From positions 3,534,001-3,598,000 of the forward strand of contig NZ_CP102099.1 of assembly GCF_024582815.1 (NCBI RefSeq): a stretch of DNA of 64,000 nucleotides. The letters are read 5' to 3'. The stretch is from Acinetobacter colistiniresistens. GTDB lineage: Bacteria; Pseudomonadota; Gammaproteobacteria; Pseudomonadales; Moraxellaceae. Below are positions 1-64,000 of this stretch, piece by piece; the stretch's first letter is position 1, and each line of letters starts with the position of its first letter. The translations under genes and the position numbers were made by a program. The notes under the pieces are model-generated. The model was not told where the DNA came from. It ran no database searches and saw only the letters and a list, made by a program, of their open reading frames with translations.

Positions 1-668
1 CTGAAATGCGTCGGGCCATTACACCGACACATACGCTGGGCTGTAAACGTCCGATGTTCTCCAACAACTGGTATGATGCGCTGGTGAAACCCAATGTATC
101 TGTACTTTTTCAAGGTCTATCGCATATCACTAAAAATGGTGTCGTCGGTGAAGATGGTAAAGAAATTGCAGTAGATACCATTATCTTTGGAACCGGCTAT
201 GCTGTTGCTGAACCTGCGATTTATAAGATTATTAAAGGAACCGATGGTCGCAGTTTAAGTGACATATGGCAACGTCAACCACGTGCCTATATGGGCATGT
301 CAATTTATGGTTTCCCAAATATGTTCATGATGTTAGGACCAAATTCGCAGAATACTGTTGGTTCCGTTATGTGGACAGCGGAGCAACAATCTATCTATAT
401 ATCCAAAACTATTAGGCTCATGCAGGATCGACGACTTGATCGTATTGAAGTGAAAGAAGCAGTACAAAAACAATTTAATGCTAACATTGATAAACGATTA
501 GCTAAGATGCCCGTCAGAGCAGATATATGTAAAAGCTACTATCTCGATGATGCAGGACGTAACCATATCATTTGGCCAGAGTTTGGCTTTGTGATTAAAC
601 ATAAATTACATCATGTCAATCTCAAAGATTACAACACTGAAGCAAACATAATCAAAGTCATCGCTTAA
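1..668 (+). CDS. Flavin-containing monooxygenase, C-terminal part (cut by window edge)
   Basis: This is the C-terminal ~222 residues of an FAD/NADPH monooxygenase of the flavin-containing / Baeyer-Villiger type; the reading frame is open to the left edge, so the dinucleotide-binding parts lie outside. The segment IIFGTGYAVAEP is the conserved C-terminal FAD-contact motif (ATGY type), and FPNMFMMLGPN followed by a Q/T-rich stretch is typical of the family. Such enzymes oxidise ketones, long alkanes or other xenobiotics in the cytoplasm. The substrate cannot be told from this fragment. It is followed by a clear terminator, so it closes a transcription unit. A second, complete family member lies at 58923-60458. 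Confidence 0.85.
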   Translation, partial: EMRRAITPTHTLGCKRPMFSNNWYDALVKPNVSVLFQGLSHITKNGVVGEDGKEIAVDTIIFGTGYAVAEPAIYKIIKGTDGRSLSDIWQRQPRAYMGMSIYGFPNMFMMLGPNSQNTVGSVMWTAEQQSIYISKTIRLMQDRRLDRIEVKEAVQKQFNANIDKRLAKMPVRADICKSYYLDDAGRNHIIWPEFGFVIKHKLHHVNLKDYNTEANIIKVIA

Positions 669-680
669 ACCTGACATCTG

Positions 681-708
681 AGTCTGCTCTTAGCGGGCAG
701 ACTTTTTA
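681..708 (+). terminator. Rho-independent terminator after the monooxygenase gene
   Basis: AGTCTGC pairs with GCAGACT (681-687 with 697-703) and a T-run follows, 13 bp after the stop codon. Confidence 0.8.
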
Positions 709-1085
709 TTCTCTGCAATGATCCTAAGATCTTGAAACCGTTTGCATCGAGGCTGATTTATCATGATTAATGCAACCACAAGATCGCATGGGTTTGCACC
801 ATCATCTGGAAACTTTCTTATAGGGCAACGAATGTTTCTCTAGGTTTGAATCTGCTGTATAAAACCATTCAACCATATCGATGTCCCATGACACAGCCAG
901 TATTACCACAGACCTCTGTTGCCATATGATCGATTGAATTCTGCTGATCAAACCGCAGCTATTTTGTTCTTTTCATCATTTAATTTAGGGAAGATAGATT
1001 TAGCTAAAACCACCTATATTGCATTTCACATCATATTCACGCTGCCCCTTTTAAGCTAACTTTAAAATAGTGTGAGTTTAACAAT
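709..1085. other. Intergenic stretch, nothing recognised
   Basis: No open frame with coding character or clear repeat was seen. It must hold the promoter of the lipoprotein gene at 1086, but I could not assign a convincing -35/-10 pair. Confidence 0.4.
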
Positions 1086-1658
1086 ATGACATTTCTAAGA
1101 ACTGTGACTCTCTCTGCACTGACCTTACTTTCATTGGTTTCTTGTAAAAGTATACCAAGCTATAGCGCGGACTATGATAGGGCAAATAAGCAAATCTCAG
1201 GAATTATATTGAATGATGAACAAGCTCAGCTTGTCGGTCAGCACTTTGTAGCTGCATTTAATACAATGGGAACCGCTGATTTTGTCAAAAATGCGGGTCA
1301 ACTTTATGCAGATCATTTATACATCAATGATACCCTTTCTCAATTTTCTACTAAAAAAGAGCTGGTTAAACATTTTGAAGGAATGAATGAACATGTCAGC
1401 AATGTCTCAGTAAAATTAATCAGTGCAACACATACACACGATTCGGCCTATATTCATTGGCATATGGTATATGACTTCAAAATGTTGGGCCGTATGAAAA
1501 CCATGTCCTCATATGGAATTAGCCAAATCAAAATAAATGACGAGGGCTTGATCATTTTTCAGCAAGATTACTGGGACCCTGCTAATGGTTTATATCGTTC
1601 ACTGCCCTATGTCGGCAATGCTTATTCTTTGATCTTACCATTGAAAAAAAATAGTTAA
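1086..1658 (+). CDS. NTF2/SnoaL-like lipoprotein
   Basis: A 190-residue protein with a lipoprotein signal: hydrophobic residues 5-18 end in the lipobox LVSC (Cys20), so it is probably anchored in a membrane facing the periplasm. The mature part has the shape of a SnoaL/NTF2-like fold: an N-terminal helix around AFNTMGTADFVKNAG, the LYADHLYINDTLSQF segment, then alternating strands with the IHWHMVYDFKM motif. SnoaL-like proteins are found beside CFA-synthase/DUF1365 gene sets in other proteobacteria, which fits the operon at 4307-10442. No catalytic role can be assigned. The gene starts a short plus-strand set ending with the response regulator. Confidence 0.7.
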   Translation: MTFLRTVTLSALTLLSLVSCKSIPSYSADYDRANKQISGIILNDEQAQLVGQHFVAAFNTMGTADFVKNAGQLYADHLYINDTLSQFSTKKELVKHFEGMNEHVSNVSVKLISATHTHDSAYIHWHMVYDFKMLGRMKTMSSYGISQIKINDEGLIIFQQDYWDPANGLYRSLPYVGNAYSLILPLKKNS

Positions 1659-1747
1659 AGTTCAGTCAAACAAATAGCCATGATGAACAACTGTAGATTG
1701 TTAAATTTGTTGAATAAAATATATAAAATAAAAGGTAGAGGTGGCAA

Positions 1748-2242
1748 ATGCTTCATTATTTAGCAAAAATTGGACTCAGCAGCTTATGTCTTATGGCACC
1801 TTTAAGCTTAGCCCATGCAAATACGCAACTATGTACCACAGCCCCCTTAATTGTCACAACAAAAAATGTGGGATCAGTCAGCTATTATGCCAATAATTGC
1901 AGTCAGAACTGGGAAAATCAAAATATTCGATTAGATTTTTCTTATAACCAAAATATTCCAGAATGGGCATTTAAAAAGGCGGCCACTTACTACCTCAAAA
2001 AGAACATTGCTCATTTTTCGGATGAATCAGTTTTAAATAGAATTACAGAATTATATCACCCCGTTAAAAAGGGCGATCTCTACACTTTAAATTATGACCA
2101 GATGAACAAACAATTAAGCTTGTCTCTGAATCAAAAACGATTAGGTTCAATTACTGATTCCCAAGCGAATCAATACTTTAAAATATGGTTTGGAGACTCA
2201 CCATTTAATGCTAAATTAAAGCAACAATTATTAAATCGATAA
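1748..2242 (+). CDS. Chalcone-isomerase-fold periplasmic protein
   Basis: A 164-residue protein with a signal peptide (residues 1-24, ending LAHA/N). The body resembles the bacterial chalcone isomerase-like family: the helix WAFKKAATYYLKKN, the segment LYTLNYDQMNKQLSLSLNQ, then the C-terminal signature YFKIWFGDSPFNAKLKQQLL. In plants this fold binds fatty acids (FAP proteins) or isomerises chalcones; bacterial members are often encoded with CFA-like methyltransferases, so a lipid-related role is likely but inferred. A good ribosome binding site (AGAGGTGG) precedes the ATG. It lies 15 bp before the response regulator gene and is probably cotranscribed with it. Confidence 0.7.
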   Translation: MLHYLAKIGLSSLCLMAPLSLAHANTQLCTTAPLIVTTKNVGSVSYYANNCSQNWENQNIRLDFSYNQNIPEWAFKKAATYYLKKNIAHFSDESVLNRITELYHPVKKGDLYTLNYDQMNKQLSLSLNQKRLGSITDSQANQYFKIWFGDSPFNAKLKQQLLNR

Positions 2243-2257
2243 CTTGATCAAATTATT

Positions 2258-2953
2258 ATGAACAATCAATTTATTCTTATGGTTGAAGATCACTTCGAGC
2301 TGGCCGCCACCGTATGTGAATTTCTAGAACAACATGGCTTTGTCATTGATCATGCCCGTAATTTAGATGCTGCACGCAATTTTTTAAAAACAAACCCCTA
2401 TCATTTACTTTTACTCGATATTAATTTACCCGATGGTTCAGGCTATGATTTGTGTGAATGGCTTAGAACTGATCAAGGTAGGGATATTCCAATTCTCATG
2501 TTAACGGCCAGAGACACTTTAGATGATAAACTAAAAGGTTTTACCGCAGGTACCGATGATTATTTAATCAAACCTTTCGATTTTAATGAGTTAGTGATGC
2601 GTATTCGAGCTCTCATTAAACGTTCTCTTGGAGAAGTATCAACAAATAAAATTCAAATTCATGATCTAATCTTAGACAGTTCCACCCAAACTGTAACACG
2701 TGCAGGTCAATCGATTGAACTCCCACGCATTCAATTCAAATTACTTAAAATTTTGATGAGAAATTCTCCCAAGGTTATTACTAAACAAGAAATTATTATC
2801 GAACTATGGGGCGATGAAGAACCTGAAAGTGATGCATTACGCAGTCATATCTACAACTTAAGAAAAATGATAGATAAACCTTTTCAAGAAAAGTTGATCC
2901 ATACCATTTCAGGTGTTGGTTTAAAAGTGGCATTTGATTTGAATTCACATTAA
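2258..2953 (+). CDS. OmpR/PhoB-family response regulator
   Basis: A 231-residue two-component regulator. Residues 5-120 form the receiver domain: acidic pair E10-D11, phosphoacceptor D54 (LLLLDINLPDG), T83 (MLTARD) and K105 (IKPF) are all present. Residues ~130-228 form a winged-helix DNA-binding domain of the Trans_reg_C type (ELPRIQFKLLKILMR, LWGDEEPESDALRSHIYNLRK). The likely partner is the kinase on the opposite strand at 2950-4275, whose stop codon overlaps this one. By position it should control the fatty-acid modification operon, but I found no defined binding site. QseB/PmrA-type regulators are close in layout. Confidence 0.9.
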   Translation: MNNQFILMVEDHFELAATVCEFLEQHGFVIDHARNLDAARNFLKTNPYHLLLLDINLPDGSGYDLCEWLRTDQGRDIPILMLTARDTLDDKLKGFTAGTDDYLIKPFDFNELVMRIRALIKRSLGEVSTNKIQIHDLILDSSTQTVTRAGQSIELPRIQFKLLKILMRNSPKVITKQEIIIELWGDEEPESDALRSHIYNLRKMIDKPFQEKLIHTISGVGLKVAFDLNSH

Positions 2954-4275
2954 TTCATATACACCACAACAATTAAACCAGTTGTATTTTCTAATTGTAG
3001 ATGAGGATGAGTGCTTAAATAATATTGGCGATCAAATAGCTCAACTCTCCATCCCAATTGGGTGCATAGCTTTCTAACCAGTTGTAAACCAATCCCATGA
3101 CCTTTGACTGTAAGTTGAAATTGTGAACTTAGCTCCTGAACTTTACAATCATTTGGCATTACAATTCCAATTCCATTGTCAGCTATGACAATACTGTTTT
3201 GGCGTTGAATGATATGGATATTAGAGCCTTGAGAATAATTTAATGCATTACGCAGAATGTTACTCAAGACCATCTTTGTCATTGAGGGATAAATCTGTCG
3301 AGGTAACTCTTGTGGATCATAGTGAACAAAAATTTGAACACCTTTGCTTTGACTAACAGGCTCTAAATCCTTTAGCAAATCACTAATGACAGCGGATAAT
3401 CGTGTTTGTTCAGCAGTTAAGGTATTGGTGGTATTGCGTGCGATCGCCAATAAGGTTTCGACAAGCAGTTGCATATCCTCAATGGTGTTAGAAATGCGGT
3501 GCAATGCTTTATCGTCCCCGTATTTAACCTGACAAAGCTGTACATTGCCTTTTAGAATCGTCAGTGGTGTGCGTAATTCATGACTTACATCACCTGTAAA
3601 TTCACGCTCTCGATTGATAAAATCACTTAAAACCTGATGATACTTTTCTAATGCTTGCTTTAAATATTCAGCTTCCATATTGCCATTGGTGCTGATTCCC
3701 TGAAAGGGAGAAGCCTCTTTATTTTGATGGGCCCAATCAATATGATCCAAAGCATTTGCCAGCCGTGTAATTGGTGAAAAATAGCGTTTAGCTCTCCGGT
3801 TTGAAAACCATAAAATGCTATACAGTACAATCAAGCTGAACATCAGCGGGGCTAAGCCAAACATCCACACAATTTTGTTGACATTACTTTCACCAAAAAC
3901 AAGCAGGACATGTTGTCCATTTCTTTCGCCATAAACAGACATTCGATCTTTGCCATCGACGAAGACGCGATGAACGCCTTGTTTTAAAGTCTGATTTTTA
4001 AATGCCAAAGGTGGATCCTGACTCTGCCAACGATAACCATATAAGTTTTTTGTATCTGGCAAATCAGCATTCGGATTACGATCAACTCGCATCCAATAAT
4101 GTTCCATTTCTTGCTCAAGTGCTGTTTTGAGCAGTGAGCCTTTAATGACCCAGGCACTACATGCAATGCCGATGATAATTGACAGCGCGATCAACCCGAT
4201 TTGCAACCAATAATGACGGTTAAACATCTCACTCAATGGATGAATATTTTCACCGCTCTTATTGGACCTAAACAT
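2950..4275 (-). CDS. Sensor histidine kinase
   Basis: A 441-residue inner-membrane sensor. Two membrane segments (about residues 24-44 and 136-156) flank a ~90-residue periplasmic sensing loop with no recognised domain. A HAMP-like stretch (YFSPITRLANALDHI) follows, then the dimerisation domain with H-box DVSHELRTPL (His232), and a HATPase domain with N-box LSNILRNALNYS, G1 DNGIGI and G2 GHGIGL. All catalytic motifs look intact. It lies 31 bp after the CFA-like gene at 4307 on the same strand, so it is probably the last gene of that operon. Its cognate regulator is encoded convergently, with overlapping stop codons. Confidence 0.9.
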   Translation of the reverse strand: MFRSNKSGENIHPLSEMFNRHYWLQIGLIALSIIIGIACSAWVIKGSLLKTALEQEMEHYWMRVDRNPNADLPDTKNLYGYRWQSQDPPLAFKNQTLKQGVHRVFVDGKDRMSVYGERNGQHVLLVFGESNVNKIVWMFGLAPLMFSLIVLYSILWFSNRRAKRYFSPITRLANALDHIDWAHQNKEASPFQGISTNGNMEAEYLKQALEKYHQVLSDFINREREFTGDVSHELRTPLTILKGNVQLCQVKYGDDKALHRISNTIEDMQLLVETLLAIARNTTNTLTAEQTRLSAVISDLLKDLEPVSQSKGVQIFVHYDPQELPRQIYPSMTKMVLSNILRNALNYSQGSNIHIIQRQNSIVIADNGIGIVMPNDCKVQELSSQFQLTVKGHGIGLQLVRKLCTQLGWRVELFDRQYYLSTHPHLQLENTTGLIVVVYMN

Positions 4276-4306
4276 ACGCCTATCTACTGCTCGATTCTCA
4301 TTTTAA

Positions 4307-5356
4307 TTATACGGTTTTCTGTTTGAACAGGAAGTGACCAACGACCCATTCTTGTCCTTGTTCAAATCCAAACAATTCCGCGCAAGCCATAAAAAAGATA
4401 CGCCAACGTTGCCACCAAGCATCGGCATCCTGTGTATATACCTGCTCGAAAAGTGGTTTGAGTTGTTCAGCGTTACGATCCATGTTTTCAAGCCAGGCAT
4501 TTGCTGTTTTTTCGTAGTGTGTGCCTGACCACTGCCAATGCTGTGATAACTCCAGATGTGTTTGAAAATGCAAAAATGTAGACGTTGCTGGCATTAATCC
4601 CCCCGTAAAGAAGTAGCGTGACATCCAGTCATATTCACTTTTTATTTCAAATGGATAATGTAAGAAGCGATGGCAAAAAATATGACACCATAACAATCCA
4701 TTGGGTTTGAGCCATAATTGAATTTTCTGAAATAATTTTTCATAGTTTCTAACATGCTCAAACATTTCTACAGAAACAACACGATCAAACGAGTTTTCTT
4801 TTAATTCGAGAATATTTACATCACAAGTAATCACCTTAATATTTTCCAGACCACGTTTTTCCGCTTCAGCTAAAATATGTTGGCGTTGCGTTGCGGAGTT
4901 AGAAACAGCAGTAATCTTGGCGTTCGGATAATGCTCTGCCATCCATAAGGTAAAAGATCCCCAACCACAGCCCAGTTCCAAAATATTCTGACCATCATGT
5001 AGTTGCGCCCGCTCACAGTATATTTGCAGTGTTAGTTCTTCTGCCTCATTTAATTGGGTTATATCGTCAGCAAAAAAGCAGGCACTGTATTTTAATCGTT
5101 TGCCTAAAACGGCCTGAAAGAAAGCGGTTGGCAATTCATAATGCTGCTCATTGGCTTTGTCAGTTTCAATCGCAATTTCACTCTGCTTCAACATATTGAG
5201 TACATCCATATAGCGTTGAGCACCCTGTTCGGGATCATAGCGACCTTCCTGAATCAAACGCTTTTTACTTAACGCTCGAATCGCCGCCCGAATTGCTTGA
5301 TCGGGTACTAAACCGCTCTCAACGAGTTTCAAAGATTGCTGAATAATAAAGTCCAT
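4307..5356 (-). CDS. CFA-synthase-like SAM-dependent methyltransferase
   Basis: A 349-residue class I methyltransferase of the Mycolic_acid_CFA_synthase type. The SAM-binding motif ILELGCGWGSFTLWMA sits near residue 135, preceded by the acyl-chain site region HYELPTAFFQAVLG and LKYSACFF, and followed by VVSVEMFEHVRNY. It lacks the ~100-residue N-terminal domain of classical CFA synthase, so it is the short form seen with DUF1295 proteins. I place the start at 5356 rather than 5383: AGTAGGTG lies just upstream of that ATG, and the longer form would overlap the preceding gene. The substrate is probably a membrane unsaturated fatty acid or its modified form; the product is unknown. Confidence 0.8.
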   Translation of the reverse strand: MDFIIQQSLKLVESGLVPDQAIRAAIRALSKKRLIQEGRYDPEQGAQRYMDVLNMLKQSEIAIETDKANEQHYELPTAFFQAVLGKRLKYSACFFADDITQLNEAEELTLQIYCERAQLHDGQNILELGCGWGSFTLWMAEHYPNAKITAVSNSATQRQHILAEAEKRGLENIKVITCDVNILELKENSFDRVVSVEMFEHVRNYEKLFQKIQLWLKPNGLLWCHIFCHRFLHYPFEIKSEYDWMSRYFFTGGLMPATSTFLHFQTHLELSQHWQWSGTHYEKTANAWLENMDRNAEQLKPLFEQVYTQDADAWWQRWRIFFMACAELFGFEQGQEWVVGHFLFKQKTV

Positions 5357-5364
5357 ACACACAC

Positions 5365-6143
5365 CTACTGTTTGGGTTTCCATGGAATAAACATCGAAGT
5401 TCGTTTTTGATAATCGAGATAATTTTGACCTCGATTTTTTAATGCCTGTTGTTCACTAAACGGAATTCCCGTGATGTAATACAAAAAGAACCACATCAAA
5501 ACAGGATAAATCCAGAGGCTATATAGTCCTGCTGCCAACCCGATTACTGGATAGGCAAACCAATGGATCCATTCAAAAAAATAGTTTGGATGACGTGAAT
5601 ATTTCCATAGTCCCCGATCCATGGTCTTTCCATGATTCTGTGGATTTTGCTTAAAGCGGTATAATTGCTGATCCGCAACTACTTCACCCATAAATGCAAT
5701 TACCATAATCATGCCTGCAATCATGAGAAGACCATTACTTTGGTTATTCCAAACCGTACTTGGCACATTTAACAGGCTCCACATGGGAATACTGAATAAA
5801 ATTGCTAAACCAGCCTGAAACATAAAAAAACTAAAAAACCAAGATGTTGATATTTTCCCATCGCTAAACGCATGTTGGCATAGCGACGATCTTCTTCGTG
5901 CTCGGCCACATAACGGCGAAATAAATGCACACTCAATCGTAAAAACCAGATAGAACTCAGAATGGCTATAAACCATCTGACATTATCCGGCGCGACATCT
6001 ACACACCAAGCAGTAATGACAATATTCAGAAAAATACAAAAACTCCATGCCACATCAACAATGCCTGCACGGCGGTTATATGTTGTCCATAACCAGCAAA
6101 CTGTCATCACGACAACATCAAGTACAAACAATTGCCACAACAT
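5365..6143 (-). pseudogene. DUF1295 membrane protein, single frameshift
   Basis: Two overlapping frames together make one ~259-residue DUF1295 protein, a multi-pass membrane family related to steroid 5-alpha-reductase/isoprenylcysteine methyltransferase C-termini. The N-terminal part (RRAGIVDVAWSF, RRYVAEHEEDRRYANMR, YQHLGFLVF) is in one frame; the rest (FMFQAGLAILFS, WKYSRHPNYFFEW, YYITGIPFSEQQALKNRG) continues in another. The frames join exactly if one base is added to the homopolymer at 5824-5830 (seven A on the plus strand). A strong ribosome binding site (AAGGAGACAG) precedes 6143. It could be a real null allele, a phase-variable tract or a sequencing error; similar losses occur elsewhere in this window. 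Confidence 0.8.
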
Positions 6144-6171
6144 GACTGTCTCCTTGATGTATCAAATAACT

Positions 6172-7377
6172 TTATGGTGAATAAGGGCTTGCTTCGAATA
6201 AAAGCTGTACATTACTAATCACACCTTCTTTAAAGCCACCTTCGCAGTAGCAAAGATAGAAATCCCACATTCGAATAAATTGTTCATCAAAACCCAATGC
6301 CAATACTTCTGCCTTGGCATTTAAAAAACGTTCACGCCATTGATGAAGCGTTTCGGCATAGCTAAGCCCAATATCTTCAAGATGTTTTAAACGCAGCTTC
6401 TGTTCAGATGCGGCTTGAGTCAGCACACTAATACATGGAATAAAGCTACCCGGAAAAATATAGCGCTTGATATAATCCACTGTACTTAATGCTTTTTTAT
6501 AGCGTGCATCTTCAATCGTAATGGCCTGAATCAATCCCAAACCATTTGGCTTGAGTAAGGATCTACATTGATTAAAGTAAGTTGATAAATATTGTTCTCC
6601 CACAGCTTCGATCATTTCGATGGAAACCAGTTTGTCGAATTTCCCTTCCAATAAACGGTAATCTTTGAGTTCAACCTGTACACGATGGCTTAGGCCTGCC
6701 GCCGCAATACGTTTATTTGCTTCATCATATTGAGCTTGTGAAATCGTAATTGTGGTCACTTTACAGCCATAATGCTGGGCTGCATAAATCGCAAAACCAC
6801 CCCAGCCGCTTCCGATTTCAACGACATGGTCCATGGGTTTCAACTGTAATTTTTCACAGATCAATTCTTTTTTATAATCAGATGCTTGCTCTAATGTCAT
6901 GTGTGTTTGCTTATACACTGCACTAGAATACATCATGGAAGAGTCAAGAAAGAGTTTGAAAAAATCATTGCTAAGATCATAATGCTCTGCAATGTTTTTA
7001 CGGCTGCCTGATAATGAATTTTTACGTGTTTTATACCACGCTTTTAAAATCAGTTGGCTTGCTTGGGAAAGTATATTTTGATTGATTTGATCGAGAACAT
7101 GGCGATTTCTAGCCAAAATTTGGATCAATTCAACCAGATTGTTACTACTCCAATATCCGTGAATATAACCTTCTGCAGCCCCAAGCACACCATTTTTAAA
7201 AATCAGGTTCATCAGGGCTTTATCATGTACGTCTATCGTTACTTCTAAATCAGAAATTTCACCGACCGTACCATTCCATTCACCACGGAAATGGATTTGA
7301 CCATGACGAAGTTTGAGCAAGCTCCGTAAAACCAATGGCAGTGAATCATTTTCACCGAAAATAAGCGTTTTTATCAT
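6172..7377 (-). CDS. cfa: Cyclopropane-fatty-acyl-phospholipid synthase family protein
   Basis: A 401-residue full-length CFA-synthase-family enzyme. An N-terminal ~110-residue SCP2-like domain (LGAAEGYIHGYW) precedes the catalytic domain with AEHYDLSNDFFKLFLD, YSSAVY, SAM motif VVEIGSGWGGFAIYAA, SIEMIEAVGEQY, KRYIFPGSFIP and the C-terminal MWDFYLCYCEGGFKEGVI. These match the family throughout. The known reaction transfers the SAM methyl group to a double bond of a phospholipid acyl chain at the inner membrane. In this operon the product may instead be a methylated or otherwise modified chain. The start overlaps the end of the DUF1365 gene by 26 bp, indicating tight coupling. Confidence 0.9.
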   Translation of the reverse strand: MIKTLIFGENDSLPLVLRSLLKLRHGQIHFRGEWNGTVGEISDLEVTIDVHDKALMNLIFKNGVLGAAEGYIHGYWSSNNLVELIQILARNRHVLDQINQNILSQASQLILKAWYKTRKNSLSGSRKNIAEHYDLSNDFFKLFLDSSMMYSSAVYKQTHMTLEQASDYKKELICEKLQLKPMDHVVEIGSGWGGFAIYAAQHYGCKVTTITISQAQYDEANKRIAAAGLSHRVQVELKDYRLLEGKFDKLVSIEMIEAVGEQYLSTYFNQCRSLLKPNGLGLIQAITIEDARYKKALSTVDYIKRYIFPGSFIPCISVLTQAASEQKLRLKHLEDIGLSYAETLHQWRERFLNAKAEVLALGFDEQFIRMWDFYLCYCEGGFKEGVISNVQLLFEASPYSP

Positions 7378-8167
7378 CTTGTTTTAAATCCTTATCTTTT
7401 TTAGGGTGCCGATAAAATGGAACTTTCTTTCGCCATAAATAAAACGCTTGTACATATATCGAAGCGAGCATTTTGAAAGGTTCAAAAACATAATGAACAG
7501 CATAACGATCAAGCTGTGAAGGAACTGTGATATTTTCCAATTCAAAAAGCATCGTTGCATCAAAAATTAATTTTTGTGTTTGATAAAGCTGCATATGAAT
7601 CACGTTTTGAATATCAGAAAAGTTAAAGCGCCATTTGTACTGAATATCCATCGGCATAAATGGAGAAACATGAAAACTTTTTTGAAATTCGAACTCTGCA
7701 CCATGATAGCCAGAATGCGCTTCTAACCTCTCACGACAATCATGCACATAAACTTTACGTTCTTTCCAAGGGGTGTTGGTGATCTCTGTCAAGATAAAAA
7801 CAAGCTGTTGCTGAGCATTAAAAATGAAATAAAACACCACAGAATTAAAACTGAAACCAAGCATTCTTGGTAAAGCCAAGACACGAATTGCTGATTGTAT
7901 CGGTAAGACCACATCTACTTGTTGCAATAAGATTTTTTTTATTCTTTGCCTTAAATTCCCAGTATAGCCCTTCAAAAAATCATTTTCGTCTAGCTTTAAA
8001 ATATTCCAGTGTGCTGTTGAACACAACCATGAATGACGGAGTTTCTTTGTGATCTGATCTGGATCAAAATATAAATAGCTTAAGGTTGCTTCAAATTGAT
8101 GAGCCTTGGGGATAAATCGACGATGTCTAATTTTAGCTTTTGCGATAGCAAGTGGAGTTTGCAACAT
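7352..8167 (-). CDS. DUF1365 protein
   Basis: A 271-residue member of the DUF1365 family. Visible family features are RHRRFIPKAHQFEATLSYLYFDPDQ at the start (given here as two parts: RHRRFIPKAH and FEATLSYLYF), LGFSFNSVVFYF and KSFHVSPFMPMDIQYKWRF. Its biochemical function is not established; it is repeatedly encoded between an FAD amine-oxidase-like protein and a CFA synthase. I take the ATG at 8167, after AGGGGCG, rather than a TTG six bases upstream. It lies 11 bp after the FAD protein gene. No membrane segment is obvious, so it is probably cytoplasmic or peripheral. Confidence 0.8.
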   Translation of the reverse strand: MLQTPLAIAKAKIRHRRFIPKAHQFEATLSYLYFDPDQITKKLRHSWLCSTAHWNILKLDENDFLKGYTGNLRQRIKKILLQQVDVVLPIQSAIRVLALPRMLGFSFNSVVFYFIFNAQQQLVFILTEITNTPWKERKVYVHDCRERLEAHSGYHGAEFEFQKSFHVSPFMPMDIQYKWRFNFSDIQNVIHMQLYQTQKLIFDATMLFELENITVPSQLDRYAVHYVFEPFKMLASIYVQAFYLWRKKVPFYRHPKKDKDLKQDDKNAYFR

Positions 8168-8178
8168 ATTCAACGCCC

Positions 8179-9456
8179 CTATTCATCAGCCATAGTCATT
8201 AAATGTTCTACTACACGTTCGGCACTCCTTGCCCCATCTTCGTGAAATCCCCACCCCCAATACGCCCCACAAAATGAACTGCAATGTTTACCATTTAATT
8301 CATGCCAACGGGATTGGGCCTCAAGCGCATTTTTATTAAATACGGGATGTCGATAATGTCTTTCAATATAAATCTTATCTTTGGCTATCGGTGTATTGGG
8401 ATTAAGTGTAGAAAAAACTTGTGTTTTACAGTTCAAGTTTTGCAAGCTGTTCATCCAGTAAGTAAAGCCAAAATGAACATTTTCAGCCAAGGTCTGTTGT
8501 TCAGTTTGAGGCTGAGGAGTCACATGAACATGCCAGCTCGCCCACTGTGATCGGGATTTCGGCATAATTGCTGTATCACTATGTACCACCATACGATTAT
8601 CTTGATAATCAAAACAACCTAAGATTTCACGCTCTGTCTCGGAAGGCTCACTCAAAAGTTTTAATGTATCATCGGCATGACTTGCAAAAATGACCCAATC
8701 AAATTGCTCTTCTGCCTGTGCTGTTACAATAGAAATATGATCATGACTTCTGATCACTTGCTTTACTTGGTTTTTTTTCCAGACAATTGTTGGACAGTGG
8801 CGCTGAATTGCGTAGATGTAGGATATTGAACCACCTTTAACTGTTTGCCACTGCGGTCGATCTTTTAATTGCAACATACGATGGTGCTGAAAAAAACTGA
8901 TCACAAACTTGTAGGGAATATTCCCCACTTGATCAACAGGACTTGACCAAAGCGCACCACACATTGGATAGAGGTGCTCGTCTCTAAATACTTGTGAATA
9001 CCCATGAAGATTTAAATACTGGTCAATGGTTAATTCAGGATTACTTTCTTCGACAGAAATATCTTTATTTTCTTTATAAAAACGAAGTAAATCTGACAGC
9101 ATCAATCTAAATTTCTTATTTAAAAAGTTTTGTGGTCTAACCAATAAGGACCATTTTTTTGAAGGATTATATTGAAGTCCTGTCACTTGGTTATTCACGG
9201 AAAAACTCATGTCACTGCTTTGCGCCTGCACCCCTAACTCGGCAATCATGGCACTAAAGAGAGGATAGTTATACGCATTGAAAACAATAAAACCGCTGTC
9301 TATGCTTAGGTTCTTTTGATCAATCCTAAACTCATGGGTATCTGTATGCCCACCAAAATAATTTTCTTTTTCAAAAATAGTAACATTATGCTTTTTTGAG
9401 AGTTTCCAAGCTGCATACATTCCAGAGATACCAGAGCCAACGATTGCAATGTTCAT
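8179..9456 (-). CDS. FAD-dependent amine-oxidase-family oxidoreductase
   Basis: A 425-residue flavoprotein. The N-terminus IAIVGSGISGMYAAWKLSK is the dinucleotide-binding motif, followed by the acidic end of the second strand (IFEKENYFGGHTDTHEF) that is typical of amine oxidase/phytoene-desaturase-like enzymes; the C-terminal FAD contact is around FCGAYWGWGFHEDGARSAERV. In the literature, flavoproteins of this kind next to CFA-type methyltransferases include a desaturase of the furan-fatty-acid pathway; that role here is only an inference. The start has a strong AAGGAGT site, and its ATG overlaps the stop of the desaturase gene (ATGA). Confidence 0.8.
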   Translation of the reverse strand: MNIAIVGSGISGMYAAWKLSKKHNVTIFEKENYFGGHTDTHEFRIDQKNLSIDSGFIVFNAYNYPLFSAMIAELGVQAQSSDMSFSVNNQVTGLQYNPSKKWSLLVRPQNFLNKKFRLMLSDLLRFYKENKDISVEESNPELTIDQYLNLHGYSQVFRDEHLYPMCGALWSSPVDQVGNIPYKFVISFFQHHRMLQLKDRPQWQTVKGGSISYIYAIQRHCPTIVWKKNQVKQVIRSHDHISIVTAQAEEQFDWVIFASHADDTLKLLSEPSETEREILGCFDYQDNRMVVHSDTAIMPKSRSQWASWHVHVTPQPQTEQQTLAENVHFGFTYWMNSLQNLNCKTQVFSTLNPNTPIAKDKIYIERHYRHPVFNKNALEAQSRWHELNGKHCSSFCGAYWGWGFHEDGARSAERVVEHLMTMADE

Positions 9457-10442
9457 GAAGACTCCTTCGTTTGAATTTTGATTACGTTGATTTTAAGATT
9501 TTGTTTTTGGTTTTTATAAGCAGCATAAATACGTTGTGGCACAGGTTTTATTGCCCAAATCAAGCCCAACCAAGACATTGCTTTTAACACATAATAGGTG
9601 ATATCGATTTGCCACCAGAAAAATCCTTGTCGAGTACTACCTGCATAATAATGATGATTGTTATGCCATCCCTCACCTAGCGTTATAATTGATAGAAGAA
9701 GATTGTTACGACTACTATCTGGAGTATCAAAATCTCTGCTGCCATATAAATGGGCAAGTGAGTTAATACATAAAGTCGCATGAATCAATAACACAGTTGA
9801 AATAACAAATCCCCAGACCAATAATTGCAGTCCAGAAGTGCCTAAATTCGGATGAGCAACAGCGAGCCACTCGCCCAATAGATAGATAGCAAAAGCGGTC
9901 ATTAAAACAATGGGTAAGCTAAAGCGATCTAACCAAATGATTTCAGGAAACTTTAACCAGTCCTTGATGAGATTTTTGCGCGTCGAAAAATTCTGTGCAT
10001 TTAAAAACCATCCAATATGGCTGTACCAAAAACCATGTATAGATGAATGAGGATCTTGCTCAGTGTCGGTAAAGCGATGATGATTTCTATGATGTGCTGC
10101 CCACCAAAGTGGACCGCGTTGTGCACTCATTGTTCCTAAAAGCAGGAATATAAATTGTATAGGACGTGAGGTTTGAAATGTTTTATGGGATAAATAACGA
10201 TGAAAAAAAGCAGTAATTGCAAACATTCTGATCACATAAAATATGACCATAAAAATAATCGCAAACCATGAAACTCCTACCCAAAAAACAGCCAAACAAG
10301 CAAGGTGCAATAAGATAAATGGAATAATTCTCAACCATTGGATTTGAGTATCTTTGGTACTTTTAGGGCCATCAACTGGATTTGATCCAAGCCTATCTGT
10401 ATTTGACCAACTATCTATCCATCCCAGAAAAAATTTAAGCAT
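9453..10442 (-). CDS. Membrane acyl-CoA/fatty-acid desaturase
   Basis: A 329-residue integral-membrane di-iron desaturase of the delta-9 type. The three histidine boxes are visible: HRYLSH (FFHRYLSHKTF), HRNHHRF (WWAAHHRNHHRFTD) and HNNHH (GEGWHNNHHYY). Membrane segments flank them in the usual four-helix layout. It would introduce a cis double bond in a saturated acyl chain, giving the substrate for the CFA-like enzymes downstream. It is the first gene of the minus-strand operon running to the kinase. A GGGAAG ribosome binding site lies 5-10 bases before the ATG. Confidence 0.88.
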   Translation of the reverse strand: MLKFFLGWIDSWSNTDRLGSNPVDGPKSTKDTQIQWLRIIPFILLHLACLAVFWVGVSWFAIIFMVIFYVIRMFAITAFFHRYLSHKTFQTSRPIQFIFLLLGTMSAQRGPLWWAAHHRNHHRFTDTEQDPHSSIHGFWYSHIGWFLNAQNFSTRKNLIKDWLKFPEIIWLDRFSLPIVLMTAFAIYLLGEWLAVAHPNLGTSGLQLLVWGFVISTVLLIHATLCINSLAHLYGSRDFDTPDSSRNNLLLSIITLGEGWHNNHHYYAGSTRQGFFWWQIDITYYVLKAMSWLGLIWAIKPVPQRIYAAYKNQKQNLKINVIKIQTKESS

Positions 10443-10898
10443 TGATTCTTCCCGACCTACCTATTTTTATAATTTTCATTTTAGAGAGCTGGATATGAAA
10501 TTTATGTGAACCCCATAACACGAACTTAAATTTTAATTCAAAACTATTAAAAAACAAAAATTTATAGTTAATTTTAATTAATATTTAATATAGTTCAGTC
10601 GTCCCCTTAAAGATTTCACCTGAATAGTTTTATGGATAAAATTTTGCATCAATAGGCGTTTTGAGATAGACATACAATCTTAGAGAAGGATGATATATCT
10701 TTTAGTGATCCAACTAAAAATTTAAGTACTTGAATGAACCATGTTTTAAACACGATCGTATCAAAAACGCCTCAATCAATGCTAGATGTTAATTACCCGA
10801 TTCTACACACACAATCTATAGATTTCGCACGTCTAATATGTAAATGTTATTGCAAATTTAGTTGAACTAAAAAATTAAACCTGCCCAACGATTTCCAT
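10443..10898. other. Intergenic region with a loose inverted repeat
   Basis: No gene is seen. The region must carry the promoter of the desaturase operon near its left end. AGGCGTTTTGA at 10654-10664 is repeated in inverted form as TCAAAAACGCCT at 10761-10772, with related flanks, about 100 bp apart; meaning unknown. Confidence 0.4.
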
Positions 10899-11459
10899 TT
10901 ATTTTTTCTGTGGCGTGCGAACCAGCTTAGACACATCATATCCATAATCCCGTGCAGTTTGCACATACGATTGATACGTTGCCGCATCCAGATTCGGATC
11001 TCTTGATAATATCCACAGGTACTTATGAGATGGGCCTCCGACCAATGCGACACGGTAATTAGAATCAACTCTTAGAACCCAGTAATCTCCTTTGGTGAAC
11101 GGAATCCATCGTAATCCAGAAGGCAAGAAGCTAACTTTTAGCATACTATTCCCTGCATTTTGTGGATAAGCAACACCTTCAGAACGGATCGTTTCACCTG
11201 CTTTGGTACGGCAACTGTTAATGACCGCAATAGTTTGATCAGCGTTGATTGAATAGTTGGCTGTAGTATTACTCACACATTTTCGCTGAAAATACATTGG
11301 GAAATGTGCTATTTCATACCACTTACCGACATACTTATTTACTTCAATCTTATCTACTGCTCTAAGAGTCTGGGGTTCTGCATGCGATGCAAAAGAACCA
11401 AGAAAACCGAAAGAAGCGATCAAAGCAGGAAAAATCACTGTTGGCTTGCCAAGCTGCAT
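10899..11459 (-). CDS. blc: Lipocalin (Blc-like), secreted/periplasmic
   Basis: A 186-residue lipocalin. A signal peptide of ~27 residues ends FASHA/EP. The first lipocalin signature is NKYVGKWYEIAHFPMYFQ, and KGDYWVLRVDSNYRVALVGG plus LWILSRDPNLD match the second and third conserved regions of bacterial lipocalins, which bind fatty acids or lysophospholipids. Unlike E. coli Blc there is no lipobox cysteine, so it is probably soluble periplasmic. The start at 11459 is chosen because AAAGAGG precedes that ATG; an upstream in-frame ATG at 11483 has no such site. Its position next to the fatty-acid operon suggests a shared lipid theme, but it has its own promoter region. Confidence 0.88.
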   Translation of the reverse strand: MQLGKPTVIFPALIASFGFLGSFASHAEPQTLRAVDKIEVNKYVGKWYEIAHFPMYFQRKCVSNTTANYSINADQTIAVINSCRTKAGETIRSEGVAYPQNAGNSMLKVSFLPSGLRWIPFTKGDYWVLRVDSNYRVALVGGPSHKYLWILSRDPNLDAATYQSYVQTARDYGYDVSKLVRTPQKK

Positions 11460-12007
11460 AAATAACCTCTTTACGTTTATCATTTTTTTTAGCTTAATAG
11501 ATACCGATGTGAATAAAATGTGAAAATTAAATTTTTATACATCACAGACCAAAATATAGATACTTTCTACTTTATTGAATTCATGAAAATTATATAGACA
11601 GGGGTGGTTTTGCTTTTTTGGATTCTATTTTCGCCCCACGAGCACAATCAAAATCACACTTCAAACCCATTCTTTTTCTCTGACCTAAAAGCTGACAATG
11701 TCTTAACTACACTCGGCAGCTGATCTAAAACTTTCTGATATCTCAATACAGCTTTGCTCTTTTCATTTATACATAGGGATTTCACAAGGGCTATGATTAT
11801 GAACATGACATTCAGGTGAGATCAGTTCGACCAGGTCAAGAGTATCCTGTTTTGTTAAATTTGATTGTTACAGGCGTTGCAATTTACTCGATATTCACCC
11901 ACACTATTTTATATATTTTTCAATGGCTTAAATTTTAACTCAATAACATAAGAGGATATATGTATCCTCTTGTCTTGTTTAAATTACACTATATAAAATT
12001 TAATACG
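11460..12007. other. Intergenic region with a 9-bp hairpin near its right end
   Basis: No gene is seen. AAGAGGATA and TATCCTCTT (11950-11958 and 11963-11971) form a perfect stem with a 4-base loop just after the FMN reductase gene. It may act as its terminator, though the minus strand lacks a proper T-run. Confidence 0.4.
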
Positions 12008-12730
12008 CTATACGGCTACAGTCGTTTTATGGTGTAGTCTTGCTTCCGCAACTTCTAAATCAGGCACCTCAATAGAGGGTAATATAGAATCTTGTTCAAC
12101 TTGTTTATTGATACTCAAGTCTCGATTGGCCTGTTCTGATTTAGCTTTGACCTTTTGCTCACGTAATCCTTTCGCTGGTGCCCATTGCAAAATTGGTAAC
12201 GCTCGAGCAACGGCAAGCAAAATACGGTCATTCAAGGCTTCACTCTTGACTGTATATTCAGGCGTAAAGTCTCGGTCTGTTGCATAAACACCGATAGGCA
12301 AAGTCTGTGCCTGAAAAAAGCTGAACAAAGGACGAAGTTGGTGCTCAAGTACCAAAGCATGTCGGTCACTCCCACCTGATGCTGCCAGTAATACGGGGAC
12401 ATCCACTAAAGCGGTCTGCTCAACAAAATCAAATAAATGTTTAAACAACCCCGTAAAAGAAGCACGATATACTGGTGTGCCCACAATTAAGGCATCAGCG
12501 GCTTCAATAGCAGCCAAATCATCCTGTACTTGCTTGGGTAATTGACTCCGATAAATTGCACCACCCAATAAAGGACCAATCTCACTGAGTTTTACAAATC
12601 TCACATTTATTTCTATTGCTTGCGCTAATTCATCCAAGATCGTTTGAATCAAACTTTCAGTTTTTGAGGGGCTGTTAAGCCCACCTGAAACCGCGACAAT
12701 GTTAAGTGGTTTATCATTTGAATATGACAT
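12008..12730 (-). CDS. msuE: NAD(P)H-dependent FMN reductase (MsuE/DszD-type)
   Basis: A 240-residue flavodoxin-fold reductase. NIVAVSGGLNSPSKTESLI is the FMN phosphate loop, ADALIVGTPVYRASFTGLFKHLFDFV the second conserved block, and PVLLAASGGSDRHALVLEHQLRPLFSFF the third; this matches MsuE/SsuE-type reductases. It would supply FMNH2 to the flavin monooxygenases of the island, with the gene just upstream as likely partner. The C-terminal ~60 residues are a charged extension longer than in SsuE. The start at 12730 follows AAAGG; an upstream in-frame ATG has no ribosome binding site. It lacks its own sigma-54 site and is probably reached by readthrough from the receptor/monooxygenase unit. Confidence 0.85.
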   Translation of the reverse strand: MSYSNDKPLNIVAVSGGLNSPSKTESLIQTILDELAQAIEINVRFVKLSEIGPLLGGAIYRSQLPKQVQDDLAAIEAADALIVGTPVYRASFTGLFKHLFDFVEQTALVDVPVLLAASGGSDRHALVLEHQLRPLFSFFQAQTLPIGVYATDRDFTPEYTVKSEALNDRILLAVARALPILQWAPAKGLREQKVKAKSEQANRDLSINKQVEQDSILPSIEVPDLEVAEARLHHKTTVAV

Positions 12731-12776
12731 GACTTGGCCTTTAGAAAAATTAATATTTTGACTTATATAGAACAAA

Positions 12777-12801
12777 CCAAGACTTCTAGTTAAAGTCTTG
12801 G
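12777..12801 (-). terminator. Hairpin between monooxygenase and FMN reductase genes
   Basis: CCAAGACTT and AAGTCTTGG (9-bp stem, 7-base loop) precede TTTGTTCT on the minus strand. It is a weak terminator or a site limiting readthrough into the reductase gene. Confidence 0.5.
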
Positions 12802-12823
12802 TTGAATAGGATTGAGAATGATT

Positions 12824-14020
12824 CTAGGCAATACGATACTTTGATTCTTCTGGTATACGCTGTAATGCCTGACGTTGGTTTTTAAAATGTGGCAGAACAT
12901 GTTCACCTAAGCGATAAGCTTCTTCTAAATGCGGATAACCGGCAAGGAAGAACAAGTCGATTCCAATACTGTTATATTCCTTAATGCGTTCAACAATCTG
13001 TTGGTAGCTACCCACCAAAGCAACACCTGGAGGGATACCAATGTAGCCAAAGCCAGACCAAACATTGGGATGAATGAAGAAATCATTCACATTTTTGCTG
13101 CCATCTTTATCCGCATATTCTTTTTCAAAACTGAGTACCCGCGCTGATCTGAGTCCTGCATGGGCAGCTGAAGCATGCAAACGTTGCTTCTCTGCTGCTT
13201 CATCTAAATAGCGTTGCGCCTCAGATAAAGCTTCCTGTTCTGTACGGCGAGCAATTGTATCAATGGATAGACCAAACTTGATGTTGTCTCGACCATACTT
13301 CGCAGCACGTTGACGTACATCCGCAATCAATGCAGCAATCTCACTTGGTTTTTCAGCACGCATTAAATAATAATCTGCGTGCTTTGCGCCAAACTCACGT
13401 GCGGCTTCAGAAGAACCTGCAGTACAAATAATCGGTAACTCAGCCTTGTTGAGCGGATATTTCAGTCCTCCACCCTCAGCAGAATAATATTTGCCTTGAT
13501 AATGGAATGATTCATTGTGCCAATATCCTTTCACCACATCTAAAAATTCTGCGGCACGAATATAACGGTCATCATGAGGCGTGGCATCGCCAACTTGACG
13601 CTGAATGAATTCAGAACCTCCATTAATGATATTCCACACCAGACGGTTACCTGTTGCACGTTGGTAGGTTGCTGCACTTTGTACGGCGTTATATGGACTA
13701 AAGTGATAAGGCTGGAATGCAGTCACAAAATTCAGTCGCTTGGTTTCTCTCGCCAATAGCGAACACACCGTCCAAGGCTCCTCTCCTGTTGGTGCATTGA
13801 CCATCAAAGCACCTGCGAAACCATTGATTTCTGCTGCGCGCGCCACCTGTGCTAAATAGTCAATATAAGTAAAGTCATCCCCGACTTGATAGTTAGATGT
13901 CGCTCCCGTATTTTCCACGCCAGATACCCTTGCCCAATCCCCACGATTTCGAGGATCTCCAGCCAGAAATTCAGCTTCACCATGTAAAGGTAGGCGAGTA
14001 AAAAATTCAATTCCCATCAT
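12824..14020 (-). CDS. LLM-class FMNH2-dependent monooxygenase (SsuD/DszA family)
   Basis: A 398-residue bacterial-luciferase-like monooxygenase. Family landmarks include the N-terminal strand IEFFTRLPLHGEAEF, EEPWTVCSLLARETKRLNF, NRLVWNIINGGS, YYSAEGGGLKYPL, PIICTAGSSEAAREFGAKHADYY and the C-terminal ALVGSYQQIVERIKEYNSIG with FFLAGYPHLEEAYRLGEHVLP. These place it with alkanesulfonate/sulfone monooxygenases that cleave a C-S bond with O2 and FMNH2. The substrate is unknown. The start at 14020 (ATGATG after AAGGAT) is preferred; the frame also has an ATG directly after the receptor stop. It is the second gene of the unit starting with the receptor at 14036-16369. Confidence 0.85.
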   Translation of the reverse strand: MMGIEFFTRLPLHGEAEFLAGDPRNRGDWARVSGVENTGATSNYQVGDDFTYIDYLAQVARAAEINGFAGALMVNAPTGEEPWTVCSLLARETKRLNFVTAFQPYHFSPYNAVQSAATYQRATGNRLVWNIINGGSEFIQRQVGDATPHDDRYIRAAEFLDVVKGYWHNESFHYQGKYYSAEGGGLKYPLNKAELPIICTAGSSEAAREFGAKHADYYLMRAEKPSEIAALIADVRQRAAKYGRDNIKFGLSIDTIARRTEQEALSEAQRYLDEAAEKQRLHASAAHAGLRSARVLSFEKEYADKDGSKNVNDFFIHPNVWSGFGYIGIPPGVALVGSYQQIVERIKEYNSIGIDLFFLAGYPHLEEAYRLGEHVLPHFKNQRQALQRIPEESKYRIA

Positions 14021-14035
14021 ATTTATCCTTATCAT

Positions 14036-16369
14036 TTAAAATCTTGCAGTTAGAGAAACACCAACCTGACGTGGGTTTCCGTAAGTTAAAACATATTGTC
14101 CTGCTGGACCATTTGGACGACCATGTACCTGATATTCTTCATTCAGTAAATTCTTCACATAGGTATTAACTTGGTATTTATTATTTGCGCTGTGATAACC
14201 AATATTGGCATTCCATAAGGTATAGGCTTTTTGGCTGAGGATTGGATCAACCGAATCGTCTTGGCGATTCACCAAGAAGTATTCACGGTCGCGATAGCTT
14301 GCGTCAGTACCCACAACGATACGAGCACCATCATTTAAGTTGAAAGTATATTCACCGCCAATACCGACGGTATATTTAGGTGAACGGACCAGACGATTAC
14401 CGGTATTGTCAGCATTGACCACATTAGTTACCGGGTTCTTGTCAACAAAGTCAGTGTATTCACTATCTAAATAAGCACCGGCAAAACGTAAACGTAGATT
14501 TTCAGTGGCTAAATAATCCAGCTCTAACTCTGCACCTTTCACTTCTGCTTTTGGCCCATTGGCTAAAACTGAAGTAACACCGCCCCCTTGCCCCTCTGTT
14601 GCAACTAATAAATTGGTTTGAATATCTTTATAGTCATAATAGAAAATATTGGCATTTGCGACTAAATCCCCATCCAATAAGTTCGATTTCAAACCGAGCT
14701 CGTAACTGTTTAAATATTCAGGGTTAACATCTGCAAGTTGGGTTAAGCTACTGGATAAACCTGTATTAAAACCACCAGAACGAAAACCACGTGCAAATCT
14801 GAAATAGCTATTTAAATCAGGCGTGATTTCATATTCTGGGGTAATATCATAGGTCAATTCATTCCATGTTTTCTTTCGGCTGGTTGAACCATTGGCATTT
14901 GCAGTTGGGTTATAGACCGCATTGCTATACCCATCTTTTTTCCACCAACTACCTTGGGTATAGTCACCTGTGGTGATTTGAGTCAGATCCAGATCAATAT
15001 CTTTTTCTTCACTGGTCCAACGTAATCCACCCGTCACCTTAAATTTATCTGTAAATTTATAGGTACTATTTCCAAATACAGCAAAACTTTGTGTGGCTTG
15101 GTTATAAGTAATGTCTCTAAATGCAGGAGTTGATGCCGTCTGTGCTGCAGCACCATTTGGCAGAGTTTTCTTGACCCGTGCACTCACACCCTTAGAATCT
15201 AAATCTTCGTTAAAATAATGTAATCCTGCAATCCAGCTTAAACGTTTGTCCGCATCGGATGAAACTCGAAACTCTTGGCTATATTGACGCCATTCATTAT
15301 CGCTATAACTTCTCGCAACATCATAAGGTGTATAATCACCATCTGAAATCGACTTTTGTGTGGTCTTGTCAAAAGCAGTGATGGAGGTAAAGCTATGGCC
15401 TCCTCCCAAATCTCCATTTAAAGTGAATGAAGCACCGTCATGCTGAATTTTATTACTTTCATCTAAGTCTAAATTGGTATTACGTCCCTCTGGTCTTTCA
15501 TAAACGCCCCAGTATTTCCCAACGCTGAGCGCACCATTATTTCCTAAACCATTGTAGGTTTGGCTATGTAAATTAACTAATGCATTCCATTGCTCATTCA
15601 CTTTACCTAAAATCTGGAAACGGAAAGATTTCTTATCAACATCACCATAATCTTCGCCATTCGCTAAATTTTTTGCATAACCATCACGATCTTCAGAATA
15701 AAAAGCACCTCGAACCGCAATATTGTCTGAGACTTTGCCATTCGCTGCACCTTCAAAGGTACGTAGATTATGATCACCTACACCTATCGTTGCGTAGCCA
15801 TTTGGTTTTTCTGAGAAAGTTGGTCTTTTGGAAATATAATTAACCGCACCTGCTGTGGTATTTTTACCGTAGAGCGTGCCCTGTGGCCCACGTAAAACCT
15901 CGATACGCTCTAGATCGAATAAGTCTCCTGCACCTGCAACGGGTGCATTCAAATACACACCATCAGCATAGATTCCAACAGGAAATACCGTCGATGCAGC
16001 AACATCCCCTGTACCTAAACCACGGATATACCAACGTGGTCGGCTATCACCATCTGGATTTTCCGCTGCTGCATTCGGTGTATACGTTAAAACATCACCA
16101 ATAAAGGTTGAGCCCTTGGCAGCCAAATCTTTACCAGAAACAGCCGTAATCGCGGTTGGAACTTTTTGAATATTTTGTGCTCGATATTGTGCTGTTACAA
16201 TTACGTCACTTAACTTTTTGACATCTTTTGCATTGACCACCTGTGCTTGTTGCTCAGCTGTAACACCTGTATCGATCTCTTCATTTGCCAAAGCCAGTGT
16301 TGAAACACTCGCTGTTACCCCCCACATCGCAGTTAAAATACTCTGCCTAATTTTTGTGACCTTAAACAT
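14036..16369 (-). CDS. TonB-dependent outer-membrane receptor 1
   Basis: A 777-residue receptor: signal peptide ending ALA/NEE (residue ~29), TonB box-like DVIVTAQ around residue 54, plug domain (VPTAITAVSGKDL, RPRWYIRGLG, RIEVLRGPQGTLYGKNTTAGAVNYI) and a beta-barrel ending in the C-terminal aromatic VSLTARF. It belongs to the FecA/CirA-like group that uses RGPQGTLYG. Receptors of this kind import iron chelates or, in sulfur loci, organosulfur compounds; its cotranscription with a C-S-cleaving monooxygenase and a sigma-54 promoter argues for the latter. It is complete, with no sign of damage. Confidence 0.9.
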   Translation of the reverse strand: MFKVTKIRQSILTAMWGVTASVSTLALANEEIDTGVTAEQQAQVVNAKDVKKLSDVIVTAQYRAQNIQKVPTAITAVSGKDLAAKGSTFIGDVLTYTPNAAAENPDGDSRPRWYIRGLGTGDVAASTVFPVGIYADGVYLNAPVAGAGDLFDLERIEVLRGPQGTLYGKNTTAGAVNYISKRPTFSEKPNGYATIGVGDHNLRTFEGAANGKVSDNIAVRGAFYSEDRDGYAKNLANGEDYGDVDKKSFRFQILGKVNEQWNALVNLHSQTYNGLGNNGALSVGKYWGVYERPEGRNTNLDLDESNKIQHDGASFTLNGDLGGGHSFTSITAFDKTTQKSISDGDYTPYDVARSYSDNEWRQYSQEFRVSSDADKRLSWIAGLHYFNEDLDSKGVSARVKKTLPNGAAAQTASTPAFRDITYNQATQSFAVFGNSTYKFTDKFKVTGGLRWTSEEKDIDLDLTQITTGDYTQGSWWKKDGYSNAVYNPTANANGSTSRKKTWNELTYDITPEYEITPDLNSYFRFARGFRSGGFNTGLSSSLTQLADVNPEYLNSYELGLKSNLLDGDLVANANIFYYDYKDIQTNLLVATEGQGGGVTSVLANGPKAEVKGAELELDYLATENLRLRFAGAYLDSEYTDFVDKNPVTNVVNADNTGNRLVRSPKYTVGIGGEYTFNLNDGARIVVGTDASYRDREYFLVNRQDDSVDPILSQKAYTLWNANIGYHSANNKYQVNTYVKNLLNEEYQVHGRPNGPAGQYVLTYGNPRQVGVSLTARF

Positions 16370-16403
16370 GCTGACTCCATTTAAATAAATCTATTGTTAT
16401 AGT

Positions 16404-16420
16404 CGCAACTTCCATGCCAC
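16404..16420 (-). promoter_or_regulatory. Sigma-54 promoter of receptor 1 unit
   Basis: GTGGCATGGAAGTTGCG fits the -24/-12 consensus YTGGCACGRNNNTTGCW, with GG and GC correctly spaced. The -12 lies ~35 bp before the start codon at 16369. Confidence 0.8.
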
Positions 16421-16512
16421 TTAATTTATTTTATAAATTTCAATATCTTAAAAAACAAAAGTAAAACTTATGATTCAATTTTGCTGATAGATAAACATTT
16501 TCTCCTGTGCTG

Positions 16513-16530
16513 TTGTTGTTATTCCAACAT
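16513..16530. promoter_or_regulatory. Putative enhancer site for receptor 1 unit
   Basis: TTGTTG-TTATTC-CAACAT matches the shared GTGTTG-N6-CAACAC palindrome in 10 of 12 arm positions and lies about 100 bp upstream of the -24 element. Confidence 0.6.
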
Positions 16531-16551
16531 TGTTTATTTTGGAAAAATGAA

Positions 16552-16584
16552 ACAAAAAAATAGCCATACAACTGTATGGCTATT
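16552..16584 (-). terminator. Terminator of receptor 2 gene
   Basis: On the minus strand AATAGCCATACA pairs with TGTATGGCTATT and is followed by seven T, 25 bp after the receptor 2 stop codon. Confidence 0.85.
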
Positions 16585-16608
16585 AAGAATTGAAAATATT
16601 TCATGTAT

Positions 16609-19221
16609 TTAAAATTTATAACTAAATTGTCCCTGCACCGTGAGTGGACGCATTGGCTGTAAGAATTCACTGTTTGCACCAGCTAAACCATTCACAAAAT
16701 TACGTTCATTGGTTAGATTCAAAATATTTAAGCCCACAGTCCATTGGGGTTGTCGATAATATAATCCCAAATCTAAATTATAGTTATTTGGAACTTTAAC
16801 CGTCTGGCTTAAATTGGTATACCAGTTACTGGTCCACCAGCCTGAGAGATTTACACCAAAGCCTGATTGATGTTGATAATCCACATAAGCACTGGCAGAG
16901 TATTTCGGAATGCCCGCCGCATCATAACGACCTGCTTTACGCTGGTTTAACCCATTACTGTCCCCCCAGACAGTTGCATTGTCTGCATGGAAGCCAAAGG
17001 GAGAAAAACCTGCTGGAATAATTGAGCTATATTCAGCATTCAAATAGGTTAAGTTACCGCCTATCGCAATATTTTTTTGGAGCTGCCAGCGTAATGAAGA
17101 TTCAATCCCTTTCACTTCAAAGCGTGCCATATTGCCATTAGTATCCGGTGATAAATCTCGCTTCTGCTCAAATCCGCTTAATGTGAGGAAGAGTTGATCG
17201 ATGATCGGCTCATATTTAATTCCTAATTCTTTTAATTCACTTTGACTGTCAAAAGCCAAAGGATTCAGTTGATTGCCTGCCCCCCAAATTAGAAATGGGC
17301 CAAAAACACCGGTGTTGAGTGCAGTGCTCTTATCATAGGTAAAATACAGGGTACTTTTTGCTGTTGGCTTGATAAATGTACTGGCTTGATAACTGAGCAA
17401 ACTATATGTATTGCGATCTGAACGGACATCTGTCGGCACTAACACCAACGGGTTTTCCAGTTTGGCTTTGATTGAACTATGATTAATCCCAAGATTAATG
17501 CCAAACACATCATTAAACGTAAAGTTCTGCTGAGTAAACACACTCCACGTATCCCAAGACCCCGTTCCTGTATAAACAGCACCACCACCATTGGGAGGGA
17601 ACCCCCCTTTTTCAGCATATAAACCATGGCCGACTGGATACATTCTTGGCAAATTTAAATAACCAAAGTATTGAGAATATTGAGGAACACCGGCCTGTCC
17701 AATCCAGCCTCCTGTTGAACTGCCATTATTGACCAACCCCAGTAAATCACCTGGATTTTTTTGAGAAGGATCATTGGTCAGATCATAAGGATTAATATTA
17801 AAACTATTATTTGCCGCTAAAGAAGTAAACTCCTCACGGCGATAAGCGCCTCCTGTACTGCTTTTATTATTCACTTTCAGGCCAAACAACTCGAAATCAT
17901 AATCTGCGAGGAATTCTAGGCGATTATCAAATAACTCATGTTCCAGATCAGTAAAGAAACTTCCAACCGAATCACCTAAATCCTTACTGTTTTGATAAAG
18001 CGTACTATTAGAAACAGACCAATGCGTATTCAAATCTTTAACTAATTTTAATTGGGTGCTGAATCGTGTGGCACTATTTTTATCTTCGCTTCGACCAGAA
18101 ATATTATCGTCTAGTTTGACCAATCCATTTCCAGGTATAGATGGATCATAGACCCAACCTCGAATCGTTCCAGCCTGATCTGCTGTTGCATTCGGTAATG
18201 GTGTTGTTTGAACTGGACCTACAGCAATATATTGGTTCTTATCATTCTTTTGTCGATTCTGCCAACCAATTACTTTCGAATTCGCTGCTCCAGATTCAAA
18301 TACAGGTGACCAGAAAGCTGAACCATTTTGAATAATTGGCGTCGCTCTGCCTTTGTAATACTGGCGGTTATCAACAGATTGTTGTGTTGCCCTATTCCAA
18401 CCATGCGTCACGTTAAAATCATAATAATCGTCATAACTTATATTCCAGTCGACACGTAAACTATCATCTGGACGCCAAGCTAAGGCACCATAAAATGCAT
18501 TAAAATTATTTTTCACATTGTCATAATAATCATCGTTTTTTTGGGCTGTTGCACTAACACGAAATGCAAGTTCTTTAGAGATCGGAGCGGTATGATCAAT
18601 ACTGACAGAAAAATTAGGTTCTGTACCTTTTCCGGCATAGATTGAACCAACTGAACCAGAAATCGTTGTTTCTGCTTTATTAAAATTAGGTTTTTTAGTG
18701 AGATAATTAATATATCCACCTGAACCCGAAGTAGGCGCAAAAATCACTCCCGTCGGCCCTGCCACAATATCTGCCGCTTCATATGCATTGAGATTGGTCG
18801 GATGACGGGTACTATAAATCCGTTGGCTATCTTGGAAGACCTCTGAATTTTGCCCACGTATCTGCGGTGCGAAATTGGCATTTTGTCCCCCGCCTCGGGT
18901 AATACTCGGCGCATATTTAACCAGATCATCTGCACTACGAATCACATCTTCACGAAATTGTTGTTCCGATACTTGGGACACCACACGAGGTGTGTCTAAT
19001 ACTGAGCTATCAGTTCCATAGATTGAAGTCACTTTACGTTTGGGAACAACAGTTTGTTTTTTATTTGCACCAGTCACCACGACATCTGCCAAAGTAATCA
19101 CATCACTTTCAGTATCTGCCGATGTTTTTTGGGTTTCTTCGGCAAACACATGTATGGGTAAAGATGCCCCCGAAAAGGCTAAGGCAATCACTAAAGGTTT
19201 TAATTGAAAAGTTTGCTTCAT
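16609..19221 (-). CDS. TonB-dependent outer-membrane receptor 2
   Basis: An 870-residue receptor with signal peptide (ending HVFA/EE), TonB box-like DVVVTGA, a plug with RVVSQVSEQQFREDVI, RGQNSEVFQDSQRIY and DIVAGPTGVIFAPTSGSGGYINYL, and a long barrel ending LTVQGQFSYKF. The plug motif is unlike receptor 1 and closer to the ferrichrome/siderophore-receptor group in layout. It is a single-gene unit with its own sigma-54 promoter and terminator. It is divergent from a Tat-type solute-binding lipoprotein, so the two may pass the same ligand from outer membrane to periplasm. Complete and apparently intact. Confidence 0.9.
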   Translation of the reverse strand: MKQTFQLKPLVIALAFSGASLPIHVFAEETQKTSADTESDVITLADVVVTGANKKQTVVPKRKVTSIYGTDSSVLDTPRVVSQVSEQQFREDVIRSADDLVKYAPSITRGGGQNANFAPQIRGQNSEVFQDSQRIYSTRHPTNLNAYEAADIVAGPTGVIFAPTSGSGGYINYLTKKPNFNKAETTISGSVGSIYAGKGTEPNFSVSIDHTAPISKELAFRVSATAQKNDDYYDNVKNNFNAFYGALAWRPDDSLRVDWNISYDDYYDFNVTHGWNRATQQSVDNRQYYKGRATPIIQNGSAFWSPVFESGAANSKVIGWQNRQKNDKNQYIAVGPVQTTPLPNATADQAGTIRGWVYDPSIPGNGLVKLDDNISGRSEDKNSATRFSTQLKLVKDLNTHWSVSNSTLYQNSKDLGDSVGSFFTDLEHELFDNRLEFLADYDFELFGLKVNNKSSTGGAYRREEFTSLAANNSFNINPYDLTNDPSQKNPGDLLGLVNNGSSTGGWIGQAGVPQYSQYFGYLNLPRMYPVGHGLYAEKGGFPPNGGGAVYTGTGSWDTWSVFTQQNFTFNDVFGINLGINHSSIKAKLENPLVLVPTDVRSDRNTYSLLSYQASTFIKPTAKSTLYFTYDKSTALNTGVFGPFLIWGAGNQLNPLAFDSQSELKELGIKYEPIIDQLFLTLSGFEQKRDLSPDTNGNMARFEVKGIESSLRWQLQKNIAIGGNLTYLNAEYSSIIPAGFSPFGFHADNATVWGDSNGLNQRKAGRYDAAGIPKYSASAYVDYQHQSGFGVNLSGWWTSNWYTNLSQTVKVPNNYNLDLGLYYRQPQWTVGLNILNLTNERNFVNGLAGANSEFLQPMRPLTVQGQFSYKF

Positions 19222-19255
19222 ATCATACTCAGTAAAGTAAATTTACAGTACGTTA

Positions 19256-19272
19256 CGCAAGGCCTATGCCAA
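19256..19272 (-). promoter_or_regulatory. Sigma-54 promoter of receptor 2
   Basis: TTGGCATAGGCCTTGCG has all invariant -24/-12 bases at correct spacing. The -12 lies ~36 bp before the start codon at 19221. Confidence 0.82.
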
Positions 19273-19375
19273 TCATTAAAAAGCATCAAAACAACACCCA
19301 AGATATTGATTTAATAGTTTTTAATTTTTATATATTTAGATATCAGCTTTATAAATGTTTATTTTTTCAACAGAT

Positions 19376-19393
19376 TTGTTGGAATAAAGACAG
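19376..19393. promoter_or_regulatory. Weak enhancer-like site between divergent sigma-54 promoters
   Basis: TTGTTG-GAATAA-AGACAG matches one half of the shared palindrome well and the other partly. A second half-site, CAACAG, lies at 19368-19373. It sits ~60 bp and ~115 bp from the two -24 elements. Confidence 0.4.
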
Positions 19394-19442
19394 TAAACAA
19401 AAACCACAATCAAATAAAACACTGATAAATATAAATAAATTA

Positions 19443-19459
19443 TTGGCATTTATTCTGCA
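19443..19459 (+). promoter_or_regulatory. Sigma-54 promoter of solute-binding protein gene
   Basis: TTGGCATTTATTCTGCA fits the -24/-12 pattern at correct spacing. The -12 lies ~39 bp before the ATG at 19497. Confidence 0.8.
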
Positions 19460-19496
19460 AGTCCATAAAGATGACTATCCAATATGAGTATTTATA

Positions 19497-21080
19497 ATGA
19501 CAAACCGATCAATTCTATTGTCACGTCGAAAATTTTTAGCACAAAGTCTTAGCGCAGTAGGTGGCGTTTCTTTAATAGGGAGCTTGTCTGGCTGCGATCA
19601 ATCACCACAAACGGGTACTGACGTACAAAGCCCATCTTCTCTCACTCCCAAACATGGTGGAACGATTCGATTGGGTCTAATTGGTGGACAACAATCTGGC
19701 AGTTTAGATCCACATCTGTCTACTTCAAGCGCAGGAATTACCCGAGGTTTTGCCATATATAACAAGCTATGGGAATGGGATGAAAAGATGCTGCCACGTC
19801 TTGCCTTGGCTGAATTTGCTGAACCCAATCATAATGCGAGTGAATGGACTATTCGTCTACGTAAAGGTCTAGAATTCCATCACGGTAAAACGATGACTGC
19901 TGATGATGTGATTTTCTCAGTAAAACGTTTAACTGATCCAAAGCTTGCTTCACCGTTTCGCAATCTGGTGCAATGGATTGATCGGGATCGTATTCAAAAA
20001 TTAGATGAATATACCGTTCGTATTCCTTTTATCAATTCAATTACTGGTTTCGTTGCACTACCTGAAACTTGGGTGAATTTTGGTGGAATCGTCCCTACCG
20101 ACTTTGACCCAGTCCATAACCCAATCGGTGCAGGCCCTTATAAAGTCAAACAGTTTATACCAGGTCAACGTTCTGTGTTTACCCGTTTTGAAAACTATTT
20201 TAAAGCGGATCAACCTTATGCAGACAGTTTTGAGGTGATTGATTTTAAAGATCAAGTCTCACGTTTAAATGCCTTATTAGCAGGACAAATTGATATCGCC
20301 AATGCCATTTCACCTGAATACATTAAAATTCTGGAGCAGGCGAAACACATCCAAACCATTCGTTCTGAAACCAATACCCATAATGGTTTTGACTTTAATA
20401 CGCAACAAGCCCCTTTTAATGATCCTAAAGTCCGTCAGGCATTTCGTTTAATTGCCAATCGTGAGGAGCTTGTACAACGTGGGTTAAATGGTCAGGGACG
20501 TATTGCCAATGATCTCTACTCACCACAGGACCCTGCTTTTCTTAACCTACCCCAACGTCAACAAAATATCGAGGAAGCAAAAAAATTATTGGCACAAGCT
20601 GGTTTTAAAGATGGTTTAAGTGTTGAACTTATTGCACCTGCTGGCAGCGCTCAGCCTGCACTGATCTTTGCAGAACAAGCAAAACATGCCAATGTAAATA
20701 TACGGGTCAAACAAGTCGATGCCGCAACATTTAATGGACCAGACCGCAATAAATGGCAATTGTCGAGTAACGCCACCAATGTCGGTACACCCTATTTATC
20801 TACTGCTGTTGTCAATGATGCACCGATTTCAACCACCCATAAAATCAATTTTAAAGATCCTGAATATAGTGAGTTGTTTTATAAGGCGCTTGCCGAACCA
20901 GATTTAGCAAAGCGAAAAGTGTATTTGACCCAAGCACAGAAAATTCAACATGAACGTGGTGGAATGCTGATCTGGGGATTTAGCCATACCATTGATGCAG
21001 CCACAAAAAATATTGGAGGCTTAGCCCCAGAACATACTATTTTTCCAACGTGGCGTTTTGAGAAATTATGGAAGGCTTAA
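19497..21080 (+). CDS. Tat-exported solute-binding lipoprotein (SBP_bac_5 family)
   Basis: A 527-residue periplasmic binding protein of the dipeptide/opine ABC type. The N-terminus carries a twin-arginine signal (S-R10-R11-K-F-L) that ends in a lipobox LSGC (Cys33). The body shows the family segments HGGTIRLGLIGG, YNKLWEWDEKMLPRLA, GLEFHHGKTMTADDVIFS and VRQAFRLIANREELV. It is clearly a paralogue of the binding protein at 45820-47394, with the same order of motifs. No permease or ATPase gene follows, so it may share the DppBCD/F-like transporter of that operon. It is monocistronic, bounded by a sigma-54 promoter and a terminator. Confidence 0.88.
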   Translation: MTNRSILLSRRKFLAQSLSAVGGVSLIGSLSGCDQSPQTGTDVQSPSSLTPKHGGTIRLGLIGGQQSGSLDPHLSTSSAGITRGFAIYNKLWEWDEKMLPRLALAEFAEPNHNASEWTIRLRKGLEFHHGKTMTADDVIFSVKRLTDPKLASPFRNLVQWIDRDRIQKLDEYTVRIPFINSITGFVALPETWVNFGGIVPTDFDPVHNPIGAGPYKVKQFIPGQRSVFTRFENYFKADQPYADSFEVIDFKDQVSRLNALLAGQIDIANAISPEYIKILEQAKHIQTIRSETNTHNGFDFNTQQAPFNDPKVRQAFRLIANREELVQRGLNGQGRIANDLYSPQDPAFLNLPQRQQNIEEAKKLLAQAGFKDGLSVELIAPAGSAQPALIFAEQAKHANVNIRVKQVDAATFNGPDRNKWQLSSNATNVGTPYLSTAVVNDAPISTTHKINFKDPEYSELFYKALAEPDLAKRKVYLTQAQKIQHERGGMLIWGFSHTIDAATKNIGGLAPEHTIFPTWRFEKLWKA

Positions 21081-21100
21081 GCACATCCGTTTATCTTTGC

Positions 21101-21127
21101 TTCCCCTCTTTATGAGGGGATTTTTAT
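21101..21127 (+). terminator. Terminator of the solute-binding protein gene
   Basis: TCCCCTC pairs with GAGGGGA (21102-21108 and 21114-21120), followed by TTTTTATT. Confidence 0.85.
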
Positions 21128-21145
21128 TCTGCTGGCAGAATAAAT

Positions 21146-21168
21146 TAAAAAAGCTGCCGAAGCAGCTA
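21146..21168 (-). terminator. Terminator of the tonB-exbB-exbD unit
   Basis: On the minus strand AGCTGC-TTCG-GCAGCT, with a stable UUCG tetraloop, is followed by TTTTTT, ~20 bp after exbD. Confidence 0.9.
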
Positions 21169-21186
21169 TTTGAGATGTGGCAGGGA

Positions 21187-21591
21187 TTATTGAGGAACGG
21201 TGATTACCGATAATTTATCTACACCGACTCGTTCAATACTTGCCAATAATTTTACCACTGTCCCATAAGGAACAGTTTCATCCGCATTCAGGTTCAAAGC
21301 CAGCTTCGGGTTGCTATTCTTACGTGACTGAATTTCTTGTTCAAAACTTGCAAGTGACACTTTGTCCTTATCCAAAAATATTTCACCCTGTGGATTAACA
21401 CTAATTACGACAGCTTTATTCTGATCAGTGGATTGAGTCGGTGCGGCCTTAGGTAAATTGACTTTCACCGTATTGGTCAGCAAAGGTGCTGTGACGATAA
21501 AGACAATCAGCAAAACCAACATCACATCCACCAACGGTGTAATGTTGATTTCACTCACCACATCATCATCTTGAGAAGTAGAAATTGCCAT
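21187..21591 (-). CDS. exbD: ExbD/TolR-family energy-transducing protein
   Basis: A 134-residue protein with one N-terminal membrane helix (about residues 17-39). The helix contains the essential aspartate in INITPLVDVMLVLLIVFIV, and a periplasmic domain follows. With ExbB it forms the proton-driven motor that energises TonB. The ATG overlaps the exbB stop (TAATG) with AAGGAGT inside the end of exbB, so translation is coupled. The unit ends with a strong terminator. Confidence 0.92.
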   Translation of the reverse strand: MAISTSQDDDVVSEINITPLVDVMLVLLIVFIVTAPLLTNTVKVNLPKAAPTQSTDQNKAVVISVNPQGEIFLDKDKVSLASFEQEIQSRKNSNPKLALNLNADETVPYGTVVKLLASIERVGVDKLSVITVPQ

Positions 21592-22328
21592 TATGCGAAT
21601 ACTCCTTTCTCTTTCACTTCTTTTGTTGAAGCATCATTCAGAATCGTACTCTCTGCTGTATTCTTGGTTTTAGCAGTCGGCAATTGAAAACCAGCCTTTT
21701 GATTTAAACTGACAAAATCTGTTGCAAAATCATCTAAGTCTGCACCAATCGCTTTAACTTTACGTACAAAGTAGTTATAGGCAAGCACTGCAGGTACAGC
21801 AACAGCGATACCAATTCCTGTTGCAATCAATGCTTCACCAATCGGTCCAGCAACGACATCCATACTTGCATTACCAGAATGGGCAATCGCCTGTAATGCA
21901 TGAATGATTCCGAATACGGTACCAAACAAACCAATAAAGGGTGCATTATTACCAATAGACGCCAATAGCGCTGAACCTTTCTCCAATTGACGACGTTCAG
22001 TTAGAATTTGTTTGCGTAAGTGACGTTCCAATAGGTCCTGACGGCTCCAACTGTTTTGCAAGTCATGGTGTGTTTTTTCATCTGCTTCTATCAGTGTTTT
22101 AAACCCCGCATTTGCAACACGTGCTGCTGGTCCTTGACCCGATTCAGATTGAGTTACGGCGTCAGATAAATTTTTTGCTTTCCAAAACGCCTCTACGAAA
22201 CGTTTATCTTGTTTTGATGCTCTTTGGGTCTGAACGATTTTGATGACAACCAGTGCCCAAGTCACAATAGAGAAAACAACCAATAACCAGATAGTGCCGT
22301 CATGGATCAATGAATTAATGTCAGTCAT
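21591..22328 (-). CDS. exbB: ExbB/MotA-TolQ-family proton channel protein
   Basis: A 245-residue protein with three membrane segments (about residues 10-30, 120-145 and 165-185). The conserved GTVFGIIHALQAIA and GPIGEALIATGIGIAVAVPAVLAYN stretches (the latter quoted only as landmarks GEALIATGIGIAVAVP) identify the MotA/TolQ/ExbB proton channel family. Together with ExbD and TonB encoded in the same unit it powers TonB-dependent uptake. GAGGAT precedes the ATG. It belongs to the island's sigma-54 unit rather than to an iron-regulated one; no Fur-box-like sequence was seen upstream. Confidence 0.92.
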   Translation of the reverse strand: MTDINSLIHDGTIWLLVVFSIVTWALVVIKIVQTQRASKQDKRFVEAFWKAKNLSDAVTQSESGQGPAARVANAGFKTLIEADEKTHHDLQNSWSRQDLLERHLRKQILTERRQLEKGSALLASIGNNAPFIGLFGTVFGIIHALQAIAHSGNASMDVVAGPIGEALIATGIGIAVAVPAVLAYNYFVRKVKAIGADLDDFATDFVSLNQKAGFQLPTAKTKNTAESTILNDASTKEVKEKGVFA

Positions 22329-22359
22329 GTAAATATCCTCTTAATCTATAAAATTAAAT

Positions 22360-23187
22360 TTATTTCGGTAATTGATAATGAATTGGAACATCGACCCAAC
22401 CTTCTACAGGGGTTTTACCTTTTAAAGCGGGTGAAAATTTCCATTGCTTTACTGTTCTTACAGCAGCGCTATCTAAAAGTTTTTTGCCACTACTTTGCTT
22501 GACACTGACCGTATCAGGGCTCCCATTTGCGAGTACTTTGACCCTTAAAATCACGGAACCCTCCCAACCACGTTCGAGTGCCTGTTCTGGATATTCGGGT
22601 GCAGGATTACTCAGATAGCCTGCATATCCTTTCGCTTCTGTCACAGGTAAGTTGTCATCGACCGACTTCACAGGTTCAACCACTTTCTGAACAGGTGCAG
22701 GAGCCACCTCTTTGGTCACAACAGCCTCTTCCACTTGTTGTGGCGTAGGTTGAGTGACTGCTTTTGCGACTGGTTTAGGTTGCTCTACCGCTTTCTGTAC
22801 AGGTTTGGGTTGTTCAACCTGTTTAACGATTGGTTTTGGCTTTTCCACAACCGGTGGAATTTTAGGTTTCTCTGTGACAGGAGGAATTTTGGGTTCAATT
22901 ACTTTGGGGGGTTGTTCAGGTTTTACAATTTCAATCACCACCGGTTCTGGCTTATGAATGTCCAAAGTAGGTGTAGGCAAGTGTTTTGCGATATACCAAA
23001 TTCCTAAATGCGCAGAAGTAACTGCAATAATCGCAATCAACACCTTATTCAAGCGAGGTAGTGATGGTTGGCTCAGCGCCAAGGTATGCCGTGTAAACGG
23101 ATCTGCTATGTTGTTTGAACTAGCTTCAGGTGCATATTGTTCAAATAGCAACGCCCGTTTATGCGAGTTAAATATTAGTTCACTCAT
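22360..23187 (-). CDS. tonB: TonB protein
   Basis: A 275-residue TonB. One membrane helix (about residues 46-66, RLNKVLIAIIAVTSAHLGIW) is followed by a long proline/lysine/valine-rich spacer of EKPKP and EQPKP repeats (residues ~80-175) that spans the periplasm. The C-terminal domain is NPAPEYPEQALERGWEGSV, ILRVKVLANGSPDTV and VRTVKQWKFSPA, with the YP box that pairs with receptor TonB boxes. It is the first gene of the tonB-exbB-exbD unit. Location and promoter suggest that it serves the island's three receptors. Confidence 0.93.
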   Translation of the reverse strand: MSELIFNSHKRALLFEQYAPEASSNNIADPFTRHTLALSQPSLPRLNKVLIAIIAVTSAHLGIWYIAKHLPTPTLDIHKPEPVVIEIVKPEQPPKVIEPKIPPVTEKPKIPPVVEKPKPIVKQVEQPKPVQKAVEQPKPVAKAVTQPTPQQVEEAVVTKEVAPAPVQKVVEPVKSVDDNLPVTEAKGYAGYLSNPAPEYPEQALERGWEGSVILRVKVLANGSPDTVSVKQSSGKKLLDSAAVRTVKQWKFSPALKGKTPVEGWVDVPIHYQLPK

Positions 23188-23224
23188 AGGGTTTTAAACG
23201 AAAAATAAAATATTGAATAAAAAT

Positions 23225-23241
23225 TGCACAAGTCATGCCAA
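23225..23241 (-). promoter_or_regulatory. Sigma-54 promoter of tonB-exbB-exbD
   Basis: TTGGCATGACTTGTGCA keeps the -24 GG and -12 GC at correct spacing with one -12 box mismatch. The -12 lies ~39 bp before the tonB start. Confidence 0.75.
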
Positions 23242-23302
23242 AATAACAAGTATTTGATTTTTATATTCTTAATCAGTATTTTTCAATTAATCGATATTCA
23301 AT

Positions 23303-23320
23303 ATGTTGGTTTTCAGACAG
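23303..23320. promoter_or_regulatory. Weak enhancer-like site upstream of tonB
   Basis: ATGTTG-GTTTTC-AGACAG has one good half of the shared palindrome, ~70 bp upstream of the -24 element. The right half is the same AGACAG as at 19388-19393. Confidence 0.35.
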
Positions 23321-23341
23321 TGTTATGCTGTTCAAACAACA

Positions 23342-23369
23342 AGATCCCTTTGATATCTCAAAGGGATCT
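23342..23369 (-). terminator. Terminator of the SsuD-like gene at 23377
   Basis: AGATCCCTTTGA pairs with TCAAAGGGATCT around a 4-base loop. The minus strand continues TTGTTGTTT. Confidence 0.75.
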
Positions 23370-23376
23370 AAATTTA

Positions 23377-24510
23377 TTATTTTAATTTATATCCAACCAG
23401 TGGTAAGACCTCTTCTGCTACCCGATAGGCTTCTTCCAAATGAGGGTTACTGGCTAAAATGAAATGACCAACACCAATATCAATATATTCTTGCAAACGC
23501 TCTGCAACCTGTTCATAGCTACCCACTAAAATACAGTTTGGTCCGCCACGTACATTGGACATCCCCGCCCAAACGTTCGGACTTACAAATAAGTCTTCGA
23601 AACGATTGCCCTGCGCCAAAGCCTGCTGACGTTTTGCACCAACCGACTCAGTATCTTTTCGTTCAAAGGCATGACCATCAACAGCAATGGTTTCATACAT
23701 CTGTTTAAGCTCCTGAAAAGCTTGCTCTTGTGTAGGCCGTGCCAGTATATCAATACGCATACCAAATTTAACTTTCCGATCAGGCGAGTTTTGTTCAAAA
23801 AACGCTTGCGCCTGTTCAATGACTTTTTTCTGCTGCTGAACAGGTTCACCCCAAGTTAAGTGAATATCAGCATGACGTCCTGCGACGTGTAAGGCGGCAT
23901 CACTCGCACCAGCCAACCATAAACGAGGGACATCATATTGATTCATTGGGTATCTCAACCCACCCTGCTCAACATGAAAAAACTTGCCATCATAGTCAAA
24001 TGGAGCATGATGTGAATAACCTTTTACAAACTCCAAAAACTCGTTGGTCCGTGCATAGCGCTGGTCATGTTCAATAAAATCACCGTAAGCACGTTGCTGC
24101 GCACCGCCTCCACCTGAAATGACATTCCACTCGACTCGCCCCTGACTTAAACGCTGTAAACTGGCAGCCATTTGACTGGCATAGGCTGGATGAATAAACC
24201 ACGGCTGAATCGCAATCAACAGTCGAAGTCGTTTGGTTTCCCTTGCTAATGCTGAAGCCAATACCCAAGGCTCTTCCGTATGAGGAAAAGCGGGAATCAA
24301 TGCGCCATGAAAGCCAACAATATCAGCCGCTTTTGCCACTTGTTGTACATAATCATAGTAGGCAAACAACTGATCTTCATGTTGTGGTGCTACGCGTTGT
24401 GGAGATTGAATTGCTGGATTTAACTGATTCCATTCACCACGGGTATGTAACTGATGTGCTCGACGACCATCCCCATGAACAGGAATTCTCCATAAAAACT
24501 CAACTGACAT
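23377..24510 (-). CDS. LLM-class FMNH2-dependent monooxygenase (SsuD-like)
   Basis: A 377-residue luciferase-like monooxygenase, close in length to alkanesulfonate monooxygenase SsuD (~380). Landmarks: MSVEFLWRIPVHGDGRR, EEPWVLASALARETKRLRLL, GRVEWNVISGGG, YPMNQYDVPRLWLAGASDAA, VGSYEQVAERLQEYIDIG and FILASNPHLEEAYRVAEEVLP. It should oxygenate an organosulfonate with FMNH2 and O2, releasing sulfite. The start is set at the ATG at 24510; an upstream TTG in frame is less likely. The gene is divergent from the SsuABC-like importer, and each direction has its own sigma-54 promoter around a shared perfect palindrome, so uptake and cleavage are probably co-induced. Confidence 0.87.
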   Translation of the reverse strand: MSVEFLWRIPVHGDGRRAHQLHTRGEWNQLNPAIQSPQRVAPQHEDQLFAYYDYVQQVAKAADIVGFHGALIPAFPHTEEPWVLASALARETKRLRLLIAIQPWFIHPAYASQMAASLQRLSQGRVEWNVISGGGGAQQRAYGDFIEHDQRYARTNEFLEFVKGYSHHAPFDYDGKFFHVEQGGLRYPMNQYDVPRLWLAGASDAALHVAGRHADIHLTWGEPVQQQKKVIEQAQAFFEQNSPDRKVKFGMRIDILARPTQEQAFQELKQMYETIAVDGHAFERKDTESVGAKRQQALAQGNRFEDLFVSPNVWAGMSNVRGGPNCILVGSYEQVAERLQEYIDIGVGHFILASNPHLEEAYRVAEEVLPLVGYKLK

Positions 24511-24565
24511 AATAGTTCTCAATAATTAAACATTTCACGACATCGTGTTCGTTAGCTATGTCATG

Positions 24566-24582
24566 AGCAGAAATCATGCCGT
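24566..24582 (-). promoter_or_regulatory. Sigma-54 promoter of the SsuD-like gene
   Basis: ACGGCATGATTTCTGCT keeps GG and GC with the right spacing but departs from consensus just before GG. The -12 lies ~57 bp before the ATG, the longest leader of the set. Confidence 0.65.
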
Positions 24583-24651
24583 TTTTTATTCGATAAATTT
24601 TTGACATATATTATTGTTTTATTTAAACTTTATAAAAACATACCAAAACGT

Positions 24652-24671
24652 AGTGTTGAAATTTCAACACT
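24652..24671. promoter_or_regulatory. Perfect 20-bp palindrome, putative enhancer site
   Basis: AGTGTTGAAATTTCAACACT is perfectly self-complementary and is the best copy of GTGTTG-N6-CAACAC. It sits midway between divergent sigma-54 promoters, ~80 bp from one -24 and ~115 bp from the other. Confidence 0.7.
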
Positions 24672-24772
24672 TCTCCACATTTAAATGTCTGTTTCACAGC
24701 ATACATGGCTGATTCAACAACAATAATCCGAATAAAAAATAATAAACAATTGATTTTTATATATTAATTATT

Positions 24773-24789
24773 TTGGCTTGGTTCTTGCT
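24773..24789 (+). promoter_or_regulatory. Sigma-54 promoter of the SsuABC-like importer
   Basis: TTGGCTTGGTTCTTGCT has all invariant -24/-12 bases. It lies ~35 bp before the ATG at 24824 and shows that a TTG start at 24773 cannot be used. Confidence 0.8.
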
Positions 24790-24823
24790 CTATTCCTCTA
24801 TATTTTTTAATTCCTATGACGAT

Positions 24824-25897
24824 ATGCGTATTCTTCCTAGCTTATTTTTAAGTTTGAGTCTTTTAGGACTCGTCGCTTGCGATGCAAAACAAAACCAACA
24901 AGCATCTGAGAATAAACCCACTCAGCAACAGTTGCGTATTGCTGTCGTAGCAAATGGAACATCAGGTAGTCTGGACTTTATTGGCGTACCACAACTCATC
25001 TCTCAAGACCCTATTTTTCTCAAGGCCTTAAAGCAACAACATATTGAATTGAAATGGGAGCCAGTGACCACTGCAGCTGTAGCGACTTTAGTGAATGAAA
25101 GTTTCCTGAACAATAAAATTGATTTTGCTTTTTATGGCAACCTACCGGCTGTGGTACTGAATGCAACTGGGGTAAGAACACAAATTGTAGTGCCTGGGGG
25201 GATTGGTAATAATGTCTATCTGATTGTGCCACCTGATTCACAGGTAAAAAGTATTGAGGACTTAAAAGGTAAAAAAATTGCTTTACATCGTGGCCGTCCT
25301 TGGGAAATCAATTTTGGTCAACTGATACAAAGCAAAGGTTTAAACCTCAAAGACTTTCAAATTATTAACCTAAACCCTCAGGCAGGTGCAGCAGCTTTAT
25401 CTGCCAAAAGTGTGGATGCATTTTTTACTTTAAGTGATGCGCTGACTTTACAAGACCGCCATCTCGGTAAAATTATCTGGTCATCTCAATCTTTGCCTGC
25501 TGACTGGAAAATGCGTGCAGAATTATGGGGACGTAAAAACTATCTTCAACAACACCCAGAGACCACTCAGTTACTTGCTGACGCAACAGTGAGAGCAATG
25601 AACTGGATATCCCAACACCAAGATGAATTTCAGCAAAGTCAAACCAAGTTTGGTCAACCTTTAACTGTGATTCAACGTGAAAGCCAGAATAGTGCAAGTA
25701 CATGGCAACAGGATTGGTCTCCTGAATACAACGTTGATTTCCTTAAACAACACTATGCCAAAGTCATTGATCATGCTGTGAAAAACCAGTTGATTCAAAC
25801 GCCTATCAAAGCAGATGAACTGTTAAATCCAAAATTTGCCGATCAAGCAATTCAAAATTTACATACAAACGATCAGCAGAATAAACAGGGAGACTAA
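24824..25897 (+). CDS. Sulfonate-type ABC transporter substrate-binding lipoprotein (SsuA-like)
   Basis: A 357-residue periplasmic binding protein of the NMT1/SsuA family. The signal peptide ends in the lipobox LVAC (Cys19). The body shows LRIAVVANGTSGSLDFIG, IDFAFYGNLPAVVLNATG, SIEDLKGKKIALHRGRPWEINF and a long helical C-terminal half, as in aliphatic sulfonate-binding proteins. It probably delivers a sulfonate or similar organosulfur anion to the permeases encoded next. The start at 24824 is chosen because the sigma-54 promoter covers the region of an upstream TTG start. It is the first gene of a unit that continues through two permeases and an ATPase, possibly into tatA-tatB. Confidence 0.85.
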   Translation: MRILPSLFLSLSLLGLVACDAKQNQQASENKPTQQQLRIAVVANGTSGSLDFIGVPQLISQDPIFLKALKQQHIELKWEPVTTAAVATLVNESFLNNKIDFAFYGNLPAVVLNATGVRTQIVVPGGIGNNVYLIVPPDSQVKSIEDLKGKKIALHRGRPWEINFGQLIQSKGLNLKDFQIINLNPQAGAAALSAKSVDAFFTLSDALTLQDRHLGKIIWSSQSLPADWKMRAELWGRKNYLQQHPETTQLLADATVRAMNWISQHQDEFQQSQTKFGQPLTVIQRESQNSASTWQQDWSPEYNVDFLKQHYAKVIDHAVKNQLIQTPIKADELLNPKFADQAIQNLHTNDQQNKQGD

Positions 25898-25900
25898 GCG

Positions 25901-26740
25901 ATGAAAACGCTTGTAAATCCTTCTCTTGAAAAGAATATCGTTGTGAATAGATCGCCATTATGGAGGAGGATTTCTGCTGAGCAGTGGTATGGGCTGCTCT
26001 CGCTGATTTCCCCCTTATTGGCTGTACTTACTTGGCAATTTATTTGCTCGCTGCAAATTTTCCCAACTCAAATTTTGGTGCCACCCACAACGGTCTGGAA
26101 TACATTTATTGGTTTATTGCAGAGTGGTGAGTTACAGCTGCACTTAAAGGATAGTCTCTCCCGATTGTTTTTTGGATTTTGTATTGCAGCACTCAGTGCC
26201 ATTGCTTTTGGAATTGCCTATGGTTCAATCAGCACATTCCGTAATTATGCTTATATCTTATTCAACCTCCTTTATCAGATTCCGATCTTTGTCCTTATTC
26301 CTATTTTTATTCTCGTTTTTGGGATTGGCGAACTGTTTAAAATTTTACTCATTATCAAAGCCTGTTTTTTCCCAATTGCTTTGGCAACAGCAGATGCAGT
26401 GAAAAATATTCCTAAACACTATATTGAACTCAGTCAAATCTACAAACTTAAAACACGAGCGTGGCTGAGGTACATCGTCATTCCCTCAACATTACCACCC
26501 TTGATCAGTGGACTGCGAATCGCATTAGGCCGAGCATGGTTGATTTTAGTAGCCGTTGAATTACTTGCAGCAGGTACTGGTATTGGTCAGATGATGGAAC
26601 TAGGACGGCAAATGCTTCGTCTGGATGTGGTGATGGTCGGGGTATTTATCACAGGCATGATTGGTTTTAGCCTCGATAAACTTTTACGTTTGGTCGAACA
26701 ACGCTTTATATCACCTGCGCTCAGTTCAAGGGGGAAATAA
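25901..26740 (+). CDS. ABC transporter permease (SsuC-like) 1
   Basis: A 279-residue permease of the binding-protein-dependent type with about six membrane helices. The EAA-like cytoplasmic loop is YIELSQIYKLKTRAWLRYIV followed by PSTLPPLISGLRIALGRAW, as in SsuC/TauC. CAGGGAGA precedes the ATG four bases after the binding protein stop. Having two different permease genes in one sulfonate-type unit is less usual than the single SsuC; they could form a heterodimer. Confidence 0.87.
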   Translation: MKTLVNPSLEKNIVVNRSPLWRRISAEQWYGLLSLISPLLAVLTWQFICSLQIFPTQILVPPTTVWNTFIGLLQSGELQLHLKDSLSRLFFGFCIAALSAIAFGIAYGSISTFRNYAYILFNLLYQIPIFVLIPIFILVFGIGELFKILLIIKACFFPIALATADAVKNIPKHYIELSQIYKLKTRAWLRYIVIPSTLPPLISGLRIALGRAWLILVAVELLAAGTGIGQMMELGRQMLRLDVVMVGVFITGMIGFSLDKLLRLVEQRFISPALSSRGK

Positions 26741-27528
26741 TGTCGCCACTATCACTGACTTTGAAAGGTGCATTACAACAGCCTGTGGTCCTATTACAAG
26801 GTCTCGTACTTCCTGTGCTATTACTGGTTTTATGGCAGTACAACTCAGAACTAGGCTCTAGTCATGCCTATGCCTTTGTCCCTTTACAGAATATTTATTC
26901 TGCTTCTCTTCAACTACTAGAAACAGGGGAATTGTGGGTGAATACATGGGGTAGTCTGAAGAAAGCGGGATTAGGCTTTTTATTTGGTTCAACAGCTGGA
27001 CTAATTTTAGGCGTCTTACTCGCCTATTCAAAAGTTTTTAATGCGCTGGTTTCTCCACTGTTTAACAGTATCCGACAAGTTCCACTCCTCGGTTTAACGC
27101 CATTAATTGCTTTATGGTTTGGCAATGGTGAAGAAGCCAAGATCTTTATTATTGCACTGGCTTCTTTTTTCCCCTTGGTCATTAATACCTTTCAAGGACT
27201 TAGCCACTATGATGAAAAATACAGTGAAGTCGCACGAATGTATCAGTTTTCATTTTGGCGTGAATTTAAAAGAATCCGCTTGCCACAAGCCTTGCCACAT
27301 ATTTTAACGGGGTTAAATTTAGCGGTCCCTTTTACCTGGATCACCACCACCGCAAGTGAGTTGCTATTCAATGCAGGCGCTGGCTTGGGCAATCTCATGA
27401 TGAAAGCTGAAATTAATGCCGAAATGGACATCCTACTGGTGTGCGCAATGACCGTCACGATCAGTGGTATTGTGATGACCACATCTATCCACTTCATTTC
27501 AAAACGTGTGCTGCAATGGCGAGCTTAG
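26740..27528 (+). CDS. ABC transporter permease (SsuC-like) 2
   Basis: A 262-residue second permease with about six membrane helices. The coupling loop is YSEVARMYQFSFWREFKRIR followed by PQALPHILTGLNLAVPFTW. Its ATG overlaps the stop of permease 1 by one base (TAATG), with AAGGGGG inside the end of that gene, so translation is coupled and expression should be about equal. The two permeases are clearly different in sequence, which fits a heterodimeric membrane part of one importer. Confidence 0.87.
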   Translation: MSPLSLTLKGALQQPVVLLQGLVLPVLLLVLWQYNSELGSSHAYAFVPLQNIYSASLQLLETGELWVNTWGSLKKAGLGFLFGSTAGLILGVLLAYSKVFNALVSPLFNSIRQVPLLGLTPLIALWFGNGEEAKIFIIALASFFPLVINTFQGLSHYDEKYSEVARMYQFSFWREFKRIRLPQALPHILTGLNLAVPFTWITTTASELLFNAGAGLGNLMMKAEINAEMDILLVCAMTVTISGIVMTTSIHFISKRVLQWRA

Positions 27529-27564
27529 TAGCCTCTAATTTAAAAATACAATCAGGATTTCAAC

Positions 27565-28320
27565 ATGTCTTTTCCTTTACTCTCGATTAAAAAACTCAAT
27601 AAATCATTTCAACGTGATCAGAACACCTTAACGGTTTTAGACGGTATTCATCTCGACATTGAGCAAGGCGAATTTATCTCCATTGTCGGCAGCAGTGGTT
27701 GTGGAAAATCGACGTTACTTCGTCTGATTGCAGGACTAGACCCAGACTATCAAGGTGAAATTTTACTCAATAAAATTCCGATCCAAGGAACAGATTTAAA
27801 ACGAGGCTTAATTTTTCAGGAACATCGCTTACTGCCTTGGCTCACCGTTTCCGAAAACATCCATTTGGCGCTGGAAGAAACGGGGTTAAGCCGTTCAGAA
27901 AAAAATGCACGTGTGAAAGAGCATATCGAAATTGTTGGACTTACTGGATTCGAGAATGCCTACCCTCACGAATTGTCTGGCGGTATGGCGCAGCGGGTTG
28001 CCATTGCACGTGGCTTGGTCAATAAACCTGATATTTTACTTTTAGATGAACCATTTGGTGCATTGGATGCCATGACGCGGAGTCATTTACAGGCTGAACT
28101 GCAACGTATCTGGCAACATGAAAAAATCACCATGATTCTTGTGACGCACGATATTGAAGAAGCAGTCTATCTTGGAGATCGTGTGATTGTGATGTCAGCT
28201 CGACCAGGGAAAATCAAGGAAATTATACCTATTCCTTTAGCCCATCCAAGACATAAAGACAGTGAAAGCTTATTCAATTTTCGTAATCAAGCACTTCATC
28301 TGCTGGATCATAGCGCATAA
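27565..28320 (+). CDS. ssuB: ABC transporter ATP-binding protein (SsuB-like)
   Basis: A 251-residue ATPase of the sulfonate/nitrate/taurine group: Walker A GSSGCGKST, Q-loop in FQEHRLLPWLTV, signature LSGGMAQRVAIARGL, Walker B ILLLDEPFGALD and switch histidine in LVTHDIEEAVYLGDRV. The wording QEHRLLPWL is typical of SsuB/TauB. It powers the two permeases just upstream. AGGATTTCAAC precedes the ATG. The tatA gene starts 94 bp later with no terminator in between. Confidence 0.9.
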   Translation: MSFPLLSIKKLNKSFQRDQNTLTVLDGIHLDIEQGEFISIVGSSGCGKSTLLRLIAGLDPDYQGEILLNKIPIQGTDLKRGLIFQEHRLLPWLTVSENIHLALEETGLSRSEKNARVKEHIEIVGLTGFENAYPHELSGGMAQRVAIARGLVNKPDILLLDEPFGALDAMTRSHLQAELQRIWQHEKITMILVTHDIEEAVYLGDRVIVMSARPGKIKEIIPIPLAHPRHKDSESLFNFRNQALHLLDHSA

Positions 28321-28414
28321 TTAAATCGAATATTGATCGATATTAATATGATTTAGAAACCATACGATGTGTGATATTAATAGTCTTTAACTTATATTAT
28401 TCAGGAGCTTTAGC

Positions 28415-28630
28415 ATGGGTTTATCAATTTGGCATATTCTATTATTTGCCGTTATTGTTATTTTATTATTTGGCACTTCAAAGCTAAAAAATCTAGGAAA
28501 AGATTTGGGTGGTGCAATTAAAGACTTTAAAGATTCTGTTCATCCTGATGATCCAAAACTAATACAGAATCAGCAATACAAAGATATTAATTCGTTAGAA
28601 TCAAATAACGAAAAGCAGACCAAATTATAA
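28415..28630 (+). CDS. tatA: Sec-independent translocase protein TatA
   Basis: A 71-residue TatA: an N-terminal membrane helix ([19 protein letters not shown]), the hinge [21 protein letters not shown] forming the amphipathic helix (landmark [14 protein letters not shown]), and a short charged tail. AGGAGC precedes the ATG. TatA forms the translocation pore for folded proteins carrying twin-arginine signals. Two such proteins, both solute-binding lipoproteins, are encoded in this island, so the copy is probably dedicated to or co-regulated with them. Confidence 0.92.
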
Positions 28631-28643
28631 GTGATATATTGTC

Positions 28644-29060
28644 ATGTTTAATATCAGTTTTGGGGAACTATTTGCTTTTGGAGTTATTGCCCTCATCATT
28701 TTAGGGCCTGAAAAGCTTCCTCAAACATTAAGAACGGTACTAGTCAAATATAGAGCAATTAAAAACCAGCTTCATAAAATCCAGAATGATCTAGAGAATG
28801 AACTGGAATTGATTGAACTCAAAAGAATCATGCAAGAAGAGCTGCAAAAAATAAAACAAAATGAAGAACAGCTCAAACAACAACTCGCGCTCATGCAACA
28901 AGAAATTGAAAATGTACAATCCACTGTTGCTATGGAACAAAGAACTACAGCAACGTACACCACGGATTATGTCTATATCCAATCATATGACAAGTTAAGG
29001 ACGCCATTTTTAACTCATTTTAAAACAGTCAATAAATTCAATGAGGATCAAGCCGCATGA
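28644..29060 (+). CDS. tatB: Sec-independent translocase protein TatB
   Basis: A 138-residue TatB: FGELFAFGVIALIILGPEKLP (helix plus hinge; landmark LGPEKLPQTLRTV), then a long glutamate/glutamine-rich amphipathic coiled coil to about residue 95. With TatC it forms the signal-peptide receptor of the Tat system. The stop codon overlaps an ATG (ATGA at 29057-29060) that begins a tatC gene of which only ten codons survive. Confidence 0.9.
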   Translation: MFNISFGELFAFGVIALIILGPEKLPQTLRTVLVKYRAIKNQLHKIQNDLENELELIELKRIMQEELQKIKQNEEQLKQQLALMQQEIENVQSTVAMEQRTTATYTTDYVYIQSYDKLRTPFLTHFKTVNKFNEDQAA

Positions 29061-29089
29061 CTGAACATCTCGTCAGTGAAAACCTCTAA
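29057..29089 (+). pseudogene. tatC: tatC remnant, ten codons
   Basis: An ATG overlapping the tatB stop opens the frame MTEHLVSENL followed at once by TAA. Position and the four-base overlap are what is expected for tatC, and the sequence past ~29086 belongs to the truncated TonB receptor on the other strand. A deletion has therefore removed nearly all of tatC. TatC identity is inferred from position; the few residues alone do not prove it. Confidence 0.6.
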
Positions 29090-29441
29090 CTTGGGTTAAT
29101 ACCATTGCCTTGTTCTGTGCTGACTTTATTTTGCCCATAGGTCGCATAAAGATCATATTTACCTGACTTCAACTCCCCTTTTTTCACTCCAACTGTGGTG
29201 GCAAAATCATCTACAGTGACTAAGCTCAATGGCGAGCGTCCATCTGGATAACGTTCTTTAAAATAGCTGGATTGATTCAGTACTGTTTTGGTTGTTGGTG
29301 GCTCATAAAAGTTTTCACCTATTGTTTTGCGATGGCCATAGCTACTAAAACCATAAAGTGCAAGGTCATCTGTCAAAGGTAAATCTAGATTGGCAGTCAC
29401 ATTGACTTGATCTTTTTGTTCGGGTGAACCAAATTTCCATG

Positions 29442-29449
29442 TTCTATAG
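29442..29449. repeat. Target-site duplication, left copy (IS256 copy 1)
   Basis: TTCTATAG, identical to 30766-30773 on the other side of the element. Confidence 0.9.
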
Positions 29450-30765
29450 GGGACTGTTCTAAATTTTGTGTAAGTACTTAATTTTCATTTATCCTTCAGA
29501 GGATAATTACAAAAGGTACTTCACATGGATGAAGCAACAATCAAAAGTATGGCTGCCGAATTGGCTAAAGGTCTAAAAACACCAGAAGACTTAAACCAAA
29601 TGACAGCAGTCTTTAAAAAATTCATGATTGAAACTGCACTCAATACTGAACTTTCAGACCATCTCGGTTATGAAAAGCATCAGTCCAGGAAAGGCTCAAA
29701 TAGCCGTAATGGGTTTAGTTCTAAAACCATTACAACTCAAGATGGACAACTGGCTTTAGATATTCCCCGTGATCGAGAAGGTTCATTTGAGCCACAAATT
29801 ATCAAAAGCACCAAACACGCATCACCAGTATGGATGACCAAATCCTCTCACTGTATGCAAAAGGAATGACTAATAGGGAAATTGTAGCCTTCTTCAAAGA
29901 AATGTACGATGCCGATGTCTCAGCATCTCTCATCAGCAAAGTTACCGATGCTGTGATTGAGCAAGTGACTGAGTGGCAAAATAGAGCCTTAGATAGCCTT
30001 TATCCTGTTGTCTATCTTGACTGTATTGTTGTCAAAGTCCGTCAGCACTCCAATGTGATTAACAAGTCCGTATACCTTGCTTTAGGCATCAATATGGATG
30101 GACAAAAAGAATTACTGGGTATGTGGATTGCTCAGACAGAAGGTGCCAAATTCTGGCTGTCAGTCATGACAGAGCTAAAAATCGAGGAGTACAGGATATT
30201 CTTGTTGCCTGTGTAGATGGATTAAAAGGCTTTCCTGACGCGATAGCCTCCGTTTACCCTCATACTGATATTCAACTGTGTATCGTGCATGTTGTACGCA
30301 ATAGCCTGAGATTTGTAAGCTGGAAAGACTACAAGGCTGTTACCTCGGGTCTGAAAGCGATTTATCAGGCAAGTACAGAGGAAAATGCTTTAAAGTCCCT
30401 AGACATCTTCTGTGATCAATGGAATCACCAGTATCCCAAAATTGGAGAATCCTGGCGGGCCAATTGGGAAAATATCCGAACGATCTTTAGCTATCCAGCC
30501 GAAATACGTCATGCAATTTATACAACAAATGCGATTGAGTCGTTGAATAGCGTAATACGCCATTCAACGAAGAAGAGGAAAATCTTTTCATCTGATGACT
30601 CAGTAAAGAAGGTCATTTACTTAGCAACATCAAATGCTGCGAAGAAATGGACGATGCCAATTCAAAATTGGCGTTTAGCAATGAATTGGTTTACGATTCA
30701 GTTCGATGATCGATTAAAAGATCATTTATAAAAAATGGAACTTACACAAAATAATTTACAGGCTC
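29450..30765 (+). mobile_element. IS256-family insertion sequence, copy 1
   Basis: A 1316-bp element inside TonB receptor 3. The ends are imperfect 26-bp inverted repeats starting GGGACTGT and, on the other strand, GAGCCTGT, both running into TTTTGTGTAAGT (19 of 26 positions equal). It is flanked by 8-bp direct repeats. It is two bases shorter than the other copy (1318 bp without its nested IS3), each loss in an A-run of the transposase gene. Confidence 0.92.
29525..30731 (+). pseudogene. IS256-family transposase, two frameshifts
   Basis: The parts add up to a 402-residue Mutator/IS256-type DDE transposase: the N-terminal region ending EPQIIK, the catalytic aspartates in VVYLDCIVVKVR and VACVDGLKGFPDAIA, and the glutamate in TTNAIESLNSVIRHSTKK. 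Compared with the second copy, one A is missing at 29804-29807 (four instead of five) and one at 30177-30181 (five instead of six), splitting the gene in three frames. Either this copy is dead or these are homopolymer sequencing errors. Confidence 0.88.
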
Positions 30766-30773
30766 TTCTATAG
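30766..30773. repeat. Target-site duplication, right copy (IS256 copy 1)
   Basis: TTCTATAG, matching 29442-29449. Confidence 0.9.
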
Positions 30774-31588
30774 GGTGTATTTTGTTCTGTATATTGAGCT
30801 TTGGTTGAACCATCATAAAAAGTTCGCGTATCAGGTGCCGTGTTACTTGCAGCTTCACGTTTACCTAAATCTAAGGCAACCGTCAAAGCACCATCATTAG
30901 GGAGTGCAAAACCTTTCCAAAGATTAACTTTATGTTGTTCACCATCTCCTTGAGTATAGCCACCCGTTTGATAGCTTACCCCACCGCCATGATCTCGTGA
31001 CTTCAAGATAATATTCACAACACCAGCAATAGCATCTGAGCCATATTGTGCTGCCGCGCCATCCCGTAAGATTTCGATACGCTCAATCGCACTCACTGGA
31101 ATTAAACTTAAATCAGTTACTGCTGCTCCCCTTCCACCAGCATAGGCTTGGCGGGTGAAATAAGCGGATGTATGTCGACGTTTTCCATTAATTAAAATTA
31201 GAGTTTGATCCGCAGATAATCCTCTGAGCGCAATACTTGGTGGAACTGATGCACCAAAACCACCTGCAGGAGAACTCGGTAAACTCACAGAAGGAGACAA
31301 CCGTGTTAACGCCGCAGCAAGATCAGTTGCTCCAGTCTGTTGTAAGTCTTTAGCAGTTAAAATATCAACAGGCGCAGGCGCATCGAGCGAACTATGAATT
31401 GCGCGTCTAGAGCCTGTGACAACCACAGATTGTAATGTGATGGCATCCTCTTTCTCTGACAAATTCTTTTGATCATTTGCCATCGCCATTGAGGCAGTCA
31501 GTGTACTCAGTGCAAAAAGTGAGGAGTGAAGAATGAATTGAGAAAAATATGTACGCATATAAGCTTCCTTAACGATCTAAACCGATAT

Positions 31589-31605
31589 AGCAAAGCCAAT
31601 GCCAA
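31589..31605 (-). promoter_or_regulatory. Sigma-54 promoter of TonB receptor 3
   Basis: TTGGCATTGGCTTTGCT fits the -24/-12 consensus well. The -12 lies ~32 bp before the ATG at 31558. Confidence 0.82.
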
Positions 31606-31649
31606 ATATTTTATTTATTATTATCAATATATTGAGTGTCAAAACAAAA

Positions 31650-31679
31650 GAATCATTGTTTAAATTTAAACAATGATTC
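31650..31679. promoter_or_regulatory. Perfect 30-bp palindrome upstream of receptor 3
   Basis: GAATCATTGTTTAAA is followed directly by its exact reverse complement. The inner TTGTTT-AAATTT-AAACAA resembles the shared enhancer palindrome. It lies ~60 bp upstream of the -24 and ~40 bp after the exporter stop, so it could also end that transcript. Confidence 0.55.
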
Positions 31680-31721
31680 AAAAAATGTTTATAAAACTAC
31701 AGTTTTTAAATTTGTAGACCG

Positions 31722-33554
31722 CTAGACAAGCTGATTTTGTAGATAGGACTGATACAATTGAAAATAAGCTGCCTGTTGCTGCATTAACTGCTCATGCGAA
31801 CCTTGCTCTACGACATGACCATTTTCAATCACGACAATTTTATCCGCCTCACGAATGGTACTGAGCCGATGTGCAATGACTATACAGGTTCTATTTTGGC
31901 ATAAGCGTCTAAGCGCATATTGTATTTTTTGCTCAGTATAAATATCAATTGCAGAAGTCGCTTCATCTAGAATTAATATTTTAGGGTTTGCCAAATAAGC
32001 TCGAACCAGACAAACAAGTTGCCTTTGTCCATGACTGAGATTTTTACCAAGCGCTCCTACTTCGGTGAAATAGCCTTGCGATAGCTGCTGTAATATCTCA
32101 TCGGCCCCTAACTCTTCAATTACCTGAATCAGTTGCTGATCTGAAGCATCAGGTTGAACTAGACGCAAGTTATCTAAAATTGTTCCACTAAATAAAACAT
32201 TATCTTGTAAAACAATACTGACATGCTGTCTTAAACTGGCAAGCTGAATACTCTCTATTGGATAACGGTCTAGAAAAATTCCACCCTGCTGGGGTTCATA
32301 AAACCGTGTTAGCAACTGTGCCATGGTACTTTTGCCATGTCCTGTTGGCCCGACAATCGCAACGATTTTTCCAGCTTCAATCTCCAAATTAAAATTTTGT
32401 AAAACAGGTTTGTGGGTATAAGCAAAATCTACAGCCTGAAATCGAATATGACCATTCAACTGTACAAGCTTTACAGCATTCGGTTGTTCTTGAATCGTAG
32501 ATTGGGTATCTAAAAGTAAAAATATACGTTGTGCACATGCTGCCCCATTTGCATAACGTTCAAATAGATCGGTCAGTTCCTGTAAGGGTGCTAAAAATAA
32601 AAATACATAGAAAATACTTTCTGCAAACTGGCCAATACTAATGATGCCGTCACTATAAGCATAACTACCAATCACAATAAATCCAGCAGTGGCTAGCGTT
32701 GAAAGTAAGCCTGTAAAAGGGGCAAACCAACTGGTCCGCTTACTGCCATAAATAATAGAATGATTAAAGTCTTTCAATAATTCTTGATAACGAGATTGAT
32801 TGGTTGCGGTGTAATTTAACTGCTGAATGATTTTTGCTCCATTTACTGTTTCAACCAAATGAGCAGTAAATCGACTGCGTTCCTCTGCAACTCGCCCCCA
32901 ATGTTTTTGCGATGATTTCTTAAAAATTGCAGTCATCCCAAATAAAATGGGGAGCGTCGCAAATAAGCACCAAAAGAAAGGGGGATAGATATGCCAAAGC
33001 AGTACTGAAGCTAATCCACAACGCAAAATTGCGGAAAGTAGCTCTGGTGGCCCTTGTATTAACACAGGCTCTAGCGTTTCGACATCGCGATCGGCACGCG
33101 AAATAATCCTGCCAGCTTTGGTACGATCAAAATACCCAATATTTAAACTTTGGATATGCTGAAATAGAGAACGTCTTAAACCATTAATCACTTTCAAAGC
33201 TGCTCGGCCTGAAAGATATTTTGATACGCCCGCTAAAGCAAAACGACACATCCAACTCAAGGTTAAAATGCTCATCGCAATCAATAAAACAGGCTGATGC
33301 AATACTACTTTTCCAGCAATCTGTTGAAAGCCCGAATCCAGAATATATTTCACCACCCAAGGTCGAACAAAAACACTCATCACTTGTAAAATCTCTACCA
33401 CAATTAACGCGAGCAGCAAGTAGCGAATGGGATAAACCAAAGGAATAAGTTTTTTTAGCATTGCTCTATGAATTGAGGTATTTGCCAAATTTTCTTCGAT
33501 TTGTAGATCAGCTGATTTTGCGAATGGGCGGAAATTTTTAACACTGCTATTCAT
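31722..33554 (-). CDS. ABC exporter half-transporter, subunit B
   Basis: A 610-residue ABC exporter subunit: an N-terminal membrane domain with six helices (residues ~45-330), then a nucleotide-binding domain with Walker A GPTGHGKST, signature LSHGQ, Walker B ILILDEATSAID with the catalytic glutamate, and switch histidine in IVIAHRLSTI. The signature departs from LSGGQ (G to H). Its ATG overlaps the stop of the partner gene (ATGA), so the two subunits surely form a heterodimer. The exported compound is unknown; the sigma-54 promoter suggests a link to the sulfur island, for example removal of a desulfurised product. Confidence 0.88.
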   Translation of the reverse strand: MNSSVKNFRPFAKSADLQIEENLANTSIHRAMLKKLIPLVYPIRYLLLALIVVEILQVMSVFVRPWVVKYILDSGFQQIAGKVVLHQPVLLIAMSILTLSWMCRFALAGVSKYLSGRAALKVINGLRRSLFQHIQSLNIGYFDRTKAGRIISRADRDVETLEPVLIQGPPELLSAILRCGLASVLLWHIYPPFFWCLFATLPILFGMTAIFKKSSQKHWGRVAEERSRFTAHLVETVNGAKIIQQLNYTATNQSRYQELLKDFNHSIIYGSKRTSWFAPFTGLLSTLATAGFIVIGSYAYSDGIISIGQFAESIFYVFLFLAPLQELTDLFERYANGAACAQRIFLLLDTQSTIQEQPNAVKLVQLNGHIRFQAVDFAYTHKPVLQNFNLEIEAGKIVAIVGPTGHGKSTMAQLLTRFYEPQQGGIFLDRYPIESIQLASLRQHVSIVLQDNVLFSGTILDNLRLVQPDASDQQLIQVIEELGADEILQQLSQGYFTEVGALGKNLSHGQRQLVCLVRAYLANPKILILDEATSAIDIYTEQKIQYALRRLCQNRTCIVIAHRLSTIREADKIVVIENGHVVEQGSHEQLMQQQAAYFQLYQSYLQNQLV

Positions 33555-35362
33555 GCATTCATCTCCTGCTGTTGTAACTGAAAGCCCATCAACTCACGAT
33601 AAAATAAACAATCTCGAACTAATTCAAGATGCGTGCCTTGGGCAATAATGTGGCCCTGATCAAGCACAATCACTCGATCAGACAATGCAATCGTGGTTTG
33701 TTTATTCGAATTAATAATGATTGTTTTATTCAAAGGGTTGCCACTGCCAGAAAGTGCTGAAAGCCGCTGTAAAACCTGTTTTTCTGTGGTCGCATCCAAG
33801 GCACTGCTTGAATCATCTAAAGCTAAAATGGGTGAATTCTTTAGAATAGAACGGGCCAAAGCAAGACGTTGTTTTTGTCCTCCCGACAAGGTAACGCCCT
33901 TGTCCCCAATCAGTGTGTCTAGTCCATGATCAAGTCGTTGTAATAGTTCTGATGCAGAGGCTAAATGTAGAGCATCCCTCATCTCTTGCTCAGTTGCATC
34001 TTGCTTAGCAACTCTTAAGTTATCTGCCAATGTACCGCTAAAAAAGAAATTTTCCTGAGGAATGATCTGAACCAAATGGCGTAATTCAACTAGGCTTAAA
34101 TCTTTGATATTCGTCCAGCCCGTTTGCTCAGAGCCAATCGAAACTTGCCCTTCTGTTGGGTCAATAAACCGATTGAGTAAATTCATCAAAGTCGTTTTAC
34201 CTGAGCCAGTTTTACCGACTACAGTGACGATTTCACCTGCTCTAAATTCAACATGACAGTGTTTTAGAATATACTTTTGCGTTGTCTTATCTTGAAAGCT
34301 GACATTTTCTAATCGAATATTTAACTCATCATTTCCTTGCCAAGACATCGGATATTGTGGATCTTCAATGGCAGACTGCTGATCGAGCATTTGCCAGATT
34401 CTTGTCGCAGACGAACGTGCATCAGCAAAAATATGTAAGACCTGACCAATGCTTTCAATACGAAACACCAATAAATTTGCCATCAGAATGGCAGCGACAA
34501 ATTGCCCCACTTGCAACTGATTTTGTCCAATTAAATAAGCACCAAAAGCGATGACCCACAAATAAGAGCATGCAATAATCACTTGGGGGATAGGTAAGCG
34601 TTTCGCACTTGTGCTGATGGTCTGAATGGAATGATGAATAAATAGATCTACGGCATGATTAAAGCGCTGTAAAAGTTTCTGTTCGAGTTGAAACGCTTTG
34701 ACCACCCGAATCCCATTCACGCTTTCCGCTAAGCTATCACTGACTTTTTCGTAGGTAGATGCAACTTGATGATCCAATACCACCAATTGATTGGTCAGTT
34801 TAAATAGAACCCCAAGCCCTAAAAAAATAAAGAATAAAGGAACTACTCCCAGCCAAGGATGGTACCAGCACAACAGTCCGACGGTCACAGCAACAACCAG
34901 ACTTGACTCAAACACTTGTCGCCAGAAATTGATCAATGCTTCTTTTAATTTATCTGAATCACGGGTAGTTCGGGATAACACTTCTCCCAGCCCATGCTTC
35001 CAGTGCCATGAAACATCTAAATGCTGTACTTGGGAAAAGATTCTTTCTCTTAAAATACTCAGTAATTGCTGACCAATGCTTAAAGCACTTAACCCTGCCA
35101 GATACTGAACAACCGCCCTCATGCCAGCTATACTCGCAAGTAGAATAAACCAGAACCAAGGATTTAAAGGATCAGAAAGCGCATGCTGAAATAAAGTTTC
35201 TCTTTCACTATGTTTTAAGCTATCAATCGCATGTCCGATTGAATATTGTTGCAGTGCCAAGCCGATATTCGCAATAACAAATAAAGTCGCCGTTAATAAG
35301 AAACGAAATGGCATAAAGCGATACAAAGCCAAACTTCGTAATAATGGATAATTTTTAAACAT
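33551..35362 (-). CDS. ABC exporter half-transporter, subunit A
   Basis: A ~603-residue ABC exporter subunit with six membrane helices and a nucleotide-binding domain: Walker A GKTGSGKTT, canonical signature LSGGQKQRLALARS, but Walker B ILALDDSSSALD with Asp in place of the catalytic Glu, and no histidine in the switch loop (IIINSNKQTT). This is the degenerate-site subunit of a heterodimeric exporter. Start: an ATG at 35407 would add 15 residues but lies inside the sigma-54 promoter at 35396-35412, so the ATG at 35362 is preferred, although neither has a clear ribosome binding site. Confidence 0.83.
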   Translation of the reverse strand: MFKNYPLLRSLALYRFMPFRFLLTATLFVIANIGLALQQYSIGHAIDSLKHSERETLFQHALSDPLNPWFWFILLASIAGMRAVVQYLAGLSALSIGQQLLSILRERIFSQVQHLDVSWHWKHGLGEVLSRTTRDSDKLKEALINFWRQVFESSLVVAVTVGLLCWYHPWLGVVPLFFIFLGLGVLFKLTNQLVVLDHQVASTYEKVSDSLAESVNGIRVVKAFQLEQKLLQRFNHAVDLFIHHSIQTISTSAKRLPIPQVIIACSYLWVIAFGAYLIGQNQLQVGQFVAAILMANLLVFRIESIGQVLHIFADARSSATRIWQMLDQQSAIEDPQYPMSWQGNDELNIRLENVSFQDKTTQKYILKHCHVEFRAGEIVTVVGKTGSGKTTLMNLLNRFIDPTEGQVSIGSEQTGWTNIKDLSLVELRHLVQIIPQENFFFSGTLADNLRVAKQDATEQEMRDALHLASASELLQRLDHGLDTLIGDKGVTLSGGQKQRLALARSILKNSPILALDDSSSALDATTEKQVLQRLSALSGSGNPLNKTIIINSNKQTTIALSDRVIVLDQGHIIAQGTHLELVRDCLFYRELMGFQLQQQEMNA

Positions 35363-35395
35363 AAAAGATAGTAAAAATTTGAGATTTTGTATGAG

Positions 35396-35412
35396 TGCGA
35401 GATTCATGCCAA
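35396..35412 (-). promoter_or_regulatory. Sigma-54 promoter of the ABC exporter genes
   Basis: TTGGCATGAATCTCGCA keeps GG and GC at correct spacing. The -12 lies ~35 bp before the ATG at 35362. Confidence 0.7.
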
Positions 35413-35479
35413 ATTAATGATCTGAAAAAATATTTTAATTCTTTGTTTTATATTACTTTTATAGATGGCTATTTATGGG

Positions 35480-35497
35480 GTGTTGATTTTAAAACAC
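35480..35497. promoter_or_regulatory. Putative enhancer site between divergent sigma-54 promoters
   Basis: GTGTTG-ATTTTA-AAACAC matches the shared palindrome with one arm mismatch. It is ~80 bp from the exporter -24 and ~110 bp from the dszB-like -24. Confidence 0.65.
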
Positions 35498-35594
35498 TAT
35501 AGAAATTGATTTGCTGTAATCGCAACAAAATTTGATATATCAACATCATAAAAACGATATTAAAAATAATTAATAAATATCAACAATTTAATAA

Positions 35595-35611
35595 ATGGCA
35601 TCAATTTTGCT
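35595..35611 (+). promoter_or_regulatory. Sigma-54 promoter of the interrupted dszB-like gene
   Basis: ATGGCATCAATTTTGCT has all invariant -24/-12 bases. It lies ~30 bp before the ATG at 35641, which follows AAAGGA. Confidence 0.82.
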
Positions 35612-36222
35612 TTAAAGCATAAAAATCACAAAAGGATGTCATGATGACAACACTTCAAACTCAACCCTTAAATACGCTTTGGTACACGCGCTGCCCTGTA
35701 CCAACAGGCCTAGGCATTTCAATTCAAAAAGGCTGGCTCAAAGAAAAGTTTAATGAGCAGCAGATTGAAATAAAATCAATTCGAGAATCAAATTCCAAAG
35801 ATATTCGTAACTCTCATTTTAATCATACGCTTGCCAATTCAGTTCGACACGGTGGCAGTATTCCTGCAATCTGGGCATATGCATCTGGTCAAAAAACTAA
35901 AGTGATTGGATTATCTTGGGCTGATGAAGTCCAATTATTGTTAACACGCTACGACTCAAACATCAAAACGGTTGCAGACCTAAAAGATAAACGTTTTGGA
36001 ATTCCATTCAATCAGGATGCAATTATTGATTTCTCGCGTGCACAGGCGATTCGTGGTTTAGAGAATGCCTTAAAGACAGTAAATTTGGAGGTAAGCGATC
36101 TTGAATTAGTCGATTGTTTACGAGCAGATATTTTAACAGCACAACAACAACAGCCAGAAGAAAATGATTCTAGCTTTTATGGTAATCGCAACAAAATCAG
36201 CGCAAATGCAGAGATCGTGGCA

Positions 36223-36230
36223 TTAATTAA
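36223..36230. repeat. Target-site duplication, left copy (IS256 copy 2)
   Basis: TTAATTAA, identical to 38861-38868. Confidence 0.88.
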
Positions 36231-37062
36231 GAGCCTGTAAATTATTTTGTGTAAGTTCCATTTTTTATAAATGATCTTTTAATCGATCATCGAACTGAAT
36301 CGTAAACCAATTCATTGCTAAACGCCAATTTTGAATTGGCATCGTCCATTTCTTCGCAGCATTTGATGTTGCTAAGTAAATGACCTTCTTTACTGAGTCA
36401 TCAGATGAAAAGATTTTCCTCTTCTTCGTTGAATGGCGTATTACGCTATTCAACGACTCAATCGCATTTGTTGTATAAATTGCATGACGTATTTCGGCTG
36501 GATAGCTAAAGATCGTTCGGATATTTTCCCAATTGGCCCGCCAGGATTCTCCAATTTTGGGATACTGGTGATTCCATTGATCACAGAAGATGTCTAGGGA
36601 CTTTAAAGCATTTTCCTCTGTACTTGCCTGATAAATCGCTTTCAGACCCGAGGTAACAGCCTTGTAGTCTTTCCAGCTTACAAATCTCAGGCTATTGCGT
36701 ACAACATGCACGATACACAGTTGAATATCAGTATGAGGGTAAACGGAGGCTATCGCGTCAGGAAAGCCTTTTAATCCATCTACACAGGCAACAAGAATAT
36801 CCTGTACTCCTCGATTTTTTAGCTCTGTCATGACTGACAGCCAGAATTTGGCACCTTCTGTCTGAGCAATCCACATACCCAGTAATTCTTTTTGTCCATC
36901 CATATTGATGCCTAAAGCAAGGTATACGGACTTGTTAATCACATTGGAGTGCTGACGGACTTTGACAACAATACAGTCAAGATAGACAACAGGATAAAGG
37001 CTATCTAAGGCTTGAACCGTACCGGGTTTGTCGGAGACTCAATATTCTGAGAGACTATTCCG

Positions 37063-37380
37063 ATGAAAAAACCAAACTATACCCCCGAAATTAGAGAAAG
37101 AGCGGTTCAATTACTAATTGAATCTGAAAAAGATTATCCATCGAATTGGGCAGCAGTTTCCGCAATTGCTCCTAAAATTGGCTGTACTCCTGAAACACTT
37201 CGTGTTTGGTATCAAAAATACTTAGATCAACAAAATCCCGCCAAAGTACAACAGGTATCTGACCAAGAAAAAATGAAGCAAATGGAACGTGAAATTAAAG
37301 AATTAAAACGTGCCAATGAAATTCTACGTAAAGCAGCCGCTTTTTTCGCCCAGGCGGAGCTCGACCGCCCACACAAATAA
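37063..37380 (+). CDS. IS3-family transposase OrfA (copy a)
   Basis: A 105-residue helix-turn-helix protein (PEIRERAVQLLIES, WAAVSAIAPKIGCTPETLRVWYQK) with a C-terminal leucine-zipper-like coiled coil (MKQMEREIKELKRANEILRKA). It binds the inverted repeats. Its stop overlaps the OrfB ATG by one base (TAATG), so OrfB is probably made by reinitiation or by fusion through frameshifting. Confidence 0.92.
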   Translation: MKKPNYTPEIRERAVQLLIESEKDYPSNWAAVSAIAPKIGCTPETLRVWYQKYLDQQNPAKVQQVSDQEKMKQMEREIKELKRANEILRKAAAFFAQAELDRPHK

Positions 37381-38282
37381 TGGTGGATTTTATCCATAAC
37401 AATAAGGCGTTATATGGTGTTGAAGCGATTTGTAGAATTTTACCGATTGCAGCTTCGACCTATTATCGGGCTTTAGATTTCGTTGATAACCCAGAACATC
37501 GAGCGAAACGTGCTCTGCATGATTTACATCATGCAGAGCAAATCAAACGTATTTGGAAAGAAAGTTCAGGTCGATATGGTGTACGTAAAGTTTGGCAAAA
37601 ATTGAAACGTGAGGGTTATGTTATTGCACGTTGTACAGTTGCTCGATTGATGCAAAAGCTAGGTATACAAGGTGTTTGGCGTGGTAAGAATAAACAAACC
37701 ACCCGTAGCCGAGATGATCAAAAACGAGCAGATGATTTAGTGAAACGGAATTTTAGTGCTGATCGACCTGACCAATTATGGGTCAGTGACTTTACGTATA
37801 TTCAAACACATTCAGGCTGGGTCTATACCGCCTTTATTATTGATGTGTTCTCACGAGCAATTGTTGGATGGAAAGTATCTACACGGATGAATACAGATAT
37901 GGTGCTCGATGCATTGGAGCAAGCATTGCACGATCGAGGCATGCCAAAGAATGTGATTCATCATTCCGATAGAGGTGTTCAATATCTTTCTATTCGCTAT
38001 ACCAATCGTTTAGATGCTGCAAATTTACGAGCATCAGTCGGTACGACAGGTGATTCATACGATAATGCTCTGGCTGAAACGGTGAATGGCTTATACAAAA
38101 CAGAGGTGATTGAATATTTAAAAGCAGATTGGCAAGGTTTAGCAGATGTACAACTTGCGACACTAAACTGGGTAGATTGGTTCAATAAAAAGCGTGTACA
38201 CAGTGCACTGGGTTATGTATCGCCTTTTGAGTTTGAAGCAATGTACTATGATAAGATTAACCCGTTAGGTCAGGTGGCCTAA
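37380..38282 (+). CDS. IS3-family transposase OrfB (copy a)
   Basis: A 300-residue integrase-core protein with an HTH_21 region (SGRYGVRKVWQKLKREGY) and the DDE residues: Asp in LWVSDFTYIQT, Asp in HHSDRGVQYLS, Glu in ALAETVNGLYKTEVI. The last segment WFNKKRVHSALGYVSPFEFE is typical of IS3 OrfB. It appears intact and active. Confidence 0.93.
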   Translation: MVDFIHNNKALYGVEAICRILPIAASTYYRALDFVDNPEHRAKRALHDLHHAEQIKRIWKESSGRYGVRKVWQKLKREGYVIARCTVARLMQKLGIQGVWRGKNKQTTRSRDDQKRADDLVKRNFSADRPDQLWVSDFTYIQTHSGWVYTAFIIDVFSRAIVGWKVSTRMNTDMVLDALEQALHDRGMPKNVIHHSDRGVQYLSIRYTNRLDAANLRASVGTTGDSYDNALAETVNGLYKTEVIEYLKADWQGLADVQLATLNWVDWFNKKRVHSALGYVSPFEFEAMYYDKINPLGQVA

Positions 38283-38860
38283 CTTAAATAAAAAAGTCTC
38301 CGACAAACCCGGTACGGTTCAGCTCTATTTTGCCACTCAGTCACTTGCTCAATCACAGCATCGGTAACTTTGCTGATGAGAGATGCTGAGACATCGGCAT
38401 CGTACATTTCTTTGAAGAAGGCTACAATTTCCCTATTAGTCATTCCTTTTGCATACAGTGAGAGGATTTGGTCATCCATACTGGTGATGCGTGTTTGGTG
38501 CTTTTTGATAATTTGTGGCTCAAATGAACCTTCTCGATCACGGGGAATATCTAAAGCCAGTTGTCCATCTTGAGTTGTAATGGTTTTAGAACTAAACCCA
38601 TTACGGCTATTTGAGCCTTTCCTGGACTGATGCTTTTCATAACCGAGATGGTCTGAAAGTTCAGTATTGAGTGCAGTTTCAATCATGAATTTTTTAAAGA
38701 CTGCTGTCATTTGGTTTAAGTCTTCTGGTGTTTTTAGACCTTTAGCCAATTCGGCAGCCATACTTTTGATTGTTGCTTCATCCATGTGAAGTACCTTTTG
38801 TAATTATCCTCTGAAGGATAAATGAAAATTAAGTACTTACACAAAATTTAGAACAGTCCC

Positions 38861-38868
38861 TTAATTAA
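38861..38868. repeat. Target-site duplication, right copy (IS256 copy 2)
   Basis: TTAATTAA, matching 36223-36230. Confidence 0.88.
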
Positions 38869-39347
38869 AGGTGATGTGGATGCCATTTTTCTAAAAGGTG
38901 CACATGCTGCGCAGATTGCCCATGATTTCGCCCTGCATACCATTATTGATATTGGCTCACATCCAGATCCTATTCTACGCTCCAATAATGGAACACCGAG
39001 AACGCTCACTGTTGATGAAGATTTTCTAACGCAATATCCAGAACAAGCCCAATCGATTGTTGATGCTGTTTTACAAGCAGAACAATGGGCACATGCACAT
39101 GCAGATGAAACCCATCGTTATTTAGCAAAAGAATGTAATAGCAGTGAGCAATGGGTTCATGCAGCATATGGTGCAGATGCACATCTGAAACTGAACACTA
39201 ACTTTGATGAAATCTCTATTATTGCTTTACAAGACTTGAGTGATTTTCTCTATCGCTGGAACTTTATTCCTGCACAAATTAATGTTCGTGAATGGCTTGC
39301 ACAGGATATTTCTATTCAAACTCAAGTGGCTTAATACTTTAAAATTA

Positions 39348-39378
39348 AAAAGGTTGTCATGATGACAACCTTTTTTTA
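39348..39378. terminator. Bidirectional terminator between convergent dszB-like and dszC-like genes
   Basis: AAGGTTGTCA and TGACAACCTT form a long stem flanked by an A-run on the left and a T-run on the right, so it can stop transcription from both sides. Confidence 0.85.
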
Positions 39379-40068
39379 TTGACTTCATTTTACTTAGAAA
39401 ATTTAGTCACATTTTCCGCCTGCTTCTTTAGAAGTACGGAGTTGTATTCTCCTGGTGGAATATTATTTAAATAATAATTTCCAACATGATAGAGCCTCCA
39501 GCGAATTGGATCATGCGTGGTGTGAGTTCGTGCATTTCGCCAGAAGCGGTCTAGGTTCCATTTCGATAAAGTTGAACTTGCCCCAAGTAATCCAAAAATT
39601 TCACTCGAAATTTTTAAAGATGCATGATCAGACTGACTACGGGTAGCAGCAACCGATAAAATCAGTTCAGTTTGTAAATCTTCATCCTCTACATTTGCCA
39701 AATGCTGTTCAAAAATCTGTGCTGAACGATCCAATAATGCCTCAGCTGAACGAACTAAAACAGCGAATTCACCAATCTGTTTGATGATATGAGGTTCATG
39801 CGTAGGCGAATCGACGCCACTTTCTACCCAAGGTCGAGCATGATGTTGTAAATAATCAATCCCACCTTGTAGGGCTCCTTTGGCAATTCCTGTGTCCATT
39901 GCAGCGTGTAAAATCTGAGGCCAAGTGAGTCCCGTACGTAAAACAGTACCTAAACCACCAGTATTCCGCTTGGCAACATAACGTTCATCAACAATCACAT
40001 CTTTAAAATTAACAGTGCCACTGACACTATGAACCGTACCGGGTTTGTCGGAGACTTTTTTATTTAAG

Positions 40069-40971
40069 TTAGGCCACCTGACCTAACGGGTTAATCTTAT
40101 CATAGTACATTGCTTCAAACTCAAAAGGCGATACATAACCCAGTGCACTGTGTACACGCTTTTTATTGAACCAATCTACCCAGTTTAGTGTCGCAAGTTG
40201 TACATCTGCTAAACCTTGCCAATCTGCTTTTAAATATTCAATCACCTCTGTTTTGTATAAGCCATTCACCGTTTCAGCCAGAGCATTATCGTATGAATCA
40301 CCTGTCGTACCGACTGATGCTCGTAAATTTGCAGCATCTAAACGATTGGTATAGCGAATAGAAAGATATTGAACACCTCTATCGGAATGATGAATCACAT
40401 TCTTTGGCATGCCTCGATCGTGCAATGCTTGCTCCAATGCATCGAGCACCATATCTGTATTCATCCGTGTAGATACTTTCCATCCAACAATTGCTCGTGA
40501 GAACACATCAATAATAAAGGCGGTATAGACCCAGCCTGAATGTGTTTGAATATACGTAAAGTCACTGACCCATAATTGGTCAGGTCGATCAGCACTAAAA
40601 TTCCGTTTCACTAAATCATCTGCTCGTTTTTGATCATCTCGGCTACGGGTGGTTTGTTTATTCTTACCACGCCAAACACCTTGTATACCTAGCTTTTGCA
40701 TCAATCGAGCAACTGTACAACGTGCAATAACATAACCCTCACGTTTCAATTTTTGCCAAACTTTACGTACACCATATCGACCTGAACTTTCTTTCCAAAT
40801 ACGTTTGATTTGCTCTGCATGATGTAAATCATGCAGAGCACGTTTCGCTCGATGTTCTGGGTTATCAACGAAATCTAAAGCCCGATAATAGGTCGAAGCT
40901 GCAATCGGTAAAATTCTACAAATCGCTTCAACACCATATAACGCCTTATTGTTATGGATAAAATCCACCAT
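40069..40971 (-). CDS. IS3-family transposase OrfB (copy b)
   Basis: 300 residues, identical in sequence to the copies at 37380 and 55608, with an intact DDE triad. It lies immediately after OrfA with a one-base overlap. Confidence 0.92.
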   Translation of the reverse strand: MVDFIHNNKALYGVEAICRILPIAASTYYRALDFVDNPEHRAKRALHDLHHAEQIKRIWKESSGRYGVRKVWQKLKREGYVIARCTVARLMQKLGIQGVWRGKNKQTTRSRDDQKRADDLVKRNFSADRPDQLWVSDFTYIQTHSGWVYTAFIIDVFSRAIVGWKVSTRMNTDMVLDALEQALHDRGMPKNVIHHSDRGVQYLSIRYTNRLDAANLRASVGTTGDSYDNALAETVNGLYKTEVIEYLKADWQGLADVQLATLNWVDWFNKKRVHSALGYVSPFEFEAMYYDKINPLGQVA

Positions 40972-41288
40972 TATTTGTGTGGGCGGTCGAGCTCCGCCTG
41001 GGCGAAAAAAGCGGCTGCTTTACGTAGAATTTCATTGGCACGTTTTAATTCTTTAATTTCACGTTCCATTTGCTTCATTTTTTCTTGGTCAGATACCTGT
41101 TGTACTTTGGCGGGATTTTGTTGATCTAAGTATTTTTGATACCAAACACGAAGTGTTTCAGGAGTACAGCCAATTTTAGGAGCAATTGCGGAAACTGCTG
41201 CCCAATTCGATGGATAATCTTTTTCAGATTCAATTAGTAATTGAACCGCTCTTTCTCTAATTTCGGGGGTATAGTTTGGTTTTTTCAT
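40971..41288 (-). CDS. IS3-family transposase OrfA (copy b)
   Basis: 105 residues, identical to the OrfA at 37063, with helix-turn-helix and coiled-coil parts intact. Confidence 0.92.
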   Translation of the reverse strand: MKKPNYTPEIRERAVQLLIESEKDYPSNWAAVSAIAPKIGCTPETLRVWYQKYLDQQNPAKVQQVSDQEKMKQMEREIKELKRANEILRKAAAFFAQAELDRPHK

Positions 41289-41997
41289 CGGAATAGTCTC
41301 TCAGAATATTGAGTCTCCGACAAACCCGGTACGGTTCACTATTATTTTGTCCCATCGCATCCCAGTCATCGAGCAACTCGACTCCCTGCGTATCACGATG
41401 AATTAAAATCGACACAGGTCCATCATCACTACCAGCGAATAAGGAAATCCATTCTGCGAGTAAAGAGCCGGTAGAATAGAACTTACTACCATTTAATATT
41501 AATTGCCCTTCTGAATTTCGCTCTACACGCGTCTTATGCTGAAATTTATCTTTGCCACCCACTTCTGCAAGTGCATTGCCCAAACGCTTTCCGCTTAAGA
41601 TATCACCCAGTAACTGATCACGAATTTCATCATCATAGCCCGTTAAAACGCCTCGGAACATGGTGAAGTGAATCTGTAATAACTGCCCGACACCACCATC
41701 GGCGGATGAAATAATTTTCACCACATTGACCAAGGTTGAAATACTGGCGCCCAAGCCCCCAAATTGCTTGGGGACAATAATCGCAGTTAAACCCGCTTCT
41801 GAAATTAAGCGAGCTTGTTCATAAGGTACGGCCTTGTTATAACTGGGGTCTCGAGCAAATTGATTCAGTTGATCCGCCACCTCTTTTGCAATGTCAAGTG
41901 CTTCTTGCTCACTTTGAATATGCCTGATACTACCTAATTCTAAAAAATTACGTTGGTTAATGTCGTTCATTGTTAACTCCGGAAAATCTGTTCTTTT

Positions 41998-43815
41998 TTA
42001 TGCGCAAACTTCAAGTACCTTGTTTTTAAACAAGCTTGGCGCATGAGTAAGCAAAGTTTTGGTATATGTATGTTGAGGGTGACTCAGCACTTGATCTGTT
42101 TCGCCATATTCAACAATATGTCCATTTTTTAATACGGCGACTCGATCTGCGATTGCACGAACAACCCCTAGGTTATGGGTCACAAATAGTAAGGTCACCC
42201 CTTGCTGTTGGAGGTCTTGTAGCAGTTTTAAGATGGAAGCCTGAACTGAAACATCCAAAGCAGATGTAATCTCATCACAAATCAAAACATCAGGTTGGCA
42301 TAGCAAAGCGCGTGCGATAGCCACGCGTTGTCGCTCCCCACCCGATAAATCTCTTGGATAGAGTTCTTGAACTTGTATAGGCAGAGAGACTTGTTGAAGT
42401 ACCTGTGTGACTTTTGCTATGGCGTCTTGTCGAGATGCTCCAAAGAAATGCTGTACAACTTTAATTAATGTCTGACCAATCGTATGCGCTGGATTCAAAG
42501 CCTTATAAGGGTTTTGAAAGATATATTGCAGTTTATGCCGCTGCTGCAAATGACGCTGTTGCCCACGCAACGACAAGACTTCATCTGCTAATATAATTTG
42601 TCCATCTGCATTTTCATTCAGCCCGGCAATGACACGTGATAACGTGGTCTTACCCGAGCCCGACTCACCTACCAATGCTAAACACTCGCCTTTTTTGAGT
42701 TGAAATGAGATATCAAAAAGTGCCTGTTGCTGCCCATACCATGCATGAATATGTTCAACTTTTAATAGAGCTTCCCTGTCTGTTTCTCTTTCAATCACTT
42801 GATGATCAATCTCTTTAAAATGAATCACACCGACATGATCCGAATGGTGACAAGCAACAAAATGCGAATCAAACTGATCTTTTAATTGAGTTAATTCAGG
42901 TTGTTTTTGACGACATATATCTGTAGCGAAAGCACAACGTGCCGCAAAAGCACATCCTACTGGGCGCTCATTGGGCGAAGGAGCATGTCCTTCAATTGGA
43001 GATAAATATTTACGAATGGCCACATCGGGAATGGCGTTCAGTAAACCTTGCGTATAAGGGTGCTTAGGAGTTTCAAATAGTTGGGTTAATACCGCATCTT
43101 CTGCAATTCGACCCGAATACAGAACAATCACCCGATCTGCAATATCTTTGACCACCGTTAAGTCATGCGATACGTAAATAGCCGCAACATGATATTCCCG
43201 ACATAATTTACGAATGATGTTCAACACCAAGGTCTGGGTCGTCACATCTAATGCGGTGGTTGGCTCATCCAGAACGATCAAACGTGGCTGTAGCAAGAAT
43301 GCCAAGGCCAATAAAATTCGTTGTTGTTGCCCACCCGAAAGCTGATGAGGATAACGCTTTAGAAATAGCTCATCCTGCGGCAATCCCACTTCATTTAAAA
43401 TTTTGGCAACCTTTTGGTATTTTTCAGCGCTCGATAACTGTGTCTGATGGACATCTAATAATTCAAATAAATGTTGTCCAATACTTAATGCTGGGTTGAG
43501 TGCTGTTCCAGGATCTTGGGCGACATGACTGATTTTATAACCACGAACCTGACGCAAAGCATGATCATCTAAACTGAGAATATCTTGATTCTCTAGCTCG
43601 ATTGAGCCTTGAATAATCTTGGCTCCATAGCGTGCATAGCCCAATAAAGCACTTGATAATGTGGTTTTACCTGAGCCACTTTCTCCAACTAGCCCTAGAA
43701 CTTCTCCTTCTCGTAGGCTAAATGAAATATCAGAAACGATGTGATTGCCGGTGTTGACCAATGCCACGGTTAAGTCTTTTACCGTTAATACGGTATTTTT
43801 AAATAGATATGCCAT
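41998..43815 (-). CDS. Fused double ATPase of peptide/opine-type ABC importer (DppD-DppF-like)
   Basis: A 605-residue protein with two complete nucleotide-binding domains. Domain 1: Walker A GESGSGKTT, signature LSGGQQQRILLALAF, Walker B LIVLDEPTTALD, ending with the oligopeptide-transporter C-terminal extension and its cysteines (VGCAFAARCAFATDIC). Domain 2 (from residue ~345): GESGSGKTT, LSGGERQRVAIARAL, LICDEITSALD. It replaces the separate DppD and DppF subunits. It lies two bases after the permease gene, in the operon 50417 to 39390, and powers import of the ligand bound by the lipoprotein at 45820. Confidence 0.88.
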   Translation of the reverse strand: MAYLFKNTVLTVKDLTVALVNTGNHIVSDISFSLREGEVLGLVGESGSGKTTLSSALLGYARYGAKIIQGSIELENQDILSLDDHALRQVRGYKISHVAQDPGTALNPALSIGQHLFELLDVHQTQLSSAEKYQKVAKILNEVGLPQDELFLKRYPHQLSGGQQQRILLALAFLLQPRLIVLDEPTTALDVTTQTLVLNIIRKLCREYHVAAIYVSHDLTVVKDIADRVIVLYSGRIAEDAVLTQLFETPKHPYTQGLLNAIPDVAIRKYLSPIEGHAPSPNERPVGCAFAARCAFATDICRQKQPELTQLKDQFDSHFVACHHSDHVGVIHFKEIDHQVIERETDREALLKVEHIHAWYGQQQALFDISFQLKKGECLALVGESGSGKTTLSRVIAGLNENADGQIILADEVLSLRGQQRHLQQRHKLQYIFQNPYKALNPAHTIGQTLIKVVQHFFGASRQDAIAKVTQVLQQVSLPIQVQELYPRDLSGGERQRVAIARALLCQPDVLICDEITSALDVSVQASILKLLQDLQQQGVTLLFVTHNLGVVRAIADRVAVLKNGHIVEYGETDQVLSHPQHTYTKTLLTHAPSLFKNKVLEVCA

Positions 43816-43817
43816 GC

Positions 43818-44666
43818 TTATTTTTCCTCAATCCGAGCCGCTGCACGTCCAACGCCCTCAGCCAATACATTGGTTCCGAGCGCAAACAAAGCAATTAAGA
43901 GGACAGGAGCAAATACCGCCCATGGCTGTACCAATAAACCAGCGCGATTTTCATTAATCATGAGTCCCCAATCTGCTGCTGGAGGTGCCACACCATAACC
44001 AAGAAAAGCCAAACCAGATAACATACCCACAGCCCATGTCAGCATCACACCCAAATGGATGAGTAAAGGCGTCAACATGTTGGGTAAAATTTCACGAAAT
44101 AAAATATAGGTTTTTGAGTACCCAAGCATTCTGGCTGCTTCGATATATTCTTGTTCCACCAGATTCAGTGCAACGCTTCGCGCAAGACGCACGACCCCAG
44201 GAATAAAAGCAATTGAAACCGTTAAAACAATGAGCCAAGGTTCCCGACCTAACATTGAAACGATAAGCAAGACCAATATAAGATCCGGAAAGGCCATAAA
44301 AACATCAGTCAGCCAAGTCACGAACTGATCAATCTTATTTCGGGCAAAAGCAGCGAATATGCCTAAACTAGAACCAATAATTAATGCAACCAAACTGGCA
44401 GCCAGTGTCATCCAGATAATAGAAGCCCCACCAGCAAGGACACGTGACCAGACATCATGACCAATATAGTCATAACCTAAAAATGATTTTCCTTCAGGCG
44501 GGCCATACGTCATGCCGACTAATGCAGTGGGTTCAAATGGAACCAGTAGCGGGCCAACCAGTGCAAAAATTAAAACTAGAGCTGTGACAACAAATCCAAA
44601 CCGTACTTGTCTTTCACGAATTAAGGTTTGAAAAAAATTTCTTTGGTACCAATGAAGTGAGCTCAT
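43818..44666 (-). CDS. ABC importer permease (DppC-like)
   Basis: A 282-residue permease with the OppC/DppC N-terminal segment (one helix near residue 30, then GKSFLGYDYIGHDVWSRVLAG, landmark LGYDYIGHDVWSRV) and five further helices. The coupling loop is VEQEYIEAARMLGYSKTYILF. The ATG overlaps the DppB-like stop (ATGA), with a near-perfect AAGGAGGT site. Confidence 0.88.
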   Translation of the reverse strand: MSSLHWYQRNFFQTLIRERQVRFGFVVTALVLIFALVGPLLVPFEPTALVGMTYGPPEGKSFLGYDYIGHDVWSRVLAGGASIIWMTLAASLVALIIGSSLGIFAAFARNKIDQFVTWLTDVFMAFPDLILVLLIVSMLGREPWLIVLTVSIAFIPGVVRLARSVALNLVEQEYIEAARMLGYSKTYILFREILPNMLTPLLIHLGVMLTWAVGMLSGLAFLGYGVAPPAADWGLMINENRAGLLVQPWAVFAPVLLIALFALGTNVLAEGVGRAAARIEEK

Positions 44667-45814
44667 TTCCCACCTCCTTGCTGAAGGTTCTTTAACGCAT
44701 TGCGGCGGTCAACAGGTTTTACCGTAATGGGCCGACCCGACTTCCATAACCGTAGCGCCTGACGACGACCTGGCGAACGTGCTTTATGCCTTTTGGCTGT
44801 TCGTATCTTGGGGGTGAGTAAGGTTGTGATTAAATCTGCAATTAAATTGACCACCACTACACAAATGGTGAGCAATAAAACAATCGCTTGAATGGTTGGG
44901 ATATCTCTTAATTCAATTGCGGCATTGAGTGCATTACCAATACCGGGATAACTAAACACCACCTCAATGATGAGTGCACCGCTCAGCAGAACTCGTATGG
45001 TGAGGGCTGTTCCCTGCACCACTGGCACCAGTGCATTGGGTAAAACATGTTTCCATATGATCCGTCGCTCAGGAATACCACGTAATCGTGCAGAGGTCAC
45101 ATAGTCGGACTCAAGTGCGTCAATCATGGAACCGCGCACCAACCGCATCAGATATGGAATAAGCGATAAGGCCAAAGTTAAAATCGGTAAAACCAAAAAC
45201 TCGATTTGGCTAAAAGCTGACTGCTCTGGAATCAACAAAGATGCTGCTGGCAATATGTGCAGGATTGAGGTTGAGAAAAACATCATGAGCCAAATTGCAA
45301 TCACAAATCCAGGAACAGCCTTGAATAGAATAGAGCTAGAAACAATAATACGATCGAGTTTGCTATCTCGACGGAGTGACAGCCACACACCCAACACGAC
45401 TGAAAGTGGTACAGTAATGACAATCACCAAGCTTGTTAATGCAACGGTATTACCAAAATAATTCTGAACAATTTGCACAACAGGGACATTGGAATCAATC
45501 GAACGGCCAAAATTACCTTGCAATAATTGACTCAACCAATGCCAGTATTGAAGCAGTATTGGATCATTCAGGCCCAATTGTTCACGAAGAATTTGAACTG
45601 TCGCTTCCGGTGCTTCTGGGCCCAAAATGACGCGAGCCGGATCAGATGGGAGTGCTTGTGTGGCAATAAATACAATAAGACTAATCACCAATACAACCAA
45701 TACACCTGACAACAACCGTGTGAAAAACCAAGGTAACCATGCTGGTATTTCAAATGATCTCGTCATTGTTTGATGTGGAATGGCTGTCTCTATTTTGCTG
45801 GATTGCGTTGTCAT
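44663..45814 (-). CDS. ABC importer permease (DppB-like)
   Basis: A 383-residue permease with the DppB layout: a helix near residue 40, the periplasmic segment DPARVILGPEAPEATVQIL and REQLGLNDPILLQYWHWL, then five helices with coupling loop LESDYVTSARLRGIPERRIIW. Its basic C-terminal tail of ~50 residues (KRHKARSPGRRQALRLWKSG) is unusual. The start is set at 45814, after AGGGGGTG in the end of the binding-protein gene; an in-frame GTG at 45823 is the alternative. Confidence 0.85.
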   Translation of the reverse strand: MTTQSSKIETAIPHQTMTRSFEIPAWLPWFFTRLLSGVLVVLVISLIVFIATQALPSDPARVILGPEAPEATVQILREQLGLNDPILLQYWHWLSQLLQGNFGRSIDSNVPVVQIVQNYFGNTVALTSLVIVITVPLSVVLGVWLSLRRDSKLDRIIVSSSILFKAVPGFVIAIWLMMFFSTSILHILPAASLLIPEQSAFSQIEFLVLPILTLALSLIPYLMRLVRGSMIDALESDYVTSARLRGIPERRIIWKHVLPNALVPVVQGTALTIRVLLSGALIIEVVFSYPGIGNALNAAIELRDIPTIQAIVLLLTICVVVVNLIADLITTLLTPKIRTAKRHKARSPGRRQALRLWKSGRPITVKPVDRRNALKNLQQGGGK

Positions 45815-45819
45815 AGCGG

Positions 45820-47394
45820 TCACCCCCTACGCCAAAATTCATCTGTACGCCACGCAGCAAAGCCTGTGCGATCGGGTGTTACGCCACCAATTTGGCCAGA
45901 ATGTGCATCGAGTACATGGTTAAAACCCCAAATGAGCAAACCACCTTGCTCATGTTGAATATGCTGTGCTTCATGAATGAGAACTTTGCGTTTTTCCAAA
46001 TCAGGCTGTTGTAATGCTGAATGAACCAATTCAGTAAAACGTTCATTGTTAAATCGGGTTTTATTATTTGCCGCACCTGGCCCATCAATTTGCAAGACGG
46101 TTAATAAAAAAGGTCGTGAAACGTTTGAACCTGTACTAAATGCCCAATCCTGTTTTACAGCATCAGCAAAGGTGGCAGCTTCAACCTGTTTAACATTAAC
46201 GATAACACCCGCCTGAGCTGCATGCTGAGCAAAAACCAATGCAGCATTGCTATCTGGACCTGTATATAAATCAACCGCCAAACTATTGCTAAAACCAGCT
46301 TCTTTCAGCAACGCCTTCGCCTTATTTAAATCTTGCTTACGTTGCGCAATACTGTGGTCATATACAGGATCACTAAATGAATAGAGATCATTGGCAACGC
46401 GTCCTTGACCAGCTAAAGCCCGTTTAACCAAATCATCTCTATTGGCAATCAATCTAAAAGCTTGACGTACTCGAGGATCATTAAACGGTGCTTTGGAGGT
46501 ATTCATATCAAAAGATTGCCAAGCATCTGTTTCAGATGAGACGAGATTCAATCGTTTATTGGCTTGAATTAAAGAAATATGCTCGGCACTTACCCCTGAA
46601 GCAATGTCAATTTGACCAGATTGCAAAGCAGCAAGACGTCCTGTCTGATCTTTAAAATCAATGATTTCGATTGCATCAGCATAAGGCTTATTTTCTTTCC
46701 AATAGTTTTCAAAACGAACAAAGCGTGAACGTTGACCTGGCGTAAAACTGTCAAGCTTAAAGGGCCCAGCCCCGACCACATTTTTAACTGGGTCATAATC
46801 TGTAGGAACAATCCCTCCCCAACTCATCCATGCCTCAGGTAAAGCAACTAAGCCTTTTCCTTGAGCAAAAGGGATCTCAACGGTGTATTCATCGACCTTC
46901 TTAACTCCATCTCGTTGTAATGAATAAAGATAGGCAGCAAATGGAGAAGCAAGTTTAGGGTCCGTCAAACGGCGTAAGGAGAAAATAACATCATCCGCAG
47001 TAATCGTCTTACCATGATGAAATTCGAGTCCTTTTTTTAAGCGAATGGTCCATTTCGTCCCATCATTATTCGGCTCTGCAAATTCAGCAAGTGCGAGTTT
47101 AGGCTGGATATCTCTACCCCATTCCCATAATTTTGCATATAAAGGCCAACCTCTAAATGCACTAGACATACCAATAGGCTTGTGCGCATCTAAATTACCT
47201 GCTTGATTGCCGTTGATTACTCCAATTTTGATCACACCACCTTTTTTCGGAATATCATTCTGAGTATTGCTAGGATTAGCACTTTCAGAAGATGAAGAAT
47301 CAGTTTTAGAGCATCCTATCAGACTGATTGCAGCAACAGCGCCAACCCCCAATCCAGTTTGTTTAATGAGTTCTCGACGTGTAATTTTGTTCAT
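45820..47394 (-). CDS. Tat-exported solute-binding lipoprotein (SBP_bac_5 family), transporter subunit
   Basis: A 524-residue binding protein with a twin-arginine signal (T-R6-R7-E-L-I) ending in lipobox LIGC (Cys28). Family segments: KKGGVIKIGVINGNQAGN, YAKLWEWGRDIQPKLA, GLEFHHGKTITADDVIFS, VRQAFRLIANRDDLV. It is a close paralogue of 19497-21080. It precedes its permeases and double ATPase in the operon. The FMNH2 monooxygenase, aldolase and DszB-like desulfinase encoded upstream suggest that its ligand is an organosulfur compound rather than a peptide. Confidence 0.88.
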   Translation of the reverse strand: MNKITRRELIKQTGLGVGAVAAISLIGCSKTDSSSSESANPSNTQNDIPKKGGVIKIGVINGNQAGNLDAHKPIGMSSAFRGWPLYAKLWEWGRDIQPKLALAEFAEPNNDGTKWTIRLKKGLEFHHGKTITADDVIFSLRRLTDPKLASPFAAYLYSLQRDGVKKVDEYTVEIPFAQGKGLVALPEAWMSWGGIVPTDYDPVKNVVGAGPFKLDSFTPGQRSRFVRFENYWKENKPYADAIEIIDFKDQTGRLAALQSGQIDIASGVSAEHISLIQANKRLNLVSSETDAWQSFDMNTSKAPFNDPRVRQAFRLIANRDDLVKRALAGQGRVANDLYSFSDPVYDHSIAQRKQDLNKAKALLKEAGFSNSLAVDLYTGPDSNAALVFAQHAAQAGVIVNVKQVEAATFADAVKQDWAFSTGSNVSRPFLLTVLQIDGPGAANNKTRFNNERFTELVHSALQQPDLEKRKVLIHEAQHIQHEQGGLLIWGFNHVLDAHSGQIGGVTPDRTGFAAWRTDEFWRRG

Positions 47395-47404
47395 GTTTTC
47401 TCCC

Positions 47405-48598
47405 TTAAACGACGACTTCTTGATTCAAGAGAGAATCAATGGATGAATTTTTATTGAGCTTAGGTAACTCAAAACCATGATCGAGCGCTAATAACGGGAA
47501 CAATAAATCAGCTACACGATAAGCTTCTCCAATTAAAGGGAAACCAGATAAGATAAAGGCAGATACACCATAGCTCTCGTATTCTTTAATCCGTTCAGCA
47601 ATATTTTCAGCACTGCCGACCAAGGCAGTACCTGCTGCCGGGTTTAAAATATCAAAACCAAATAAAGATGGCCCAGTCCAAACATTAGGATAAATTTCAA
47701 AATCTTTAGCACGAGGTAATACTCCATGGCGGAGCAATGTCAGATTTCTTTGAACGATCGGATTTGGACTTTGATAACTCTCAAAAGTTTCATGAGGAGG
47801 AAGCTGTCGTTTAACCGCTTCGATTGCATAATTGACATCAATTTTGTCGAGTAATGACTGAGCATACTGCCAAGCCTCTTCTTCTGTTTCTCGAACAATA
47901 ATTTGTAATCGAGTACCAAACTCTAAACTGCGCCCAATTTTTGCAGCCTCAGCCGCAACTTTGCCAAACTTTTCTCCGAGCAACGGTGGGGTATTTGCAA
48001 AACTTAAGTACACGTCGAGTAACTCGACAGAATGCTGAACACCTTTGGCAGAAGTTCCAGCTCCCCACAATGGAACACCCTGCTTTTGAGTTGGACCACG
48101 CCATTTGGACATAGGCGATCCACCTTCTAGACGTGGGGCAATTTGAATAAATTCGCCCTCAAATCCAGACCGATCACCTAAATAGTTTTGCTGAAATGCT
48201 GTCCAGTATTCTTTGCTAAAGTCATAACGCTTATCATGCGTATAGTGAATACCTAAAGCGGCTAAACCCTGATCACTTCCATTGACGACATTAAATAACA
48301 AACGTCCTTTAGAAAATGCATCAAACGTTTGCGCATATTTTGCCAATACTGCTGGCTGGACTTCTCCAGGATGTTGGGCAACCAGAAACTTTAACCGTTC
48401 AGTAAATGGAATTAAACTTGCAGCAACAGCAAGTGTTTCATACTCGCTGGTACCCATAAGTGAACCGTAAAAACCAAGTCGATCCGCAGTAATCGCAATC
48501 TGTTGCAAGTGTTCATAATCGGTATCCCACCGCCCAGATTCCAACCAAGGATATGGCCCATCGGGAGCAGTGAGATACCATAAAAGTTTTACAGCCAT
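47405..48598 (-). CDS. LLM-class FMNH2-dependent monooxygenase (SsuD/DszA-like)
   Basis: A 397-residue luciferase-like monooxygenase: LLWYLTAPDGPYPWLESG at the start, LIPFTERLKFLVAQHPGEVQ, GRLLFNVVNGSDQGL, VPLWGAGTSAKGVQHSVEL, ALVGSAENIAERIKEYESYG and FILSGFPLIGEAYRVADLLFP. It is distinct from the two other family members in this window. In the Dsz pathway the equivalent enzyme (DszA) opens a sulfone to a sulfinate, the substrate of DszB; gene order next to a DszB-like gene fits this. The exact substrate is not predictable. Confidence 0.86.
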   Translation of the reverse strand: MAVKLLWYLTAPDGPYPWLESGRWDTDYEHLQQIAITADRLGFYGSLMGTSEYETLAVAASLIPFTERLKFLVAQHPGEVQPAVLAKYAQTFDAFSKGRLLFNVVNGSDQGLAALGIHYTHDKRYDFSKEYWTAFQQNYLGDRSGFEGEFIQIAPRLEGGSPMSKWRGPTQKQGVPLWGAGTSAKGVQHSVELLDVYLSFANTPPLLGEKFGKVAAEAAKIGRSLEFGTRLQIIVRETEEEAWQYAQSLLDKIDVNYAIEAVKRQLPPHETFESYQSPNPIVQRNLTLLRHGVLPRAKDFEIYPNVWTGPSLFGFDILNPAAGTALVGSAENIAERIKEYESYGVSAFILSGFPLIGEAYRVADLLFPLLALDHGFELPKLNKNSSIDSLLNQEVVV

Positions 48599-48631
48599 AG
48601 TATTCTCTATATTTATATTTGAATCAGATTT

Positions 48632-49342
48632 CTAATGAAGTGGAAGTAATCCAAGCGACTTCGCTTTATCGGTTAAACCACTCATTCGCCACTGCTGCTG
48701 TAAAACACCCTGTCCGTATTCACGGCTTCCCCCAGCTAATTCAGCCAGTAGCTGAATCTGTGCACCTTCCTCAAGTAACAAGATAAATTCAGCTGTTTCT
48801 TGTAATCCCTGACGTCCCCATACGGTTGCACCACCGTTGGCTTCTAAAATTGCTCGATGTTCGATATCAACTTTGAGTTGATCTAAAATGAAATCGACTT
48901 CTGCCTGACGGCGATCAATATAAATTGGTAGTTCTTTAAATAAATGAAAGCGCTGAACAGGCACATAACGAATCGGTAAGGTACGATGGGTTTGCGCCCA
49001 AGCCCCTAAATTCGGCGCGTGTACATGAGATATTGTGGTGACATCTGCATGCTCGCGAAAAAGTTTGTTATAGCGCCCGCCTGCATTTTTTCTTCCCAAT
49101 AAAACTTCACCATCAATGGTCTCCACAAGTACTTTGCTTTTTTGATCTTTAGACCACGGTCCTGCATAGTTAAAAGTGACTAAGGTATTATCAGGTCCAC
49201 GTTCAACAAAATTAACCGTTCCATTTGCCGTGATTGTTCTTGTTTCACGGAACACTTCAAAAGCAAATTCAGCTTTTTCACGGTTCGATTCGATAAAATC
49301 ATTAAGTTCAGGAGACAGTGGGGTTTGAATAAGTGTTGTCAT
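48632..49342 (-). CDS. Class II aldolase/adducin-domain protein
   Basis: A 236-residue protein of the class II aldolase/adducin N-terminal family. The zinc-site pattern is visible as HVHAPNLGAWAQTHRTLPI, with a further His in GPWSKDQ...REHADVTTISHVH and EHRAILEANGGATVWGRQGL near the C-terminus. Family members are aldolases, epimerases or decarboxylases acting on sugar phosphates or similar hydroxy-oxo compounds. It sits between the DszB-like and monooxygenase genes, 13 and 33 bp away, so it must act in the same pathway, perhaps on the carbon product after C-S cleavage. No published counterpart in Dsz operons is known to me. Confidence 0.8.
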   Translation of the reverse strand: MTTLIQTPLSPELNDFIESNREKAEFAFEVFRETRTITANGTVNFVERGPDNTLVTFNYAGPWSKDQKSKVLVETIDGEVLLGRKNAGGRYNKLFREHADVTTISHVHAPNLGAWAQTHRTLPIRYVPVQRFHLFKELPIYIDRRQAEVDFILDQLKVDIEHRAILEANGGATVWGRQGLQETAEFILLLEEGAQIQLLAELAGGSREYGQGVLQQQWRMSGLTDKAKSLGLLPLH

Positions 49343-49355
49343 GATTAATACCCTA

Positions 49356-50417
49356 TTAAAATTGTTTATTTTGGCGACGTTTTAAAACTTCGAGCAAAGG
49401 ACGGTGATCAACCCAAGTATCAAGATCGATATCGCGCTCGAGAAAACCGTGTAACCAAAGGAAATCTTTTTGTTGTCTTAGAAGCTCTAAGCGCTCTTCA
49501 CTTAATGATGGATGTAACGATTTATGAAAGTTATTACGGTAGGCCGTTGCGACACTCTCTGCACCTGCAATCGTTTCGTCTTCAAGAATAACCAGCACTT
49601 CATCTAAATGATCTTGCGCCCAATCTGCGGTATCAAACAGCTCTTCCAGAAAATCAACGACGACCTCAAAGTGATCTTTTAACAAATCTTCATGTACGGT
49701 AATTGGACGAGGCGTACCATTGTTTACACGGGAGCTCACATCTTCAAATTGATCCAGATCAATCCCAACTTTTAACCCGCGTTTCGTCGCAGCTTCGACA
49801 GCAGATGCGCCTTTAACATAAACAGCATCAACTTCACCAGTGATTAATGCATCTAATCCAGACCAATAGGTACTTGCATCACGTTGTTGTGTATTCGATT
49901 CTGCTCGTTCAGGGACTTCAATAAAATCCACATCACGGAAGGTTAAATTTGCGAGTTGCAAAGCACCTCGAATACCCTGTAAAGACATCGCTCTAAAAAT
50001 GCTACCTGCCCGTTTGTCTGCATATTCAGGTAAAGCAACTTTTACATTTTTTAAATGCTCCGGTTTGCTGATTTCAGAATCAGGGCGAACAATGATCACT
50101 TGCCATTCATCAATCCATGTCAAACCAATGAGTCGACTTGGCGCACCTTCAGAACGAGCAGCTAATGCTGGAACATTTCCACCTTCACGAAACAATGCTG
50201 GCAGTTGATGGTCAAAATGATGAACAGAGAGACCTTTACGGGCATCTTGTAAAACAGCAACATCAATACCATGCTGTTCAAACTTTTCGATCAGTGTCCC
50301 ACGTTTTAGTGAGATGCCTGTTGCCGTTGGGACTGGACATCGAGTGACCCAGATTTCAGATAAAGTGCTTTTTACAAATTCTTTAGAATTTTCTTTTTTA
50401 TCGATAACAAGTGACAT
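49356..50417 (-). CDS. DszB-like sulfinate desulfinase (intact paralogue)
   Basis: A 353-residue protein, the intact counterpart of the interrupted gene at 35641. It has the DszB landmarks: Cys27 in TRCPVPTATG, His67 in VHHFDHQLP, Arg77-Glu-Gly-Gly in FREGGNVPAL, with a His-to-Arg distance of 10 as in DszB. No signal peptide is visible, so it is probably a cytoplasmic hydrolase releasing sulfite from an organic sulfinate. It is the first gene of the operon that continues with aldolase, monooxygenase, the ABC importer and the dszC-like gene, and has a sigma-54 promoter. Annotation pipelines would likely call it ABC substrate-binding. Confidence 0.85.
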   Translation of the reverse strand: MSLVIDKKENSKEFVKSTLSEIWVTRCPVPTATGISLKRGTLIEKFEQHGIDVAVLQDARKGLSVHHFDHQLPALFREGGNVPALAARSEGAPSRLIGLTWIDEWQVIIVRPDSEISKPEHLKNVKVALPEYADKRAGSIFRAMSLQGIRGALQLANLTFRDVDFIEVPERAESNTQQRDASTYWSGLDALITGEVDAVYVKGASAVEAATKRGLKVGIDLDQFEDVSSRVNNGTPRPITVHEDLLKDHFEVVVDFLEELFDTADWAQDHLDEVLVILEDETIAGAESVATAYRNNFHKSLHPSLSEERLELLRQQKDFLWLHGFLERDIDLDTWVDHRPLLEVLKRRQNKQF

Positions 50418-50460
50418 AGGTATTCCTTAGGATATTTCCAATTTCATATCACTTGTATTG

Positions 50461-50477
50461 AGCAGCTTTTGTGCCAA
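50461..50477 (-). promoter_or_regulatory. Sigma-54 promoter of the dszB-like operon
   Basis: TTGGCACAAAAGCTGCT has a full TGGCAC -24 box and a correctly spaced -12 GC. The -12 lies ~45 bp before the start at 50417. Confidence 0.85.
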
Positions 50478-50557
50478 CATTAATTATTTATAATTTTCAA
50501 TATCTTATTAAAAATCAAAATCAAGTTATTGTTTATATTTCATCATTTTTTAAATCA

Positions 50558-50575
50558 GTGTTGTTTTCACAACAC
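50558..50575. promoter_or_regulatory. Putative enhancer site of the dszB-like operon
   Basis: GTGTTG-TTTTCA-CAACAC has perfect arms, ~90 bp upstream of the -24 element. Confidence 0.7.
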
Positions 50576-50690
50576 CTAATAAAGAACTGACTTGGCTTAA
50601 TCATTTTTTAAAATTAGAAATCTATTCTTTGTATATATACCTTAATTTATTATGTGTAATATATTAAACAAAATAAGTTGAGTATATTAC

Positions 50691-51611
50691 ATGAAAATAT
50701 CCTTACTCATATCCTCACTACCTACACAGAATACAACCACTCGTATGAGAGTCTGGCGATCTGTCAAAGCAAGCGGCGCAGCGATTCTAAGAGATGGTGT
50801 CTATTTACTTCCTGTTTCCCATAGTGCAAAGCTTGACCCTATTGCTAATGATGTTATTTCAGAACAAGGAACGGCTTATATCTTTCATGCAGAGCAACCT
50901 ACCAATCTTGAATTAGCTGCTTTGTTCAGCCGAAAAGAAGAATACGACGCTCTCTATAAACAACTCTCTGAGTTAAGGGATAGACAGACCAAAGATGAAA
51001 AGAAAGAGCTGCTCAAGCAAATCCGTAAATTAAGAAAAAGTATCGATGCACTTATAGAAATTGACTATTACCCTGATGAAACTCAAGCACAGGTTTTAAA
51101 GGAACTTTCCGGTTTAGAACTTTCAATTGCTCGTCTTGGTGAAGTAAATGAGCCTCAAGCAATACAAGCTCATATCCAACTGCTCGATAAAAATTGTTAT
51201 CAAAACAGAACTTGGGCAACTCGTAAAAAACCTTGGATTGATCGTCTAGCCTCTGCATGGCTAATCAAGACTTTTATAGATACCTCAGCAACATTTATTT
51301 GGTTAGAAACCCCAAGTGACTGCCCAAAAGCAGCATTAGGATTCGATTTTGATGGTGCAACTTTTAGCCACGTCAATCACTGGGTAACCTTCGAAGTTCT
51401 TTTACACAGTTTTAATTTAGAAACACCTGCATTAAAGAGACTCGCTGAAATTGTTCATTACCTAGATGTAGGGGGAATTGAGCCTCCTGAAGCGATCGGT
51501 ATTGAAAAAGTTATTCAAGGTATTCGAAGTCAGATAAATGATGATGATCAGCTATTTGCATTATCGAATCAGATTTTCGATGGTTTATATGCCACCCTAG
51601 CAAGAGAATAA
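50691..51611 (+). CDS. chrB: Chromate resistance protein ChrB
   Basis: A 306-residue ChrB. The N-terminal ~140 residues have MRVWRSVKASGAAILRDGVYLLP followed by a charged coiled coil (landmarks VWRSVKASGAAILRDGVY and DRQTKDEKKELLKQIRKL); the C-terminal ~140 residues are the ChrB domain (WATRKKPWIDRLASAWLI, FDFDGATFSHVNHWVTFE, EIVHYLDVGG). In other bacteria ChrB is a chromate-responsive regulator of chrA. It is two bases upstream of chrA. The gene is divergent from the dszB-like operon and has no sigma-54 site of its own. Confidence 0.9.
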   Translation: MKISLLISSLPTQNTTTRMRVWRSVKASGAAILRDGVYLLPVSHSAKLDPIANDVISEQGTAYIFHAEQPTNLELAALFSRKEEYDALYKQLSELRDRQTKDEKKELLKQIRKLRKSIDALIEIDYYPDETQAQVLKELSGLELSIARLGEVNEPQAIQAHIQLLDKNCYQNRTWATRKKPWIDRLASAWLIKTFIDTSATFIWLETPSDCPKAALGFDFDGATFSHVNHWVTFEVLLHSFNLETPALKRLAEIVHYLDVGGIEPPEAIGIEKVIQGIRSQINDDDQLFALSNQIFDGLYATLARE

Positions 51612-51613
51612 TC

Positions 51614-52987
51614 ATGAAACAAGAACTTGTTATACAACCAGAACAAGAGATACAGTCAGTTTCATTTTGGCAAGCATTCTTATTCTGGCTTAAATTGGGA
51701 TTCATTAGTTTTGGTGGGCCAGCAGGACAAATTGCTGTCATGCATCAAGAACTGGTTGAACAAAAACGTTGGATCTCTGAAAAACGTTTTTTACATGCGC
51801 TCAACTACTGTATGTTATTACCAGGACCTGAAGCACAACAATTAGCAACCTATATCGGTTGGTTAATGCACAGGACTATAGGGGGTATTGTGGCAGGGGT
51901 CTTATTCGTTTTACCCTCATTATTTATCCTAATCGCACTCTCATGGGTCTATGTAAAGTTTGGTGATGTGCCGATCATTGCTGGACTCTTTTATGGAATC
52001 AAACCTGCTGTTGTTGCAATTGTCTTTCATGCAACATATCGAATTGGTAGCCGATCATTAAAGAATAAGTTTTTATGGACCATCGCTGCTCTTGCATTTG
52101 CTGCTATCTTTTTCTTTAACCTCCCTTTCCCCTTAATTGTTCTAAGTGCTGCAATCATTGGATACTTAGCAAGTAAAAAGTATCCAAACTTTTTTACGGG
52201 TGGAGGTTCTCATCAGCAAGGTAAAAAGGATTATGGTCCTGCATTCATTGATGATGATACCCCAACCCCAGAACATGCCATGTTTAGTTGGAAGCACTTA
52301 GGAAAAATCTTATTTATCGGTGCAACTTTATGGTTTACACCAATTGTAGGTCTAACTCTGACCTTGGGATGGGATCATGCCTATACACAAATGGCTTGGT
52401 TCTTTACCAAAGCAGCGCTGTTAACCTTCGGTGGGGCTTATGCGGTACTGCCTTATGTGTATCAAGGTGCTGTAGATTTTTATGGCTGGTTGAGCCCAAC
52501 ACAAATGATCGACGGCCTAGCACTTGGTGAAAGTACCCCTGGCCCACTGATTATGGTGGTTGCCTTTGTAGGATTCCTAGGTGGTTTTAATCATACATTA
52601 TTGGGAAGTGATCATGCATTTTTAGCTGGTGCTTTAGGTGCCATCATTGTGACTTGGTTTACATTCCTTTTTTCTTTCATATTTATTCTAGCTGGCGCCC
52701 CAGTGATTGAAACAACGCATAACGAGTTAAAATTTACTGCACCATTAACAGCAATTACTGCTGCGGTAGTGGGTGTAATTTTAAATCTCGCACTTTTCTT
52801 CAGTTATCACGTTTTATGGCCTAGTGGATTCAACCATCCCTTCAACTATGAAGTAGCATCGATTGCCATTGCAGCATTCATCGCCTTATTCCATTTTGAA
52901 GTTAAAGTCATGTATGTAATTTTTGCTTCTGCCTTCTGTGGCTTGATCTTGTATATAAGTCCGATAAGCTCAATGTTTTCATCTTGA
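51614..52987 (+). CDS. chrA: Chromate transporter ChrA
   Basis: A 457-residue long-chain CHR-family transporter with two homologous membrane halves. Half 1: LKLGFISFGGPAGQIAVMH, LLPGPEAQQLATYIGWL. Half 2: FFTKAALLTFGGAYAVLPYV, LALGESTPGPLIMVVAFVGF. ChrA expels chromate, which enters cells through sulfate permeases. Placement next to a sulfur-starvation island is functionally sensible because starved cells raise sulfate/chromate uptake. A terminator follows at 53078. Confidence 0.92.
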   Translation: MKQELVIQPEQEIQSVSFWQAFLFWLKLGFISFGGPAGQIAVMHQELVEQKRWISEKRFLHALNYCMLLPGPEAQQLATYIGWLMHRTIGGIVAGVLFVLPSLFILIALSWVYVKFGDVPIIAGLFYGIKPAVVAIVFHATYRIGSRSLKNKFLWTIAALAFAAIFFFNLPFPLIVLSAAIIGYLASKKYPNFFTGGGSHQQGKKDYGPAFIDDDTPTPEHAMFSWKHLGKILFIGATLWFTPIVGLTLTLGWDHAYTQMAWFFTKAALLTFGGAYAVLPYVYQGAVDFYGWLSPTQMIDGLALGESTPGPLIMVVAFVGFLGGFNHTLLGSDHAFLAGALGAIIVTWFTFLFSFIFILAGAPVIETTHNELKFTAPLTAITAAVVGVILNLALFFSYHVLWPSGFNHPFNYEVASIAIAAFIALFHFEVKVMYVIFASAFCGLILYISPISSMFSS

Positions 52988-53077
52988 ATAGAAAAGAAAG
53001 TGTTTCTATTTATGGTACTCACAATGTCCAGTATCAGTATTTGTCACACATCCTGATGGATCTGTAAAGTCTAATCT

Positions 53078-53114
53078 AAAAGCCTTTAATTATTGAAATT
53101 AAAGGCTTTTAATA
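53078..53114 (+). terminator. Terminator after chrA
   Basis: AAAAGCCTTTAAT pairs with ATTAAAGGCTTTT around a 7-base loop. Confidence 0.75.
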
Positions 53115-53497
53115 CCAATTCAAATGATTTCGAATAATATTTTGGTGCAGATGAAGGGAATTTTTGCTCTTAGTCTGAATTGCAATGACAGGAACCAAAG
53201 CTGGTCTTCGGTGCAACATGAGAGTGGCGTAACACTGCAGCCAGAATTCGGATATGGTCGACGCCTGTAATACTAAAATAAATGAATCTAATTCACCCAG
53301 ATTTACCTAAAGATCAACTCACATCTATATAAGAACTCAAACACCTTGTTTAAATTTTAATTGATATGTGTAAACTAAAATTAGAAAAATATCTACAAGC
53401 ATCTGGAATCTTTTAAAAAATCATTTAGGTTTATGAGCAATAATTAATCGCAAGAATAAATTAAATTTATTTTTAACTTTGTTCAAGGCAATTCAAA
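53115..53497. other. Gene-poor stretch with a possible gene remnant
   Basis: A 39-codon frame at 53151-53270 (starting MKGIFALSLNCNDRNQSW) is the only notable item. It has no clear ribosome binding site and may be the remains of a longer gene. Confidence 0.3.
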
Positions 53498-53782
53498 TCA
53501 ACACTCACAAGTACCAAACATATTATAAATAAAATGCATGGGAGCACATTCAAGATAGACATCAACATTTAGTACTTTAAATATCTCTCCACCACTTAAA
53601 ACCGTAATAAGATTTCCACGCTTACTTAAAACGACACCTCTCACAATATTCATTTCAACTTTTTCAAAATAACGATTGATATAATTTTTATTTTTATAAA
53701 AATAAACCTTCTGTCCAGCCTTAATCACTTTAGGGTTTACTTTTTGATATAAACCACATTCTTTACAAACCCACTTTTCCAT
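53498..53782 (-). CDS. Small hypothetical protein with CxxC motif
   Basis: A 94-residue protein, not recognised. It begins with a zinc-ribbon-like CKECG motif (residues 6-10), and ends with CEC. A central SH3-like stretch (VRGVVLSKRGNLITVLSGGEIFKV) resembles small beta-barrel folds. The four cysteines could bind a metal, but Cys67 lies in an unlikely place for a classical rubredoxin. No strong ribosome binding site is seen, so the confidence is moderate. Confidence 0.5.
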   Translation of the reverse strand: MEKWVCKECGLYQKVNPKVIKAGQKVYFYKNKNYINRYFEKVEMNIVRGVVLSKRGNLITVLSGGEIFKVLNVDVYLECAPMHFIYNMFGTCEC

Positions 53783-54210
53783 TATTGCATCTCGAAATTT
53801 AGACTATGAATTTCTGAACGGCGCTAATGTGTGTGACCCAAAGTAATAGACCCAATTTTAGATTAGGTCTATTCCACATTGCTTTGATTTATATTATGTA
53901 TAAGTCAAATAAATGGATATCGTCGAGAGATATGAAAGATGTAGTACAACAATGATTTCAATGTAGGGGAATAACTACAAGCCTGCGATATTGATTAATA
54001 ATTAAATTATTATTTTTATAATTTTATTTGTCATCCATCCCCTACAAACATTTACAGCTTGGATTCAAAATAAAAGCTTGAATCTGACAAATTAATTATC
54101 TACTTCCGATAAATAAAATATAACATTTCTAATACTATTCACTCCAAAATTAAAAGCCATAACCAAGTGAGTTATTGACTCATTGTTTATATTTATTTGG
54201 AAGTCTGATC
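53783..54210. other. Intergenic stretch, very A/T-rich, nothing recognised
   Basis: No coding frame or repeat of note was seen. Confidence 0.4.
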
Positions 54211-54521
54211 ATGCCCAGAATAGCACTCGCTCTTAGCTTAATATTATATTTTTAATGACTTCATATATCTTTGCTAGCTCTACAGGAGAAATTTATTTTC
54301 ATGGTGCAATTATCGAGGAATCTCAATGTCAGGTTTTACAAATAAATCATAAAATACTGTTAGATTGTTCAAGAACAGACCATACTGTATCTGAGTCTAA
54401 GGTTTTATCCGATTCACAACTAAAATATCTTGACGAAGGGACAGTTAATTACGAAATAGCGGCTTTCCAGTTGCAATACCGCAGGACAACGACTTGCAGA
54501 CTTAACATGTTTAGTCTGTGA
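54211..54521 (+). pseudogene. Fimbrial-like small secreted protein, frameshifted and truncated
   Basis: The ATG at 54211 opens a signal peptide (MPRIALALSLILYF) that stops at a TAA. The following frame, TSYIFASSTGEIYFHGAIIEE, continues it exactly if one T is added to the T-run at 54249-54253. The mature start STGEIYFHGAIIEESQCQV and the later LLDC resemble the N-terminus of type 1 fimbrial subunits (GxIxFxGxIxExxCxV). After about residue 75 the frame runs into DNA that reads sensibly on the other strand, so the 3' end is lost. Confidence 0.45.
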
Positions 54522-54650
54522 CTGAGAACGCATCCGATAAGGTGGTTCGAAGAGAATCGACGATTTATCCTCAGTAAAGAACCAGCCAACCTGAATTGGA
54601 CCTTCCCCAATGTTTTTTTGATCATCTTCAATTGTAAAGTTAATGTACAT
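54430..54650 (-). pseudogene. Hypothetical gene fragment facing the fimbrial-like gene
   Basis: The frame MYINFTIEDDQKNIGEGPI, then QVGWFFTEDKSSILFEPPYR and CPAVLQLESRYFVINCPF looks like the N-terminal part of a genuine but unrecognised cytoplasmic protein (a DUF6065-like family is a guess). It is cut off around 54430-54460, the same place where the opposite gene loses its sense. The two fragments meet tail to tail at a rearrangement point. Confidence 0.4.
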
Positions 54651-54988
54651 TTTTAAGCTTTTTTAAGTTATAGATGTTCAATAATAATACTATTAAACTA
54701 CATATTTTCCATACAGAACAGTCTATATTTTTGATTTATATATCAAAAATATTGTACAAACTGTGAAATTAATCACTATAGACTTAAAAATTTATTCTTA
54801 ATGCAATCAGTAATCTCACTAAGGAAAAACTCTGAATTTTGGTGGAGATAGCGTCAGTTGAATCAAAACAGCAACATACTGTTTTATATAAATTTTATTC
54901 CCATACAACTTAAATTTATCCAAACTTGCCCCCCTGCGTTTTTGTATTTTTAGGAAGTGGCTAAACTCAACCACTCCTTCTCTTACTT
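54651..54988. other. Intergenic stretch, nothing recognised
   Basis: A/T-rich sequence with no coding frame. It should contain the end of the FadL-type transcript but no convincing terminator was found. Confidence 0.35.
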
Positions 54989-55290
54989 CTAGAATCGGTA
55001 ACCAATTTTTAAACCATAAGCGATAGCATGATTATTTTTAAATTCAGCCTGTTCTGCCATTTCTTTAATCCCTTCGACAGGTAAGTAGTAAGCGCCATCT
55101 TCAGACTTGGCATCTCCTAACCAGTAGTATTTAACACCAGCGGCGATAAAATAATTCTGAGCAGGATTGAATTGCGCACCGAGTCCAATGGACCATGATC
55201 CCTTCATTGGCCCCAGCGTAGAAGCAGGATTACCCGTCCCTGAACCGTACCGGGTTTGTCGGAGACTCAATATTCTGAGAGACTATTCCG

Positions 55291-55608
55291 ATGAAAAAAC
55301 CAAACTATACCCCCGAAATTAGAGAAAGAGCGGTTCAATTACTAATTGAATCTGAAAAAGATTATCCATCGAATTGGGCAGCAGTTTCCGCAATTGCTCC
55401 TAAAATTGGCTGTACTCCTGAAACACTTCGTGTTTGGTATCAAAAATACTTAGATCAACAAAATCCCGCCAAAGTACAACAGGTATCTGACCAAGAAAAA
55501 ATGAAGCAAATGGAACGTGAAATTAAAGAATTAAAACGTGCCAATGAAATTCTACGTAAAGCAGCCGCTTTTTTCGCCCAGGCGGAGCTCGACCGCCCAC
55601 ACAAATAA
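55291..55608 (+). CDS. IS3-family transposase OrfA (copy c)
   Basis: 105 residues, identical to the copies at 37063 and 40971. Confidence 0.92.
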   Translation: MKKPNYTPEIRERAVQLLIESEKDYPSNWAAVSAIAPKIGCTPETLRVWYQKYLDQQNPAKVQQVSDQEKMKQMEREIKELKRANEILRKAAAFFAQAELDRPHK

Positions 55609-56510
55609 TGGTGGATTTTATCCATAACAATAAGGCGTTATATGGTGTTGAAGCGATTTGTAGAATTTTACCGATTGCAGCTTCGACCTATTATCGGGCT
55701 TTAGATTTCGTTGATAACCCAGAACATCGAGCGAAACGTGCTCTGCATGATTTACATCATGCAGAGCAAATCAAACGTATTTGGAAAGAAAGTTCAGGTC
55801 GATATGGTGTACGTAAAGTTTGGCAAAAATTGAAACGTGAGGGTTATGTTATTGCACGTTGTACAGTTGCTCGATTGATGCAAAAGCTAGGTATACAAGG
55901 TGTTTGGCGTGGTAAGAATAAACAAACCACCCGTAGCCGAGATGATCAAAAACGAGCAGATGATTTAGTGAAACGGAATTTTAGTGCTGATCGACCTGAC
56001 CAATTATGGGTCAGTGACTTTACGTATATTCAAACACATTCAGGCTGGGTCTATACCGCCTTTATTATTGATGTGTTCTCACGAGCAATTGTTGGATGGA
56101 AAGTATCTACACGGATGAATACAGATATGGTGCTCGATGCATTGGAGCAAGCATTGCACGATCGAGGCATGCCAAAGAATGTGATTCATCATTCCGATAG
56201 AGGTGTTCAATATCTTTCTATTCGCTATACCAATCGTTTAGATGCTGCAAATTTACGAGCATCAGTCGGTACGACAGGTGATTCATACGATAATGCTCTG
56301 GCTGAAACGGTGAATGGCTTATACAAAACAGAGGTGATTGAATATTTAAAAGCAGATTGGCAAGGTTTAGCAGATGTACAACTTGCGACACTAAACTGGG
56401 TAGATTGGTTCAATAAAAAGCGTGTACACAGTGCACTGGGTTATGTATCGCCTTTTGAGTTTGAAGCAATGTACTATGATAAGATTAACCCGTTAGGTCA
56501 GGTGGCCTAA
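55608..56510 (+). CDS. IS3-family transposase OrfB (copy c)
   Basis: 300 residues, identical to the copies at 37380 and 40069, DDE residues intact. One-base overlap with OrfA. Confidence 0.92.
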   Translation: MVDFIHNNKALYGVEAICRILPIAASTYYRALDFVDNPEHRAKRALHDLHHAEQIKRIWKESSGRYGVRKVWQKLKREGYVIARCTVARLMQKLGIQGVWRGKNKQTTRSRDDQKRADDLVKRNFSADRPDQLWVSDFTYIQTHSGWVYTAFIIDVFSRAIVGWKVSTRMNTDMVLDALEQALHDRGMPKNVIHHSDRGVQYLSIRYTNRLDAANLRASVGTTGDSYDNALAETVNGLYKTEVIEYLKADWQGLADVQLATLNWVDWFNKKRVHSALGYVSPFEFEAMYYDKINPLGQVA

Positions 56511-57770
56511 CTTAAATAAAAAAGTCTCCGACAAACCCGGTACGGTTCACCCTGAATCCCAACCAACATCAGTCACAAAACTCCATTTTTCTGTAAATTG
56601 ATGCCCTATTCCTATCGTTGCATTATATTGATCCTTTTGATAAGAATCTAAATCAACACCTTCCGTATATGCGCCTCCCGTAAGTTCATCCAGATAACTT
56701 GCTGTAAGCGCATTATATTGCGTTGGGCGGATATTAAAATCTTTCCAGTTCACCCATCTTAAATTCATATAAGCAATTGTATTTTCGGCAATCCCAGTTT
56801 GAGAATCTATATTGATGGATTGTGGGGTTTCGATTGTCGTTTTTGCTGCTCCGACATAGCGTAAAGGTTCACCAAATATATTTTCCTCGACCTGAAATTT
56901 ATATTTGATTTTAGAGCGATAAGTAACAGCCGCTTTCAACGCAATCTCTGGAATTTGATAGCTCGCCCCAGCAAGCCAGCCCAACTCTCCTTTTTCTTTA
57001 AAATTCGCCTCGTAACCATTAAAAGCCTCGGTATACGCCATGCCTCGAAAAGAAGCTTTTCCTTTGACCTCTTGATAAACAGGCCCGCCATAAATCTGGA
57101 AGTTCTTAAAAGGTGAATATCCAAATATAAAACTCAAATCCTGACTTTCCACATTTACAGATGTGCCTTCATGACTAAAATCATTATCTGAATAGCTATT
57201 GTTGGAGCGAAGTGGATATGCGGTTTTTGCAGCAAATGGTTGGTCGTAAAGCAGGCCGAAACTAAACTGATCGGTTAATTGTAGCTTCAATGCAGCCGTA
57301 TAAAATTGCACATTTTGCCCAATATCACCTGTTTCACGGCTTTGATTTGCACGCACAAGATCTGGACGATCATGCACGACACCAGAAACTGAAGCGTCAA
57401 CAGCAAAGGCATTGACTTCAAAATAATGACCATTCTCTAAAAATGGCAGTATAGACTGACCAGACTGATCAAGTGCGGAGGCTTGGGTATAATTACTGAT
57501 CAACACACCTATTATGCCAAACATAATAGGAGCGAAGTGGAACCGATGGATATTAGAAAATGAGCTATTCAAGCCCTTATGTCTATTCACCTCTCTGGTT
57601 TTCGATAATAACCAAGGTAAGCCCACACTTTCCTTGCATATAGATTTTTCCATTATTAAATTCATCCTGAAATTATAATTTTTTGTTTCACCACACGAAT
57701 GATGAGATATCTCCTTATCCATTTATTCACAAGAAAACAGGATTAAATGGACAAATAACATACTGATAAA

Positions 57771-57805
57771 TAAATTACACAGTGTCAATGACTGTGTGTA
57801 ATTTA
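57771..57805. promoter_or_regulatory. Operator palindrome 1 (probable TetR target)
   Basis: TAAATTACACA and TGTGTAATTTA are exact inverted arms separated by 13 bases containing GTCA-A-TGAC. It lies ~50 bp before the fadL-like start and shares geometry and nearly all bases with 58720-58756. Confidence 0.75.
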
Positions 57806-57904
57806 TGCAAAAACTGTTGCATGGAATAATTACATTCAATGCAATTAACTGACAAATAAAATATTTTTAAATATAAAAGCAATAAAATGTATAAATGAAT
57901 TTTT

Positions 57905-58510
57905 TTATTTATTCACATAAAGTGTTGAAGTCCAAATATTTCGAAGTACCCTGATAACGACCTCGGGTTCTACATGAGATGAACGCCCAAATGCTTCCGA
58001 AAGATAACGTTCTTCTAACCAAATCAGCGCTTTTGCTGTTTCGTCGATATCCAAATTTTTTTTAATATTTCCTGCCAGTTGTTCTGCTCTTATGTGTTGA
58101 GCAGCCGCCTTGATAAAGTCTTGAATTATAGTTCGATAGACACTATCAACACGTTCATCTCCACTTGCTGCTTCGACAAAGGCCCTTAATAAACGACCAT
58201 GTTGTACATAGACATTTATAGAGTCGACCAAGGCTCGCTCTAAATCGTCCTGAAGATTATTTCCTGCCAACCACCGTTCCGTGATATTAAACAATTCTCT
58301 GGCAATGTTCTCAACAAGACGAAGCGTAAGATCGTGTTTATCACGGAAATGAACATAAAAAGCTGGTCGTTTTAAACCCGTGCGTCGCATGACTTCATCA
58401 ATATTTAGGTCACGAAAATGGTGTTCATTTAAAAACTGTTCGGCAGCTTTTAATATTTCTCGCTCAGATTCTTTTGGATCATGTTTAGGTCTACGGCGAG
58501 AAGTTGTCAT
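57905..58510 (-). CDS. TetR/AcrR-family transcriptional regulator
   Basis: A 201-residue regulator. Residues ~15-62 are the TetR DNA-binding domain: EREILKAAEQFLNEHHFRDL, then NIDEVMRRTGLKRPAFYVHFRDKHDL (landmark MRRTGLKRPAFYVHF). The C-terminal ligand domain resembles EthR-like proteins (LVDSINVYVQHGRLLRAFVEAAS). It sits between the fadL-like gene and a flavin monooxygenase gene, both preceded by the same palindrome, and should repress both until a ligand, perhaps a ketone or fatty acid, appears. Confidence 0.88.
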   Translation of the reverse strand: MTTSRRRPKHDPKESEREILKAAEQFLNEHHFRDLNIDEVMRRTGLKRPAFYVHFRDKHDLTLRLVENIARELFNITERWLAGNNLQDDLERALVDSINVYVQHGRLLRAFVEAASGDERVDSVYRTIIQDFIKAAAQHIRAEQLAGNIKKNLDIDETAKALIWLEERYLSEAFGRSSHVEPEVVIRVLRNIWTSTLYVNK

Positions 58511-58922
58511 ATGGTCCTATTCCTATTGGTATGAAGTCATTGTAGGTATTAATAAATCTTTCGACAAGTCTTTGTGCCATTACTCGCCCTCTCTGCCCAC
58601 TCAAAACCAGAAAAACATGACTCAATAAAAAGCAAAATATAAATTATAAAATTCAGTAATTTAATTCAACCCAACCCTAACCCATTTTCTTTTCCCCCGA
58701 ACCAGATAGACAATATTGCAATAATTACACAGAGTCATTGACAGTGTGTAATTATTAGCTTAATAATATTCACATGCCTAAACGTCATTCGATACAAATC
58801 GAAGTGAAAGTGGACTGGATCAAGGACTTTGTTCATCAGGGAAAATGAAGATTATAAAAATCATCATCTTAGAAATCTAACTGATGCTCAATTTATTAAA
58901 ATCGTGTGAAGAGGAAAAAGAT
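58511..58922. other. Divergent regulatory region between tetR and monooxygenase genes
   Basis: No gene. It contains operator palindrome 2 and must hold the promoters of tetR and of the monooxygenase unit. A good AAGAGG site lies before 58923. Confidence 0.5.
58720..58756. promoter_or_regulatory. Operator palindrome 2 (probable TetR target)
   Basis: AATAATTACACA and TGTGTAATTATT are exact inverted arms separated by 13 bases containing GTCA-T-TGAC. In the common 31-bp core it differs from palindrome 1 at only three positions. Confidence 0.75.
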
Positions 58923-60458
58923 ATGAGTACATCAGATCAAATTACTATTACTGATGTTTTAATTATCGGCGCAGGGATCTCAGGTATTAGCGCAGCCTAC
59001 CATTTAAAAAAATATAGACCAAATACAACATTCACACTGCTAGAAGGTCGTGACGAAATTGGAGGCACATGGAGCCTGTTCCGTTACCCAGGCATTCGTT
59101 CAGATTCAGACATGCAGTCATTTGCATTTGGCTTTAAGCCGTGGACCAATAAAAGGGTTTTTGGCAGTGCTCAAATGATCTGTAATTATTTAAAAGAAAC
59201 GATCACTGAGAACGACATCGAATCTCATATTCGCTTTGGCCATTATATGAGCAGCGCCGAATTCTCATCTTCTGAAGGTCTATGGACAGTAAAAGTGAAG
59301 CGTCAAGATCAGAAAGTTTTAACCACTTTCCGCTCCCGCTTCTTACTGATGAGTACAGGTTATTATGACTATGATAACGGCTATACACCTGAGTTTAAAG
59401 GAGCTGAGGAATTTCAAGGACTCATTATTCACCCCCAACACTGGCCAGAAAATCTCGATTATTCTGGTAAAAAGGTGGTGGTGATTGGTAGTGGCGCAAC
59501 AGCCGTGACCTTAATTCCTGCCATGGCTGAAAAGGTTGGGCATATTACCATGCTCCAGAGATCACCAAGCTATGTCATGGCAGCGCCAAGTACAGATGCA
59601 ATCGCGAATACTCTCAATCGTGTTTTCTCACCACAACGTGCTTTCGATCTGATCCGCCATAAAAATATTGCCTTAACTCGGGGCGTCTACAATTTAAGTC
59701 GTCGCTTTCCGAAGCTGATGCGTCGCTTTCTAATCTCGGATGTACAACGAAATCTACCAAAAGACTTTGATGTAGCGACTCATTTTTCACCGAAATACAA
59801 TCCGTGGGATGAACGTTTGTGTGTTGTACCCGATGGCGATATGTTCAAAGCAATTTCTGCGGGTAAAGCGTCTGTGGTCACCGATCATATTGAGTGTTTT
59901 AGCAAAGAAGGGATTTTACTTAAATCAGGAAAAACGCTGGAAGCCGATATCATTGTGACCGCTACAGGCCTCAATGCTGTCGCATTTAGCAAGACACAAT
60001 TGATTGTGGATGGAAAAAAAATAGTTTATCCAGAGACCACGATTTTCAAATCAATGATGTTATCCGATATTCCCAACTTTGCTTTCGCATTCGGCTACAC
60101 CAATCTGGCATGGACCTTAAAAGTTGATCTAGTCTGGAAACACTTCTGTAGATTACTGGATTACATGGATGAAAATAAGTACGCAACATTCACACCAGTC
60201 ATCAGTGATAAAAGCATGAAACGCATTCCATTTGTAGACCTGAATTCAGGCTACATTCAACGAAGCATCGCACAATTTCCAATGGCAGGTACACAAGGTC
60301 CATGGATTGTAAAACAAGATTATAAATTCGATGTTGAACGACTCCGTAAAGGTCCCGTTTTTGATAAAGAACTATGTTTTACAGATGTTGGGCTTAAGAA
60401 AAAGCCAAGTGTTGTTCCGGCAGAAACAATGCCAGAACAGATCAAAATTCAGGCTTAA
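58923..60458 (+). CDS. Baeyer-Villiger-type flavin monooxygenase (AlmA/EthA-like)
   Basis: A 511-residue FAD/NADPH monooxygenase. FAD motif GAGISG (residues 16-21), GGTWSLFRYPGIRSDSDM (47-64), the Baeyer-Villiger fingerprint FQGLIIHPQHW (164-174, FxGxxxHxxxW), NADPH motif GSGATA (189-194) and C-terminal VTATGLNAVAF are all present. It resembles EthA and the long-chain alkane monooxygenase AlmA of Acinetobacter. The start at 58923 follows AAGAGG; an upstream in-frame ATG at 58884 lacks one. With the downstream hydrolase it could turn ketones into esters and split them. Probably controlled by the TetR protein through palindrome 2. Confidence 0.9.
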   Translation: MSTSDQITITDVLIIGAGISGISAAYHLKKYRPNTTFTLLEGRDEIGGTWSLFRYPGIRSDSDMQSFAFGFKPWTNKRVFGSAQMICNYLKETITENDIESHIRFGHYMSSAEFSSSEGLWTVKVKRQDQKVLTTFRSRFLLMSTGYYDYDNGYTPEFKGAEEFQGLIIHPQHWPENLDYSGKKVVVIGSGATAVTLIPAMAEKVGHITMLQRSPSYVMAAPSTDAIANTLNRVFSPQRAFDLIRHKNIALTRGVYNLSRRFPKLMRRFLISDVQRNLPKDFDVATHFSPKYNPWDERLCVVPDGDMFKAISAGKASVVTDHIECFSKEGILLKSGKTLEADIIVTATGLNAVAFSKTQLIVDGKKIVYPETTIFKSMMLSDIPNFAFAFGYTNLAWTLKVDLVWKHFCRLLDYMDENKYATFTPVISDKSMKRIPFVDLNSGYIQRSIAQFPMAGTQGPWIVKQDYKFDVERLRKGPVFDKELCFTDVGLKKKPSVVPAETMPEQIKIQA

Positions 60459-60529
60459 CATAACGATTTACATTGATATCTCTTATTGCCAATAGCAATC
60501 AAGGATAGAAATCGATCAAGGAAAATATA

Positions 60530-61456
60530 ATGGAAAATATTAAATTTACAAGTAAAGGAATTACCTGTTCTGCGTGGTATCTCCCTGCAACCTCAGAAGA
60601 GTTTATGACAGCTCAAGGACGGCCTTGCATTGTGATGGCCACAGGTTTTGGCGGTACCAAAGATACAGGATTACTCGATTTTGCCGAGCCGTTCAGCCAA
60701 GCAGGTTTTGATACATTGGTATTTGACTATCGCGGATTTGGCGAGTCAGCAGGCTCTCCTAGACAACATGTCTCTTACATTCAACAGCGTGAGGATTATC
60801 ATGCTGCAATTGAAGCTGCAAGGAGTTTGCCCCATGTAGATGGAAGTCGTATTGCGCTGTGGGGCACGTCTTATTCGGGTGGTCATGTGGTGGTGGTTGC
60901 TGCCCAAGATTCAAAAATATCGGCTGTCGTCTCCATGAATCCAGCAACTGATGGTTTAGCCGCTCTAAAACAAGTATTCCAGTATGGTGGAATAAAGCAG
61001 ATAACAACTGCGATCGGTCATGGCATTAAAGATTTAATGCATGCCATCACTCAACGCCCTCCTCATCTCATTCCAATTGTTGGGCAGCCAGGTACCGCTG
61101 CAATGATCAGTACACCTGGCGCTGAAGAAAGCTATACCGCAATGGCGGGTCCAACCTGGCGGAATGAGGTCTGTGCTCGCGCAGCTCTGGAAGTTTCATA
61201 CAACCGGCCCGTTACTTTTGCAAAAAAAGTGAAGTGCCCTGCTTTGATCCAAGTGGGTTCCAATGACCAGATCGCACCACCAAATCCAGCCCGAAAAACG
61301 GCACGTCTGATTCAAGGCCCCACTGAACTGCTGGAATATCCGATTGATCATTTTGATTTTTATACCGAATCATGGCATGGCGCGGTACTCAATGATCAGA
61401 TCGGTTTCTTGAAAAAGGCACTTGCTCCACAACCCCAGAGAAATGAAAGTTTATAA
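60530..61456 (+). CDS. Alpha/beta hydrolase
   Basis: A 308-residue alpha/beta hydrolase. The oxyanion region is MATGFGGTKDTG, the nucleophile elbow GTSYSG carries Ser114, and a late Asp (VGSNDQIAPP) and His (YPIDHFDFY) complete a triad. FDYRGFGESAGSPRQ is typical of X-Pro dipeptidyl-peptidase-like/dienelactone-type hydrolases acting on small esters. It follows the monooxygenase by 71 bp with AAGGA before the ATG. It may cleave the esters made by that enzyme (inference). Confidence 0.87.
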   Translation: MENIKFTSKGITCSAWYLPATSEEFMTAQGRPCIVMATGFGGTKDTGLLDFAEPFSQAGFDTLVFDYRGFGESAGSPRQHVSYIQQREDYHAAIEAARSLPHVDGSRIALWGTSYSGGHVVVVAAQDSKISAVVSMNPATDGLAALKQVFQYGGIKQITTAIGHGIKDLMHAITQRPPHLIPIVGQPGTAAMISTPGAEESYTAMAGPTWRNEVCARAALEVSYNRPVTFAKKVKCPALIQVGSNDQIAPPNPARKTARLIQGPTELLEYPIDHFDFYTESWHGAVLNDQIGFLKKALAPQPQRNESL

Positions 61457-61651
61457 ATTTTCACTGTAGAAAATAATTTAATTCAAATACATACATAAGC
61501 TCATAGCATTCTGCGACAGCCTCAAAAATTTAATCAGCTATCGCGATGAAGACTAAAAACTGAAGTGTTATGTATGCAAACCAATCGCACAACAAAGCAG
61601 TTCATTGAAATGCTTTGAAATATCATCAATCAGGATGAATAAGGAATTCTT

Positions 61652-62527
61652 ATGTCACTCGTCAAATTAAGCAAAGATACACAAGTCGATGAAATTGTTT
61701 CGATTATTAAAAGAGATGGTGGTGTCATCATTGAAAATTTTTTAAATGATGAAATGACCCACGATATTTATCAAATATTATCTGAGCAATTAGAGTTGAT
61801 TCCAGATGGAGAAGATGAATATTTTGCGGGTACGAAAACCCGCCGAATGAGCCGTTTATTTGCGCGCTTGCCACAAATGCCATTGGTCGCAATGAATCCA
61901 GTATTTTTAGATACCGCAAAAGCGATTCTCCAAACTCCACTACAGGCATGGAGCGGTGAAAATAGAATTGAACTCTATCCAGACATTCAGGTTGGTGTGA
62001 CTCAAGCGATTCAGATCTGGCCAGGTCAAAAAGCACAACCCCTACATCGTGACGATACGGTATGGATGTGGCAACATCCGGGTTATGGTCGTGAAGCCAG
62101 AGTACAAATCATGTTTGCTGTGACTGATTTTACAGAAGAAAATGGTGCGACTCGCGTCATTCCAGCCAGCCATTTGTGGGATGATCAAAGAGTACCTAAA
62201 GAAGATGAAACCGTCGCGGCCGAAATGAAAGCAGGAGATGCTTTAATCTGGATTGGCTCAACCTATCATGGTGGAGGTGCCAATGTCAGCCATGCACCTC
62301 GTATTGGATTGACTATGTCTTATGATCTGGGCTTTCTCAGACAGGAAGAAAATCATTATTTATCTCTCTCCACCGAAACAATTAAAAGCTTCCCTGATGA
62401 GTTAAGAGGATTACTTGGTTGGAATATGAGCACGACTTTTGTTGGATTTGTCGAACATGAAGGTAAGATGATGAGTCCAATCGATATGTTAAATGTTCAG
62501 GAATTTAAAACCACTGGGATTATCTGA
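61652..62527 (+). CDS. Phytanoyl-CoA-dioxygenase-family (PhyH) oxygenase
   Basis: A 291-residue non-haem iron, 2-oxoglutarate-dependent oxygenase. The iron ligands are visible as His132-x-Asp134 (PLHRDDTVW) and a distal His206 (STYHGGGANVS), with Arg217 (HAPRIGLTMSY) as the likely 2-oxoglutarate contact. The enzyme would hydroxylate a carbon chain; the substrate is unknown. A good AAGGA site precedes the ATG. It lies 195 bp after the hydrolase and could have its own promoter. A strong terminator follows. Confidence 0.87.
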   Translation: MSLVKLSKDTQVDEIVSIIKRDGGVIIENFLNDEMTHDIYQILSEQLELIPDGEDEYFAGTKTRRMSRLFARLPQMPLVAMNPVFLDTAKAILQTPLQAWSGENRIELYPDIQVGVTQAIQIWPGQKAQPLHRDDTVWMWQHPGYGREARVQIMFAVTDFTEENGATRVIPASHLWDDQRVPKEDETVAAEMKAGDALIWIGSTYHGGGANVSHAPRIGLTMSYDLGFLRQEENHYLSLSTETIKSFPDELRGLLGWNMSTTFVGFVEHEGKMMSPIDMLNVQEFKTTGII

Positions 62528-62551
62528 GCCTTGGTATCTGGAAATTGGAAA

Positions 62552-62593
62552 GTAAGAAAACGTCGATCAAGTCGACGTTTTCTTACGCTTTTT
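62552..62593 (+). terminator. Strong terminator after the PhyH gene
   Basis: GTAAGAAAACGTCGA pairs perfectly with TCGACGTTTTCTTAC around a 5-base loop, followed by GCTTTTT. Confidence 0.92.
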
Positions 62594-62929
62594 ATCGCAA
62601 ATCACTACCTGAATATTTAAAAATTTCTGGATGCTTTAAATATTTTCATCACATTCTTATCAGTTCATTTAGACAATAAAATCAATCACTGGTATGCAAG
62701 AACTTATATGCACTGTGCCCTGCATATTTTAAATCACCTTCAGTACTGTCCTTACTTCAACACGAGTCAGTGGTTTGGCTAACACAGCTAAAATACTCAA
62801 TCTAAGCTGATTAACTCTCTGGTCTCCACACTGTTTCCACACTTTTCTAATCGTTACTACACAAATATTCAAAATAATAGCAGCATCAAAAACTCCCCTC
62901 ATCTGAACAGAATGCTTAAGAGTCAATTT
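62594..62929. other. Intergenic stretch, nothing convincing
   Basis: No supported gene. It should contain the promoter of the lipoprotein gene at 62930. AAGAG lies 7 bases before that ATG. Confidence 0.35.
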
Positions 62930-64000
62930 ATGCCAAGACTTACATTTCCTCTATTTCAGCCGCTATGTATTCTGACTGTATTTAGCGTTCTAATAATAAG
63001 TGGCTGTCAGGTGGTTAGCCTAAAAAAACAGACGTTGCATACTACGATTGCCAATGAACGTAACAGTATTCTCACTCAAGGAAAGTTGAGTGGCGCCAGC
63101 CTGAATCTGCTCTATATGTCCGATATGGACATGAAATTGTGCATGAAAAACCCAGATGCATGTATTGTCGATCTGGAAAAAATTCCTCAGGTACAAACAG
63201 AACAACTATTATCAGCCGCTAGCGAGTTGTATCTATCCAGAGCTCTGACGCTTGCAGACTCGCATGATTGCAAAATCAATAAAAATACTAAACTAGAATC
63301 TAAACAAACCCAACAGGTGAATGAATGTTTAGACCAACAACTGCAAGCTTTAGATAAAAGTATTCGTTACAGCTATGCCTATCTGTTTAAGACTTCTCGT
63401 CAGCCTCAAGAGCGTATTTTTGATAACCGTCAGGTGCAAATTCGGGACTTTTATAATCAGGCACTCAACCAATTAGTAAATGTGTACAGCGCCAAGAATA
63501 CTTCTGCAACGATTCCAGAAAACATTAAAATTGGTGAAAGTACCTATACGATTGATATTGATTCATATCCCAAACTACAAGGTAAAAAGCTTGAGAAATT
63601 TACTTCAAGCTACAATATGAACTTTTCTGGATTAAGAACCATTAACCGTCGTGATGGTTTTGGTGCAGATTTTGTCGCGGTTTTACACACTAAAGAGAAT
63701 GATCCCAAGAATGGAAATCCCTATATTCTTGACCCACTCACCTATGCTTATCCAAACGGCGTTAATCCCAATATCCATGAAGCCCATTATCTTGCTTCAA
63801 CTCTGATTGCCCAGCCAGTCGATGAGCAAGCCACACTCAGCGAGATATTAAGTCGCCCAGATTTCAAAATAAAAATCTATGATCCCTACAATGTAGAAAA
63901 GATCAAAATTGAAGATAAAGAATACGCTCTGGCAGCGAACTTCTCTGCGCCCTATGGTTTATGGTTAGCAGAGAATAACTTAGGCTCTGCTGCATATCTA
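62930..64000 (+). CDS. Large lipoprotein, possibly an esterase/lipase-type protein (cut by window edge)
   Basis: The frame stays open for 357 codons to the right edge, so the C-terminus is missing. A lipoprotein signal is clear: the hydrophobic FPLFQPLCILTVFSVLIISG ends in lipobox ISGC (Cys21). The mature part begins with a helical region (LTLADSHDC, LDQQLQALDKSIRYSYAYLF), then a beta-rich part (YTIDIDSYPKLQGKKLEKF, INRRDGFGADFVAVLHTKE). This resembles lipoproteins in Acinetobacter labelled esterase/lipase, but the nucleophile motif would lie beyond the window. An in-frame ATG at 62912 is an alternative start without a ribosome binding site. Confidence 0.7.
   Translation, partial: MPRLTFPLFQPLCILTVFSVLIISGCQVVSLKKQTLHTTIANERNSILTQGKLSGASLNLLYMSDMDMKLCMKNPDACIVDLEKIPQVQTEQLLSAASELYLSRALTLADSHDCKINKNTKLESKQTQQVNECLDQQLQALDKSIRYSYAYLFKTSRQPQERIFDNRQVQIRDFYNQALNQLVNVYSAKNTSATIPENIKIGESTYTIDIDSYPKLQGKKLEKFTSSYNMNFSGLRTINRRDGFGADFVAVLHTKENDPKNGNPYILDPLTYAYPNGVNPNIHEAHYLASTLIAQPVDEQATLSEILSRPDFKIKIYDPYNVEKIKIEDKEYALAANFSAPYGLWLAENNLGSAAYL

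Follow-up and report, generated by a model that had tools for sequence, protein, structure and literature searches.

Do ten sigma-54-type sites in the genome of Acinetobacter colistiniresistens join an island of organosulfur genes into one regulon, and is that regulon switched on in this genome? The window, i.e. the whole stretch of DNA analyzed (64,000 nucleotides of contig NZ_CP102099.1, assembly GCF_024582815.1), had been read from its letters alone, and that sequence-only reading proposed that the ten sites drive the island. The island genes, with window coordinates and strand, are the following.

12008..12742, (-) strand, FMN reductase (PF03358)
12824..14035, (-) strand, luciferase-like monooxygenase LLM1, SsuD/SfnG-like, below NCBIfam cut-offs
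14036..16369, (-) strand, TonB-dependent receptor 1
16609..19221, (-) strand, TonB-dependent receptor 2
19497..21080, (+) strand, family-5 solute-binding protein with a Tat-like signal (RRKFL, read by eye)
21187..23187, (-) strand, island tonB-exbB-exbD
23377..24522, (-) strand, luciferase-like monooxygenase LLM2, SsuD-like, under cut-off
24824..28320, (+) strand, ABC importer: SsuA-like binding protein (96.4 of 163.5 bits), two permeases, ATPase
28644..29060, (+) strand, tatB of a second Tat set, partner tatC cut at the deletion junction
30722..31558, (-) strand, TonB receptor 3, 5' part only, cut by an insertion sequence (IS, 29449-30765) and the deletion
31722..35362, (-) strand, two-subunit ABC exporter, MsbA-like, under cut-off
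35641..39334, (+) strand, second DszB-like gene, split by IS 36231-38860, likeness to dszB1 judged by eye
39390..41970, (-) strand, SfnB/DszC-like oxygenase, split by IS 40031-41336, family taken from the intact A. proteolyticus homologue
41998..47394, (-) strand, oligopeptide-type importer: fused ATPases, two permeases, binding protein
47405..48598, (-) strand, luciferase-like monooxygenase LLM3, SsuD-like, under cut-off
48632..49342, (-) strand, class II aldolase-like protein
49356..50417, (-) strand, DszB-like desulfinase dszB1, the island marker gene

The sulfur-scavenging targets were recognized by family and structure matches, several of them below curated cut-offs. Cys27, His60, and Arg70 are taken here to be the catalytic residues of DszB. 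In dszB1, all three align to identical residues (E 8.5e-13 to 2de2), and the island resembles Dsz (4S) desulfurization (DszA/B/C/D) in this DszB-like protein with matching Cys/His/Arg, a DszC-like oxygenase (DszC structures 3x0x and 5xb8), luciferase-like oxygenases, and an FMN reductase. Unlike in Dsz, the DszC-like enzyme matched NCBIfam SfnB best, at a sub-cut-off 376.9 of 430.9, and its 185.3 of 850 bits on the DszC model fall short of a DszC equivalog. The luciferase-like enzymes matched alkanesulfonate monooxygenase best, under the cut-off, and no DszA model was among the matches of the island luciferase-like proteins. The tRNA and Rfam scans gave IS frameshift elements as sole matches. 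The DMS pathway of A. baylyi ADP1, in the same genus, likewise has flavin two-component oxygenases for sulfur, and six genes were strongly induced on DMS compared with sulfate (PMC13352529); the text of that paper mentions neither TonB nor promoter, and SfnR and sigma54 appear in its references only. The island was also seen in A. baylyi DSM 14961.

The predicted promoters are listed below, each with its downstream gene and its retention in relatives.

16404..16419, (-) strand, TGGCATGGAAGTTGCG, before TonB receptor 1 (14036-16369); GG..GC kept in 8/8 relatives
19256..19271, (-) strand, TGGCATAGGCCTTGCG, before TonB receptor 2 (16609-19221); kept in 7/7, A. puyangensis row dropped
19444..19459, (+) strand, TGGCATTTATTCTGCA, before the solute-binding protein (19497-21080); kept in 8/8, three paralogue-hit rows dropped
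23225..23240, (-) strand, TGGCATGACTTGTGCA, before tonB-exbB-exbD; kept in 8/8 relatives
24566..24581, (-) strand, CGGCATGATTTCTGCT, before the luciferase-like monooxygenase at 23377-24522; kept in 9/9, including CGG
24774..24789, (+) strand, TGGCTTGGTTCTTGCT, before the SsuA-like operon (start codon 24824); kept in 9/9, ANC 4558 row dropped
31589..31604, (-) strand, TGGCATTGGCTTTGCT, before TonB receptor 3 (broken here); kept in 10/10
35396..35411, (-) strand, TGGCATGAATCTCGCA, before the ABC exporter pair (start codon 35362); GG-10-GC in 9/10 relatives
35596..35611, (+) strand, TGGCATCAATTTTGCT, before the second DszB-like gene (IS-split here); kept in 10/10
50461..50476, (-) strand, TGGCACAAAAGCTGCT, before the dszB1-aldolase-LLM3-SBP-dpp-sfnB-like operon; GG..GC kept in 11/11

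At every coordinate named by the sequence-only reading (10/10), a 16-mer was found in which exactly 10 bases separate GG from GC, and the orientation and distance given for the sites held, the start codon lying 45–59 bp past the -24 T. Start codons 24824 and 35362 were chosen downstream of the default ORF starts after the sites had been seen; relatives align to both. The motif as originally written was matched nowhere in the window (0 matches, also with R relaxed to N and one mismatch allowed), since most -24 boxes read TGGCAT and the site at 24581 starts with CGG; the usual form of the ten sites is TGGCAT-N6-TGC. The divergent pairs number three (19271/19444, 24581/24774, and 35411/35596) and not four.

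The sigma-54 -24/-12 consensus used for scoring was TGGCACG / TTGCW. A score of at least 9/12 was reached by 10/12 island upstream regions and by 0/11 upstream regions outside the island; in 500 shuffles, the number of such regions averaged 0.09 and never exceeded 1. This bears out the claim of a density beyond chance. All ten sites scored 9–10 of 12, none 11 or 12. Across the whole genome, TGGCAYN6TGCW has 73 matches, and single sites are therefore not rare; 72 of the 73 are located on contig 1. That the sites arose merely by chance in intergenic DNA rich in A+T nevertheless has a negligible probability, as the shuffles, the conservation, and the upstream dyads (both below) all oppose it.

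Core promoter positions were kept in diverged Acinetobacter at 421/424, compared with approximately 64% for upstream DNA (percentages drawn from seven diverged relatives only). For nine sites, GG-10-GC was kept in 80/80 relative sequences, and for the tenth in 9/10. Five gene-anchor hits had been left out before these counts as paralogous or unalignable (S54, ANC 4558, and A. baumannii at 19444, ANC 4558 at 24774, and A. puyangensis at 19271). In nearly every relative, GGC...GC sits 45–62 bp ahead of the start codon; the exception is A. puyangensis, where sites 24774 and 35596 are farther from the start by the anchor used.

Upstream of the island promoters, at approximately 50–106 bp, lies a dyad, TGTTG-N6-CAACA, which was absent from the earlier account. 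The better instances, none of them assigned a strand, are as follows.

16514..16529, unstranded, enhancer-like dyad, exact; exact in 7/8 relatives, 1 mismatch in the eighth
23326..23341, unstranded, enhancer-like dyad, 1 mismatch
24654..24669, unstranded, enhancer-like dyad TGTTGAAATTTCAACA, common to the divergent promoter pair; exact in 9/9 relatives at 24581
35481..35496, unstranded, enhancer-like dyad, 1 mismatch, between divergent promoters
35512..35527, unstranded, second dyad, 1 mismatch, in the same intergenic region as the preceding one; exact in several relatives
50559..50574, unstranded, enhancer-like dyad, exact; exact in 9/11 relatives, 1 mismatch in two

The dyad was found with 0–2 mismatches at 10/10 island sites, the weakest being 19271, 19444, and 31604 (2 mismatches at best, 3/10 sites). 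At the control promoter-like sites elsewhere in the genome (the first 30 by coordinate among the 73 matches), the best dyad had at least 3 mismatches at 30/30. Summed over seven regions, the mismatches came to 6, compared with a mean of 23.0 and a minimum of 17 in 1000 shuffles; two of the regions were singly non-significant (shuffle fractions 0.109 and 0.131). The promoter-dyad code is found again in gamma- and betaproteobacterial loci, the pairing being present at 15/40 sites in loci of other genera versus 76/8000 random positions.

Judged by these comparisons, the ten sites can be regarded as genuine conserved sigma-54 promoters of one ancestral regulon. The proposed tie between receptors, TonB-ExbBD, importers, exporter, and oxygenases is upheld by the conserved promoters and one enhancer-like code, and the regulon is unusually broad, covering receptors, TonB-ExbBD, Tat, importers, exporter, and Dsz-like enzymes. 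It is highly improbable that the sites are instead the palindromic box of another regulator, e.g. of LysR type: GCA-N7-TGC is itself an inverted repeat, but the GGC...GC spacing and its distance from the start codon are conserved, and the upstream dyad, an rpoN gene in the genome, and the sigma-54 activator that relatives encode within the island point to sigma-54.

The comparison with relatives, for which full island stretches were taken from 11 relatives and A. tjernbergiae out of 17 dszB1 genomes, also revealed a deletion that the earlier account had not included.

29086..29087, unstranded, deletion junction, approximately 5.97 kb of the relatives' DNA missing

Most of the second tatC, an SfnR-like activator, the LLM4 oxygenase, a lipase-like gene, and the 3' part of TonB receptor 3 are deleted. 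The marker dszB1 is present in 17/175 Acinetobacter genomes; a short SfnR-like enhancer-binding protein (83–100% identity) is found in 14/17 of these and in 0/158 others, and it lies 19–35 kb from dszB1 in the 12 genomes with both on one contig. Its GAFTGA and Walker motifs are intact in A. proteolyticus. No SfnR model was among the NCBIfam matches, and the 260 bp upstream of the activator gene contained no TGG/CGG-type GG-10-GC in 9/9 relatives. The dyad is most likely the binding site of this activator.

In the present genome, no SfnR-like activator without a sensor domain was found anywhere, the only clear sigma-54 activators left being NtrC, RtcR, and a PilR-like protein. Such an activator is present in 16/16 other dszB1 genomes, two of which hold a paralogue only, and the paralogue also occurs in two genomes that lack dszB1. 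Differing deletions across the same activator gene are seen in A. higginsii and A. tjernbergiae, and the paralogue may serve these two species as activator. In A. higginsii, where the families of its neighbors were looked up, it lies in a tau-like locus; it was not preferred as the cognate activator, as the high-scoring neighboring sites lack the dyad. Across three 20-kb paralogue surroundings, 0/3 sites scoring at least 10 had the dyad, and one site scoring 9, in one genome, had it.

Very unlikely is an assembly or single-isolate artefact, with an intact activator in the strain. One assembly of the species was searched and the junction shows no obvious repeat by eye, but it is internal to a 3.87-Mb contig, away from its ends, the genome has no SfnR-like gene and one complete TatC only, at another place than the island, and two other species carry different deletions over the same gene.

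With the activator deleted and no SfnR-like replacement, the promoters would most likely be polymerase-bound but not activated, and the claim that they drive the island is not supported for this genome; the regulon is real but orphaned here, and probably silent. Three island genes, TonB receptor 3 among them, are cut by young insertion sequences. In the 23 intact genes tested, purifying selection persists (pN/pS 0.072–0.091 against three relatives, with 0.071 and 0.096 in two relative-to-relative comparisons), and no relaxation of selection was found in the orphaned genes. This fits a recent loss of the activator but also a still-working island. A regulon kept working by NtrC, RtcR, the PilR-like protein, or unassisted leakage is unlikely. 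These proteins and rpoN are all present, sigma-54 activators at high level can cross-activate, and constraint is not relaxed. The NtrC site, however, is TGCACC-N5-GGTGCA, unlike the island dyad, at least one SfnR-like activator is kept in 16/17 dszB1 genomes, and insertion sequences cut island genes here.

The preferred reading, held with good confidence, is an ancestral sigma-54 organosulfur regulon whose activator was recently deleted here, leaving its promoters not activated. The ancestral regulon would comprise receptors with their own TonB-ExbBD motor feeding a presumed organosulfur substrate to importers and on to Dsz/Ssu-like oxygenases and desulfinases. The SfnR-like protein that relatives encode within the island, lacking a sensor domain, would bind the TGTTG-N6-CAACA dyads and, via DNA looping and ATP hydrolysis, open the sigma-54 holoenzyme complex, so that activator supply would be the switch, probably under CysB during sulfate shortage. 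The deletion would be a natural activator knock-out, with some genes already IS-broken. It is possible, if doubtful, that activator loss was repeatedly favored (three lineages, three deletions) to switch off the whole envelope set, e.g. with receptors a phage or bacteriocin liability, while the genes were kept.

The regulon resembles the Pseudomonas SfnR/SfnR1/SfnR2 regulons (sfnFG, sfnA, msu) in its sigma-54 control, in having a short activator, and in the kinds of sulfur-starvation oxygenase involved (SfnB, SsuD, and FMN reductase). In P. aeruginosa starved of sulfur, SfnR1 and MsuCDE increase (PMC12581299). Unlike those regulons, this single one also takes in, over 38 kb, three TonB receptors with a TonB-ExbBD motor, Tat genes, an exporter alongside two importers, and a pair of DszB-like proteins; three Acinetobacter activator orthologues share 45–49% identity with their counterpart from Pseudomonas loci, encoded close to a DszB-like gene, and in this genome the activator is deleted. 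A perfect promoter set does not imply that a regulon is on. The natural activator-minus strains make the need for one activator across the whole system directly testable, and an explicit enhancer-promoter code is supplied for the gamma- and betaproteobacterial loci in which it recurs. If true, the finding would bring a complete system for organosulfur use, from import to desulfuration and with its TonB motor, under sigma-54, where such control had covered a few enzymes.

The window lies on a 3.87-Mb contig of the 3.89-Mb genome. The sequence-only reading had placed ten sigma-54 promoters in the organosulfur island (TonB receptors, TonB-ExbBD, importers, exporter, and Dsz/Ssu-like enzymes). The literal motif proposed for them did not match anywhere in the window, and relaxing R to N with one mismatch allowed brought up no match either; all ten positions nevertheless carried GG and GC separated by exactly ten bases. 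The sites started with TGG in nine cases and CGG in one, and the −24 box was TGGCAT or CGGCAT at eight sites and TGGCTT and TGGCAC at the remaining two. When scored against the textbook sigma-54 consensus, 10 of the 12 island upstream regions reached at least 9/12 (two start codons, 24824 and 35362, lie downstream of the default ones and were picked after the sites were seen). The proposed excess over chance was borne out: 500 dinucleotide shuffles gave a mean of 0.09 such regions and a maximum of 1. None of 11 upstream regions outside the island reached 9/12. Relatives' genes align at starts 24824 and 35362.

For the marker gene dszB1, which encodes a DszB-like desulfinase, the nearest named relatives were Acinetobacter spp., with A. 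proteolyticus, A. modestus, and A. higginsii among them (98–99%). Upstream regions of orthologous genes were compared in up to 11 relatives. For nine sites pooled, GG-10-GC was retained in 80/80 relative sequences, counted after removal of five rows and from the best-matching 16-mer within ~140 bases of the start, which is a mild bias; at the tenth site, it was retained in 9/10 relatives. In the seven diverged relatives, the eight core positions were the same as in the window in 421/424 cases, and identity was 64% in the 60 bp upstream of the sites (2043/3180), 65% further upstream (2422/3710), and 67% between site and start codon (1253/1864). The unusual CGGC at 24581 was retained in 9/9 relatives, and the unusual TGGCTT at 24774 in 8/9, being TGGCGT in A. 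baylyi.

Sigma-54 polymerase stays at −24/−12, and DNA opening requires an upstream-bound AAA+ activator acting on the polymerase. An enhancer-like dyad, TGTTG-N6-CAACA, was located between the divergent promoters and upstream of the single ones. Its mismatches summed to 6 over seven intergenic regions (1000 shuffles: mean 23.0, never below 17); singly, the dyads of two of the seven were not significant. The best dyad 30–130 bp upstream had 0–2 mismatches at all ten island sites (at most one at seven of them) and 3–5 at 30/30 promoter-like sites elsewhere in the genome. Dyad-to-promoter distances were 52–106 bp. When 21 exact dyads were compared genome-wide with 72 contig-1 matches to the strict promoter pattern, just one pair, 50461/50559, was correctly placed at a distance of no more than 300 bp. 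In eight loci with a marker-gene homologue from other genera (Pseudomonas, Methylotenera, Massilia, Zoogloeaceae), 15/40 promoter-like sites had a dyad with no more than one mismatch, versus 76/8000 random positions. The Methylotenera locus (L057) had two promoter-dyad pairs, at 3676 and 7635, near its DszB-like gene, and no activator was found in the stretch examined.

The genome has rpoN and three clear sigma-54 activators. NtrC and RtcR were named by NCBIfam models above cut-offs; the third, for which no NCBIfam model passed the limit set, appears PilR-like by eye, from its own sequence and its kinase neighbour. An SfnR-like query against the genome returned the same three and no SfnR-like gene. 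Relatives encode an SfnR-like activator of ~358 aa, without a sensor domain and with GAFTGA and Walker motifs; its gene lies within the island, with tatC on one side and a luciferase-like oxygenase gene on the other. Among 175 genomes of the genus, dszB1 was present in 17 and the activator (83–100% identity) in 14, all within those 17; outside the 14, no activator match exceeded 58% identity among the matches listed. The two genes were 19.1–35.0 kb apart in the 12 genomes having both on one contig. The three dszB1 genomes without the activator were this one, A. higginsii, and A. tjernbergiae; a paralogue ~50% identical to it is kept in the latter two and not in this genome. The 260 bp upstream of the activator gene contained no sigma-54-type site in 9/9 relatives. 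Another SfnR-like activator (375 aa), conserved in other Acinetobacter, is found in a tau-like locus of A. higginsii (L068:6752–19926; TauD, ABC importers), with no promoter-dyad pair of the island type nearby among sites scoring at least 10.

At 29086|29087, the window is shorter by 5970, 5972, and 5982 bp than A. proteolyticus, Ac_5812, and A. modestus, respectively. The missing segment comprises most of the second tatC, the activator gene, genes for a fourth luciferase-like oxygenase and a lipase-like protein, and a portion of TonB receptor 3. The fourth oxygenase has its own GG-10-GC promoter 45–51 bp upstream in 9/10 relatives. The remnant and the insertions discussed below are as follows.

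Tat remnant and insertion sequences
28644–29086: remnant of the second Tat translocase inside the sulfur island, tatB intact, tatC cut
36231–38860, 40031–41336, and about 55243–56548: IS3-type copies / nested insertion

The segment has not simply moved, because the sole TatC found in this genome is at another place. By eye, the island's family-5 binding proteins bear twin-arginine signals. Different, larger gaps span the activator gene in A. higginsii (L107, L077, and L078) and A. tjernbergiae (L112–L114), and these deletions also took out central island genes; synteny suggests that both species formerly had the activator.

Insertion sequences interrupt three genes: TonB receptor 3, which is thus damaged twice (insertion sequence and deletion), the second DszB-like gene, and an SfnB/DszC-like oxygenase gene. 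The insertions look young, since copies of the interrupting elements within the window are 99.8–100% identical and the flanking direct repeats are still readable by eye. The second DszB-like gene is split by an IS256-family element, itself holding a nested IS3-type element; identity among the three IS3 copies is 100%, and they contain an ALIL frameshift pseudoknot. The pN/pS of 23 intact genes against three relatives was 0.072, 0.085, and 0.091, like that between relatives (0.071 and 0.096), so either the activator loss would be recent or the island would still be functional. Beside the island, a ChrB-like gene and an adjoining membrane transporter gene (ChrA-like by eye) at 50691–52987 are probably for chromate resistance; no sigma-54 site was found within 150 bp upstream of the pair's first gene.

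The literature includes studies of SfnR in Pseudomonas and, from 2026, a paper on how A. baylyi uses DMS (PMC13352529). Among the titles and opening lines of abstracts listed from an open-licence library, none described the island, its activator, or its deletion, and they may have been described elsewhere.

The SfnR-like protein would be the AAA+ activator of the island promoters, with TGTTG-N6-CAACA as its putative dyads; because it has no sensor domain, it would be controlled through its amount. Three receptors would draw energy from the island's TonB-ExbBD. Import would rely on two ABC importers, whose binding proteins are Tat-type, along with a second Tat set, and flavin oxygenases and DszB-like desulfinases would carry out desulfurisation. 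The DszB-like protein retains equivalents of Cys27, His60, and Arg70, catalytic residues of DszB. The substrate could plausibly be a sulfone or sulfinate whose size keeps it from passing through porins, and the exporter may expel the desulfurised product. The whole regulon would turn on as a single block, and in this genome that block should be silent.
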